In this document: piece by piece, positions 1 through 64,000 of the stretch
Layout of the letters: every line of letters starts with the position of its first letter
How positions within the stretch are numbered: the stretch's first letter is position 1
Assembly: GCA_947034885.2 (NCBI GenBank)
Contig: OZ019759.1
Span: 8,620,501 to 8,684,500, forward strand
Origin: Thuidium tamariscinum
Taxonomy: Eukaryota; Streptophyta; Bryopsida; Hypnales; Thuidiaceae
Length of the DNA: 64,000 nt
Direction of reading: 5' to 3'
The notes under the pieces: generated by a model
Told to the model about the DNA's origin: nothing
Seen by the model: only the letters and a program-made list of their open reading frames with translations
Database searches by the model: none
Made by a program: the position numbers and the translations under genes

Positions 1-989
1 ATAGAACCAGAACATTTAAACATCTCCCTCCTTCTAGTGCATGTGAAGAACAATGGGTACATCAAATGGAAAATGGCTATTCTTCATACTGCTTCGCTGG
101 TAAAAAACAAAAGATACTTCATTCCTCCCCCTTCTATTTTCTCGTGCGACAATTCTACTGCATGACATATGTATATTTCAGAGCATGGAATTCATACTAA
201 TGAATTCCATGCAAACTTGATGAGTTCCACAACAGAAACTTAGGTATGTCATCTTCAACAGTTCCTACTTCACCTGCACCACGCGGTTCTTGCTCCTGCC
301 TCCTTGCTTCCAAATAAAATTTGTCCAACCAATTTAGTCAATATCATTGCTCTTTCGATCTTTTCTTAGGTTACTTACCAATAAGTGTGTTCAAAATTGC
401 ATTCCTCCCACATATCCCACTTCAATCTTCGAACTCTGACATACTCATTCTCAACTGTCATACTACTAGACAACTGATTTGCCACTCTTTCAAATGAAAC
501 CAAGTATTGCACCACCCACACACAACACTTAGTATGCAACAACAAGAACTAATTCGGAGTTCAATGAAACTACATCCAATAATGTTTGAAACATGAACAA
601 CTGTCATGGTTCTCAATATTGAACATGCTCTGCTCAGAACTATTTGACAACCTAACTCTGCACGTCCATTGAACATGATAGACCCTTTCTTAGCTATTTC
701 TTTTTCCGGCCACAACAACAACGCCTGTATTACTCAAGACATTCTGATGGTAAGCTACACTCTTCACTACATGCATACCCATATAAAAACGAAGAACGTT
801 GTGCTTAGGCGATTAAATGCATTCATCCCTACCTCTATGCACTTATGTTCTTTAAACACAATACACTTAAACACATGAACTTCAACAATGCATTCTCTTT
901 CTTCAAACACAACCTGCTACATTCTCAGCCCTTGAAAGTCAACGTCTCTTCCTCCTGCAAGAATGGATATGTTTGGCCTCCCCATTTCA
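1..989. other. CACTA 3'-side sequence, no firm gene
   Basis: The interval is AT-rich and lies downstream of the CACTA gene on the minus strand. A possible small minus-strand exon at about 240-335 reads DKFYLEARRQEQEPRGAGEV and is acidic afterwards; it could be the last CACTA exon, but nothing proves it. Other open frames here are short and lack family signatures. No CACTA terminal repeat could be recognised. Confidence 0.35.
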
Positions 990-1670
990 GAATCCCCACG
1001 ACGTCCTCTCACTTCAGTGCCACAAACAACCTTCCAATCCCTTCCATTTCTCCTTGTTCACTCAAGGTCATCAGAGAAGAATACTTGTTGACATTGTGTG
1101 GGAACTGCAAACGAATTCGGTCCCAAAGTCTGCACATTCGAGAAGTTGGCAATCGTGAATCCGTATTTGTCACGTTGTACCTTTCCATTCAGTGCACCTT
1201 CTTTCGCTTCAACCCAAGAGCAAACAAGAACCACAACACAGTGGCTACGGTAATTCAATTCCAAAATTTCTTCGATCCACCCCACATACTCTGTACTCTC
1301 CCAGTGCTGTGAATCAATCAATGATCGTCGTGTTCTCAGTCGTAGGGTAGACGTTGCTACTCCACTATCAGAAGTCACTTTATCTGCCTCTGCACTCTGT
1401 ACACGCAAATGCATACCATGGGCATACATGGTTCTATATGAGGTCGCCACTTCCTCTTGCAGCCTTGATGCTTCAATTACATCAATCGGGGGGCTATTTG
1501 GTCCACCCCTCACTGCCTCCACTTCAACTGCCAACCACTCTGCAAATTTTGGTAAACGAGCACATTCTTCAGAGTAGAACACATTGCCTTGTCGTCCAAA
1601 ACGTTGCACATATTCCCGCCTAAAAACTTCTCTGGCTTGAGCTCTCTCCTCTGATGCCATGCTGTACCGC
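990..1670 (-). pseudogene. CACTA transposase C-terminal exon, DUF4216-like
   Basis: The minus strand reads MASEERAQAREVFRREYVQR, then a FAEWLAVEVEAVRGG segment, then YVGWIEEILELNYRSHCVVV followed by DKYGFTIANFSN and AVPTQCQQVFFSDDLE. This is the DUF4216-type tail of plant CACTA proteins, normally read as GVL-EIIEL-Y, W-D, KYGFT-VNF and QA-QVFYV. A TGA at 1058-1060 interrupts the domain. The expected continuation (NGRDWKVVCGTEVRGRRG) is still legible beyond it, so the stop looks like a CGA to TGA change. The exon follows an intron of about 420 bp after 2095. Confidence 0.85.
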
Positions 1671-2094
1671 CTACGCTACAATACACAATCTCAGTAAATG
1701 CAATGTACACTGTCACTAACATTCATAACGAGAGAGGACCTAACCCACTGCCACAAAAAGCTTTCACCACAGCACAGTCCACCCCGTTCTATGTTTCTTC
1801 AGATACTTCAATTACTCCTAATATCTCTTCCGTCTGTATGCTGCAATTCATTCCTCCCTTCAGTGCACACAGTTATTTCTAAACATACTCTTCCTTCTAG
1901 CTTGAACAAAACAAACCTCACATTCTTTCCACTACTTAAATTTTATACATACAACTTCTTGAACGAACACAGATGATGTCCTCGTTCATTACCTCTGAAG
2001 AGTATCATGTTTTACTTATTTAAAGGCAAACCTCTTCTCATGAACATCATTCTATTTGTACTGGCCATTAATCATGAAAACTAGAAACACTTAC

Positions 2095-2179
2095 TCTCTC
2101 CATTCCTCCAAGTCCACTGAATTTGACAACACAAATTCATGCACCCACTCCAAAAACTGGGGTGACATCTCTCTAGGTC
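2095..2179 (-). pseudogene. CACTA transposase exon remnant left of element A
   Basis: The minus-strand reading MSPQFLEWVHEFVLSNSVDL continues the DUF4218 exon from the far side of element A and ends EEWR before a GTAAGT donor at 2094. The GACCTAGAGA target sequence is shared by both sides. This short exon is too small to recognise alone; its identity comes from frame continuity with 34935-35401. Confidence 0.8.
2170..2179. repeat. Target-site duplication of element A, left copy
   Basis: TCTCTAGGTC directly precedes the left end of element A. An identical 10-mer is at 34925-34934. A duplication of 9-10 bp is diagnostic for Mutator-like elements. Removing one copy with the insert restores the CACTA reading frame. 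Confidence 0.92.
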
Positions 2180-2221
2180 AGGGTTGCTAGCAGGCGAGCC
2201 TGGGAGCCTGGGAGCGGGAAA
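2180..2221 (+). repeat. Left terminal inverted repeat of element A
   Basis: It starts AGGGTTGCTAGC and continues with three GGGAGC-like units (GCGAGCCT, GGGAGCCT, GGGAGCGG) before an A-run. The reverse strand of 34873-34924 gives ACAACGATGCTAGC followed by GAGCTGGGAGCGGGGAGCC. Homology beyond about 50 bp is patchy. Confidence 0.8.
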
Positions 2222-2603
2222 AAAAAATTTCAAAAATTGATGAAAAGTCTATGACCGTGGATGGTCCTATGACTGTGTTTGCCAAAACATACATTGTCTG
2301 TCACTTATTTGTTCATTGTTTAAGAATTTGTTTTAAAACAATTTAAATTCATTATAAGAGTTTAGGATTTAGGGTTTCATAGGAATAGCTTTGTTCTGTA
2401 AGGCAGCTAATTGATTATGCTTTATATAATTTTCTACAAGGCAAAGGTTAAATATTATTTAAAGAAATATGAATAAAGAAATTTACATTTTTATGCAAGA
2501 AAGTGAAATACATCAAAGAAGTAGCCATAAAACACACAAATCCAATCATAATAAAAATCAATACACAACAGTTTGATCCAAGGGATTTATCAATCTTCTG
2601 AAT
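2222..2603. other. Element A left subterminal spacer
   Basis: AT-rich sequence between the left end and the stop of the minus-strand ParB/methyltransferase-fold gene. CTATGACCGTGGATGG at about 2249 resembles the inverted counterpart near 34720-34745, suggesting the terminal repeat once extended further. No gene seen. Confidence 0.5.
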
Positions 2604-3350
2604 CTAAGTCGCTGTAGATTTTGTTGCAGAATCTGAACCTGTAGATGACTCTAAGGACTCTCTACCCTTAGATGCAGACACATCTACAAACTGTAAAACG
2701 TTTAGAGCATAAGTGTCTTTACGGCGTTTTGGTTTAGAACAACCAAAATCCGCAAAGGCACTTGTCAATTGCTCAGTATAAACTAGAAGCTCAAAAGGCT
2801 TCTCTGGACTGATAAGAAGACTACTTTTGCTGAGGATGGCAGTACTTGACATCAATCCACAACTCCTGAAAAAAGCAAGATATATTGTAAGTATTTTATA
2901 ATTCAAATAGTGAAATGATTATTATTCCAATAAAGAACTCAAACATTGCCAACTTACTTACTAGATTTCCCTTTGCGAACAAATTTGCGAGGGACCACGG
3001 GCATGTCTTCGAAATCCTGTGAAACCTCAATCAGCAACGTCGGCGTCGGTGTTGCTACCACAGATGCTGGTTTCTTCTTCATTGGCTTCAGGAGGGCACT
3101 GTAAATGTCTTCGTTCCCTTCTAAAGCCACAATGTGGCGTCCCGTGCCACAGCAAGCTGTAATGCAAGCACCTATAGGTAATAAAATGAAAATGCATTAG
3201 TTTTATAATAGAATTAGTACAAAACAATTGAAGTGTCATATTTGTGAATTAAATACAAACTTATGGATGCAATACAATCCAGTACAATATCTCCTTCGAC
3301 GCTAGTAGCTTCAAGGAGGATAGTAAAAAACCTTGGATCTTTCTCATGTC

Positions 3351-3367
3351 CCCCCCCCCCCCCCCCC
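3351..3367. repeat. C17 homopolymer inside the element A methyltransferase-fold exon
   Basis: An uninterrupted run of about 17 C falls directly after the conserved DYPWRG codons on the minus strand. The frame before it (DYPWRGG) and the frame that contains LLEATSVEGDIVLDCIAS differ, so slippage here probably broke the gene. Run length is also a likely sequencing-error point. Confidence 0.7.
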
Positions 3368-6300
3368 GCCAAGGATAGTCCCCATTCATAGCCATGTCTT
3401 CTGGATGCGTGTAATTCATCAACATGTCATCCTCTGCAACATTAACCCTAGCCTTTACCATCATGTGGGTCCGCTTGAAGAAGAATTTTGAATCCCCTTT
3501 TGAGCCCAAATCCTTCACAAGGAGGGTAACTCCAAACTTCTGTGTCTGAAACATCCACGCTAAATATATATGAGAATGCATTGAAAGAATTGAAGTATTT
3601 TTTTAAAAATAAAATGAAAAGGCATAATACTATGATTGAAATTTACCTTCTTGGTGGTGTCTGATGATGAAGAAAGGTGCATGCGGTTCATCCCCATCCA
3701 ATCCTTTTTCTGCACCAAATCATAAGCTTCACACACTCCAGCAATGTCATCTCTTGACTTCATGCTATAGGGGTGAAAAACTATGATGCATCCATCATCT
3801 TGCAGATGCTTTGTAGCAAACCTGCACGCTGCCTGCAAAGCCTCATCTTCAGGATCTGCATTTCATTTTGGCACATCTGTTGGGGATGAAGACAGACCTG
3901 GTACGGGCAAGTTCTCGAGACAATCAATAAATATGACGTCTACCCCTGCCCGCGCATTCAATACACCTTCAAACATGCGAGGCTTCCTTGATGTCATCTG
4001 CAAATGGAAGTACATTACAAATAAGTTTTTCGAGTCTGATAACATTCATGTCACTTCAAAGAGATAAATGAAAATTCAATACTACAATATAGATGGGTAC
4101 CTTCTCCAAGAAGCTCAAAACAATGTTGTAGGAAGTTGGCTTGATTTCGTCCATGTCATTTGCCAAATCTACAATGGAGATATTGAGGATTAAATCCTCG
4201 GTCTTCACTCCATCATCATCTGTCAAGACCATTGCTTGCGTGACATGACTGATGACTTCTTCGGTGAGTTGAGAAAGAGTGACCTTCTTCTTGGCTCCAC
4301 TCTCCATTTGCGAACTCTGATCCACGATGGAAGATGGTACCATTTGACCTCCCTGTTCCTCCTTCTTCTTCCCCTTCCCCTTGCCCTTCTCTTCCTTCTC
4401 CTTCTCTGCTTTATCCTTCTCTGCCTTCTTGATTGCTCTCTCGGCCTCCCTCTTTTCCTTGTTCTCCAAGTGTACTTGGGCCCGGACTACTTTCTTCCTG
4501 TCGGTTGCATCCCTCTTTATAATGGCCTTCTTCTTTGCATTTTGATAAAGGCCAATAAACTCATCAATCTCCAAGTCCTGCACTCCTTTTCCATCCAAAG
4601 ATCTCCTCAGCTCAACCTCTGAAACTGGAGTAAAATCAAGGGTACAATCCAAGTACCATCCTCCACCACTGAGGTGCGTTGTAGTGAAAGTACGAATCTG
4701 ATGCTGGGTGAACATGCAAGCTGTGGAGTTGCGATCAAGATACCCAGACAAGAACGGGGGAAGGTCGAGTGTTGCAATTGCCTTTTTACCTTCCAACTCA
4801 AATTTGAAATACCTAAAATACAGTTATGGAAGTTCATTAGAGAAAATACTGATGATGGAAATCAAATTTTTGGTTTATAATATAAAGTTTAGAATGTGAT
4901 GGCTACATCAAAACCTATGATAAGAATAAAAGAAAAAATAACCTCAAGGATAGAAAGTAGTCCTCAAAGACTTCAATGGAGTTGATAAATAATCCACACA
5001 GAACTAGAAACTATATTTGAAGTTGATAGGGGTAAGACCTTATTTGCTTAAGGGTCACCCTAAACCCTAAGACATGCCTGTGTACACACGGTGCCTATAA
5101 CTAGTCAACAATTGCTTGTACTTTCTAAATGTGATTTATTTACAAATTAAAGTTTGGAAGTAGTATTTCAAAATCTTGAGCAACATATAGTTTTATGAAG
5201 ACCAAAATTTATGAAAACAAGTTGATGGAACTTATTGGAAGAGAACTCTACGCACCGCAGCAGCGGAACCCTCAAAAGCCATGAAAGAGTCCCCCTTCTT
5301 AAAATAATTGTGCCCCTTGAAATAATTCATGAAGCCATACTCCCATATTTTTTGCCTCCAATCCTCAATGTAGTCTGCCAAATACTGTGGTTTCTCTGGC
5401 ATCTTGTAATCAATGGTGATGTTGTCTTCTTTTACCATTGAATCAAAGTACGAAACAGCTGCATCTTCTATCTGAAAACATGCCAATTTCAATAAATAAA
5501 AAAATTCAGGGTTCTAGGGTCCAATTCAAAATTGTAAATGCAAAAACAAATAGCAACCACCACAAGTAACAAAAATGTGCATATACAAAATTGTTTACTT
5601 ACCCTAGTGTACCACACGCATTTGGCTAGGAATTGGGGAAGAAGAATTTCGGAGACTGGCTTTGGCGGAAGTTTCCTTGCTTCACGAGTAGGAAGAGAGT
5701 AATTCCACCACTTCAAGATTTTAATCTTGTGTGCGGATGTCATGCTACATGTTGCCAGCAATTGCAACTTCTCCAACGTCATTTCGGCAACTTCATTTGT
5801 GCTCCAATGCTTTTCTATCTGCACCAATAGGACATCTTCAAATCCATATCTCACCCAAAAAAAAATATACAATTTCAAAAATCCATAAACAATTGTAGCT
5901 CACCTCCTCTAGGAAACCAGGACCATTCAACGGATGAGCAACGCGAGCAACTTTCCCATTTTCACCATCATATTTTTGGTTTTCTCATGTGTACCAACTC
6001 TCATGGCATGAGCAGCTTCTAGTGCTTTCCGGTCTTCCTCCGGTGTGGCATCCGTATACTTTCTCACGGCTGAATCAGCAGCTTGAGAAATCTCTTGCTA
6101 CATAATCACCCCATTTTACTAGTTAGTCATCCAAAAGTATTTGAAAATTATACAAATACAAACCTCTTAAATTATGGGTTTTAAGATTCATCTTACCCTG
6201 AAAATGAAGGAAGTAAAAACTTCCACAGGTATGCTATACCATTTCTTGGACACTCGGTGTTCCAAACACTTTTTTTTCTCTGTAGGCCTCAACAAATCAG

Positions 6301-8104
6301 CAAATTTCTCAAATGGCAGAAGTCCATACTTCTGCACTTGGTACAAAGTATGTACCAAGTTCGTCTTCACGTGTGAGTCCACAGTCGACCTGCAAGTTAT
6401 TCAATGAATACCAAATTAACATGAGTGAAATTAATATACAAAACTTGTAAACTTGAAGACTTCAAAAATGAATAAATAAAAGGAAGAAAACTCACTTGTT
6501 GATGTCATGCATCACTTGCATAACAAGCTCATTCTGACCCTTTGTGTCTAGTAGAATGCAATCTACAACACAGTGCTTTTTTGGAATCAAAGAAAAACAT
6601 CTCTCTATGACATTCATCCAAACAATGCGGCGATGATTGCCATCGCATATGAAGAACTTCAAGTTCCTAAGGAACTTGAGTTCAGGTTTGGACTTCACAT
6701 GCTAGATAAACTCTTCATTCTTCTCTTTCCAAATGGCGTTCCACTTACTCATCTCAACCTCTATAAACTCTGAGCTTTGCCCCTCTTCATTTGTGATAGA
6801 CACATAAAACACCGCCACTCCATCACGGTACCCACCAACAAACTCATGCTCTAATTGCTTAATATCAGAAGACAAGGTAGGCCTCACCATGGGCATGGCC
6901 ACAAGTCTGCAAAGAAGAATGTGTAAACGAAATAGATCTTCAAGCTTTGTGCGCAGACTGGAGAGGATGTCCACTGAATCTCCTTTCTGAATTCGCCGAA
7001 GTTGGTCCTCCATCAAGCCTTTCAGATCCTCATCTTCAACCAAATCTGTTACCACAATCTCTTCATTTTCCACTCTTTCATATCCTTTGCCTACAATATC
7101 ACATTGTATGCTGTCATCTATGCCTGGCGTCTCTAAAATTCTCTCCTTTTGAGTCCCCTTGATAGGTGAGATATCCATCTGCATGGGCAATCCTTAGTAC
7201 AACCTTTCATATTCACAAAAACAAAGAGTTAAGGTTTAGAGGAATTGTTGTCACTTGAAATTGCAATGAAATATGCTTTAATAATATGGAAAATTGGTAT
7301 GATTGCACAAAAGAAGTTTACTGCAACAATAACCCAAAAAAACCTCTTTGAGGAATTGTGGTGTCAAACACATAAGTAATTTTACTAAGCCATGAAAGAG
7401 ATACTATTCTATAATCTCTATGTCATCATCCTCATCAGAATCTGAGCTGAGGATGATGACTTCATCTAAAGAAAACCTATCAGTGTGAATATTCTCATGC
7501 AATTCCACAAATGGAGGACATGAGCTTGCATTTGAGAGCTCAATAGCGGAGGAATACTCCGTCTCCGAGCTCTCAAATGAGAACCATGGCCCGGAACCCC
7601 TATTCCAACTTAGCTTGTCTCCCTCAAAATCATTAACTACGCGCTCTGCAGCATCCATAATGTCTGCAAAACTCACCAAGTTCCCCTCGTCATCGCTGGA
7701 GTCACTTGGAATGGGCATGCCGGGCTGAGGCCACGTCTTGGGCACAAATGGTCCTCCAATCTCCAAACCTTGAGAGTTTTGAACCATAGGTGCTTGTTTT
7801 CCAAATGAGGCAAGCTTTTGGCGCTTAGAAGTGCGTCGACCACTCTGCAAGAATAAGATCATTTTATTTAGTAACAATTATAAAGGTTTAAAATGGGTTT
7901 AGTTTAATACTAACCAATATTACATAAATTCACTTTGTCTCTCAACGCATTAACTCAATGAACCAAGACCAGGAGAGCAAATGTGAACTCTACATATTTC
8001 TCCAAAATGCTTTCTCTTATCAGTCACCCAACACATGAAAATCATTTGATGATTCCATACTTATCAAAGAGAGAATAAAAAAGAGTCATAACAAATTGAT
8101 TTGA

Positions 8105-8178
8105 AGGGTAGCAGCAGGTATTCAAAATACCACCATCGGATCCGATGGTGGTTTATCATCCACCTTCTACTACCCCCC
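8105..8178. repeat. Foldback 1 with central 20-bp palindrome
   Basis: CACCATCGGATCCGATGGTG at 8131-8150 is a perfect 20-bp palindrome. It is flanked by partly complementary arms (GGGTAGCAGCAGGT on the left, ACCTTCTACTACCCC on the right). Confidence 0.75.
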
Positions 8179-8422
8179 AAAATAGACTGCTAAGGTGAAA
8201 TTCTAAGACACAAATAATTCTCCAAAACTGAACCTTACTGTATCACAACTAACTCCAATCATTACCAACTCATATCCAATAATTCAAACCAAATAAAAGA
8301 ATATTGAACACAATCTAGGTTACACATTGAATAGATTACCATGATGAATAGCATCAATTTGAAATTCTATAACCTTAAAGTATAAATTTAAAGACTTTCA
8401 AATCACAACGAAGAGCATTTAC

Positions 8423-8808
8423 CTGATCAGACAGAGGATGAGCTTCCACCACTACAGAAGTTACATTTCTTGGTACCTGAAATATGAGACATGAATCTTT
8501 AAGTTGCAGGCGAGAGGTAATCTAAATTTCTCGGCCTGTTGTTTTTGGGGGTAGCCGAAGCCACCCCAAAAAACACCATTGGATCCGACGGTGCTTTCTA
8601 GGGTGGCTTTGGCTACCCCCAAAAACAACAGGCTGAGATTCTGTTTTCATAGTTACATTAAGAGACTACCATTATGGGCAAAATCAGTCTGGAATTGTAT
8701 CAATTCTTAAGTCTCAATTGGAAACACCTTCAGATTTCAAGAATTGAACTTTACCTGAACGGAGATCGTGGTAGCTTCCACCGACGCTCGAGAGGCATGT
8801 TTTGATAC
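8423..8808 (-). other. Tandemly duplicated 54-nt exon unit with intervening foldback
   Basis: Two predicted exons of exactly 54 nt (8755-8808 and 8423-8476) have AG acceptors and GTAA donors. They encode VSKHASRASVEATTISVQ and VPRNVTSVVVEAHPLSDQ. They lie 332 bp apart, the same spacing as between the two foldbacks at 8534-8633 and 8857-8966, so an exon-plus-foldback unit seems to have duplicated. They are probably 5' exons of the ParB/methyltransferase-fold gene; that link is inferred. Confidence 0.5.
8534..8633. repeat. Foldback 2 with central palindrome
   Basis: Arms of about 33 bp (GCCTGTTGTTTTTGGGGGTA... against its reverse complement ending 8633) differ at only one or two positions. The centre holds CACCATTGGATCCGACGGTG (8574-8593). 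The whole could fold into a near-perfect hairpin. Confidence 0.85.
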
Positions 8809-8856
8809 CTGAGATAAAAAAACAACGTTTTGAGACTCTGTCAAGAGGAAACAGAC

Positions 8857-8966
8857 TCTCAGCATATGTTTTTCAAGGGTAGCCGAAGCAACCCAAGAAT
8901 ACACCGTCGGATTCGACGATGCATTCTAGGGTGGCTTCAGCTACCCTTGAAAAACATATACTGAGA
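8857..8966. repeat. Foldback 3 with central palindrome
   Basis: Arms TCTCAGCATATGTTTTTCAA... and the mirrored end at 8966 are nearly complementary. The centre CACCGTCGGATTCGACGATG (8902-8921) is the same palindrome family as foldbacks 1 and 2. Its arms share the GGGTAGCCGAAGC segment with foldback 2. Confidence 0.82.
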
Positions 8967-9269
8967 AATTTTCATGGATTTACATCCTAAATTACAAGGT
9001 ACTTTAATTCTCCGAAATTGCAGATCAGCAACAAAATAGTGAGGAGAACTCGGACTGATCGGATTTTGAAGGAAAAGGTTATGGAATTTACAATTTTGGA
9101 GTCAAACTTAATCAAGTCGGAATCCACAACCAGACAAGCAGACAAGAGTTTCAGCGCTTGTGATCTGAGACAAAGATAATGGATTCGAAGTTCGTGTATT
9201 TAAAGCTCTCGGAGCATGCAGTTCACATTTCATGCAAATGCTTGGAATTTTTTAATAGAAGGAAAAGGT

Positions 9270-9760
9270 TTTGGAATTTTCCGACGTGTCGGGTGCCAGT
9301 CCGCGACGCGCGCGCTCGGGTCTATGTCAGTGAAGCGCACGCTCGGTTCGCAGGGTAAGACGCGCGTGCCCGGGTCCGCGTCAGTGATGCGCGCACCAGG
9401 GTCCCACGCTGCAACACGCGCGTTCGAGTGGGTCACGGAAGTCCTGCGCTCGCCCATGCTGCCAGAATTTTGGGTTTAGCGCGCACCCCACGCGCCCAAG
9501 GGCTGCAACATGCACGCGCGGTGTGCCTTTCACGATCCTACATCGCACGCCCACAAGTGTGACGCACGCGCCCAGGTTGGAAGCTAACAAGCAAAGCACG
9601 CGCTATGTGAAGAAAGGTGCACCACAAACGACTAGGCCACACGCCAACAAGGTGGAAGCGCGCCTGGGTAAGACACTGAAGTCTAGATGCGGCAGGGTTC
9701 GAAGTTCACGGCTAGAGCGCGACGCGCACGGCCATTGGAGATTCTCACAAGTTTCCAGTA
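9270..9760. repeat. GC-rich, CpG-dense tract with short degenerate repeats
   Basis: The base composition changes sharply to CpG-rich. Degenerate repeats of about 30-60 bp share the pattern GCGCGCTCGGGTC...GTCAGTGA. Frames are open on both strands because few AT-rich stops occur; no protein family is recognisable. It lies in the divergent spacer between the ParB/methyltransferase-fold gene and the transposase, so it may be promoter or CpG-island-like sequence. Confidence 0.45.
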
Positions 9761-11848
9761 CTTCATCGCGAACTCATGTCCATAGGGAGAACACGGCCTC
9801 TTCGGCATAATGTCCCCCAAATAACCACATTCAAGACTGTAATTGAAAGTGTCGACATTGTACCCAACATACATCAGAAATTTGACTTGGCGGGTGATGT
9901 GTGGCGAACCTGGTTTGCCAAGGCAGTGTCGACATTGGAAAAATCTCCCAAAGTGTTCGCACTACGGACCTCCTTGGCGCGAGATCGAGTGCTCCTCGTC
10001 ATGGGGATCGAGTGCTCGTGCGTTTGCACAAGCAAGGAGGCTATGCATTCATGAAAATGAAAGAGAAGATGGACTACACGAGCATTTCGGGAACTGGAAT
10101 CCTGCATCAAGAAAGAACTGAGTCATTCAGAGGAGCTTTGTTGAAATCAGAGAGTCATTTCTGGCCATTCGTGCCCGCCATCGCGCCAAGCAGGTAATCG
10201 CGTCGAATCAGGCAAAATTCCTCGATTCAGCGGTAGATGAGGACAAAACACAGTATCGAAATCCGGGAGGGATCTTCTCAGCCACTTTACAGAGGCGATC
10301 TTCGCAAATTAAGGTCAACCTACCTCTCTGCATGGTGGCAAGGCACATGCTCCAAAGTTGTCAACGTGACAAAGTTGTCAGCGTGGGATTGGGGGACTGG
10401 TTCTAGCGGTCAGTGGATGTATTGGGACTACTACTGGTCACAGTTTGGAATCACAGAGAAGGTGAAGTGGTGAACTAGGGAACTGGGTCCTTGTGAGACG
10501 TCAACGTTCTTCTCACGGTGGCTTCGCCACAGGTCCTTCAATTCCTTAGAGCACCTACTAAGATCTCTACTAAAGTAGCACTGTATTCATCTATGGAAGT
10601 TGAATAGCCATGCCATCCCTCAAAAAAGGCCCACTCTCTCTTTTTTCCTTTCTAAGAGTTGTCTTTAATATTTCTAAATGCTATAACTCTTCATAAGTTT
10701 TGAGATACTTCTTCATAACCACTTTGTCCTGTGCATTCAACTATTTCAAATGAGAGCTAATAGATAGGTATCAGTGGAGTGAGGTGGTGAATCAAAGTAA
10801 ACTTACATTTTGCGATTCCTGTGCTCTTGTTACCTCCTCGTTTTGATGAAATTCCAATGGTTGCTCTGGTACATGCTCAAAGTTCTCACTTCCATCACCT
10901 CCTAAATGGGCTCCTCCTCCACCATCAATCTAAGAGATCGCCTGAACTCAACATTCTCTCCTTCGCTTGTTCTGGACACAATTTTCTTGGCACGAGACAT
11001 TCTAGCTCTCTTCAAGACTCTCCAAGAGGAGAAAAGAAAAGAACTATGTTTTCTCTTACTCTTTCTCTGCTGTGGAGTAACAATGACTACGTTCAAATCG
11101 TCTACAAGCATGGGCTGATGCAAGTAATAACAAAACTAATCGCACTTCAAAATACAAAAATAGTCTACAGAGAGCACAAAAGGGAGTCCATCTTCTTAGA
11201 AGACCTATATATAGTTCTTCAGAACCTTCTTTGGAGTCATTGATGCATGTCATGTGACGTGACGGCGCTGCCATTTTCAGATTCTTAAACGAGGACATTG
11301 CATTGCTTGATGTGGTATGGCGCCGCCTTTGTCAGAAGCCGCCGAGATTTTGAGGATCAATGACATAAATGCAAGCCGTTTGGAGGAGCTGTTGTTGTAA
11401 GTTATTGTTCAAATTTGATAAATGCTGGCAGTAAATCCGCGGAAAATATTTGAAAGTACTGGATACTTATTTGAATATGGGGTTGTACATTTGTATGTAA
11501 AGATTTCACGGCGCTAGAGAAACTCTAATACTTATGAACGTAATAAACACTTTTGTCCACCTTACATTAAAATACTTTGTATAAACGATCACTTAAACTC
11601 TGGTGCAGGACAAAACGGCTAAGTAGAATGTTCATATCTATACGTTTTAAAAATAAATAATAAAAAAAATTACAAACTGCCGTCATTTCTTTAAAATGCT
11701 AAAATAGACTGCACCTTTAATGATTGATCCATGTACCTTGTAATGAATAATTAAATGAAGAGACTATATTAGAAATCCGACTCAAAATCCTAATGTTTTT
11801 AGAGCCATTTCTTCTACTCACGGTTGTGTAATCTCTATTCTCAAAGAC
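9761..11848. other. Element A spacer upstream of the transposase
   Basis: No gene is assigned. A minus-strand stretch at about 10905-11115 reads basic and hydrophilic (QQRKSKRKHSSFL, RVLKRARMSRAKKIVSRTSE) and could be a nuclear-localising 5' exon of the ParB/methyltransferase-fold gene, but no splice partner is proven. The last 500 bp before 11849 are AT-rich, as expected for the transposase promoter. Confidence 0.35.
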
Positions 11849-12569
11849 ATGGCTAGCATTCGTGTAGATGGCCACAAAGTTCCTGTAGTGTTTCCATTAG
11901 ATGAATCAGGACATGCTACTGTATTTTCTCATTTGCTTCATGCTCGATTTAAATTTGTGGAGTCATCTATCGACGTTGAAGAAGACCAATACTCTGAGTT
12001 CGGTGAATTGCAAGAGTTCATTCCCATGGTGAGGTCTATCTCAAATGAAGCCCACTACTGGTATCTAGGTGTCGGAAATTTCAGAGCCTACGGTCTCCCA
12101 TTATCTATGATTAGTTTGTCTCCTAAAATAGGAAGTCATTAGTCTGCTAATTCAACAGTGAACACACCTTTCATATCTGAGAGTGGTACTCGTAGTCCTC
12201 TCAAAAATAGCTGCCTACTCGTTTGTAGAAGAGAAATTCCTACTGTTGTGAAGGTAGAAAAACTAGACACTATTGTAGAATTGTCTAGTGAATCAGAAGG
12301 TGAGTCCCCGACCTTATCCCTTCACATGAAATCTTCCGCAGTCCACACGGTTTCTAATGAGCCCGAACACGTAGCTTCTATATGGAACACCCCACCTCAT
12401 AGTTCCACACAGTCTAAATTCTCAGATCCTACCGTGGACCTTAGCCTTGCAAACAAAGAAAGTATAGTGGAATGCTTGAAGAAACTTTCTGGTCTCCATC
12501 GTTCCAGGAATGAACTGGCTACAATAGATTTGAACACCATGAAGCATCACCAAGTAGAGATCCTGCCCC
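11849..12569 (+). pseudogene. Element A MULE transposase, 5' part, interrupted by element B
   Basis: The frame begins ATG at 11849 (MASIRVDGHKVPVVFPLDES). It aligns with the start of the element B transposase (VVVRPTDDGVPVYFPVAEDG), including the shared pattern PV-FP-DE-G, and later the acidic SSESEGESPTLS segment (SSDSEGQSPTLP in B). A TAG at 12140-12142 splits it. It stops at VEILP, where element B inserted; joining to 30989 gives ILPPSYNRDAFFELP, matching LPVLPSNFNGDVIFELP in B. The 3' part is at 30989-34391. Confidence 0.85.
12561..12569. repeat. Target-site duplication of element B, left copy
   Basis: TCCTGCCCC lies immediately before element B inside the element A transposase gene. The right copy at 30980-30988 is TCTTGCCCC, one transition apart. 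A 9-bp duplication is typical for MULEs. Confidence 0.85.
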
Positions 12570-12785
12570 AACGTTGCTAGGAAGGGAGCGGTGAGTGGGG
12601 AGTGGGGAGTGGGGAGCAGGGATTAGTGAGCGGGGATGAAGAATAATGAAAGAAAAATTGAAAAAATATTTAGAATTCTTAAGAAAATTGCAAAGAAGAA
12701 GACAAAAAAGTGGATGAATTTTTGTAAGAAGTTAGATGAAATGACACAAAAGTAGATGAAAAAAGTGGATCATTCATGAAAGCAA
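12570..12785 (+). repeat. Left terminal inverted repeat of element B
   Basis: It starts AACGTTGCTAGGAAGGGAGC, then G-rich heptamer-like units (GGGGAGT repeated, GGGGAGC), then GATGAAGAATAATGAAAG and an A-rich part with GTGGATGA units. It is matched in reverse by 30733-30979 with a few substitutions and one short insertion. Confidence 0.92.
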
Positions 12786-15379
12786 ATGAAAGAAGATTTT
12801 CACTCTACGAATGACTGTACACAAAGGATAGGATGAAAATAAGCTCCAATTATATCATAAGGAAATTTTTTACATTGCGGGATGAGGCCTCTTTGAAAAG
12901 GACAATTTTTATCCCGTACTTCCATCCATATTGACATCATGATGTTTAGGAAGGTACATGTTGTTTACTATGGTAAATAATGAGGCATTAGGTACTTCTT
13001 GTAATTCAAATATTAAGGACATTGAGGGATTCATTGAATTGAAGAAGGACAAAATTGGTGCAATTAGAAGACGAATGGCTCATGTGTTTTTATTACTATT
13101 TGAGACTTTAAAAAAAAATAAGATCATTGTTAATACATGCTCATGATGTTTGCACTATGAAATGCCTCTTATTAGACACTAGAACAATAGGTACTTTTGG
13201 TCATTCAAGTCCTTTGTACTAGAAGTGAATTTTTTACATTGACAAGTTCAGAAGTACTTGATGAGATTCACACAAGGTAGTGACACATATTTTGTATTTA
13301 GGCTATCAACTCTAGCCTCCAATAAATAGCTTTGCATGTGAATTTGTAAGGGCCTCCTTCAGGCTTAAAAATTTATCTTATGACATAATCGTACTGAACT
13401 TTGTATTTTTGATACCTTACAAATATTTGTATATAGATGTTGAAGATCCTATAACCGTGGAAGTACGTAGAAGTCTTAGAAGGCCGGGAATGTAGGGGAC
13501 GTATTTTCAATTTGTGGATTCCTCTAATTCCAATCACGCAAAAAAACACTTTTTCATTTAGTGTACTTCTTGTACACTACATTGAGGCATGTTATGAAAT
13601 TTGAGTCCCAACTTTGCGAAGGATAAATTTTATTTGTAGTTCATTTTAAATACGACCACCGACAGCTTCGTTGTCCTTTACCGCTTACATATGCTTGATT
13701 AAACCTTAGGGTATAGAGAAGGGCGTTTAGGATAGCCAAATCAATATGGTTAATATTACTTGTTCTGAAAGTGCAAGCACAGTAATGAACAACTGTTCGT
13801 CATTTCGGGACGTCCTTAATTTAAGATACATTTTAAATGAAGTAGGACTTCCACTTTGCATACAACTCATTTAATGTTCTAGTAGTATTAGGGTGTACTT
13901 GTTAACTAAGCTGAACATTGTATATGGGAAGGGACACGAGCTAGTCGTCCCCAAGCTCCACTAGAATATATCGAAATTGCCTACAAAACATGAAATTCAG
14001 AGTTGGCGTGTAACATTGTGCTAAAGAAGTCTACTAAAGAACAAGTCACACTGTGGAGTGAGTAAGAAGTTTCATCAATTTCCATCAAAGTGGTTGAAAG
14101 CAAAAGGTTCGCAAATGTGGGTCAGCCTGAACCTCCATCCCCTAGATCCAAAGGGAAACCCTAAACTTTGAAGAGCCCAAACATGTTCTACTTCCATAGC
14201 CATGCACCTCTCACTAGAGAAGACTCCATATAAGCCGAAGCCCTAACTGTAATGTCAAACTCAACCCACTGAGTAATTGTCAGCATAATTATGTGGACTT
14301 CTCAATACATGAGCACGTACATCCCCAATAACCTCTTGCACGCTAGAGTCATCATCATAAGCTATAGAAGCCACAGAACGCCTAAGAATCCATTAAAATT
14401 AATATAAAATTGCAAGTGGATGCTAGACATCATAGAATGTGGATTCATTCTAAGTGGTAGCTCGATGATGACGTTTGTCCAACTATGAATCGAGTGGCCT
14501 GAAATTTGTGGCAGTGACTCTAGAATTGGATTCTTAAATTAATATCAGGATGCAAGGAATGTTGCAGGTCTTGTGAGAGGTTTAGGGTCCTTTCTCCTAC
14601 GCCATTCCTATGCTTTGGTTTTAAAATCAGTGTGTGTCGATGCCCTAGTGCGGGTTCTACGATGCATGAACTCTGACCCTCTCAGTGCGTATGGGTCGGT
14701 TTTGGGCGTCTCTAATTCCAAATTTGGATATTCAATTGATTACAATACGACACAAATGTCGTAGATGGGGTTGAGGGTCGAAGGCCCTCCCTTTCACGCA
14801 CTTATTCTCTTGGTCTTAGGATTGAGATGTGTATGATGTGACAATTTGCACCGTATGGCAAAAACCACCTTCCTGGACGTCAATGCCAACAAGGGTCCTG
14901 CGCTACTGTGTCCAAGATTTTATCCTATATCGATAGCAGTCTGAAATGAAAGCCACAGTAGGAGTGTCAGGGTTAGGGGGCCCTCCTTGCACCCCATTTT
15001 TCAGGTGTGGGAATGGATCGTGGGTTTACATGGTGTTAATGTGTTAGTCCCTCAATGTATAGGCTTCCCCCCTAAGGCTGCTCGGTGCATGGAAGGTGCT
15101 TGGGGAGGCCAAGGCCAAGCACCAATGTTTCTAATTGTTGATCGCATATCGTAACCTATGAGATATGAATGCCACACATGGATGTGCAGGAGTAAGAGGC
15201 ACACTCCCTCACCCCATTCATTTAAAATGAAATGTGGTGTCAATGGCGCGAGGATGTGTATCGCGAAATGAATTGACTGCCTTTTCCAAGGAAAGAGGGT
15301 CTCCTTCAGGCGTCCAGGTCAAGCGCCAGTTAGCCCAATCTGAACGTGATTCACATTCACATCGACAGAAATGTGAGTT
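12786..15379. other. Element B left spacer
   Basis: About 2.6 kb of moderately AT-rich DNA with many stops in all frames. No conserved protein, RNA gene or clear repeat unit was recognised. From about 14570 onwards sequence such as GTGTGTCGATGCCCTAGTGC and CGTATGGGTCGG hints at very decayed satellite relatives. Confidence 0.45.
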
Positions 15380-17090
15380 GATGCTGTGGTGGTTGTGTCT
15401 CGGGTAGTGGCTTTTGCTAAAGCATCTCCAATTTTTTTAACATTTCTTTATCAGGGGTCTGGAATGTCGAGAGCGCAATGTGCGAGTTGTATCGAGCTTA
15501 GATGCATAGACTGCCCCCCTCCCTCAAGGGTCTCAGCACCGAGAGGATCCCCAATGGGGACGGGGTCATGCGCCCATATGAACGAGAATCACATTCATAT
15601 CGACACACACTTGTGTCCATGCCGCAGTGGTTGTGGCTGGGGTGGTGGCTAAGGCCGAACCACCCCCATTTTTTTTTAACTCTTTTTCAAGGGTCTGGAA
15701 TGTCGAGAGCGCAATGTGCGAGCTGTATCGAGCTTAGATGCATAGACTGCCCCCCGCCCTCAGGGGTCTCAGCACCGAGAGGATCCCTAATGGGGACGGG
15801 GGCATGTGCCCGTATGAACGAGAATCACATTCATATTGACACACACTTGTGTCAATGTCGCGATGGTTGCGGCTGGGGTGGTGGCTAAGGCCAAACCACC
15901 CCCATTTTTTTTTAACTCTTTTTCAGGGGTTTGGAATGTCGAGAGCGCAATGTGCGAGTTGTATCGAGCTTAGATGCATAGACTGCCCCCCTCCTCAGGG
16001 GTCTGAGCACCGAGAGGATCCCCAATGGGGACAAGGTCATGCGCCCATATGAACGAGAATCAAATTCATATCGACACACACTTGTGTCGATGCCACGGTG
16101 GTGGGAGGCTGGGGTGGTAGCTAAGGCCGATCCACCCCCATTTTTTTTCTTTTCTTTTTCAGGGGTGTGGAATGTCGAGTGCGCAATGTGCAAGTTGTAT
16201 TGAGCTTAGATGCATAGACTGCCCCCCTCCCTTAGGGGTCTGAGCACCGAGAGGATCCCCAATGGGGACGGGATCATGCGCCCGTATGAACAAGAATCAC
16301 ATTTATTTCAACACACACTTGTGTCGATGTCGCGGTGGTAGGAGGCTGGGGTGGTGGTTTAGGCCAATCCACCTCCATTTTTTTTATTTTCTTTCTCAGG
16401 GGTTTCGAATGTCGAGTGCGCAATGTGCGAGTTGTATTGAGCTTAGATGCATAGACTGCCCCCCTCCTCGGAGAGTTTGAGTACCGAGAGGGTCCCCTTC
16501 GGGGTTGAGGTCATGCGCCCGTATGAACGAGAATCACATTCATATCGACACACACTTGTGTCCATGCCGCGGTGGTTGTGGCTGGGGTGGTGGCTAAGGC
16601 CGAACCACCCCCATTTTTTTTTAACTCTTTTTCAGGGGTCTGGAATGTCAAGAGTGCAATGTGCGAGCTATATCGAGCTTAGATGCATAGATTGCCCCCT
16701 CGTCAGGGGGTCTTGGCACCGAGAGGGTCCCCTTCGGAGTCGGGGTCATGCACCAGTATGAAGGAGAATCACATTCATATCGACACACACTTGTGTCGAT
16801 GCTGCGGTGGTTGTGGCTTTGGCCGAACCACCTCCTTTTTTAAAATTCTTATCCAGAGGACTGGAATGTCGAGTGCACAATGTCTGAGTTGTATCGAGCT
16901 TGAATGCATAGACTGCCCCCCTCTCTCAAGGGACTCGGCATCGAGGGTACCTGTCCGGGGTCGGGGTCATGCGCTAGTACGAACGAGAATCAAATTCATA
17001 TCGACTAAAGTGTGTGGCGATGGCGCATTAGGTGGCGGCTCGAGTGAGGGGCTTCGACCATCCACCCCATTTTAGTTGGCATTCTGTCTA
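15380..17090 (+). repeat. Element B satellite array 1 (about 236-bp unit, forward)
   Basis: About seven tandem units are recognised by recurring segments: GGAATGTCGAGAGCGCAATG, ATCGAGCTTAGATGCATAGA, CTGCCCCCCTC, GCACCGAGAGGATCCC, and the dyad ATCGACACA-n4-TGTGTCGAT at about 15597, 15835, 16070, 16308, 16545 and 16777. Degenerate units occur at the edges (15356, 17000). Open frames across it (CIELRCIDCPPP repeated) are by-products of the repeat. The array lies just beyond the 3' end of the minus-strand ParB gene. Confidence 0.93.
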
Positions 17091-17242
17091 GATGCATAGT
17101 GTACAGTGCTCACATACAACCGAGCTATGATGCGTGAATTGCAAGAAATAGAAACATAGAATGGAAACGTACTACAATAATATCCTTGGCAATGACATGA
17201 TAAACCGAAACATGTCACTAACCATGTACATGCCGACATTCA

Positions 17243-20200
17243 CTAGGTTGAATGAGCTGATGTAGAACTGCCCTCACTATCTGATGTGATAGAGTCCAAC
17301 TCTACGGCATGTTCATCTACAAACTCTAAAACTCTTGGATCCACCGCCCGAGCCCTAGTGGATGGCCTGGGGTTGAGGTTACAGAAATCCCTAGAGATGG
17401 CCTCAGCATAGACAGGTAAGTGGAATGGTTTTGGTGGACTTGGAAAGAATCCTGGGTTTACAAAGAAGGGGACCCTTGTCACTTCTTGAGCAAGCCTGTC
17501 AAATTCATTGAATTAGATAGTCAATTTGGGAAGTTCAATGCCTCATAAGTAATGTGATAAAAAATAGTTAAAATTAAAACTTACTTACTGAATCGAGATG
17601 TCTTCACGATCTCTTGAACCGGGACGTCCTCATCCTCAAGGTCTATTGTGGGTGCTACCTGCAGTGGTTTTGGTTGACGAGATCCTCCCACACGCATTGC
17701 TGGTGCAATAAGAGCATCAAAGATGGACTTATCATCTTTGAAGGCTAGAATGTGACGGCGGGTTGCGCGGCATGCCTGAATGCATGCACCTGTAAAAGCA
17801 AGAAATATGAATTAGTTTGAGGCTTTAGGGTGAAGATATTTTTGAATGATTGGGTCATAGGTCTCCAATACAGGAAGAGTATCTTACCAGTAGACGCTGT
17901 AAAATCAACAACAACGTCCCTTGGCTGAGAGCAAGCCTCAATGAGCATCTGCATGAACTGACGTGCCTTCTCACGAGGGCCACGCCACGGAGTGTCTCCA
18001 TTCATGGACACATCGTCCTTGTTACAAAAATTCTGCAAGATATCATCCCGTGCAACTTTCACCCCTACCGCTTCAAGAGAAGGAACGAACTGAAATGGGA
18101 AGTCTGTATCCTTCTTCAGTCCACTCTCATGGACCACTAATGATATCGCAAAGCGCATAGTCTGCACGAGTGATTTCAAAAAGGTTAATAATTGGGAATA
18201 GAGAAAGACAATTGCCAATGACTGTAAATTAAGAATGTTGGAATCATTCTTACCGTCTTAGAGGGATCTGTTGGCGATGTTAGATGGAGATGATTCATCC
18301 CCATCCAAGTAAGAAGAATCCGAAATTTGTATGTCTGGCAACAGCCAAGGATGTGGCTCCTGTGTTGCTTAGAAGGAGCCGGATACATGACAATCATAGC
18401 TCCATTGTCATGTAAATAGTTGTCAGCAAAGTCAAAGATAGGTACCAGAAATTGCATGTTGAATTCGTTCTACGTTGGAATGGCTCTAGGTGGGGCGGAT
18501 ATAGTGGGAACTAGGGTTGTTCTGCCAGACAATGCGACATTGCGACAGACAGACGTCACGCAATGTCTAGTAGAGCCCTCGTGACGTCTCATTGACTAAA
18601 AATCAAGTTAACTTAAAAATAAATCATTAGAAATTTAAAATTTTGACATATATAAGTTGGATTTCAATTAAGTGTTTCAATTTTATGAATACATATTACA
18701 TTCTTCATTTAGGTTCATAGTAATAGTAAGATTTTCATTTTTTTGAGCTGCTGAAAATGGACTTTCGCGACGAGGTGGGACGCCCTTCGTAACAAGTTGT
18801 CACTGTGACACACGATGTTGGACGTCGTACACAACACCCAAACCCGAAAATATGTTCGACAAGACAACCTTGGTGGGAACGTGAAGTCCCTCTGGTACGT
18901 CCACAAATATCAAATCCACAGTTGCCTTGTCACTGTTGACACCCAAAAATGACCGATCCTTGTCTGTAGAATGCTACAACATAGACATCAATTGTCACGT
19001 GTAAGAAAATATAATGAAAACAAGATATTGTATTGACTTTCATACAAAAATGTAATTTCCCAAAGTATGAATGAATGGTTCAAGGTAGAATTTGTACCAT
19101 GCCTAAGAACAAGAGAACGTCGTTACAGGCCACTGTGTTTCCAGGCAAAATGGCCACGGACAAGTTCAAGATGCACTCGTCGATGTCAGGTACAAGATCC
19201 AGATTCTTCAATGTCGGCGTCAGTCCGTGAACCAACCTCTCCTGTGTAAGAGAGAAGCCTGAGGAGCCATCGGGCATGTTGGCGGTGCTAGTGGCGGGCT
19301 CTTGCACTGGAGTTTCCACCTTCGTCTTGGTCCCCTTCTTCTTGTCCTTGTCCTTGTCCTTCTCCGCTTGCGCCAAAAGCTTCTTCTTCTGGTTCTCATC
19401 GGCCTTCTTCTTTGCTTCCTCCAATTTCTCTATCTTCCTTTTATCGAAAGCCTCACGCCTTCGAATAGCCCGTTCTCGAGCCTCAGAGTCAAGCCCTTTG
19501 AACTCATCAAATTCGGGCTCACCAGATGATTTCTCCTTCAAAGACTGAAAGAGGGCTTGTTCGTGAGAAGGAATGACTCCAATGTTGCACTCTAGATACC
19601 AAGGGCATGCCAGGAGATGTGCACTAGTCTATGTCTTCACTTGGTTGGGAGTGAACATGCAGTCAGTGGATGACTGGAGTTGCCAGGTCATAAGGAACGG
19701 AGGCAAATCCTCTTTTGCAATGGCCTTCTTGGGATAGAGTTCAAACATAAAGTACCTGCAAATAGAATGTGAATGCTCAATACTCTATATATCTTTTGAG
19801 CCTCAAAGAACTAATACCTCATAGAAGGAGTTACTAGGAAAAATTCAATGAAAAACAAACGTGAATATGACCCGTCTGATGGCCAACACGGATCCACGAT
19901 AATCGGGAAAGGAGTCTCACTTCTTAAAGGCATCTGAGCCCTTGAACACCCCACTATAACCAACATCCCACAACTTCATTCTCCACCCTTCCAAGTAATC
20001 AACCAGCTTAGCTGGTCCCTCCACCACAGTCATGTCTATGGGGATGTTATCAGTTTGCATAATCCCCTCGTACATCTCGAGGACCCCATCCTCGAGCTAT
20101 AAAACATCATCACAAAGTGAGCTTAAAGAGCATCATTACATTAATCACTGTAGAGAAGCAGTGGAAATAAATTTGAAGAAACTAAATGACAACCAAAGAG

Positions 20201-22460
20201 TGATCAAGTGATTTACATGCATTACTTACCCCTACATACCATGCTGCCTTGGCAAGAAAAATCAGTAGCTTCTCCTCATTCACAGGACGTGGAGGTACTC
20301 GTCAAGCTTCTCTAGACGAACTGGAGGAGTTGAGCCACCTCAACCACTTTAACTTGTGCGCACTTGACACATTTGTTGTTGCTATCATTTGGAGCTTCTC
20401 TAATGTAAACTCCGGGACAGAGAAGAGCGTCCAATGTCGCTCAATCTGCAGTAGGTATGGAATCAATTCATAAGAATTCCATTGGCAAAAAAAAAATAGA
20501 AGCATTCATAAATGGTTGAATTTTTCATTACCTCATTCAGCCACTCCAGGCCAAGGTGCAGGGAAGCAACAACGGTAATCTTGGAGAGCTTCTTGTATAG
20601 CTTGTTCGTGGACTCCTTAATGGATGCTCGCATTGCAAGAGCCCGCGCAGTAGCAGACTTCTTCTCGACTGGCGTGTCCTCTTCATATTTGCGCAAAGCA
20701 GCATCCGCATTCGCTGATATCTCTTGCTGCATGTCCATAGAGTGAGACAAGCAATGAGGGTCATCACCATAGAAAGATAGTGAGATCATAGAGATGAAAG
20801 ACTATGGACTATAATTTGGAATAATGATTCAAGGTAGGACCCTTACCTTGAAAATAAAGGAAGTAAAGACTTCCAAAGGCATTTTATACCATGTCTTTCG
20901 TGTGCTCTATTTGCATGTCTTGACCTCCTCTTCAGTCAACAGCTCATTGAACTTTTCGACCTCTATGAGACCGTACTTCTGAACCCTGTAGAGCGTGTGA
21001 ACAAGGTTCATTTTGATATACAAGCTCTCCGTCTGACTGTACAAGCAATGCAGTGGATGCAGTATTAGAACACATTATACAGTGGAGGGCCAATTCCATA
21101 CATAAGAGTGAAATGAACTGAGCTAAGTAATTTGAAGGTATGCATACCTATTTATGTTGTGCATGGCTTGTATGGCTATACCAATGCGTCCTCTTGTGTC
21201 AAGAACAATGGAGTCCACGCACACATGCCAATCCACTTCGGATGAGTGGAGACGATTGATGTGATTCATCCAAGCAATGCGTCTGTGATTTCCATCATAG
21301 ACAAAAAACTTGTAGTCAACCAATTGATGAAGGTGGGGATTGGCCTTCAACTCCTCATTGAACTTGTCATTCACTGAATTCCAAATGGGCCCCCATCCGG
21401 CTTTATCCTCATCTGTGAAGATCCGAGTGTCTCCTGCTTCGTCTGCAACAGATACGTAGAAAACCCGGGCCCCCTCCTCGTAGCCTCTACTAAACTTGTT
21501 GTCCAACATCGTGAGGTCACACTCCAAAGTAGGCCTGACCATGGGCATAGGCACCATCCTGCACAATGGAATCCGAAGTCGTGAGTGATCAGATGTCGTA
21601 AGTCGCAGGCTAGAGATAATGGAGAAGGTGTCAACTTTCTGGGACCGCCGAATGTCGTCCTCTAGAGCATCATCCGCAACACCCGAAATGTGGTGGTCCA
21701 CCTCCACTGCTGGCACTTGCACCACCTTCTCCTTCGTCAAGTCTGTTCCGGTCTCCTCAAGCGGTGCCAGCCTCGTAATGACATTCGACTTTGTCAACGA
21801 TGATGCAACGGATTTCGGTGCGGTGTCTGTGTCATCACCCTCCTCATCATCGTCATCGTCATCATCCTCACTAGAGGACTGAAAATAAAACACAATAGGA
21901 CTGTATGAGACCTTTCTTTTAAAAATTAATAACCACGTAAATGAGAGCAACTCATGAAATCAGTAAAAGATATCCAATCAACAAGGTTCATAAAGCTCTT
22001 GTGACTAAAAGGCCTTCAACTAAACAGACGCAAACCAAAGGCAGAGTTCTGAACTCGCCACAACAAAATATAAGTGTGTCGTCATCTCCATCAGAGCAGA
22101 TGCCGCCATCTTGCATACAGCTACAAGAAATGGAATTCACATCAATGGCGGCCATATCCAAGGCTACATCATCAAACCCTACAGAGGTGAGGTTCGACCA
22201 CATGGGAGACAGAAGTCCCTCACGATGACCAGTGCCTAAATCTGAATCCAATTCCAAAATCAAGTTGTCCAAATTTACCCTCGCCCGTGGATTTTGAAGA
22301 TTCGGGTTATCCTTAGGTCGAGCGTCATCAACATCCAGAGCCTCCTGAGATTCCAATGAGTCGTCTTGTTGTGTGTCTTGCAAGAAATTTGCAATAGTGG
22401 AAGTACCGGCTCCATCACCCTGAGACTCCCCTTCCACCACTGACCCTCCACCAGAAACCT
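17243..22460 (-). pseudogene. Element B ParB-like domain plus DNA-methyltransferase-fold protein (decayed)
   Basis: Exon order matches the element A gene. An acidic 5' exon (about 22010-22460) is followed by an Asp/Glu run and the ParB-like exon (about 21140-21890) with CRMVPMPMVRPTL, YEEGARVFYVSVADEAG and YKFFVYDGNHRRIAWMNHI. Then come helical exons (about 20850-21045, 20510-20740, 20240-20450, 19905-20100), a Lys-rich linker (19080-19750), and the methyltransferase fold. The latter shows VDLIFVDVPEGLHVPT (motif IV position, lacking DPPY), FADNYLHDNGAMIVMYP, SMNGDTPWRG, PRDVVVDFTASTG and, after an intron, GACIQACRATRRHILAF. The tail exon ends at 17243. DFTASTG is the closest of the three copies to the canonical D-F-G-G motif I. 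Several stops are present. Its placement between two inverted satellite arrays carrying dyads is notable. Confidence 0.75.
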
Positions 22461-22559
22461 AATTGTAAAATGTCCCACTGAAGACATGATAAGTAAAAAC
22501 AAAATACAAAAGGGGATAATACACAGTATCCAAATCCAAACAAATTGGAAAAAAAATGG

Positions 22560-24930
22560 GGGGATCGGCCACGGCCACCACCCCAGCCACCCAAAGCCGT
22601 GGCATCGATACACACTTGTGTCGATATGAATGTGATTCTAGTTCGTACTGGCGCATGACTCGGACCCCGAAGGGGACCGTCTCGGTGCCGAGATCCTCCG
22701 AGAAGGAGGGCACTCTATACATCTAAGCTCGATACAACTCGCACATTGCGCACCCGACATTTGGAACCCTTGAGAAAGAAAATTAAAAAAATGGGGGGGA
22801 TCGGCCAGGGCAAGCACCCTTGCCACCCCAAGGCGCAGCATCGACACACACTTGTTTCGATATGAATGTGATTCTAGTTCGTACTGGCGCATGAACCCGA
22901 CCCCAAAGGAGAACCTCTTGGTGTTGAGACCCCCCGATGAGGGGGGCAGTCTATGCATCTAAGCTCGATACAACTCGCACATTGCGCACCCGACATTTGA
23001 AACCCCTGAAAAAGAAAATAGAAAAAATGGGGGGATCCGCCAAGGCGAGCACCCCAGCCTCCCTAAGCCGCGGCATCGTCACACACTTGTGTTGACATGA
23101 ATGTGATTCTAGTTCGTACTGGCGCATGAACCCGACCCCAAAGGAGAACCTCTTGGTGCCGAGACCCCCTAAGATGGGGGGTAGTCTATGCATCTAAGCT
23201 CGATACAACTCGCACATTGCGCACCCGACATTTGGAGCCCCTGAGAAAGAAAATAAAAAAATGGGGGGGGATCGGCCAAGGCGAGCACCCCTGCCACCCC
23301 AAGCCGCGGCATCGACACATACTTGTGTCGATATGAATGTAATTCTAGTTCATACTGACGCATGACCCCGACCCCGAAGGGGAACGTCTCGGTGCCGAGA
23401 CCCCCCGAGGATCGATACAACTTGCACATTACGCACCCGACATTTGGAACCCCTGAGAAAGAAAAAATAAATAAATCGGGGGGGTCGGCCAAGGCCACCA
23501 CCCCAGCCACCCCATGCCGCAACATCGACATACACTTGTTTCGGTATGAATGTGATTCTAGTTCGTACTGGCGCATGAACCCGACCCCAAAGGAGAACCT
23601 CTTGGTGCCGAGACCCCCCGAGGAGGGGGGCAGTCTATGCATCTAAGCTCGATACAACTCGCACATTGCGCACCCGACATTTGAAACCCCTGAAAAAGAA
23701 AATAGAAAAAATGGGGGGATCCGCCAAGGCGAGCACCCCAGCCTCCCCATGCCGCAGCATCGTCACACACTTGTGTCGACATGAATGTGATTCTAGTTTG
23801 TACTGGCGCATGAACCCGACCCCAAAGGAGAACCTCTTGATGCCGAGACCCCCCGACGAGGAGGGCAGTCTATGCATCTAAGCTCGATACAACTCGCACA
23901 TTGCGCACCCGACATTTGGAACCCTTGAGAAAGAAAATAAAAAAAATGGGGGGGTCGGCCAAGGCGAGCATCCTAGCCACCCCAAGCCGCGGCATCGACA
24001 CACACTTGTGTCAATATGAATGTGATTCTAGTTCGTACTGGCACATGGCCCTAGCCTCACTAGGGACCTTCTCGGTGGCGAGACCCCCCGAGGAAGGGGG
24101 TAGTCTATGCATCTAAGCTCGATACAACTTGCACATTGCGCACCCGACATTTGGAACCCTTGAGAAAGAAAATAGAAAAAATGGGGGGGATCGGCCAAGG
24201 CGAGCACCCCTGCCACCCCAAGGCGCGACATCGACACACACTTGTGTCAATATGAATGTGATTCTAGTTCATAGTGGCGCATGACCCCGACCCCGAAGGG
24301 GACCGTCTCGGTGTCGAGACCCCTGAGGGGGGAGGGCAGTCTATGCACCTAAGCTTGATATAACTCGCACATTGCGCACCCGACATTTGCAACCGCTGAA
24401 AAAAACAAAAAAAACAATGGGGGGGGGGGGGAATGGCCAAGGCAACCACCCCAGCCTCCCACCACCGCGGCATCGACACACACTTGTGTCGATATGAGTG
24501 TGATTCTAGTTCGTACTGGCGCATGACTCCGACCCCGAATGGGACTCCCCGATCCCTAAACCGCGAGGGCGTTGGACATCTCTGCATCCAAACTCGATAC
24601 AACTCGCACACTGCGCACTTGACACTCCAGACCCTTGAAAAGGAATTTTTCAAAATTGGGGGTGGTTCCGCCTAAGCCACCACCCTAGACACAACCACCG
24701 CGGCATCGACACACTTGTGTCGATATGAATGTGATTCTAGTTCATACTGGCGCATGACCCTGAGCTCCAAGGGGACTCCCGCGATCCCTAAACCACGAGG
24801 AAGGTGGAAATCTCTGCATCCAAACCCGATACTACTCGCACATTGCGCACTCGACATTCCAGACTCACTCAAGAGAGAAGTGGGTGGCCCCTCCGCGGCA
24901 TTGACGAACACTTGGGTCGACTAAATCTCA
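22560..24930 (-). repeat. Element B satellite array 2 (about 234-bp unit, inverted relative to array 1)
   Basis: About eleven units with the same sequence as array 1 but on the opposite strand. The dyad recurs at about 22607, 22840, 23073, 23310, 23523, 23758, 23994, 24229, 24472, 24706 and 24899. A second dyad, GTCTCGGTGCCGAGAC (exact at 23385-23400), recurs once per unit. The array begins about 100 bp upstream of the first recognisable ParB-gene exon. One unit (about 23400) is shortened. Confidence 0.93.
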
Positions 24931-26306
24931 AATGCATCCCGAGCTATGGTTGCTACTTGGCTGTGTATGCATCCTACCTCGACGGAACTCACACATTGGA
25001 CTCAAAGCATTCTCAACAAAACAAGCAAAGGAATGGAGGAGGCGGACCTTCTTCGTTTTCTTTGACGACTTCTGTGCTTAGGTTTCCCCACCCGCATTGT
25101 CACTCGGAGCTCGCTGCGACCTCAGCTTCCGCTCCATTGTCAATCCCCTGGAGAATACCCAAACGCGACGCACAATCCGATTGATGAAGAGGTAGTGCAT
25201 TGACTGACTCTCTCTCGCACTGTGAGTCCACCACCCCACTGGCGAGTTCCGACTTTAGGTCGCCTTCACGGTTGACTGAGGTTTCGGGGGCCTAGGTTCG
25301 GCGTTGGAATCCTGAGGCCTGGTCCCGGATCGCAGGTGCTTTTCAAAGGTCAAGGCAGGGAGTGCGGCCCCTGGGACCACCGACTCGGGAGGAATTGTTT
25401 AATTGTGTAATTTTTTTTTATATTTCTCTTTTTCAAGTTTTGAATTCATATTTGATTTTCGAGACACCACATTTTAAAAGGGATTAAAAGAGCAGGGGGT
25501 AATCATGGCCTAGACTGGGGGCATTTTGTATCGACTGCACCTCCAATATTACATGGTAGGGCCGAGCTAGTGGGGAACCTACCCGGGTCTTTTTACATGT
25601 AATGGTTTATTAATCGTTTTAAATAGTGGGATCAGGTTTAAATTAAGTCTCGGTATTACTTTTGACTTTCTTGGATAGGGGCCGAGCAACAAAAATGTTC
25701 ATGCTGGCTCCTCATTTGTAAAATTATTCCCACATACTATTTCATGGTTGTGCATTATTCATTTGTTTTTTCTTCTGGATATTGGGGGACCAAGCTAGGA
25801 TGGGATTAGGTCTGACGTGCTTACGGGGATGATCCAGTTTTGATTTTCTTATGACTGCTTTCTCTGGAAGGTAATGATTAGTAATATCCTGATTTAATTC
25901 TTTTGTCAGATCTGCACATCGAATGTTCCAGATGCCTAGATGGTACTTATTCAAAATTTCTGGCAGCTTTTTGTTTTTTCATTAGTGTTGATGACAGACC
26001 CTCATAAATGGATACTGTCCTTTGCCTTCTTGGTTGTGGCAATCTATTTGATGATAACCCTCGTTTTAAGCTTGGTTGGTTGAAAACATTCAAATTGTTC
26101 GAATTGTCTGTTCCTATCAGGCTAGTCGTTGTATGGATTCTTTTCGTTTGTGAAAGTTCTTTCTCTTTGTTTTTTCTTGACGTGTTACAGTCGTCAATTC
26201 ACGCACTTTGCTTCAGAGGTTTTAGATTGAATTTTGACTTGTCTAAGTATCGATTGGATTGGATTGGACAGTCATTTGCTTGGAGTCAACTGCCGTAGAT
26301 TATGTC
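24931..26306. other. Element B spacer upstream of the transposase
   Basis: A GC-richer part (about 25000-25400) leads into AT-rich DNA just before the transposase start, the position expected for its promoter. No protein family recognised. Confidence 0.4.
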
Positions 26307-29300
26307 ATGGACAACTTCTCCAATATGGTGGTCGTGAGGCCAACAGATGATGGCGTACCGGTGTATTTCCCTGTCGCGGAAGATGGTTTAGCTTCTATAT
26401 CCGCAACTAGACTAGGTCTGAGGTTTAAATTTAGACCAGACTCAATTCATGTGGATGAGGAGTTTGTGGCTGAAGACTCTGGTGTTCTTACTCATAGCGT
26501 GGGGCACCTTCCGTCGTCCTCAGGGGAGAATATTTGTTGGCACTTGAAACCGGGAAGGTATAGAGCTTATGGCGTAAAAGATTCTTTGGAGTGCGGGTCC
26601 AAAAATGCTTCCTCTTTGAATAGGTCTTCCTCCTCCTCCTTCCAAACACCTCCCTTGCTGCGCCCAAAGCAAGAACCGGGGTCCATTGAACTCAATTTCT
26701 TGAGCTCCGATTCGGAAGGCCAGTCACCTACCCTTCCATCTACGGTACCATTCCCTTCTTCTGTGTCTACCCTTCCAACTGAGAAAGGTTTGCCAGCATT
26801 GATGTTGGGAGATTCCCTCCAAAAGATTGGGTACGCTGCGTCTGTGATCGATAACTTGAGAGGATTGAGTTTCTTGAAAGGCTGTAGGAACGTACTATTT
26901 AGAATTGATTATAATGTAATCGTGATTCGTAGGCTCCCAGTTTTGCCATCCAATTTCAATGGTGATGTTATTTTTGAGTTGCCTTCTGTGGAGAGCTTGG
27001 AGGGTTCATCCCAATCGAAGCAAATGTGTGGAATGGATAGGTGGCATGACGGACACGTGTGGGCTAAAGCTGCTACAACAAATATTGTAAACCACATGGG
27101 CCTGCTATTTCGAACATCAGTCTGCGTTGGTCATCTTCGTTGCACAAACAATAGCTGCAAATTCCTTGGCCGTGTTCACCGACTGCAAAGCATGAATGAG
27201 ATGGAATGGGAAGGCGTGTCACCTTCTCCTCTTGCAGTTAGGGAAAAACATCCAGCAGGGTCGACACTTCTCTGCAAGGTCTGCAAGGAGCCTCCTAGTT
27301 GTATTGCGCGCTGCAATGTTCGAGTGTATTACGTCTTTGGTGGAGATAAGATGTTCCGAGCGTTTGTTCATCTTGGAAAGTACGAACACCTAGTGAAGGA
27401 TGGTGAACTGCGCGACATGCAAGAGAAATCTTGATTGCTAATTTCAGAGCAATTGGAGTGAACCCCCTCCGCCACAAATTTGTCTATTGTTTTGGAGGCT
27501 ACAAAGAATCTACTCGGCGGCCTGATCCTGCAGGCGGAAGGCGAACAGGCAAAGACGCTCAAGTTCGATGAACTTGTTCCCGTACTAGATAAGTGCAAGT
27601 ATTTGAGCTCTCCAAGTATCCAAAATGAGGTAGCATCATTCAAGTATCTCAGGAGATTTGGAGTCATCGATAGCATAACAAAGTTAAGAGGCGCTAGCAC
27701 TTGGGCATTTGTTCAGGAGAACAAGTTTCCCGGTCAAGGAACTGATGTGGACAAGGTTTTTGTCTTCAAGATGTCTGAGTTAGGTCCGGGTAGTAGGGTA
27801 GACTTGGTGAAGCGTATGCAATTAAGCAATGACCTCGAAGACGCGTGGATCATGTTCAACCATGTGAAACGTGTTGTAGGCTGGACCACCATGGCTTGCC
27901 ATGTCTACGACTTCGCCTATTGCCGTGTAATGACCATTGCGTGCTGTGATATGCAATCAGAAGACTGTGCGGCTCAAGTTTTATTTTGGAGGAATTTAAA
28001 TTTTGTTCTTTACAGGAACGGTGTTCATGATCCGCAGTTCAAGGGCTTCATGGCGGACAGTGCTCAAGTGAATTGGAATGCAGTTAGAATCGTCTACGGA
28101 TTAGGAGAGAGCTCGAAACCAATGAAAGACAGGGAGCGGACTTGTCTCTTCCACTGGACTCAGTCCATGGAGAAGCATACGAAAGCCAACATTCGTGGCG
28201 ACCTACAAGATCAACACTGAATATTATGCAAACAATATAAGAGTGTCACTTCTCCTGAGGAGTCTGAAACCCGATATCTTGCCATCAAAGCATGGTGGCT
28301 GTCATCAGGAGCCACGTCAGAACCTGGACTACGGCGGCTAGAGTTGTGGCTGGCCTTTTGGCATTTCCGCTACAAACAATGGGGTGGATATCAACAATTG
28401 GTATGTTATTGTTTCCTTTCCCTCCTTATTGCAATTTGCCATTTGAGACATTTTTGTAATCTTCCACTTCACTTACCAGGCAGTGAATTTTTATTTCCTC
28501 GGATTTGCGAAACGTTTTACATACCTTCTACCCTGATTGCACTCTCTCGGGACCGAGAGACCCCTCCTAGGGAAGAGGGCTTGCAAACAATCGCACTTTG
28601 TGCTACCGGTTGACCCATTGAAATTTGTTTTTGAAATGCAATTCCTTATAGTCCACTAGCGAGCCCTTCCCGCGTTTGCGCCTACCTAGGATGGGTTCTA
28701 CTTAGAAGTCAAATGACCCTATGCTTTGGAGGGCTACTGCCAAAACTCATTGACATGCTTCTGAACTACTTTGACGGATTCTTTATTTGGTGTCTCAGTG
28801 TGTTCTTGGACATTGCAGGATCTATCTTTGAACGAGCGGGCAGAAATGCCTTCCTGCAACTTAGCCGAGACTCTACACAATAAATGGCTACAACAATCTG
28901 GAAATAGAGGTAGGGATTTGTATGTTGCTACGGTGGACGACTTTGTTAGAGCTTTTGTTCAAATGGTAAGATATTACCAATACCTCAAAGGGAACCAGGG
29001 CGGAACGGGACCGGGGAAGGAAGAGTTGTTGCTTAGAGCTGCACAGCGATCGACGGAGCGAACTAGGAATCCAAAACTGCTAACTAAAGCCATTGCCAAC
29101 ATTTCAGATGTAGAAGAATTCATCAATCCAGAGCCCCATCTTAAAGGTGAAGAGGTCTTTGGATCGCAAAAATGAAAAGCTGACATGGCTCTAGGCTGCG
29201 AACACGATTCACATAGACCTAACAAGGTGAACTTCTCACATCCGCGTATTCAAACTAGATCTAGGAGACCCAATTCAACTGTGCACTCTCTGAATCCAAT

Positions 29301-30277
29301 ATTAGAAGGTGTGCCGCTCACAATACAGGACGAAGATGAAGACTGTACGAAAACCGAAGACGATTTGGGAGTAAAGACTACCGCTGGTCCGAGTCATGTG
29401 TCCGGAATTCAGGAGACTGCTTGTGATGAGTCAAAATGGCACATAGCTCGTTTACCAAAAACATTAGCAAAAGCATGCTTTGCCCTCTAGGCTATTACAA
29501 AGAAGAAATGTATTGCTCAGATAATTCAAAATAATGTCGCCACTGCAGCTCCAACATACACAGGTATGATGGTGAATTACAGGAAGAATATTAGTGATAA
29601 AATGCAGGGTTTTTTTTTGCAATGACGACATTGAGCAATGTGTGAAGGGGACGCAAAGGAAATGGGTTTCGATCCTACCAACAATTCCTGATGTTTGGCC
29701 CGTCAAAATGGGAACGAAGCTTTCGTTGTCTGAGATTTTAGCCCTTGAGAACGCAAGTTTTCAACTTCCACAACGTCAACTCATTTCACCATGGCGATTG
29801 TTCGGTGGAACGAGTGCAGAATTGTTGGAGGCGTATCCTTTTCCTTCTTCAGCGGATGAACATCCAAATGCTCGTGTTGGGAAGGTAGTGCGTCAAAACC
29901 CGAAATCTCCTACAATTAAGTACCAAAACAATTGTGCTTCTGCTTTGACATTGGTTGCGCAAATTGATAAAGTGACAATGGTTCCTCATCCAGGATTTGG
30001 GTGTATAGTTTCATTGGCATCTGGTATGGAGCCAAAGGCAGAAAAGTACTTGATGACGATTTCGTCATTTTCGGACTACACTTGTCCAAATTTCAAGGAA
30101 ATGAAGCTTAGGTGCTTGGGTAAACGTGGAACATGGGCGAATTGTAAGCACTTGTATTTCATTTTCACTGTTATTTGCAACCTACAACCTACAACAGATC
30201 TCTTCATGCATTGTGCCATTCTAAGCTTCAACGAAGTGAAGCAAATACTCTTGAGTGGCATACTCAATTATTTGTGA
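26307..30277 (+). pseudogene. Element B MULE transposase (decayed)
   Basis: The most plausible start is ATG at 26307 (MDNFSNMVVVRPTDDGVPVY), where similarity to the element A protein begins. Domains: an acidic Ser-rich region, a FLYWCH-like segment (SVCVGHLRCTNNSCKFL with EWEG), LLCKVCKEPPSCIARC, then the RNase H-like core. The core shows VMTIACCDMQSED, FKGFMADSAQVNWNAVRIVY and RTCLFHWTQSMEKH. An intron (about 28400-28819) precedes LSLNERAEMPSCNLAETLHN. The SWIM-like finger (DYTCPNF ... ANCKHLYFIF) has lost its first Cys. Stops at about 27432, 27459, 28218, 29173 and 29488, and a frame change near 29610, make it non-functional. Confidence 0.87.
28543..28560. repeat. Element B dyad in the transposase intron
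   Basis: TCTCTCGGGACCGAGAGA has perfect 8-bp arms around GA. It is the same TCTCGG-nn-CCGAGA pattern found once per unit in the element B satellites, at the intron position that carries a different palindrome in element A. Confidence 0.7.
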
Positions 30278-30732
30278 GGAAAGTAGGATTCTGAAATTGA
30301 AGTGAAATTAGGTTGTTGTTCAAGTTTTGACTTCAATAAAGATTTTTCGACCCTACACTTGGAGAACCTTTTTGGATAAATGTGCAACACATGTATACAT
30401 TGTGCTCAGCAAAAACATTTCAGTTTGGTAATATAAAAGGTATGACATGTATCCTAAACCTCACCTTTTTGTCTTCTCTTGAACTAAAACCTTATCCACT
30501 TGAAATAATTAAATTGTAGTGCTTAGCTTTGCTACTTCAAATCATAAAGAAAGAATAAATATGAACAAGGTTTCGTGTACCTAGTGTTGACAATGAATTC
30601 AATTTAGGAGTTGTTTGCTTATGAACCCAATTGCTCATTTCATCTTGCTCTTTAATCTCTCTTCTTCAACTTTCACCCAAGTTTCTCATGTCTTCAGCAA
30701 TGCATTCAGCCACACTATTCACTGAATTGTGC
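30278..30732. other. Element B right subterminal spacer
   Basis: AT-rich, no open frame of interest. It separates the transposase stop from the right terminal inverted repeat. Confidence 0.5.
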
Positions 30733-30979
30733 TTTCATGAATGATCCACTTTTGTCATCCACTTTTGTCATCTATGTTTTTCATCCACTTTTTTCATCCA
30801 CTTTTGTGTCATTTCATCTAACTTCTTACAAAAATTCATCCACTTTTTTGTCTTCTTCTTTGCAATTTTCTTAAGAATTCTAACTATTTTTTCAATTTTT
30901 CTTTCATTATTCTTCATCCCTGCTCACTAATCCCTGCTCCCCGCTCCCCGCTCCCTGCTCCCTTTGTAGCATTCCCCGT
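30733..30979 (-). repeat. Right terminal inverted repeat of element B
   Basis: The reverse strand reads ACGGGGAATGCTACAAAGGG, then AGCGGGGAGCGGGGAGC, then GATGAAGAATAATGAAAG. It has additional GATGACAAAAGTG units absent from the left end, so the repeat lengths differ by about 30 bp. Confidence 0.92.
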
Positions 30980-30988
30980 TCTTGCCCC
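30980..30988. repeat. Target-site duplication of element B, right copy
   Basis: TCTTGCCCC pairs with 12561-12569. Dropping one copy restores the frame of the element A transposase. Confidence 0.85.
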
Positions 30989-33900
30989 CTTCTTACAACA
31001 GAGATGCCTTCTTTGAATTACCTCCGTGCAAGTCCTCTTCATCTTTGTCCGCAGCCAAGAACTTGGAGGGAATGGACAAGCGTTATGATGGACACCCTTG
31101 GTGCAAGTTGGTCACAACAAACATCGACAACTTCGACAATCTAAAGTTCCGTAAGTCCTCCTGCGTTGGTCATCTTGTTTGTGAAAACTCTAGTTGTAAG
31201 TATTTGACAAGGGCTTCTAAGAAGAATGAAACAAAATGGAGTGGTTGTACAGTGCTTCCTTTTGCAACATGAATTATTCCTTTAAAAGATTGCAAACTAG
31301 TTTGCAAAGTGTGCAAAGTAATACCTACATGCCTCAATACCTGTGACACTAGAATATACTTCTGCTATAGTGATAACCCAAATTTGAGTAGGGCTGCTAT
31401 TCACTTAGGATATCACAGTCACCCAGTAGCTAAAGGCATGTGTAGAGACTCGGCAAAAGAAATTACCAAATTCATTGCAGAGCAAATAGCCAAAACCCCT
31501 ACAACTATCAACTCCGCCATAGCCTTGTCCGCTAGCAAAGATTTCCTAACAAACCACCTATTTCACCATGGAGAAAGAGAGAAGAAAATCTTGAAGGGGG
31601 AGGAAATGGAAGAGGTCATTGATCGTTTCCAGTTTCTCAGTAGCCGTAGTATACGGAATATCATTTCTTCTTTCCATTCTAACAACCAAGGAGGTGTCAT
31701 CGACAACATTATGACTATGAAGAAGGAATCAAAGTTTGAGTTTATACACGACAGTGTATTTCCAGGCCAAGGAAAGGAGAAGGTGTACATCTTCAAAATG
31801 CTTACAGAAGGGCTTGGAAGTGGAGTGGACTTGGTCAGGCGCATGCAAAGTGGAGGGAATCTGCAGAATGCGTGGATGATGTTCGACCACGTGAAGCACG
31901 TGAAGGATTGGACCACCATGGCCTGCCACGTGTACGATTGTCAGTACAAAAAGGTGATGACTATTGTAGTGTGTGATATGCAATCCGAAGATACTAAAAT
32001 ACAAGTGCAATTTTGGAGGTCCTTGAATGCTATAATGTCACAACACGGAGTGGAGAAACCAAACTTCAAGGGATTTATGGCAGATAGCGCTATGGCCAAT
32101 TGGAATGCTGTGCGCATTGTCTATGGTAGTGGTTCAACAAATGAGGTTATGAAAAATCGTGAGAGGACATGTTTACTGCATTGGAGTAATTCTCTACATA
32201 AGCACACCCAGAAGCACATCAAACAAACCTTCCAACACCAACATGTAGCACTATGTAAGCAGTATAAGGAATCCAAGACAATGGATGAAGTTGAGACACG
32301 CTACCTTGCAATCAGGTCATGGTGGTTATCATCTGGAGTTGCAAACGAAGACTCACTTCATCATTTGGACCATTGGCTTGCATTTTGGCATTTCCGGTAT
32401 TTACAATGGGGAGGCTTCATGACAATGGTAAGAAAATGTATTTCTTTATACTGCTTAAATTGTTATATTTTCTTAGAAAAGATGAAATGGCAAAGTTGAA
32501 TTTAAAATTGAAATTAATATAGTATTAATAATAATTCAATTTATTGACTCATAATGTTAGAGTTCTCTAAATCATTAGAAATTCCACCTAGAATTTTGGA
32601 TTAATTTAGTCCTATGAGGCTAATGTTAGAGAACCGTCGGATTTGACGGAATTTTCTTGAAGTCAATTTAGTACTAGGGGGCTAATTACCCTAAACTGTC
32701 GGATTCGACGGCTCTCTGTGTAACTGACTCTTAGTAGCTCCATTACCCTATAACCTATATGAATGCAAGAGTTGCATTGCCTAGTTGAAGGTGTATTTAT
32801 TCTTTATTTGTATTCCAATTTCAAGATTCCTTGAATATAGCATTTGGAGGATTTGGGGGGGGGCATGGAATAAACTATGATCTAAAACCCTATAGTTCAA
32901 TGTTTGCAATTATACAAAGTAGTTTGAAATATAATTGAAAATAGGAGATTCCATTCAATTCTTATAATTTATACTTTGCTATTGTTGGATTTGTAGGGTT
33001 TAACTTTGGAAGAGATGACGGACATGCCTTTTTGTAATTTGTCTGAAACGGTTCATAATAAGTGGCTACAAATGTCAGGAAAAAGAGGAAACAATTTGTT
33101 TGATGCAACTTGTGATGACAGTATTCGTACTTGGATGCAAATGACAAACTATCGGGCTTACCTTAGAGGTCATGCATCCGGGTCAGGGCCATCAAAAGGG
33201 GAATTGAAATTGAGAGCAGCAAGACAAAGCGGCTGCCCCAAGAAAATTGCAGAAGCACTGAACACATTGCCGGAAGCACATGGCGTGGGAACTCGAATAC
33301 CACATTTGGAGGGAGAAGAAATATTTGGAAGCACTAAGAGGAGGCTTGACATACCTATTGGAGATTCTGGAGATTCACATAGACCAGACAAACTCAATTT
33401 CTCTCAACCCCGTGTTCGTACAAGGTCAACTAAGATATCAGAAGATTCATTGGAGGGCAATGGAGACCAGAGCCAGGTCTGCGCTTCTCAATATGTCACG
33501 GTAGCATTTGAAAGTGATTGCGATACAGCAAAATGGCACATTGCAAGAATATGCCACAAATCAAATGCTAGATGTTTTGCTCAGCAACGGACATCAAATA
33601 TCAAGTGTACCTCCAAGATTTCTAAAGGCAAAAAGGGAACTCCCACTCCTACCTATCGCGGAAGAAAGGAAGAATATGGAAGTAAGCGTGAGGTGGTGGT
33701 AGACTTTTGGTTTTGCTGGGATGATATTGAATGATGTGTGAAAGGCACTAAGCGCAAGTGGGTCATTGATTGGCCTTAGGTGCCTGAGATTTGGCCAGTA
33801 TTGAGTGGAACCAATTTGAATCGAGAGGAGACGTTGTTGTTGCAACATGCGGGCTTCCAATTGCAAGAGCATCCTACATTGTCGCCAAGTCAACTTTTCA

Positions 33901-34391
33901 CAATGGCTAAGATCTTTGAGCCTTTTCTTTTTGACCATCCACCTCCCCCAAATCTAGATGCATATCCAACAGTGAGGAATAATCGCACTATTAGGAGAGT
34001 TGCTAATGCCCCTACTATAGAGCAACGAAATAAATGGGAGAGTGCTGGGAACATTAAAGGACAAATTCTAGGAGTGACCCTTCTCCCTCTTCCTGGACTT
34101 GGTGCAATTGTGACTCTTGAAACTGGGATGGGGTCATTGAAAAATGTGTATCAAGTGACAATGGGTATGTTTCCTACATGTACATGCCCAGACTTTGTCA
34201 ATATGGTTGTATCCGCTATTGGAGGGAGAACACAATATGTGAACTGCAAGCACTTATACTATTTGTATAGGTACTTTTGCAAAATGGACATTCATGATGA
34301 CAAATTCATTCATGCGCCTAGTTATAGCTTCAATGAGTTGAAGGTATTGCTAGTTCGGGCAGGGATCATCATAGTTTTGGAGGAGATATGA
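30989..34391 (+). pseudogene. Element A MULE transposase, catalytic and SWIM 3' part
   Basis: In order: a FLYWCH-like zinc-binding segment (SSCVGHLVCENSSCKYL with KWSG), then LVCKVCKVIPTCLNTC, then an RNase H-like core. The core shows VMTIVVCDMQSED (first Asp), FKGFMADSAMANWNAVRIVY (second Asp) and RTCLLHWSNSLHKH (the C/H motif MULEs carry between the second Asp and the Glu). An intron runs from 32431 to about 32997. The second exon ends in a SWIM-type finger, TCTCPDF ... VNCKHLYYLY (CxC...CxH, intact). Stops at about 31270, 33732 and 33777 break it; the last two lie just before VPEIWPVLSG. MULE transposases cut at terminal repeats and produce 8-11 bp duplications, which fits the flanks. Confidence 0.88.
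32431..32997 (+). other. Transposase intron of element A with two element-specific palindromes
   Basis: Donor GTAAGA follows GGFMTM and acceptor TAG precedes LTLEEMTDMPFC. The intron contains CCGTCGGATTTGACGG (32634-32649) and CTGTCGGATTCGACGG (32696-32711), the same palindrome family as the foldbacks at 8.1-9.0 kb. The corresponding intron of element B carries a different palindrome. Confidence 0.75.
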
Positions 34392-34872
34392 TTAGTTTCT
34401 TAGAGTGTACTACATTCATGTTGTATTCTTTACATGTGCTACAAATGAAATTATGAAGTGATGGAGTTCAATTACGAACATTGACTTTCTTTACAATACA
34501 TATATATTATTCTAACTTTTTTTTCTATCGAGCGGGTTTCAAAGTTGCCCATTTTTATTTTATCCACTCAAAAAAGTCCTAAGCCCTAGAACAAGGCACA
34601 TGAGCCTTTTGTATTTGAAGTGTTTGGCATGTTTTTTATTGACCCCAAAACCCTAAATCCCCAAATTTTTTTGTATAGACAATATTATTAATGGTCAAAA
34701 AATATGAGACTTCATGAAAATCCACGGTTATAGGAGACCCGGTCATAGGTAGCAAAATTTACTATAAATAGTAAATTTTTGTTGATTTTTGAGAAAAAAA
34801 ATGATTGAAAAAAAATTCTAGCTCAAATTTCTTAAAAAAAAGCCACTTTATGCTCACTGCTCACAACTTTCC
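34392..34872. other. Element A right subterminal spacer
   Basis: AT-rich sequence between the transposase stop and the right terminal repeat. GACTTCATGAAAATCCACGG followed by TTATAGGAGACC and CGGTCATAGG (about 34710-34748) mirrors sequence near the left end. No gene seen. Confidence 0.45.
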
Positions 34873-34924
34873 CGCTCGCAGCTCATAGGCTCCCCGCTCC
34901 CAGCTCGAACGCTAGCATCGTTGT
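34873..34924 (-). repeat. Right terminal inverted repeat of element A
   Basis: On the reverse strand it begins ACAACGATGCTAGC and then has repeated GGGAGC units, mirroring 2180-2221. It abuts the right target duplication. Confidence 0.8.
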
Positions 34925-34934
34925 TCTCTAGGTC
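34925..34934. repeat. Target-site duplication of element A, right copy
   Basis: TCTCTAGGTC directly follows the right end of element A and is identical to 2170-2179. Confidence 0.92.
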
Positions 34935-35401
34935 TACCACTTCCTTGCACCATTTCATCGTTCATTATTTGCTCCTCCTTATCATCCCACACTCGACGTC
35001 TTGTGCCTTGAAATCTTTGTAAATATTCGGTGCAGTAACCAAGAGTCTCCGACATTGCATAGCCCTCTGCCATGCTAGCCTCTGTTCGAGCATAGGTTCT
35101 TACATACTCCTTGAGAGTTTTCATGTATCTCTCAATTGGATACATCCATCAAGTATGAACAGGCCCACAAATGTACAACTCCTCTACTAGATGGATCATC
35201 AAATGTGACATGATATCCATGAAAGTTGGTGGAAATTCTTTTTCAAGCATACAAAGGGCGTCTGCTGCATCCATCAAATTAGCATCTCTGTCTGCAATTT
35301 TTATTTCACGAGCACATAGCCTTTGAAATACTCAACTAACCTTCATTATAGCTTTACGCACATCCTCACTTAACACATTGCGCAATGCCAACGGTAGTAC
35401 C
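34935..35401 (-). pseudogene. CACTA transposase exon, DUF4218-like part, cut by element A
   Basis: After a GTGCAG acceptor near 35402 the minus strand reads VLPLALRNVLSEDVRKAIMK. Later segments include FPPTFMDIMSHLMIHLVEEL and MYPIERYMKTLKEYVRTYAR followed by EGYAMSETLGYCTEYL. These are hallmark DUF4218 sequences of CACTA proteins. Two in-frame stops interrupt it (after AIMKVS and after GPVHT). Coding ends at GSGRPRE exactly where the target duplication of element A begins. The same frame resumes at 2169 with MSPQFLEWVHEFVL. The exon was therefore continuous before element A inserted. Confidence 0.9.
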
Positions 35402-35676
35402 TGCACATACATAGGTTTCACACTGTGATTCTTTAAGTGACATCCTCTTCACTCATTTTCTCTCTAAGCATATCCACTTATACATGCATCTCTGTTGTCA
35501 GCGAATAACAACGGCATTCCTTATTATCCCTACTTTCCTGAGCACAGTTGGAACACACTAAGTTCTAACTTCTACATTTCTGAACACGTTCTCCAAGAGT
35601 ATCATCATCCACACTCTCTGTTGGACATGATCTACATAGATGCTTCATCTTCGAACGTTAATAAATGAAGAAATTA

Positions 35677-36057
35677 TCAAACCTGTTGCATTAGTACGTG
35701 GAAATCATGTGATTTCAAGTAGTGCAGCTTCCCATCTTCCAAACACTTGTGAATGGCTCCCACATAATTCGATGGAGTTCTTAGAGTTTTCAATATCTGC
35801 ATGACTGTGGTCTTCTCCGTCGAATTCAACATGTATGGAGCACTAGGTATGTGAAAATCACTGTTATGTGACTGAGATGGAGCCAGCCACAAATCATGTC
35901 GTATACTCATGGCCTCCATGTCCTGCCTGATTCCAATAGAGTCTTTTCCACCCCATATTGTCTTCGTCATGTTCTCGCACAAATTCTTTTCGTAGTGCAT
36001 GGGATCTAGCAAATGCGGAATGAGGAGCTTCTGCAACATTCCTCCAATGACAACCAC
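35677..36057 (-). pseudogene. CACTA transposase exon (continuation of TNP2 region)
   Basis: The open minus-strand segment follows an intron of about 540 bp. It contains IPHLLDPMHYEKNLCENM, then KDSIGIRQDMEAMSIRHDLW, and ends DGKLHYLKSHDFHVLMQQ before a GT donor. This is the CACTA pattern usually written as LDVMHIEKNVC followed by GLKSHDCHVLMQ, so the assignment is firm. The segment is uninterrupted. It lies between the TNP2 core and the DUF4218-like exon, as in intact family members. Confidence 0.88.
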
Positions 36058-36595
36058 GGTTTAGTCTCTTTTAACAATGAAGTCCACTTTACATTCATAA
36101 AACAAAACACTTCATAGAAACCATGCACACATCTTTCACTTCCAAGTTACTTCACATTGCTTTTCACCATAATCAGTTTATTACTGTTTTTCCAAACAAA
36201 CAGGTTGGCCATCTACTGCAGCCACCTCTTCCTAATGCGAAAACATACTCTTCCATATAGCAGTTTCAAAACAAATTTTATCAACTTGAAAATAGAAAGT
36301 CTTTTTCTGATTATAGTGTAATCCTGCCCACATACTCACAACAGCACCGTATGTTCAGCACTATTCATAGTACCGTGAACGTTATTGTAAACTTCTACAG
36401 AAACTCTTGTTCGGAAACAAGTAATACATGTGCATTGGGGAAGATGAACAAGTCCTACCCACGTCTCCTTCAAAGTTCACAAAACAAAAAAGGACTTTGA
36501 CAAACACGTACTCCACATAAGTACATGCATATTTGGTAGAAATATGTTTTATATTTCTAGCTCCTCAACAACACTTATTCAATGAATGTGCTTAC

Positions 36596-38024
36596 CGTCC
36601 AATAAGGCAGGTCTTGCAAAGCACTCCTTCGCTTAACTCCATGAACATGGACTGGGTCATCATCTGCCCCCTTCCTGCCACCACTTGCTACGTAAGCATC
36701 ACGTTCTTCTCTGCAGACACGTCTTTGCTTTGTAGTCATCCTCCTCGGAGCAGATTTGAACTCCACTTTACCATCAAATTCCAAGCTCCTTCGGTATGGG
36801 TGGCCTCTACTTGTCCATCGTCGACTTCCTTCGTAAACCATTTTCCTCCCCTTTGCTTTCTTCTCTGCATCCACCTTATTTCTTGATCTCGCTGATCGTG
36901 CCTTGGTTTCTGGCCCACAAATAGTGCAACCTTTGTAGCCGTAGGTGCACAATCCAGATATAAGACCATAACCTCGGAAATCTGATATTGTCCACAACAA
37001 TATCCCTCACAAATTAAAACGTCGAGTGCCAGGAGGCATAGAAAAGTCTTGGGCACTAATGCCTACCCAAATCTCCTGTAATTCTTCAATCAATGGGTGA
37101 ATGAACACATCAATGTTCTCATTTGTGGGTGACAGTTTCCCTGAAATAAGAATGCTCAGTTGGATGAAAAACTTCTTCGTCACTAAATATGGAGGCAAGT
37201 TATTAATTAGTAGCAGCACTGGCCACGTGGAATGACTTGTACTATTGTGTGCAAATGGGTTTACTCCATCCAAAGACATTCCAAAACGTAAATTCCTGAC
37301 CTCTTCTGCAAAAGAAGGATCAATGTTTGCATCAACATGCTTCCATGCTGGACTGTCCGCCACAGATTTCATGACACTATCATCTGTATTAGGATGGTCA
37401 TAGTGGAATCGTAACAACTTTGCAATAGCTGGAGACCGAAACATTTGAAGCAGCCTGGGGAGAAGAGGAAAATGCCGAATGACTCTTGCTGGTATTACAT
37501 CTAAGCCGCTTATAAACCTTGACTTCCGACACTTTGTATTAGGACATTCCTTGAGATTTTCTTTATTACCACGGTATAACACGCACCTATCAAGACAAGC
37601 GTGTATGATGTTGTAATTCAAACCTAGCTTCCTGATAAGCTTCTTTGCTTCATAGTGACTCTCTGGTAGTAGATTTGCATTAGGCAGTAAAACTGTTGAT
37701 AAATACTTCAAGAGCTCATCAACATATGCATTGCTGACACCATGTATAACAGCCATATTGATGAGCACAATGGTCGTTGAGATGACAATAACATTTGTAC
37801 CTTGAAAAACGGGACGTGTTGCCTGATCATACAAGTAATCTATGGACTCCACCTCTTCGTTCTCCAAGTTTGCGCCTCCATCCTCAACCTCCATATGTGG
37901 CGTGTCTTCTTGTATATGATCCCCTACATTGAAGGCATCAAACAGATGACGTTATACATCATGGTAAGGGTCCATGTGCTCCACATACTTTGTTCGAATG
38001 CTTTCATCATCAAAAACATTTCCT
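36596..38024 (-). pseudogene. CACTA transposase, Transposase_21 (TNP2) core (block 2)
   Basis: This block carries the catalytic-region signature of the plant TNP2 family. Visible segments include LRFGMSLDGVNPF, STWPVLLLINNLPPYL, an ENIDVFIHPLIEELQEIW segment and, after one stop, LLWTISDFRGYGLISG with a CTYGYKGCTICGPE cysteine motif. It ends in DLPYWT followed by a GT donor at 36595. Stops lie near 37910 (after DPYHDV) and at 37004 (after RRFNL). Both are readable as C-to-T changes (CAA to TAA, CGA to TGA). Family knowledge places this protein in cut-and-paste transposition by binding and cleaving CACTA ends. Here it is a relic. Confidence 0.9.
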
Positions 38025-38028
38025 GAAG
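38025..38028. repeat. Target-site duplication of element C, left copy
   Basis: GAAG precedes the left end of element C; the same four bases follow the right end at 60464-60467. Counting the motif once restores the CACTA frame (ETIP-S-GNVF). A different choice of end base would shift it by one. Confidence 0.75.
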
Positions 38029-38136
38029 AAGGCCTTATTCGTTAAAATGAGACAAATCGTAGTCTCATTTTAATGGCTTCCTATTTTAGGGCCAAAAAAG
38101 CTTTCATTAAATTGAGACTTCTTATTAAATTGAGAC
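38029..38136 (+). repeat. Element C left terminal and subterminal repeats
   Basis: After AAGGCCTTATT the motif TTAAAWTGAGAC occurs at 38042-38053, inverted at 38062-38073, and again at 38107-38118 and 38125-38136. One inverted copy lies at the other end (60439-60450). Such subterminal clusters are usual transposase-binding sites; the role here is inferred. Confidence 0.8.
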
Positions 38137-38664
38137 TCAAAAATGTCAAGAATAATACTTTATAATTATTTTTTTACTTATATAAATGGCAAATATTCAC
38201 TATCAACATCCAAATTTCATCTTTCAATTATTTTTTAAATAAACAAAATACCTCAAAACATTTTTAAGTTTAAATTTTTTTTTAAATGGAGACTTCTACT
38301 TCTTACAACACACATATGAACTTCATGATATTACACTTTGTCTTCATGAACATATCATCTATTCTTCCATGCAAGAAAATGTTCTCTACACACATTTTTG
38401 AAATGCAATTGTGAAAAATATATATACTATTAATAGAAAATATCTAAAACATGGTCATAATATTGTGATGAATGACATATCCATATCTTGACCTATATAT
38501 GCATGCAAATATCATTCTCATTATTTGTAACTACAATAAGAAATGTAATCTAGTATTTCAAATACAATAAGAGAACTAATGTCTACTACTATAGCTATAA
38601 AATATTCATTCTTCTTCCATAGAGTCATTCTCTTCATCATTGCATTCGTTGATTGTGAAGGCCA
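38137..38664. other. Element C left spacer
   Basis: Strongly AT-rich, no coding signal, between the subterminal repeats and the stop codon of the DUF7869-type gene. Confidence 0.5.
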
Positions 38665-41490
38665 TCAATGATGCCTTAATGATGCCTTAATGATGCCAAT
38701 TTGTGAATTTGGAATCGACACTTTCGGTTTCTTAGTGTTTTCTCGGAAACGTGGCTTCCAAGCCATAAGAATGCAGCCCATACTTGACCATGTTGGCTTG
38801 ATTGCAGTGTCTTCACGCCATACATTCCCTTGTTTCATGTCCCATCCTTCGTATGTATCCATATTAATGTGCCGATTCGACGCAGGTGTCCAATATTGAA
38901 TTTTGATCATATGTATATGCCCTGGATCTGGACTTGGAGCCGTTATGGCTCTAGCAAGCCAAAATGGTTTAGGATCACCATCAGCTGAGCGCATTGCTAT
39001 AAAAGAACCTTTGTGCGTATTGACATTAACATGGAATGAAGGACATGGACGATCACGTCTATGTCCAACAAACGGTGCATCTTTTGCGTCTTCCTCATGC
39101 AATGTGCCATCTCTTTGTATTCGGTCTGTCTCGTCAAGGGCAATCCTGGACGCCGGCCAAAATCCATCAAATAATGCCTCACGTACTTGAAGAGGTGCAT
39201 CGAGAGCTGTACGAACGCCTTTCCAATAATCTTCCAATGCGCCATTTTTTCGCTTGAACTCTCCTGTATAATCGTCATTTGCCATTTTCTTCCAATACTC
39301 AATAAAACCGCTCAAACCCTTCTTTACGTCTAGAAGAGCCTTCATTGGTTCAGGAACCAGAGGTGGAGGACAACCTGTTGGCACTTTAGGAAGCCCATCT
39401 GCTGTCTCGGACCACAATCTGATTCCCTTGCCCCCCTTGGGCAACCACTTATCATCTATACACAAATGTTTATATTCCATCAGAGGCCATCCGTTAGAAT
39501 CCTTGAAAAACTTGAATTGTTGAGATCTAGAATGACCCTCTAAGAAGTCCCCACTCGTGCCGAGGTATTCGTGTACAAACGCCTTGAAGTCAGGAACTTC
39601 CTCAATGAGATGAGGAATCATTGGATACTCTTCACAATCCATAAAGGACTTCATGAGCCTCGGTAACGTTGGGTAGTTATTTGTCTTCAATTTCGAGCTC
39701 CATCGACCAAAAAGAGCATCAATGTCTTCACGAGTGTGTCCTACTATGAGGAAGTTAATGTACACTTCACGGAAAATGCCTTTACATACAAGCATGGAAC
39801 AAAACCCAAAAACATAACGGTTCTTGTTGTCCCCTGAACAATTGTCCAACTGCAATATTAATACAGGGGGAAGAGGTTTAGCTGGAAGAGGTTCATTTGG
39901 AGGTGGAAGAAGAGAGTCCAAACAAGTTTCAACTCCATTTAAAAGCGCCTTCGTTAAAGTGGATTGGTTATCTTCAACTGAAAATAACATGCGCGATGAA
40001 TTCTTTGGCGCTCCTTCTAAATCATGCAACAACCTTGCAATTGATCCAATAGTATGATTTGAATCGGTTGGATAAATGCCCAAACCATAGTGTGCATTTC
40101 GCACATTACCATGGCCATGAGCAATCATACCTGTAACTGCAACATGCATTTTCATGAAGGATTCTGTCACCTTGGTCTTATGGGAGAAGTGTGGAGAAGC
40201 GGTCTTCGAGTGATCCATCTTGTCGTGAATGATGCACAACATCTTATCGGGCGCTCTTACGAATTCGTCTCGGTTTCCGTAGTAGTATTTCCAATGAGCC
40301 AATTGCCCCTGATTATGGGTTTCTTTTAATTTCTCCCACTTAGATTTTGCCTCCTCACCTACACAAGCACTTTTCAATTGGTTGTATTTGTTACACAATC
40401 CACATCTAGCAAATGAATCTCCACGAGCCTTTGCAGCAAACTCTAGAAAAGAATCACGACGAATATTGCTCAAACCACTAGAAGAAATGGGTGGCAAATT
40501 GAAGCTCGCATTTGTTTCATTGATTGTTTTCAACTGATCACTCCAACAAAATGAGGATGGAAGAACCATGGCTGTGACCTTCTCCCTAGACTTGAGTGTC
40601 CTTGTCTTGTGGGGCATCTTATCAGCATCTGACTCAATTAACTTTCAAAGTGTGGCAGTAGCTTAAAGGATTTGGATACGGGGCTTCTTACTTCCCAGAT
40701 TTCCATGCACATCCGCTTGCTTTCCAGTTTTGTCTTTGTCTTTGTATCTATAGTATGTACATTTTGCAATCCCATGAATGATCTACCACGCAGTAGGACA
40801 CACTTCTCTCTCTTTCAAGGTGATCCACTCTTTCCCGCTAGAGTCCTTGTAGATTTGCCTATGTACCTCCAAAAGTGTCTTGTTGCGAGCCTTGTAGTCA
40901 TTCCCTCCATACAAATCTGTTCGTATTGCTTGAATTTGTGCACGTGGAAAAGGTTGCACACAATTCATCTCGCAATATTTTTTTGTGGAAACTGCAGTGA
41001 TAGATTCCATAATTAAGAGAAGTTTTCTCTTCGGAGGGACCTCTGCATCAACTCTTATACGAGTGGTTTCGTATGATCGAATCCCCTTTCGAATTCTTTT
41101 CGGGTTCAAGGCCGCGTTGTACTTCTATGTTTCATCATGGTCATATAGAAGAAGCACCATCATAAAGAAACACTCTCCTAATTGGCCAAGAACGTAGTGA
41201 CCACATATTTGCAGAGGGGAACAAATCCTCGTCCAAAGACTCAGCAATATGAATGGCAACTCGGTCATCACCAAGGGACTTTCCATTCTGATCAATGACC
41301 AGCTCAGGGTCAACGTCTTGGCAAACACCCTTGCAACATCTACCCTGTCTTCGTTTCGGAGAGTAACGGGCTGCGCGACCCACTTTGCACAAGGGATTCC
41401 CTCACATAAACAAACATCCAATGGAAGTACTGGAACTGGATTAGCAAAGTCCTTAGGTCCATGGTAATTCATTCTGCAAAAAATGACCAA
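38665..41490 (-). pseudogene. Element C DUF7869-type protein, putative transposase
   Basis: The main open block (38665-40617, about 650 residues) has the DUF7869 signature: LILQLDNCSGDNKNRYVFGF, then FLIVGHTREDIDALFGRWSS, and upstream CIIHDKMDHSKT. These acidic residues (D in HDKMD, D in QLDN, D in DID) suit an RNase H-like nuclease. The minus strand upstream still shows family features (KYCEMNCVQPFPRAQIQAIR, TLLEVHRQIYKD, ADKMPHKTRTLKSREK). The N-terminal part is near 41125-41490. Several stops interrupt the N-terminal half; the 650-residue block is intact. DUF7869 proteins are widespread in repeats of animals and plants and function is not established, so transposase is inference from its place in element C. 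Six palindromes lie just upstream. Confidence 0.7.
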
Positions 41491-41701
41491 TCAGAAAGTG
41501 TATCATTCGTTGGACGATAATAAATACAGGTACGACATCTCACTACCTGCAAAAGAACCGAAAGATAACAAATGGATGCCGAACTGGATTATTATATACG
41601 CTTCAAAGAAAAGTAAGACTCATCCAAAAATAACAGTTATTCCTTCCGGGACTACTCTTTTTCACAAACTACAAAAGTCGTATACAATCTAAATTCACTG
41701 C

Positions 41702-42321
41702 TATCCTCGACCCGAGGATAACCTTAAAAAGTAAGGTCTCCAAAAAAATGTCAGTTCTACCACACACTGATGACGGCACTGACATTTCAATATGAAAAAC
41801 CCAATTGAAAGATCAAACACTTAGTATGTATTGAGTTAGATAAAACAGTTATCCTCGACTCGATGATAACTCTTACCCATGCATAATGTATGTACTACTT
41901 CACATCAACATTCACTTTCTAATTTTACAAATGCCACTGTGAATGATTACAATAACTTTTAGAATTTCAAAAGTCATCCTCGACTCGAGGATAAACCTCA
42001 CGAATATATAGACACTCAATATAGACAATCAAACCACACCTCGCGTCAAATCAAAAGACTGAATCTTACAATTACCAATTCGAATTCCCTCTATCACTAA
42101 GTTATTACTAAATGAAAGAGATATCCTCGAATCGAGGATAATTTTTAGAAAAAACATACATAACATTGACAATGCTAGACCTACCCATCCACTTTTCTAA
42201 TTCCAAGAATCCGCTCCATGTCGTGAAGATTACTACACCACAGTGCTCAATTACTTCTATGTTCCTCTACATTATCATCGACGCGATGATACTGATTATT
42301 CGTATCATCGACTCGATGATA
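41702..42321. promoter_or_regulatory. Palindrome cluster upstream of the DUF7869-type gene
   Basis: Six copies of TATC(C/A)TCGAnnCGA(G/T)GATA occur at 41702-41720, 41849-41870, 41974-41995, 42122-42141, 42272-42291 and 42303-42321. The first five are 125-150 bp apart. All are upstream of the minus-strand gene that starts near 41490, like operator sites. Binding is not shown; the regulatory reading is inference. Confidence 0.7.
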
Positions 42322-44700
42322 TCGACCCTATACATATCCCGTGAATTCCGGCGTGTTATTCGGAAGCAACTACAGATGAGAACTCCATCAACAAGTGCGT
42401 GGAAGTGACAATGACTTGCATTACATTGCCTAAGACTGACTACATGATCTTCGAAAACAGTGAGGTACGCTGAAAGAAGAAGTCAAAAGATGCCGTTCAC
42501 AGAATACATTACCTGCTATGCAGATTGTTTATGCTCCAAATGCTGCATAGACATACACACCGATGGCTACGTACTTGATATTCACTGAAAAAACAGCTCC
42601 AATGACTTCAAGCAAACTGCAAAAACAAATGCACAATTGACAAAAAGGAAACGGAGCACCGGAGCAACAACAGAGCGTAATCGTTTGTGCAAGATGAATC
42701 TACCGAGGTCACAAGAAGAGCCGCCGGTGCTTCAAAATACAATGGGCGGGAAAAATAGGCGCGGTTCAGACGTAATTCAAATCTGCCAAATACACGCCGC
42801 TGACTCCAATATTCTGCGCAACTTCCACAAAACTTTCGGAGATGCTTTTTGACAACTTCCGCACACCAACATGCGGCCGAGAGTCACCAATACTGAATCT
42901 CCAGTTTTTCTGCTGACAGGTTTGGGGCTTCGGACATGTTATTATGGGCTTATTTTTTTTTGACCTTCTGGAATTGTCGAGAATAGTTATTCTCCGTTGA
43001 CTTCGGGACTCCTACCTTAGGATTCTAGGAATCCTAAAAGTGCAACTATCGTAAGAGATTCGGCCGTGAATAGTTAGTGTCCAAGCCTTCTCTAAAATTA
43101 CGGTATCCCTAATTCGTATTAGGCTTGATTGTTGAAGGCCCAATTTCCGAACTTTTAGATTCATGGTTTAGTTCTAGGGTTTAGGAAACCCGGGAGGGTG
43201 GATAGGACATCCTTATACAAGGCACTTCCTACCAAGTCTTATCCAGTCTTTACAATACTAACCAATATCATGCAGTAGTAGACAAAATTTGGTAGTACTA
43301 TTTTCACCTTTATATACCACCAATTTCACATATCATAAATAGACAATTTTTTATTTTTTTTTCCATATAAATGCTGAATGACACTAATATATATATCCCC
43401 ATGATACTATTCCAGTAGTAATCTGCCAAATGCTAAATCACACAAGCTACCATCATTTTCTAAAAAATCATGTAGATTTGCACAAGATTTAAAAATTCCC
43501 AAACTAATCACTTTGCCACAAGCTTGGAATGAGCCTTCATGATAGAATATTCTCCGAGGCTATGGACCTCACCTATCCCCATGAAAAACACCCCACAAAA
43601 ATGAAGCATTAGTCGTAGATCAGGTGTCTACAGCCCATAGCAGTTTGTTATCACTGTCACAGATAATACATTACCAACAGCTCAAAAAAAGAAAGAGTAT
43701 AATAGAATACAAAAAAATGCCAAGGGACCTGTGAAGAGGACGCCATCTCCAAACCAGTAGTTTAGCAATTACTAACTCCAGACAATTCCCAGCTTGAAAC
43801 AACTTAGTTGACAAATTGTTGTGTTAAATTATGTTAACTGCTGAGCTTATACCACCCCTCAGTAAAAAAAGACTGACTTTGGGGCCTCCTAAGCTTATCA
43901 TTACATATTCCTGGGTCAAAAAGTTGACCCACTCCTCTTGTATCATATGTCATAGTACAAGGCAGTTACTGGAAGTTTTGGCTGAGTACTTGTTTATTTT
44001 TATCTCAGCCATGAGTATTGAGCTTCAGTTACTTAAACCCACTAAACCTGATTAATAGGAAAAAAGGAGGTGTATGGTTCTTGCTGCACTTGACTGATCC
44101 CATGAATCAGTCAAATGTGTTTCAAACTTCAATATATTGACCATAGCATTGACTGGTCATTTTGACCATATGGTCCATCCACTCATACTGAGTTTTCTCT
44201 TACTGGAAGGGAGGGTGGGTGGGGTTTACATACCCATCCATCACCAAAATTAATTTGTCATGATTTAACATCTTCATACTTGGAATACTTTATTATTCAA
44301 GTATTTTATTCAAGTATTTTATCGCTACTAATGTGAGCAAATTTTCTCACTTTAGTATATTATTGCATTTAAAAAAAATTCCAAATCTATTATAACAAAT
44401 ATGGTAAATTTTCCCTCATTTGCACCACTTTTGATTTAAAAAGTTTATCCAAGTTATTTAAACTTTTGTAAATCCATTGAATCCATATATTTCACCAGTT
44501 TGTAATATTGTGCCAAACTCTTGTGAAAAAATATGTTAAATATATTCAAAGGTTTTGGCAAAATTTGCCATCCTTTTGTAAAAATTGATAATTTGAAGAA
44601 AGGTTTGATAATATTCATCCAAACCTTGCTAAAATTATACTTTGGAGTCTCAAAGTTTAGCTATATTCTTCTAAACTTTTTACTACCAAAACACCTTAGA
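42322..44700. other. Element C spacer
   Basis: No gene recognised. A short open frame at 42637-42852 is basic and has no family signature. The rest is AT-rich with scattered stops. Confidence 0.4.
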
Positions 44701-44714
44701 TCCCGCTATGTGAC

Positions 44715-45070
44715 ATAGCTTAGGGTTTGGGGTTTAGGGTTTAGGGTTCACTTCTAGGGTTTAGGAGTGAAGTCTAGGGTTCGGGGTTTGAGTTTAGAAT
44801 TCAATTTCAGAATTTTGATTATACTTTCAAGGTTGAAGAATTCATTTCCAAATTAAAAATTCAAATTCTAGAAATAAAGGTTCAATTTCTGGGTTTTTAG
44901 GATTTGGTTTTTGGGTGTAGGGTTCACTTCTAGGGTTAAGGAGTGAAGTCTAGGGTTTGGGATTTGAATTCAGAATTCAATTTTAGAATGATCTACATTC
45001 TACTTTCAAGGTTCAAGAATCATTTTGCAGATGAACAATTCAATTTGTGGGAGTGAAGGTTCAATTTATG
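44715..45070. repeat. Degenerate TTTAGGG-type tract and two-copy repeat
   Basis: GGGTTTAGGGTTTAGGG-like sequence is followed by a unit containing GGTTCACTTCTAGGGTT and GGAGTGAAGTCTAGGGTT that occurs twice about 185 bp apart (near 44745 and 44930). TTTAGGG is the plant telomere unit, but the short, degenerate internal form is interstitial. Confidence 0.65.
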
Positions 45071-46990
45071 GTTTTTCTGGGTTTGTAGGCTTCTACAAGT
45101 AAATTCTCTAGTTCTCAATTCTCAAATCATTGTCGTAAAATGTGCCCTTTCTAATGATTGTAGATAAATTTTCTACCATCAAATGCAGTGACTACATTGT
45201 CGCTAATCCTAATTACTATGTTCATATTTGTTGTACTCCAATCTTTATTTTCATTGTTTACTCAAGGCACAGAAACTTTACTCCGTATCAGATTTGGATG
45301 TACATCATTCTCATTATTACATTGAAATACTAAAAATTGTATTACTACTTAAACTAATTTTATTTGATATAATGAGGGCTTCTGGACTTTTATCAATTAA
45401 TAGAAGTAGCAATTGAAATCAATGCCTTGAATGAGTCACATCTTCAGATTATGAACCAAATCAAATTAATGCACTCTATATAAGAGTAAAACTGTGCACT
45501 TATATTATATAAAAATACTTCATGTGTTCCTCCTAAGTTTTTTTAAACAATAAAATTATATCAATTTATTTTTTTCATAATTACTGTGTTATGCTATAAC
45601 ATTTTAGATGAAATTATTAATTTTTTATTTCTTTTTTATTCTACCTATCATCTTCAATATACAAAAATCTAATAATATATAGGAATAAAATTGTCCAATT
45701 ATACAGTAGTGCACTGAAGGTATTCCTCCTTAAATGAAAAAATTATGTCAAATTTATTATTTTCATTACTACTAGCAGGTGGTGCTTACTATGCTATGCA
45801 GTCATGATTAGAATTTAGAAAATAGATAATTATCATGAACGCTCATATTTCACAGAAACACTAAATTAATCATAAAAGTGCAAAGAAGTGTTAATCCAAG
45901 AAAACCAATCATGGATTTGCTACCTCTATTATATCTTCTTGTGGATCTTCTTTAATATCACCTTCATTGCAACAACTACATTATATCTTCTTGTGATTCC
46001 TATTAGTGCATTTTTACCCTCTTTGTAAGAAGTGATATTACAAAAGTGATTGCAAATTCATACTCCTTTTCCGTAATATCACATTGTATGACAATAAGAT
46101 TTTCATGTATTCATGATTGAAAACATTCTTACAAAATATTAAAAATATATTATTTTAAACACTTATTGAAATCAATATCATGCATTCTATTCAAATATAT
46201 AATTTTTTTATTAATATGTGATAGTTACAGTGAATGCATAGTATACCAAACACCAGCCCCTAGTATTAAAGATAGCATTTGTGACATTAGAGAGGGAGTT
46301 ATGATTTTAGTAGTATGATGGTCTTATACAAAAACATTTCAGATGAAAATAATTATTTCTGAATTCTTTTTCATTCCATTATTATAAATATCCAAAAATC
46401 TAACAAATTAATTCTAAAACTTCTGATCAAAACTCTTCAATTAAAATAGACTTAGCATTTACTAACTTCTACAAAAGAATTGACTGAAGAACCTCATAGA
46501 AGAGGCCCATTCCAACTTCTACCTATTTTTTTTGTCTTTTTTGCACGTGAAGTTTTCACCATGAGGCACTTCCAAAAGTTTTAGGGAAATGGCAGGGTTG
46601 AGGTTTTTTCCCAAATGAAAACGGATTTGGGCATGGATACAATTCAAAATTCAAAATTTCTCATTATAGTATTTTATGTATTGAATTTCATGTATTTCTC
46701 ATTATTCAATACAATATTCTTTACATTCAAGTGAATATGATGATTGTAAACAATATTCAAAAAATTTTAAAGCACACATCAATCCCTTCGTTCTTCTATT
46801 TCAATAGATTTTGGATGATTACAAAATACAAAATGAAATATAACAACATTAATTTGTAAACTTATCTATGACCTAAGACTTGTTGTAGGACATTCTAACT
46901 GTTAAAAAAAATTTGACTTCTACTATTATGAATTCCATGACATTAATGGGTTCTTATTCATACATAAATAAAAAGGTACTATTGCCTGAT
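45071..46990. other. Element C AT-rich spacer
   Basis: Very AT-rich with no conserved coding sequence. Towards 46860-46990 it grades into decayed units of the 176-bp satellite (phrases like TGTAGGACATTCTAAC). Confidence 0.5.
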
Positions 46991-49745
46991 TTTCTTCAAA
47001 ATAAAATTCGTCTTATAATCAACATGAAACATCAATAGGTCTTCAATTTTGAATATTCTAGGACACTCCTACTTCTAACAAAAATAAATAAATTTTGATT
47101 AATGTGCATTTCATGACAAATATACAATGTTCATTTGAACCCAAAATTTTTCACTAGAATCACCATTTATATGAAAATTAGGATTGATGAACAAACAATC
47201 ATTGTATTCAAATTAGTATTCAAATAAGAGTGACCTAGGACTTTACAACTTTTTCATATTTTTATTGAGTTCATTTCACATGTTTTTCATGACATTTGAG
47301 GGATTTGGGTTTTTTCACAAGAAAATGGTAGTGTGGTTCATTTTTCTTTGCGAAATAGAAATTGGGCAATTGGAAGACATGCTATTGAAATTAGTGTTTG
47401 AAATGGACTGTCCTAGGACTTTACAACTTCTCCATATTTTTATTGACTTCATGTGACGTGGATTTCATAACCTTTGAAGGAATTAGGTTTTTTCGAAAAA
47501 AATGGCAGTGCGGGCCAATTTCCTTTTGCAATTAGAGTTAACGCAATTAGAGGTTATGTTATTGAAATTAGTGTTTGAAAATAGTTGTCCTCGGACTTTA
47601 GAACTTCTCTATATTTTGTTTGACTTCATTTGACGTGGACTTCATGACATTGGAGGGATTTGGTTTTTTCACAAAAAATAGTAGTGCGGTCCTTTTTACT
47701 TTTGCAAATCAAAATTGGGCAATTAGAGGACATGTTATTCAAATTAGTATTTGAAATTGAATGTCCTAGGTTTTCACAACTTTCCCATATTTTTCTTCAC
47801 TTCTTTTGATGTGTATTTCATGACATTTGAGGGATTTATGTTTTTTGACAAAAAATGGCAGTGCCGGCCATTTTTATTTTGCATATACAAATTGGGCAAT
47901 TAGAGGACATGCTATTGAAATTGGTGTTTGAAAATGGTTATCCTAGGAGTTTACAAATTCCCCATTTTTTTTCCCACTATATTGGACGTGGATTTCATGA
48001 CATTTGAGGGGAATTAGGTTTTTCCACCCAAATGGCAGTGCAGTCCATTTTTCTTTGCCAAATAGAATTTGTTCAATTAGAGGACATGCTATTCAAATCA
48101 GTGTTCAAAATGTAGTATCCTAGGAATTTACAACTTTTTCATACTTTTTTTCACTTCATTTGACGTGGATTTCATGACATTTGAGGGATTTTTTTTTTTT
48201 TTTTAAAAAGGGGAGTGCAGGCCATTTTTCTTTGCAAATAGAAATTGGGCAATTGGAGGACATGGTAATCAAATTAGTGTTTGAAAATGTTTGTCCTAGG
48301 ACTTTACAACTTTTCAATAGTTTTTTTGGCTTCAATTGACATGGAATTCATGAGATTTGTGGAATTTTGGTACGTAGACAAAGAATGGCTAGAAGGTCCA
48401 TTTTTATTCTCCAAATTGGATTTATGTAATTCGATGACATGATACTGAAATTAGTACTTCAAAATGAGTGTCCTAGGACTTTGCAACTTCTACATATTTT
48501 TTCGGGCTTCATTTGACGTGGAATTTTTGACATTGGAGGGATTTTTGTGGGAAGAGAAGAAATGGCAGTGTGGTCCATTTCCTCTTTCCAAATGCAATTT
48601 AGGCAATTAGACGAGAGGATCTTCAAATTAGTGTTTGAAAATGAGTTTCTTAGGACTTCACAACTTTTCCATCTTTTTTTTGGCTTCAACTGACATGGAA
48701 TTCATGACATTTGTGGAATTTATATTTTTTGAAAGGAAATGGCTGTGTAGTCGATTTTTTTATTTTGAGTTGGAATTAGTGGATTTGAAGACATGATATT
48801 CAAATTAGTGATAAAAAATGAATTCATGTCTTAGAGGGTCTCATTTTTTACATAATTTCTTTGGCTTGATTTGACGTGGAGTTTATGACATACGAGGAGT
48901 TTTGGTTCATAGAGAATAAATGACAACGTGGTCCATGTTTTTTTTCTAAATCAAAATTCGTTAATTTAAAATCATGATATTAAAATTAGTGTTACAAAAA
49001 GAGTTTATTAGGACTTTTCAACTTTCACCTATTTTTTTGGCTTCAATTGATATAAAACACATGACATTTGAGGGATTTTGGTTGAAAGACAAAAATCGCA
49101 TTGTAGTCCACGTTTTTTATCCTACATTGAAATTAGGCAATTAGACGACATGATCTAGAAATTAGTGTTTGAAAATGAGTGTGCTAGGACTTCTCAACTT
49201 TTACATATTTTTGGGCTTCATTTGATGTGGGATTCATGTCATTAAAGGGATTTTCGTTGGTAGAGAAAAAAGGGTAGTGTGGTCCATTTTCTCTTTTCTA
49301 ATTAAATTTAGGCAATTAAAGGATATGATTTTGAAAGTACTGTTTGAAAATGAGTGTTCTAGGACTTTTCATCTTTCACATTTTTTTGGGGCTTGAAATG
49401 ACATGGAATTGAAGACATTAGAGGGATTTTGGTTGAGAAAGAAAAAATGGTAGTGTAGTGTACATTTTTTTTCCTAAATTGAAATTAGGCAATTAGACGA
49501 CACGATCTTCAAATTAGTGTTTGAAAATGAGTGTCTTAGGACTTTTTGACTTTTGCACATGTTTTTTGGCTTCATTTGACTGGAATCCATGACATTAAAA
49601 GAATTTTTAGTGGTAGAGAAAGAATGGCAGTGTGCTCTATTTTCTGTTGTCAAATTAAATTTAGGCAATTACAGGACATGATATTGAAATTAGTATTAAA
49701 AATGAGTGTTACAGGACTTTTAACTTTCACATACTTTTTTTGAAT
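46990..49745. repeat. Tandem satellite array inside element C (about 176-bp unit)
   Basis: About 14-15 diverged units. Recurring phrases are GACATGATATTGAAATTAGT, GTTTGAAAATGAGTGTCCTA, GGACTTTACAACTTTT, TTTGACGTGGAATTCATGAC and GGCAGTGTGGTCCATTTT. The first phrase recurs at about 47380, 47554, 47730, 47904, 48083, 48260, 48436, 48612, 48788, 48964, 49147, 49320, 49498 and 49674, giving a period near 176 bp. Units differ by many substitutions, so the array is old. Open frames in it are not genes. Confidence 0.92.
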
Positions 49746-50530
49746 AGTTAAGTTAATTAACCTACATGAGTACATGTGCAATATACTTGATGGCTTTGAG
49801 GATTTAAGTTTTAAGAAGTAGTAATTCTAAATGATTTCGAGGTTAAATAGGATATAATTGGATATTTTTGTAATGTTCACTCCTATTCTAGCCTTATTTC
49901 CCGGTTGTGTGGGATCCAATTGCACAATATTAAATTTTCTTTTTTTTTTGGCACCAAGGAAAAGTAATTTTGTTTTGTCTAAAAAAATTCAATTTCCTTA
50001 AAAATAACAATGAAGTCAACGAATTTGAAATAAAAAGGATTAGAGTATAAAGAAAAAGTTATTTTAAATTCAAGAGACATATGAGTGTTTAAAAATTATG
50101 TAAAACTTATATTTAGATGGAAAAATTAGAAAAAGGTTTACAAACTTTTTTTTCCTAGAAAAACTATATGTTACGACTCAAATGAAGAGGCTTTCTTATG
50201 TTTTTGACTAGGATCACCCAATTGACAAAAAAAAAGATCTTTTCTACTATTTCCGTTACTAAAATCATGATGGTATAAATTTTTTTATTGTGACACATCT
50301 TTAAGGTGCCTAATTTACCATATTTATATCAATTCTATTTTTAATTAAAGTAATTTAAATTTATTTTTTATTATTTTCTTTTTCTATATTCAAAATGCCC
50401 TTTTATTTTTAACCATGTGGGCACTTTTCAAAAAAGTAAAAATGAAGGAGTGGTATCCCCTATAGTGCATGGTTATAGCCGTTAAGCGGTTTTAGGATTT
50501 GTAGAGGAGCTATGTAAATGTATGCTTTGG
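49746..50530. other. Element C AT-rich spacer
   Basis: Right of the satellite, AT-rich, no coding signal or repeat unit recognised. Confidence 0.5.
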
Positions 50531-50579
50531 AGTAGGTTTGGCTTCAAGTTTGGTTTCAGGTTCGGGTAATCGGACCTCT

Positions 50580-51090
50580 GCTTCGGATGTGTTGTGGCGG
50601 CTCGGGGTAGGTTCGGGGTAGGGTTGAGTGCAAGCTCGGTGGGAGGTCCGGTGCGTCGTCACCTCCGACGAATGCGCACCATTTCTTGTGAGCGACTGTG
50701 TTTCCGATTCCTATGTTGTTTCTTGCTGTGTGTGTGGTGCATTGTTGCTGTTGATCACAGGTTGTGTGTGTTCTCACGTCTACATGCTGACGAGTTGGGG
50801 CAGTTTGTTGTTTTCCCTCGTGAAGCGGGGCAACGTTTCCCTCGCGAGGCGGGGCAAATTTTTTTGGTATATGTACAAGAGTTGGAATCGGGTGTTGAGA
50901 GTTTTTTTTATTTCCATCTGTGTGTTGTTGGTTGGGGTGTATCAGTGTATGGTGCATTGTTGTTTTTGATGTGAGGTTGTGGGTGTTGTGAGGTGATGCA
51001 AGGTGGGGCAGTTCGGTGTTTTCCCTCGTGAAGCGGGACAGTGTTTCCCTCACGAGGTGGGGCAGTTCGGTGTAGTATATGTTTAGGAGC
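50580..51090. repeat. Two-copy repeat with CCTCG dyads
   Basis: A GC-richer segment contains CCCTCGTGAAGCGGGGCA then CCCTCGCGAGGCGGGGCA near 50817-50856, and a diverged second copy near 51020-51063, about 205 bp apart. CCTCGCGAGG is a perfect 10-bp palindrome sharing its CCTCG half with the main element C palindrome. Open frames on both strands here show no recognised family. Confidence 0.55.
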
Positions 51091-51800
51091 TTTGAGCGGG
51101 TGGTGTGAGTGTTTTCATTTCCATCTCTGAGCGGGTGATTCTATTTCGCTTTTGTTGGGAGTTCTGTGAAGTCTTTCCCTCGCGATCCGTTGAAGTGCGC
51201 TGGAGTTTCCGTTCTTTGCGGCATTGGAGTCCATCGCGGAGGTGGTGGCGTGTTAGGGTTTCGTTGCGGAGAGGTTGCGTGTCGTGGAGCATTCGAATTG
51301 TTCTTGCTTCCAATTTGTACAGGTGAATTGGTTTTTTTTTTAAAGTTCCCTCGTTGTTGTAGAATCTGAGTTGCTGGAGTGCACAAGTGAGCCACGTTAC
51401 TGCAGACAGTTCTTGAATTGCGTTTTTTGTCTGCGTGGTGATAGTGCCTGGTTTTGGAAGTTACTGTGGAATCTGGAGATGTGTAGGGTTTAGGGCTTTG
51501 GAGTCCATCAAGCCTTCTTTGAATTGAATCCATTGGCAATTCCTTTGGACTATTCAGGATCTTCTGTACCGTGCTCTTGAGGATTCTGTGAATTCTGTCT
51601 TTCAATTCAGAGGTTATGTACAGTAGTGGTAAACGCAGGTTAGCTTCCTGAACCTGGCTGATGCCATTTTCCTTAGTTTTCGAGCACAAAACTATTGAAA
51701 ATTAGGGTTTAGGCTCGGGTTTAGGGTTTAGTGAAGGGTTTAGGGAAACAGTGCCAACTAAAATTTTACGATATCACGCTTAAAAGTATGCCATTACAAT
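51091..51800. other. Element C spacer before palindrome cluster 2
   Basis: Mixed composition with several unsupported open frames. Near 51690-51745 there is another short degenerate TTTAGGG-type tract. Confidence 0.35.
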
Positions 51801-52827
51801 TATCCTCGACCCAACAATAATATTGGAGGCGTGCATCTATAACTAAATTGTGAAATTAGGGTTTAGAGTTAAAGAAATAGTGCATCCTCGACCCGATGAT
51901 AAAAGCCCAGCTGAATTCAATAGTAATTCCTTATGTAACGTAGTTATCATCGGGTCGACGATACTATCCGAACTCGGTAATTGGAAATGTGTCAACGTAT
52001 AACAATAAATCTTCCACTTAAGGTCCAAATATGACAACAGAAATCAGCACTGCCTCCAAGAAAGTAGTTACGTTAAATTGTTTAACGTTTACCACGAATA
52101 AATGTAGTTATCATTGATCCAATGATACGAGGACCTTCCCGTATAGGTGATTCATCAGAGTCCTACAGACCTTGCAAGTAAGAGTTGTGCTTGCTGAAAA
52201 ACAAAAAGATATGAAGAAACTTTGCTTCAGAGGCGTTTGAATCTGAATTCCATAGTTGACAACAGAATTAAATGCTATTTGGAAAAATGTGGTGAATCTT
52301 TCAGTAGTTAGGAACAAATGCTTCAGCAAAACTTCGTTACAATCGCAGTATTAGGTGACGAGTTCAGGTAGAGTCTGGTATTGTAGTGGTTATTCTCGAT
52401 ACGACGATAGCTTCCTACCTTGTGAAGCTTACCGCAACAAGCCATAGAATTGAAGAATAACCCTTACAGAAATAATGAAGAGCTCCTCTGAAAGAAATAA
52501 AAAAAATTAATTACGACTGAATTAGAAGTATAATAATGGAATTCGATGAGTTATTTTGTAATAGGTCTCGCTTATCCTCGACACGACGATACCACAGTAG
52601 TGGTAGAGTAAACATTTAGAAGTGATCACCTAAAAGTAGTGCTGTGACTAAGTTATCATTGAATAATGATATGTAACATAAAAGAAAATCATTAGGTTTC
52701 GTTTAAGAAATGAAAGTAAATTCTCTGTACAGAAACATGCACTTTCATGCCTTGCAACTTCATCGGTTTGAAGTACGTTACACGAATTCTCATAAGAGTA
52801 TGAATCCTTATCCTCGTGACGATGATA
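51801..52827. promoter_or_regulatory. Palindrome cluster upstream of the element C ParB/methyltransferase-fold gene
   Basis: Eight related palindromes at about 51801, 51882, 51944, 52108, 52390, 52572, 52653 and 52808. They range from good (TTATCATCGGGTCGACGATA at 51944) to degenerate (TTATCATTGAATAATGATA at 52653). They end about 50 bp before the proposed ATG at 52879. This mirrors the cluster upstream of the DUF7869-type gene and suggests shared control, possibly autoregulation. Confidence 0.68.
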
Positions 52828-54146
52828 TCAATGTTACCCCTAACGATGAATCTGCTCGAAATTTTGCAGACTCTCAAAATGGAGAGAGTTGATGACTACA
52901 ACTACTCACTGACTAGCCCTCATCTCTAGCCATTTGTGAACCCCGTGGAGGACGAGCCCTTCATCACAAAAATGCAAGAAACATATGGCACCTTGTGGGA
53001 GTTTAAGGACCATATTCAAACATGGTGTTTCGGTGTAAACCGGTTCAGGAACTACGTGTACCTGCGGTATCGTGTGCAAGGAACAACCACGTACATGCCA
53101 TGGAATATAAAAGAGAAAGTGACTCTCATTGAAGAACATCACGGAGACTACGTCTTAATTGTACTTCAAGAGGTGGACGACGCTGGCGTCGCTACAGCAC
53201 ACAATCACTCTATCGTATTGAACGTCAATTCGTACCATGGGAAGTTCGATATAGACAATCTGATAACCTTTCTCGAAAGATCAGCAATGGAGCCTCTGAA
53301 TGCTCAGTTTTTGAGAGCAGGTTATGTTCCGTGGAAACACAGCACCGGCAAGTCCAACGCAATTCGATTGCGCCTTATTTTCCAAACGTTGGATCGCTAC
53401 GCCATGGAACACATCGAGAAGCAACTTGCTATAGGGCGTCCCTCTGACCAGAGACAACGTCCCGTAAACGCCAGTCCAAACAGAAGATCTTCGACTAGAG
53501 TAGGGACAGGGAGTAGGTCGTCTAAACCTGATCAGGTAAGATCAGAGCCGAAAAAGAGAGCCCCTCCTCCGAATGAAGGAGAGTCAAGCAGGAAGAGGAA
53601 GAAGAGTCTTTCAACTACACAAGCTGGTGTCGGCAGTTCCGCTTCTGCGTTGACTACCGTGTCAACCGTGCCAAAGGCAACTGAATCTGACGTTCCAGAT
53701 TTTAAGAAGTTTGACGAGATTCAGAAAAAGTTTTGGGCTGAACACAGGAAGTGTTTTTTGTTTGATGAAGAAACTTTCAAAATTGACATCAAGCAATGTG
53801 ATCTGGCTAGTCCCGAGTATGTGATTCGTACTCTTCAGAGAGATATTGTGGAGGCTGTGAAGAAAGAGCTCATTCAGCTCATAGACGTAAAGCAGCGGCA
53901 AAAATTTTGCCTTACTCCAATTGGTTTGGATAAAAATCTTTTGCCAAGGAAGCCAAAAAAGTGGGATGAGATAAAAAATGGTCGCTTCATGATTATTAAT
54001 GGACAGCACAACATAACAGCTTCTCAAGAACTTCATATCAGTAGGTGTGGGGAAGCTCACAAGGTAGAACTGAAGACTTGGGATGCGTACATTGTGTGGT
54101 CTTTGGACGAAATAACGAAGCCATTTTTTATCTTAAACAATACAAG

Positions 54147-54340
54147 GTGCGTATCCTTGAGTCGATGATAGCTGAACTTATAACTTAGCTTAACTTGTTT
54201 GTCTTTCCGTAGTTATGAAAGAGAAGAAACATTGTTATCATTTCGTGGGGATGTTAGAGAATGGCTTGCTTATCATCGAATCAACGATATAACGTCACTA
54301 TCCACAATTGATTGACTAGTAGTTCTGATGAATTGTTGTG
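54147..54340 (+). other. Intron with two palindromes
   Basis: A GT donor follows LNNTR and TTGTGCAG precedes KFTDAVIQRF. Inside are TATCCTTGAGTCGATGATA (54152-54170) and TTATCATCGAATCAACGATA (54270-54289). Confidence 0.75.
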
Positions 54341-55671
54341 CAGAAATTCACGGATGCCGTCATACAGAGGTTTCAGAATATAAACCCAGAACGAGATGGT
54401 GCATCCATCAGTGGAACTACGGATCTCAAGAATGAGATCCAGATAATTACCCTGCCCGACGAATTATGGGCGTTTTGGGAGAGCTTCTTGACGAAGCACT
54501 CTGTAGGCGATTTGATTGACCCCTTGACTTTGGAACCGTACAAAGAGAACAAGCTCTTCAAAATGAAGAGCATGTCGTTGAAGAGGGAGTTTTTCAAGGA
54601 CTTCGGGCTTTTTACGGACAAAGACTTTGGGGTAAAAGCCCAACACCTCCTCGATTTGACGCCAGGACGGATTGCGAGGTATCCGAAGGTCTCCGTGTCT
54701 TCAACAAAGGTTCTCATTCTGGACAACATGACCCACAAGGAGTGGGTTGAGCAAAGGAAGCGCAAGAAAGTTGTGCTGTAGGACTTGATGGCCATCAACC
54801 CAAACTTGAAGTTTGTCTCAAGTGGTGGTGAGGAGGTTTTAAATGAGACATGGAAGTCGTGGAAGGCCAGGCACAATTTCACCTTAGCCTCTTGGGATTT
54901 CTTGTTGATGCATCCAAGTCCGGATTACTTCAAAAGACGCTTAAGGAATGATGCGTGGTTGAAGCGCGCAAAGGATCTGGAGAAACAGTTTCCGGAGGTT
55001 TTGTACATGTTTACGCGGTTCATGAAGTTGAAGTACCAGCTTCCTGCTCCGTCCGGAGGTGTGCAAATGAGGGGCGTTGATTACGCGAAGATGGCACTTG
55101 TAACAAGCTCCAATTACCGGTACGTGAATCGAGAGGTGAACTTCGCCCTCGTCGATTTCAGGGCAGCTCCAAGACAAAAGCCCACAGACATAAGCAGCGC
55201 CATCGATCGTTTCCAGGATTTCTTATGGGCGAATCTCTCGCCAAAAATGACTGAAGCCAATGTGTGGCTTTTCATTCTGCGGGGATCAGAAGACGTCCAA
55301 GTAGCAAAGGCGTTTGGCGTTCTTCATCTCAGTGATTACAAAAGCGTCTTGTCCGTGTACCGCCCAACAAGAGTTGAGCTGTTGGACAATGTGACTTGTT
55401 GAGGGACGGCCCCTAACGTGCCTCTCCTATTCTTCTTCAAAAAGAATAACGAGTTTGCAATGGCGAGTCGAACGTTTTTGCAATCGAAGTATCAAACCGC
55501 CGAGTGGAATACGTATTATTACAAGTGGGCAAAGAACACGGAAGCAAAGTGGAGGCTGAATCCCAGCGAACTCCGTATGGAGTTCTATTTAGACATCCTT
55601 CACGCTTTTGGGAAGCCGGATGAGAATGTCCTGGGTGTTTACGCAAGCACCAAGTTTATACTTGTAGCCAA

Positions 55672-55872
55672 GGTGAGATTTGGCACTTCTTGGAAGTTAT
55701 CCTCGAGTCGAGGATAACTCCCTTCTATGTGGTTTTGCATTACATAATTATTTGATGTTTATGATTAGTTTTGTAAAGTCTAGTATCATCGACCCGAGGA
55801 TACCTACTGAGGTGGTCATGACTTCTAGTTTCATGGTAGTAGTTTTCTCATAATCCTTATCTCGCTTGTGCA
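55672..55872 (+). other. Intron with two palindromes, interrupting methyltransferase motif I
   Basis: Donor GTGAGA follows ILVAK; acceptor TTGTGCAG precedes MLGTFYYGF. It contains TATCCTCGAGTCGAGGATAA (55699-55718) and TATCATCGACCCGAGGATAC (55784-55803). In A and B an intron also splits the motif I region within a few codons of this place. Confidence 0.75.
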
Positions 55873-57017
55873 GATGCTTGGGACGTTTTACTACGGTTTT
55901 GTCGAGAGGAGTGAGGTGAAGTCATACCAGTTCATTTCTTCTTCAGCAAAGAAGATGGATAACAGGGATTTTATGATGGAGAATTCGCCATACTCATTCG
56001 ATTACATGAAACCTCCATCACGTGGTCTGATAGTAGTTCAATCGAACTCACCTTCGTCGCCGCCCGTGAGCTTCGTCTCACCGACTACAGAAACTCCATC
56101 GGTGCCTCGGGAAAGAGACAATGTCGGCCCGCAAAAGACAGCAGACTTGGGTCTGGAGGGCATCGACGAATATGGGAAGAATACGTTCCAGATGTATCTC
56201 TGGACGTCAGTACCTCCCGTTCCCAAGGAGGCTGCACAATCCACACCTGCACAGTCTGCACTGGCAACGAATGATCCGCAAGACATGGAGATTGTCGAAA
56301 TTCGGGATCATACACCGGCTCGCTCACTTGCTCCTCGTGTTGAACATACCAAGTTTGAGGCAGACGAGGGTATGGAGACGGACTCCGAATTTGAGTAACA
56401 ACAAGCGAAGCGCTGAACAAAACATCGGGAGGATGAAAGACTCCCTAGGTTTTAGAGGTGAAGAAGACTCCTTCATGAAGGAGCCTTCAAAAGAAGGGGA
56501 CAAAGTTTTCGACGAAGAGGACATCGTCATGCAAGAGAGGAGGCTTCCCATCGGTGAGCTGGATGCAGAAGGGGGGCCTCTCTTCTATGATTTTGGGGAT
56601 GATGACAACCCCATGGACCATCCCCACGATTCGGATCATGACGACAACAACCACGATGCTCCTCCAAAGCAGAAGGAATTGAAACCCTTAGTCCTCCTTG
56701 ACAAGAGAACGATCAAAGTGGAAAAGGACTACTAGGCAGAGCAGGAGGAGGTGAGAAAAAAGCGGATCGAGAGGACAGCAGAGAAGAAAGCGAAGGACAA
56801 GCTGTTGGAGGAAATGAACGCCAAACTCATCGCTATCACGCAAGAGTCCGTGCAGTCGAAGGAGAAGATGTCTGAGTTGGAGCTCAAGTTGCAAAGGCTC
56901 TCTCAACTGGTAGAGAGTCAGTTTGGTCCAACGGCTATCCAGTCGCAGCTTCCCTCGCCTGCCCCACCTGCCGTCCCAGTTCCTCCTCTAGTGCAGCAAC
57001 TGGTTTCTGGACCTCCG

Positions 57018-57038
57018 TATCCTCGACTCGAGGATACT
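57018..57038. repeat. Palindrome inside coding sequence (1)
   Basis: TATCCTCGACTCGAGGATA, with one more matching base on each side, lies in the 3' coding part of the ParB/methyltransferase-fold gene and is read as YPRLEDT. Confidence 0.85.
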
Positions 57039-57184
57039 TCCCAAGTCGTTTCCTTAGTCGACACTGAAATTGTCGAATGCACTCCTGCATCCCAGCTCAG
57101 GGCAAGGATGGCATCTCCGCAGGTGGCTGCATTTGAGGTGACAGTACCTCAACTGCGAGGACCTGCTGAAGAACAAGCTAGAGA

Positions 57185-57206
57185 TTATCGTCGACTCGAC
57201 GATATC
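57185..57206. repeat. Palindrome inside coding sequence (2)
   Basis: TTATCGTCGACTCGACGATA, a variant with GTCGA half-sites, is read as DYRRLDDI in the same frame as the copy at 57018. Confidence 0.82.
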
Positions 57207-57434
57207 GCTGAAGACGCAGCGAAGCAGCCAACGACCTCAGTATCAGCACATGGTGCTGATACGTCTCACGAGGTGCAGGAGCCCGTGCAGACTTCTTCTC
57301 CTGTAGAAGAGGAGGACAGATTGGACTACGGAGAGAACGAGGTTGACGAGAACGTCCACGAGGAGGTGGAAGTCCAAGCCCTTGCTCCGGAATCTGGAGA
57401 GCAAGGTCCACCGAAACTGGCAGAAGTTGAGTAG

Positions 57435-57863
57435 GTACAATCCTACAGTCCTTACTCGTTTGATTGAGTAATAAACCACGAGACAAAGTGGTTGACCTTG
57501 TAGAGATTGAGGACTTCTCAGTGAATTGTAGTTCTTATTCTGATTTGTTATGTTTGGCAGGAGGGGGTCGCCACTCCTTGACATCCTGGCGTTGACAGAG
57601 AACCCGTTTGTGGCGGACAAAAATGTAGTATAATGTAGAGTAATTCTGGAGTGTACAGCCTTGATGGCCTTAAAATTTTGAAAATGTATTATATACACCG
57701 TGTAAATAAAATTTTGGAATTTACAATCTACATAAGTGTGTATGTCTAATTGAATTCCCTTGTCAATGTTTTTGGTTCAGCTCAAGGTTAGTGTAAGCTT
57801 GCATCACCCGCTACCCATAAAGCCAATTCCTAAAAGAAGGGCGTAGTCCAGTAGTGAGTTGCA
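57435..57863. other. Intergenic spacer in element C
   Basis: Follows the stop of the ParB/methyltransferase-fold gene. It contains AT-rich sequence and a polyadenylation-like region near 57690 (TGTAAATAAAAT). No gene seen. Confidence 0.45.
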
Positions 57864-58782
57864 ATGCGTCTCTCCGCATTTTGGCTTTACCAGTCCTGCA
57901 ATTATTCAGGTAACTCCAATTCTTTGTTGTTCTTGTTTGATGAGGTAGGATCGGAGGGAGGAGGGGAGGTCATGCGGATGATTGAGCGTCCGATCATGCC
58001 TCCGCCGAGGAGAAAGTGGCTGAACATTATCTTCGATCTCAATGGTGTGTTGTGTCACTCCGCGTCGGCAAAATTCGGCAAAGATTTCAAGCACTACAAG
58101 GTCAAAGACAATGTTCTCAGCCATCGGTACCCGACCATCATCGGGTCTAAGGCTGTATTCGCTAGGCAGAACGTCGGCGAATTTCTGAAACAGGTGTTTG
58201 AAATCTCGAATAAGGTCGTGGTCTAGTCCTCAATGTACAAGTATAACGCGGAGGCCATCACGGGACACTTGTTCGCGAGGTGCAGACCTCCCTACGACAT
58301 CCTAGGATAGGAAAATTGTACCAAGATAGAGTACAGTCCCGGGAAGTTCTTCCACCGTGGTGTGAAAGAATTGAACATGAAAGTGCTCAAGCATGGTCTA
58401 TTCAACACTTTCGGAAATGCGGGCTCGTCGTTTTCGACAGAGGACACCCTGCTCATTGACGACTCTCCCAAAAAGAGTGTCTGCAATGAGACCGGGAACT
58501 CCATCTTCCTGGAGACCTGGAGCTACCTTAATCGAAGGGATGACGTCCTCATGGGTAGCTGCTTCCGTGGCTCCGACAGCTACATTCGGGTTGCAACCCC
58601 CACGGGGGGTTGCTCCAATATGTAGACGAGAATAGGATAGGCAATAACCCCCTCTCCCGCGACCATTTTCATCTCACGAAAATCCTTGAAGTCATGAGGG
58701 AGTCGGCGGATTGCATGAACACTCGTTTCGAAGTGCCCATGGCAGGTCTCACCATCGAGAGACGCCGTCGTTGTAGAAAATA
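57864..58782 (+). pseudogene. Element C HAD-superfamily (FCP1/NIF-like) phosphatase gene, decayed
   Basis: HAD signatures: WLNIIFDLNGVLCHSA (motif I, DLNG instead of DLDG, as in a known plant HAD subfamily), an Ser-containing segment NKVVV..SSMYKYN (motif II position), and DTLLIDDSPKKSVCNETGNS (motifs III/IV). The C-terminus reads LLQYVDENRIGNNPLSRDHF and ends RRRRCRK. Start could be 57864 or the Met at 57972, just before the domain. HAD phosphatases of this type dephosphorylate proteins or small substrates; the substrate here is unknown. At least two stops and a frame change, the latter near a G6 run around 58604, interrupt it. It lies downstream of the ParB/methyltransferase-fold gene on the same strand and could be captured host sequence or regular cargo. 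Confidence 0.65.
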
Positions 58783-58931
58783 GATTTTTTTTATTGTAGA
58801 ATTAGGCATCGAGGGAGTCCAAGCAAATGGTCACTAATTTTTTTATGTACGTAACGTTTTTTTGTAAAATAAATATAATGTTTTTTTATGGCATTCTACG
58901 TTCATCTTGAAAATCATGTGCTTCATCAATC

Positions 58932-59930
58932 TTGATGGATAGCAAGTTCCACATGTATCCGTGTACTTATAGCAAGGACCGTCTTTGGATTTGCATCGTT
59001 ACTGTTTTATTGCAAGTTGGAGCTTTGCGTTCTATTCCAACGCCCAGAAAAGAGAAGCTCACCGGGAGCCTCCTCTCGGGATCAGAGATTTTGCCCTCCA
59101 CCAAATCTGATTTTGGCGGTGGGAGCTGCGAATCGGTTCCAATATCCAAACCCTACATGTTGCATTCAGCCACAAATGCCGTGTCAGCCGCCATAGACTT
59201 TTCCAAGGGGAACATTGAAGATGGAGTCGTCAACAGCCCTCCGAGTCGCACTACGGGCAGGACTTCTATGTGCTCACCGTCGCCGTTGAAACGGACATCT
59301 TCTAGCCGAGGAAGGTCCTGGTCGCCGACTCTGCAAAGGGATGGAGCGACTAGTCAAAAGCTCGAACTCCCTGTCGAAGATGCTCTTGGGTATCCTCACC
59401 TCGAGGATAATCTCGCCCCTTTGAATCAGTTGTCTACTAACCCTATCATGGCTGTGGGTTCCCAATTTGAACCTACTAGTCCTAATGTCCCTATTCACTC
59501 ACCTCGACTCCAGGACAATCCAACCCGTTCCTCCAATTCGATAGGGGGAAGGCACTTGCCTTCCACGGATAGTCTTTTTCGTCAAAGATTTTTTAAAGAA
59601 CATCGAGGCTCTCTAGACACCGTGTCTACCGGAACTACTCTTCCCTTATCAAACAATGAGAAGGGCCCTCTGCCTAAACTGCCCCCACGGAATTCCAAAT
59701 CAATTTTCACTTCTGCCGTTCCTCCAAGTACGCGATCATCGAAACAGAAAGCCAACGAATCTCATAGTCTGAGTGAGACTGGAACTCCGTACAATGAAAA
59801 TGGATCACATTATTCTCCTCGACGCGAGGATATCTTAAGAGGTCTTGCAAAGCTGAAAGCCGAAGAGGTAGGGAAGGCTGTATATGTAGTTAAGTGCGAA
59901 GCTGCTAAAAAAGATTCATGCTCTTACTAG
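58932..59930 (+). CDS. Element C hypothetical hydrophilic protein with palindrome-derived peptides
   Basis: An uninterrupted frame of 332 codons from ATG 58932. The N-terminus has a short hydrophobic stretch (LWICIVTVLLQVGALRS). The rest is Ser/Pro/Thr/Asn-rich and probably disordered (SMCSPSPLKRTSSSRGRSWS). I recognise no domain. The DNA palindrome of element C occurs twice clearly (59391-59410, read YPHLEDN; 59813-59832, read YSPRREDI) and once degenerate (59503-59520, read SPRLQDN). It follows the HAD-like gene on the same strand, so it may be the last gene of the element. Being intact among decayed neighbours is unusual, but low complexity also makes chance openness possible. Confidence 0.45.
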   Translation: MMDSKFHMYPCTYSKDRLWICIVTVLLQVGALRSIPTPRKEKLTGSLLSGSEILPSTKSDFGGGSCESVPISKPYMLHSATNAVSAAIDFSKGNIEDGVVNSPPSRTTGRTSMCSPSPLKRTSSSRGRSWSPTLQRDGATSQKLELPVEDALGYPHLEDNLAPLNQLSTNPIMAVGSQFEPTSPNVPIHSPRLQDNPTRSSNSIGGRHLPSTDSLFRQRFFKEHRGSLDTVSTGTTLPLSNNEKGPLPKLPPRNSKSIFTSAVPPSTRSSKQKANESHSLSETGTPYNENGSHYSPRREDILRGLAKLKAEEVGKAVYVVKCEAAKKDSCSY

Positions 59931-60435
59931 CTATAAGAATGTAAGATGCGATATTTCTTACTAAAAATAGAATGTTCCATAACCATAACTTAGATTTACA
60001 AGGGCCATGCCTTCCATATTGTGCAGTCTATAATTAGTATGGAAATGGACATAGAAAAGTAGGTTAAAAAAGATCGAGGCTGCTAGGGCTACACATTGAG
60101 TACGTAAAACTTTTTGGTCAAATTTAAGCCAATCGTAGAATTTCACGACTCGTTCTCTTTAGTGGAAATTGCATGTGGTCCTTGGATCCAATCACTTTTT
60201 AAATTTGCAAATGCCCAAAGGTTGTACACCCAATTGAAAATCCACGTTCTTCATTCTACTTTGTTCTGCTCATCATCCTCATGCATCATCTGAATGACCA
60301 TCTTTAATACAAATGCCTCCATTGAAATGTATAAGCAAATTCTCAAATCACCATCATTCATTTATCGTTGGATTCAGCAACTTTTACTTCAAATGATCAT
60401 TGCATAATCATTTTTGCAAGTCTCAAAATCACCAT
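59931..60435. other. Element C right spacer
   Basis: AT-rich sequence before the right terminal repeat; no coding signal seen. Confidence 0.5.
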
Positions 60436-60463
60436 TTTGTCTCAATTTAACCAATAAGGCCTT
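60436..60463 (-). repeat. Element C right terminal inverted repeat
   Basis: On the reverse strand it reads AAGGCCTTATTGGTTAAATT then GAGACAAAA, matching 38029-38056 with two or three differences. Confidence 0.85.
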
Positions 60464-60467
60464 GAAG
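60464..60467. repeat. Target-site duplication of element C, right copy
   Basis: GAAG directly after AATAAGGCCTT, pairing with 38025-38028. Confidence 0.75.
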
Positions 60468-60735
60468 GTATTGTCTCTCCAGAATCATTAACCTAGATAC
60501 CTTCTTGTGGATATCCCTCTTCTAGATCACCACCTAACATGGATCGCATTAGGAAGGGATCCCTCTTATTCACATGTAGGTGCTTCCGGATAGCATCCAG
60601 ACTGAAACGACGACCTCCATGGCATTTTCTGCAGGGGCAGCGATATGAGCTGCAGCCTTCCTCTCTTGCCCTCCGCATTTCTATTTCTAAAATTAAATCT
60701 TCAACTGGTATATGGAGGCTACCACTTGAGGACAT
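60468..60735 (-). pseudogene. CACTA transposase, N-terminal transposase-associated domain (block 1)
   Basis: The minus-strand reading starts with Met at 60735 and contains a cysteine-rich motif, CPCRKCHGGRR, followed by DAIRKHLHVNKRDPFL. This matches the small zinc-binding transposase-associated domain (Transpos_assoc) at the N-terminus of plant CACTA TNP2 proteins. An in-frame TAG follows EGYPQEGI near 60493. Beyond it the reading continues VNDSGETIPS up to the element C insertion site, then resumes at 38024 with GNVFDDESIRTKYVEH. The frame is kept only if one copy of GAAG is counted, so this piece and block 2 were one exon before C arrived. The TAG can be a C-to-T change of CAG. Confidence 0.82.
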
Positions 60736-61301
60736 GATGATTGACTTCAGGCCAACAAAAAATGCTTACCAGGAAGTCCACAATGAAACATCTGTAGCAT
60801 GCACAGCTTGGATAACAAATGAGCTCTACATGCTCCTTCCTGGATGCACTTGAATTCCACTCAGTGACATTGTGTCCACCTTCTGCAACTGACTCCCATT
60901 GACAAGATTAAAAAATATGAGCCTAACTATCGAAGACTTTTATTCTTCCACTTGTAGACGTGATACATCCACTGAACGCAACATCATTTGCTGAATTTCA
61001 GAAAGAAAACAAGAATCAGGCATGTTGTTCAAAAATAGAAAGAGGGTCAACGAGGACCACTCCAACATCCAACAAAACATTTGAAAGGTCTACATGAACT
61101 CCTCAGATCAAGTATGACATTTATTGTTCCACAAGAGATATTAACATATGCTTGGTGGACTTGACCGTTGAAAACAAGAAGCACACCTTTAAGTACAAGG
61201 TGAAGGCTTTTACTTCAACGTCAAATACTGATCTCTGTAAACCGCTACTGGAACATGGAATTCCAATACTTGTTCTCTGCAATCGATTTCCAACAATGTC
61301 T
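60736..61301. other. CACTA 5'-side spacer
   Basis: Upstream of the CACTA transposase start on the minus strand. No repeat ends or gene recognised; this would be the promoter side of the CACTA gene. Confidence 0.4.
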
Positions 61302-61755
61302 CTATTGCGGTTTTATAAACCTACACATAAGATCATGCAAGGAATATTTTCTTGTCTTGGGTGAAGAGGAGTTCAGGACCTCTTCCACTTTAGTTTCAGT
61401 TTTTCCTTCCTTGCTCTCAGAAGCCCTAAGTATATGATCCCTTTGCTTAGAAGCACTAGGCACTTCAAGCAGAGGCTGGATGCCTTGTAATTCTACACTA
61501 AGCTTCTGATCCTCTACTGAAGTTTCTCCTGAGTCCAACAATGGTGACATGGATTCTGACAGCATTGTCTCGTGACTGAACTCTCCAAGACTAGCCATAG
61601 TTCCAGTAAATGCGGGATGTCGAATTTCAGCATGCTCTAGAATCCGCTTGATAATGCGACGATGCTTCCTCGTCACTACAGGTTTTGGCTGTTCTTCCTG
61701 AGAGGTGCTTTTATCCACTTCCGAAATTTCCATACCACTGCACTGGAATTGCAGA
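61302..61755 (-). other. Candidate minus-strand exon of unknown gene
   Basis: An open minus-strand block begins after a possible CAG acceptor with SGMEISEVDKSTSQEEQPKP and includes a basic helix-like stretch (RKHRRIIKRILEHAEIRHP), followed by acidic Ser/Glu-rich sequence (VEDQKLSVELQGIQPLLE). Composition is gene-like and unlike the AT-rich spacers, but I recognise no family. It could be part of a second CACTA gene (TnpA-like) or of the flanking host locus. Confidence 0.35.
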
Positions 61756-61772
61756 GATACGACATATACCAT

Positions 61773-63180
61773 GTCAGACTATAATACTCTTCTTCACTAC
61801 TTTCTTTCTTGTTTAAACAAATACCACTTCAAATTTCCTTTAGTGATACTTTGTTCAGTCTAGTCAATTATGAACAACAATTATTTTCTTCTTCACATAT
61901 GCATAACATGGCATGCTGCACATGTTCAAAGTTCGTGTACACAGCAAAGAAAGTACTACTAATTCCAACAAATACAAGCAACATTACCTCCTTCAGCAAA
62001 AGAAAGCACTGTCAGAGGACACAAAATGGAAACATTCAAAATCTCCTCTACACAATACACTCATATACATGAGCAGCACAAATGTGGACTTATACATAAC
62101 ATTTGGATTCCTTTCTATACTTGAATATGGACCCCACTAGCACTAAGTTCTGTCTACCATTACTAATCCTACTCTTTCACATTCAACAATGAAAGTGATA
62201 TGGAACCCAGAGACCTCTCCAGTTCAATTTGATTTCCGGATTCATCCAAAGGCATTTCAATTTACATGTCCTCGTTTTCTTTAGCTTTACACAACACTTT
62301 GCATATTTTTGTCAAATGCTGTCTAATGAAACACATTGAACTTCCAATTGCTCTTCACAATAGAGAGGGTAAAGTCTTCCAACACAAGCATAGATTCCTA
62401 TTGCCATTACATCCCTCCTTCTCTAGGAATTTAAACTCATTTTCTAAGCTAACCCCGCAAACATTATTTGCCTTAAGTATCTTCTTGTAAATCTGCTTTG
62501 ATTTGGTTCGTATTTTTTTACAAATGTGGGTGACATAATAAAAGTAATGAAGTAGAATTACTTATGAAATCATGTGTACACACTCCGTATAAGTTACTCA
62601 ATAAGCACATACTAAAACTGCCCTTTCTTCTCACCTGAATCCCATCCTGTAGCCTCAAGGCTTTACTTATTCTCATCCATGAAATCATATATTAAAAATA
62701 GCAGTACACACCAGCTCTATTGGTACATTGAATATGTACATCTCATACACAAATTGCTACTATCATATTCATGTCTGACACTATAAACACAGCCACGAAA
62801 GGCTCTGCAGATTAGGAGTAATCATCACTTCCTTCTTACTTTTTAGTGTACTAGAACCTCCGAAATCTGAAGAAAAATCAAATTTTGCACTGTACATATA
62901 TTTCTGCTATGAGATAGTCAATGTCATTCCAGAAGCAGTTCTACCATTAGCTCTAGAGATTGTGGGTGCATATTTTTGGGGACTATGGACTGAAATTCTA
63001 TAAGGACTTCAGAGGTTGCACATTGTGTAGCAGTTTTATCGCAAAATACTGTAGTAATCAAACTTCTTTTTTAAAGAAGTGTTGATTACTTCATCCATTG
63101 CGAACTACATGTTGACACGTGGCACTGCTTCGACGGAACTACACATCAACCTCCCCAACACTCACGTCACAATTTATGTG
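61773..63180. other. AT-rich right-flank spacer
   Basis: About 1.4 kb with no recognised coding sequence. Short open frames are rich in His/Ser/Thr and have no family signature. Confidence 0.45.
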
Positions 63181-63268
63181 TAAGTAAATGCACGCAAACG
63201 AAATCAGATTTGCATCTGCTTCGACTGCGTTACTTCATCACTCTCTACCCATCTCTTCCGCTGTCACG

Positions 63269-63598
63269 ATGGACAATTCATTAACGCAGTTCGACGTCCC
63301 TGCGAACATAACAGACTACGAGCGACAGAGAGACCTGAGGAAGAAGGCATTGCATGACGAGGTAGAACGGACCTTGTTAGCTGTCGGGTTTTCAGAAGTA
63401 GCCTCTTTGCGCAGTGCATTTTCGGGGGAGGGGAGTTCGACATTAGGCAAAGACATTTCGGTGGGGAGAAGAGGACGACGGAAAAAATGAGCAGCGCAGC
63501 CTGGAGAAGTTGCACTCCGTAGGACGAGTAGGCGCTGCAAACAACCCTATAGCAACTGCAAGTCTACTGACGCTGGAACAGCCATCATTCCCTAGGTA
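63269..63598 (+). pseudogene. Candidate first exon with a YERQRDLR-type N-terminus
   Basis: ATG 63269 opens MDNSLTQFDVPANITDYERQ and continues RDLRKKALHDEVERTLLAVG. The YE-R-R-L-N/K...LG pattern recalls the N-terminus of proteins often found with plant CACTA-type repeats, though I cannot name the family. After an A6 run near 63484 the coding-like frame shifts by one (NEQRSLEKLHSVGRVGAANN) and runs to a good GTAATT donor near 63598. It may be a second, divergently transcribed CACTA gene or a host gene; the evidence is thin. Confidence 0.35.
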
Positions 63599-64000
63599 AT
63601 TCCAGAGGCTTTGCTTTGTGAGAGTGCATGTGAAAGTGTGTTTGTCGATTTGAAGGGGACCCACTATTGAATTTCGTTGCTGCCACCATTCTTCATGTAG
63701 CAAAAGTAATGGCCGATCCTTTTTTTGGCAAGCACTCACGAAGTCTACGGTGAGTATGTGTGGGCATTCTGAGAGGGACGCCACGTGTTTTCTCTTCTCC
63801 AATTATTTTGGTGCGCTACCAACTTCTAGAGAAACCTCACTTGCGTTGTTGATTACGGCTTATCAAAAGATTAGGGTTTAGGTGTAGCTCGTGAACGACT
63901 TCACTCTAGCCTTATTTGTTATGTTGGAAAGCACAAAAGTGCACTAAGTGTCACAGAGTTTCATGCACCTGGTTCTACAAGGGTTTAAGGTTTAGGACAG
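63599..64000. other. Right end of window
   Basis: Sequence after the possible splice donor, with a short TTTAGG-like stretch at the very end. No feature supported. Confidence 0.4.

Follow-up and report, generated by a model that had tools for sequence, protein, structure and literature searches.

Each of the three transposons in the 64,000-nucleotide stretch of the Thuidium tamariscinum genome analyzed here (the window) is accompanied by a gene of its own. At a probability of roughly 0.45, the products of these genes are best explained as sequence-specific accessory proteins, one per element, which would bind palindromes in the DNA of their own element, keep the promoter of its transposase active and/or aid assembly of the transposase.

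Transposons A, B, and C and their transposases

An earlier note on this DNA described three transposons with two different transposases, and that description is supported: A and B share a SWIM-like transposase, and C carries a DUF7869 gene. The features of A and B are as follows.

2604 to 7178, minus strand: gene A, the same 10-exon gene as gene B, broken; the span covers the modelled exons and leaves out earlier 5' exons
11759 to 12569, plus strand: N-terminal portion of the A transposase, interrupted by element B; 34% to the B transposase across 116 aa (E = 1.6e-11)
12561 to 12569 and 30980 to 30988: target duplications of element B, TCCTGCCCC and TCTTGCCCC, respectively, which differ in the window by one mismatch
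12570 to 30979, no strand: element B, 18.4 kb, Mutator-like, within A's transposase gene; ends given to within one or two bases
15341 to 17005, no strand: 236-bp tandem array on the downstream side of gene B, inverted relative to the 235-bp array, whose palindrome it also carries
17243 to 21878, minus strand: gene B, 10 exons, broken, with a ParB-like segment and a methylase-like domain
About 18973 to 17584, minus strand: methylase-like domain of gene B (PF01555, E = 4.9e-4; phrog_3008, E = 2.4e-4)
18512 to 18872: 361-bp insert in the seventh exon of gene B; none of the 12 copies covering this exon has it, and 2 more copies lack clean coverage here
21878 to 21148, minus strand: exon of gene B with the ParB-like segment
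22549 to 24858, no strand: 235-bp tandem array between gene B and the transposase, carrying the palindrome ATCGACACA-N2/4/6-TGTGTCGAT
26247 to 30277, plus strand: ORFs of B's SWIM-like transposase, running divergently to gene B and resembling A's transposase
30980 to 34391, plus strand: remainder of A's transposase, with a SWIM-like finger; 47.5% over 501 aa to B's transposase

Target duplications of about 9 bp are a feature of Mutator elements. Element B has such duplications (length to within about one base) and identical ends at all three insertions read at both ends. Pfam profiles of MULE transposases, searched up to an E value of 0.1, had no match in the six ORFs scanned, and the SWIM profile matched one of the six, the remainder of A's transposase, with an E value of 0.06, below the cut-off. 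Exon 1 of gene B occurs at about 40 places in the 363-Mb genome, and part of these copies are open.

The features of element C are listed below.

38029 to 60463, no strand: element C, 22.4 kb, with 29-bp terminal inverted repeats (26 of 29 positions match) and the 4-bp duplication GAAG
38665 to 41490, minus strand: DUF7869 gene (PF25273, E = 1.5e-44 for 38665 to 40644)
41702 to 42321: 6 palindromes TATCNTCGANTCGANGATA clustered on the upstream side of the DUF7869 gene
46490 to 49743: 177-bp tandem array inside the element, with none of the C palindromes
51801 to 59832: another 15 TATCNTCGANTCGANGATA palindromes, within exons and introns of the C gene and in its 5' region
52879 to 54146, plus strand: exon 1 of the C gene, with a ParB-like NGQH segment; 151 bp are missing from the window copy
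54344 to 55672, plus strand: exon 2, methylase-like by eye only
55874 to 59930, plus strand: 3' part, with an FCP1/NIF-like domain from about 57950, placed by the architecture of relatives

The DUF7869 gene is presumably a second transposase. Sola1-type transposons make 4-bp target duplications, and GAAG is found at both ends of the single C insertion. A start at 46489 with a 3-bp duplication was rejected: that apparent edge reflects only an offset inside the compared copy's tandem array. A matching terminal repeat is found at 38029. A Tnp2 (CACTA) fragment at 36575 to 37951 was likewise dismissed as C's transposase, being outside the element.

Linkage to transposons, one of the checks suggested in the earlier note, is supported for transposons of two kinds: genes B and C are each internal to a DNA transposon and are read from the strand that does not encode its transposase. 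Gene A also lies opposite a SWIM-like transposase and is assigned to its transposon by adjacency only. The C gene, or its FCP1 part, stands in divergent orientation 7.8 to 14 kb from at least 18 of 40 scored genomic DUF7869 copies, among them the one in the window; for 22 of the 40, the C gene is not among the matches listed.

Genes A and B are one gene

The shared exon order of A and B is confirmed: ten exons lie at corresponding places, with 41% identity across about 1,100 residues. Both genes have DGNHRR in exon 1 and motif IV followed by motif I near the C terminus, and in both an intron splits motif I. One exon junction of gene A lacks the donor GT. The same gene, with conserved introns, is present in three families, A, B, and D. 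A protein search with A/B found no relatives in 8000 scored candidates, nor did a scan of 142 stretches of viral contigs.

The N-terminal segment of A/B may be ParB-like, judging from its DGNHR motif and weak, sub-threshold matches. Among A, B, and D, ParB-type profiles matched only the D member (E = 0.034 to 2.3), where the DGNHR segment gave phrog_1033 at 0.087, DUF1015 at 0.034, and DndB at 2.3.

Profile comparisons support a methylase-derived domain in A/B. The A/B/D family matched PHROG methylases (best E = 1.7e-6), DpnA (E = 0.0034), and CcrM (E = 0.0043), although the DpnA match is weak by single stretches (E of about 1 and 15). For N6_N4_Mtase (PF01555), the best E value was 4.8e-5, in copy L010; window B (20.6 bits), D (17.5 bits), and the Ceratodon relative P0019 (18.3 bits) stay below the Pfam gathering score of 26.7 bits, and gene A had no match in this search.

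The C gene

The same fusion had been claimed for all three transposons, but this part of the claim is not supported for C. C has a ParB-like segment with an NGQH motif and sub-threshold matches to phrog_723 in all three members scanned (E = 0.018 to 0.12). A methylase-type domain, with an intron at motif I, is supported in A and B; C has no match to methylase families among Pfam, PHROG, and PDB profiles, nor any match at all in the PDB profile search. A profile comparison of A/B/D with C by hhalign detected nothing (probability 0.1). By these comparisons, C is a different gene with no detectable similarity to A/B.

The second domain of C might instead be a methylase too worn for profiles, which would make all three genes one kind of fusion. 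A motif X/I-like stretch can be seen by eye (PSELRMEFYL...VYAGAKFMLAA), and the best hhalign segment falls there. We give this reading appreciable but less than even weight, in view of the hhalign and profile results just described and of a tblastn search of phages with a C relative that found no match.

The architecture of its relatives suggests that the C gene does not stop at 57434 but goes on into a domain of FCP1/NIF type. For PF03031, with a Pfam gathering score of 21.8, two of these relatives score higher, P0004 with 46.4 bits and P0015 with 50.2 bits; the window fragment alone scores 13.8. The FCP1/NIF catalytic motif is DxDx(T/V), and the window gene, P0004, and P0015 all read DLNG instead. 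Relatives of the C gene are present in the mosses Physcomitrium and Ceratodon. All 7 aligned copies carry the 151 bp that window C lacks, and these are coding sequence; intron loss was rejected as the cause for this reason.

Palindromes in elements B and C

All 21 window matches of the 19-bp palindrome TATCNTCGANTCGANGATA lie inside element C, with 0.19 expected in the window, and none was found in 200 kb of genome stretches L009 to L028. Element B has a different palindrome, of 20 to 24 bp, whose 14 window sites all fall in B's two arrays; it occurs in 14 of 14 B-family stretches and in none of 6 others. A palindrome of this sort was not found in D. In a general count of inverted repeats, the 5' regions were not distinguishable from controls: repeats were raised in the coding controls (A, 7 versus a shuffle maximum of 3; B, 4 versus 3), the 5' regions of A and D were at the shuffle maximum, and C's 5' region and tandem array were unremarkable. 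It is the named B and C motifs that carry the palindrome argument.

Of the two functions proposed in the earlier note, marking or recognition of the element's own DNA, these motifs make recognition the best idea. We infer that each protein binds its palindromes, although a palindrome beside a promoter might instead be a site for a host factor or for the transposase. It is also conceivable, although we consider it unlikely, that the protein belongs to the transposition complex as one of its subunits, binding repeats to join the ends, and has no anti-silencing role. TnpA of CACTA and mudrB-type functions are parallels, and the tandem arrays and palindromes beside the transposase and the linkage of C to DUF7869 would suit such a co-factor; the C palindromes, however, cluster at the DUF7869 promoter side and in the 5' region and introns of the C gene rather than at the element ends.

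Loss of methylase motifs and purifying selection

Catalytic motif IV of N6/N4 methylases is (D/N/S)PP(Y/F/W), and motif I is DPFxGSG. At motif IV, D reads VVDVPEG, B reads FVDVPEG, A reads FIDCLEN, and the Ceratodon relative reads IADAPEG, so that DPPY is replaced by DVPE, DCLE, or DAPE; motif I of the A/B family is altered to DxxASTG. With a motif IV other than DPPY in all four, marking of DNA is unsupported. An A/B protein with working N4/N6 DNA methylase activity that marks its own element would fit its kinship to these enzymes and the motif IV-motif I order, and the available text of PMC12477816 proposes, for an Ectocarpus element, that its own DNA is bound and modified. The loss of the catalytic motif, common to several families and species, makes this improbable for the moss proteins.

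Both window copies A and B are broken by premature stops, gene A also by a frameshift and a homopolymer disturbance and gene B also by the 361-bp insert. A gene dead at birth, suggested by stops common to window A and B, was rejected, other copies being open there. Open copies exist for the B and D genes, and of 7 copies of C, 2 have exons 1 and 2 open. Purifying selection is seen among B-family copies (median dN/dS of 0.32, 78 pairs) and in C exons 1 and 2 (between-subfamily dN/dS of 0.08 and 0.12, respectively); D exon-1 dN/dS rests on 0 to a few changes and carries no information. That these are captured passengers, useless to the element, is very improbable: Mutator-like elements are described as often carrying pieces of host genes, the window copies are broken, and DUF7869 copies with no C gene among their listed matches exist, but selection, open copies, and the same divergent arrangement in two transposon types all speak against it.

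Proposed function and relation to known systems

In the preferred reading, that of a sequence-specific accessory protein encoded by each element, the ParB-like (A/B) or NGQH-type (C) domain would recognize palindromes repeated in the promoter, repeat, and intron DNA of its own element, comparable to ParB on parS. The second domain (methylase fold in A/B, FCP1-like fold in C), having lost its standard catalytic residues, would function in binding or regulation. The protein may coat the element, so that the divergent transposase promoter stays active despite host silencing, as with VANC on VANDAL elements, and/or assist assembly of the transposase on the element ends. The likeness to bacterial ParB-parS lies in the DGxHR/GQH-type motif and in short palindromes clustered on the protein's own replicon; the homology is sub-threshold, and the comparison here does not extend to a CTPase, helix-turn-helix, or partition role.

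VANC, a DUF1985-type protein, binds motifs in tandem repeats. VANC proteins are the anti-silencing proteins of VANDAL (Mutator-like) elements of Arabidopsis (PMC6446971), and, going by the description available there, the moss case is similar in its Mutator-like element with an extra gene and in candidate recognition motifs within tandem repeats. We read the A/B and C products as self-recognition proteins analogous to VANC. A bolder version, which we regard as doubtful, is that two unrelated plant transposon superfamilies each evolved an element-private ParB-parS-like self-recognition system, convergent with VANC-VANDAL, in which a ParB-like protein, paired with an inactive enzyme of methylase or FCP1 fold, loads on a palindrome repeated some 10 to 20 times along its own element and keeps the element open.

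ParB-methylase accessory genes have already been reported from algal transposons, and the moss genes are therefore a variant of these. The available text of PMC12477816 describes an accessory protein of Sola1-1_Ec32 from Ectocarpus with ParB-like and N4/N6 DNA methylase parts, and cites similar proteins of green and red algal transposons (Iyer et al. 2011; Petroll et al. 2025). As described there, the Sola1-1_Ec32 protein resembles the moss case in joining a ParB-like segment, putative in the moss, to an N6/N4-type methylase domain and in its length of about 1,100 aa; here too the carrier is a giant DNA transposon of about 20 kb whose transposase lies on the other strand. The moss case differs in its host, in the Mutator-like elements that carry A/B, in a motif IV that is not DPPY, in having element-specific palindromes (B and C), and in the separate C protein, whose relatives end in an FCP1-like domain. 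TET/JBP genes carried by fungal DNA transposons (PMC12730594, available text) are likewise accessory genes related to DNA modification, but of another enzyme class and in another host kingdom.

The best place to test how transposons escape host silencing is an element for which both a recognition protein and the DNA sites it reads have been identified, and VANC is a plant case of this. The moss elements supply candidate protein-site pairs, the clearest being the C protein with the 19-bp palindrome and the B protein with that of 20 to 24 bp. The shared loss of catalytic residues would shift the proposed role of such fusions to reading DNA, not marking it.

Genes A and B

The two window copies of the accessory gene lie on the same strand:

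7178-2604, minus strand, gene A, ten exons
21878-17243, minus strand, gene B, ten exons

Exon-by-exon comparison shows that the ten exons and matching intron places are common to both, and the products align with 41% identity over about 1,100 residues. Exon 1 of each encodes KFFxxDGNHRRI, and motif IV (VDVIFIDCLEN in A, VDLIFVDVPEG in B) followed by motif I (GDIVLDCIAS in A, RDVVVDFTASTG in B) is found near the end. The earlier view of A and B as one gene with an intron in or next to motif I is borne out; an intron splits this motif in both copies. Both window copies are broken. The seventh exon of B contains a 361-bp insert (18512-18872) with an 8-bp direct repeat; it has no counterpart in 12 of the 12 copies covering that site and is probably a MITE.

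Profile searches place the domain near the end of A, B, and D (a third family of this gene, found outside the window) with the N6/N4 DNA methylases; the earlier note had proposed a methyltransferase-type fold for A and B. PHROG profiles of these families gave E values down to 1.7e-6, with two families matched in all three members; whole-sequence comparison with PDB profiles retrieved DpnA (E 0.0034) and CcrM (E 0.0043), the CcrM match reaching from motif IV to motif I and the two stretches of DpnA being weak when taken singly. PF01555 was matched in two of the three members (not A; best E 4.8e-5), with scores under the curated cutoff wherever bits were shown. The best matches of a Ceratodon relative, P0019, were phage methylases (E 0.01-0.05). 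The motif IV consensus of N6/N4 methylases is DPPY; it is present in none of these proteins, which have DVPE (D and B), DCLE (A), or DAPE (Ceratodon) in its place. We infer from these residues that the domain no longer methylates or uses other residues for methylation.

The DGNHR segment can reasonably, if not with proof, be considered ParB-like. In D, it showed subthreshold matches to phrog_1033 (E 0.087), DUF1015 (E 0.034), and DndB (E 2.3); the same searches matched none of these in A or B.

Elements of A and B

Element B (12570-30979, 18.4 kb) carries gene B and divergent transposase open reading frames (ORFs) and sits in a second, related transposase gene:

26247-30277, transposase ORFs of element B, divergent from gene B
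11759-12569 and 30980-34391, halves of the split transposase gene, 18 kb apart

The ends of element B are identical in the two copies compared with the window, and duplications of about 9 bp flank it in 3 of 3 insertions. From its position and divergent orientation, we take the split transposase gene to belong to A, whose own element ends were looked for and not found. A Mutator-like identity is suggested by the length of the duplications and by a SWIM-like finger (E 0.06); a Pfam search of six ORFs matched no MULE domain.

In the genome (363 Mb, 19 contigs), exon 1 of B has at least 41 matches at no fewer than about 40 places, listed as 15 at 93 to 100% identity (B itself included) and 26 at 65 to 79%. 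Twenty copy-bearing stretches were fetched for comparison. The B-family alignment comprises 15 rows (window B and 14 copies), with L015 and L021 left out as partial or divergent; the median dN/dS is 0.32 (range, 0.19 to 0.69; 78 pairs, 13 rows). All ten exons are open in L010, L020 has no stop but about 175 additional bases in its fifth exon, and the remaining 11 of 13 rows contain stops. Family D (L025 to L028, about 98% alike) has introns as in A and B and shares 53% identity with B and 40% with A. Every exon read is open in L027; exon-1 dN/dS is unusable in D because of too few changes. Translation and self-matches reveal, immediately 5' of the D gene (L025, 3000-3500), tandem repeats with a unit of roughly 126 bp, in the position that B's array occupies.

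Element C and its gene

Gene C, which contains an NGQH segment, lies in an element of its own (38029-60463). The right end falls at 60463-60469 in 30 of the 60 matches listed, its sequence AAGGCCTTATTGGTTAAATTGAGACAAAA is repeated in inverted orientation at 38029 with 26 of 29 bases matching, and both ends are flanked by GAAG (one insertion read at both ends). Within the element, on the minus strand, is a DUF7869 gene. Among 40 genome copies of DUF7869, the window's included, 18 have a divergent C gene or FCP1 part 7.8 to 14 kb away among the matches listed, and the other 22 have neither among those matches. When C-gene loci only are counted (40, chosen from 68 matches), 15 of the 40 DUF7869 copies are linked, versus a mean of 0.2 and a maximum of 2 under random placement. 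The location of this gene and its linkage in genome copies thus argue that C's presumed transposase, DUF7869, differs from the related SWIM-like transposases of A and B, in agreement with the earlier note. With its 4-bp duplication and DUF7869 gene, the element may be Sola1-like.

A CACTA Tnp2 fragment (36575-37951, minus strand; PF02992, E 1.5e-33 for 37007-37951) lies just left of element C, which apparently inserted next to or within a CACTA element. At two other places in the genome, among the matches listed, similarity is confined to the right flank (60464-62000) from the insertion point on; this flank is therefore itself repeated DNA. Contig C11 (17.5 Mb, under 5% of the genome) holds 15 of the 40 picked C-gene loci and is a possible sex chromosome; of the 13 Ceratodon relatives of C, 9 carry UG or VG tags, taken here to denote sex chromosomes.

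The claim that C is the same fusion gene was not supported: hhalign found no similarity of C to A, B, or D, profile searches with C matched no methylase family or PDB chain, and no phage was matched with a C relative. By sequence, C looks like a different gene. Its NGQH segment does match a ParB-like PHROG in 3 of 3 members (E 0.018-0.12), and exon 2 ends in a stretch that resembles motif I by eye. The gene has a further part:

57858-59930 (within), FCP1-like (PF03031) part of C

PF03031 is found in 8 of 18 relatives of C (13 of the 18 being from Ceratodon and 1 from Physcomitrium), above the cutoff as confirmed for P0004 and P0015. The named protein relatives belong to Ceratodon purpureus and Physcomitrium patens, which makes a moss the most likely host of the window. 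The catalytic motif of these phosphatases is DxDx(T/V); the window, P0004, and P0015 (Ceratodon and Physcomitrium relatives) have DLN(G) at the DxD site, and the domain is perhaps a pseudophosphatase. Between subfamilies (L035 versus L040), dN/dS is 0.08, 0.12, and 0.26 in exons 1 to 3, with dS near 1 to 1.8; among close pairs, which differ by few changes, the values run from 0.15 to 0.96. Of 7 copies, two (L035 and L036) are open through exons 1 and 2, and each has a stop in exon 3. In window C, 151 coding bp found in all 7 aligned copies are missing at 54108-54112; the gap takes out a conserved stretch that follows NGQH and causes a frameshift.

Palindromes

With up to 3 mismatches, TATCNTCGANTCGANGATA occurs 21 times in the window (0.19 in shuffles), always within 38029-60463: six sites are upstream of the DUF7869 gene and the others are spread over the 5' region, introns, and exons of C, with none in its tandem array. 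There are 13 sites in 10.8 kb of a second C copy, 5 or 6 at each of six C-gene loci, and none in 200 kb of stretches L009 to L028; in L040 (77% identical), all 5 of the covered sites are conserved in position. The two arrays of B carry ATCGACACA-N2/4/6-TGTGTCGAT, with 14 instances there and none elsewhere in the window; it is found 2 to 15 times in each of 14 B-family stretches and in 0 of 6 others. A carries its own pair of palindromes, near 8132 and 8575, and no convincing palindrome was found in D. By eye, A's 5' introns (8100-8960) contain three hairpin-like inverted repeats, two of which have centres that match CCATCGGATCCGATGG with up to 3 mismatches. The general inverted-repeat count is raised in coding controls too, so weight is placed only on the named motifs of B and C.

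Possible function

The A/B and C proteins are most likely self-recognition proteins: the ParB-like domain would bind palindromes in the element itself, and the second domain, with its altered catalytic residues, would act as a platform, which may keep the element transcribed or help transposition. In Ectocarpus, a 21.5-kb Sola1 element encodes, on the strand opposite its transposase, a 1104-aa protein with ParB-like and N4/N6 methylase parts, and the paper describing it cites green and red algal cases (PMC12477816). A Mutator survey mentions VANC, and the words ParB and methyltransferase are absent from its accessible portion (PMC6446971). A limited literature search, at the level of titles and listings, found no land-plant case of a ParB-methylase transposon protein. 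Given the algal precedent, the moss proteins would represent a variant of a kind already described in algae.
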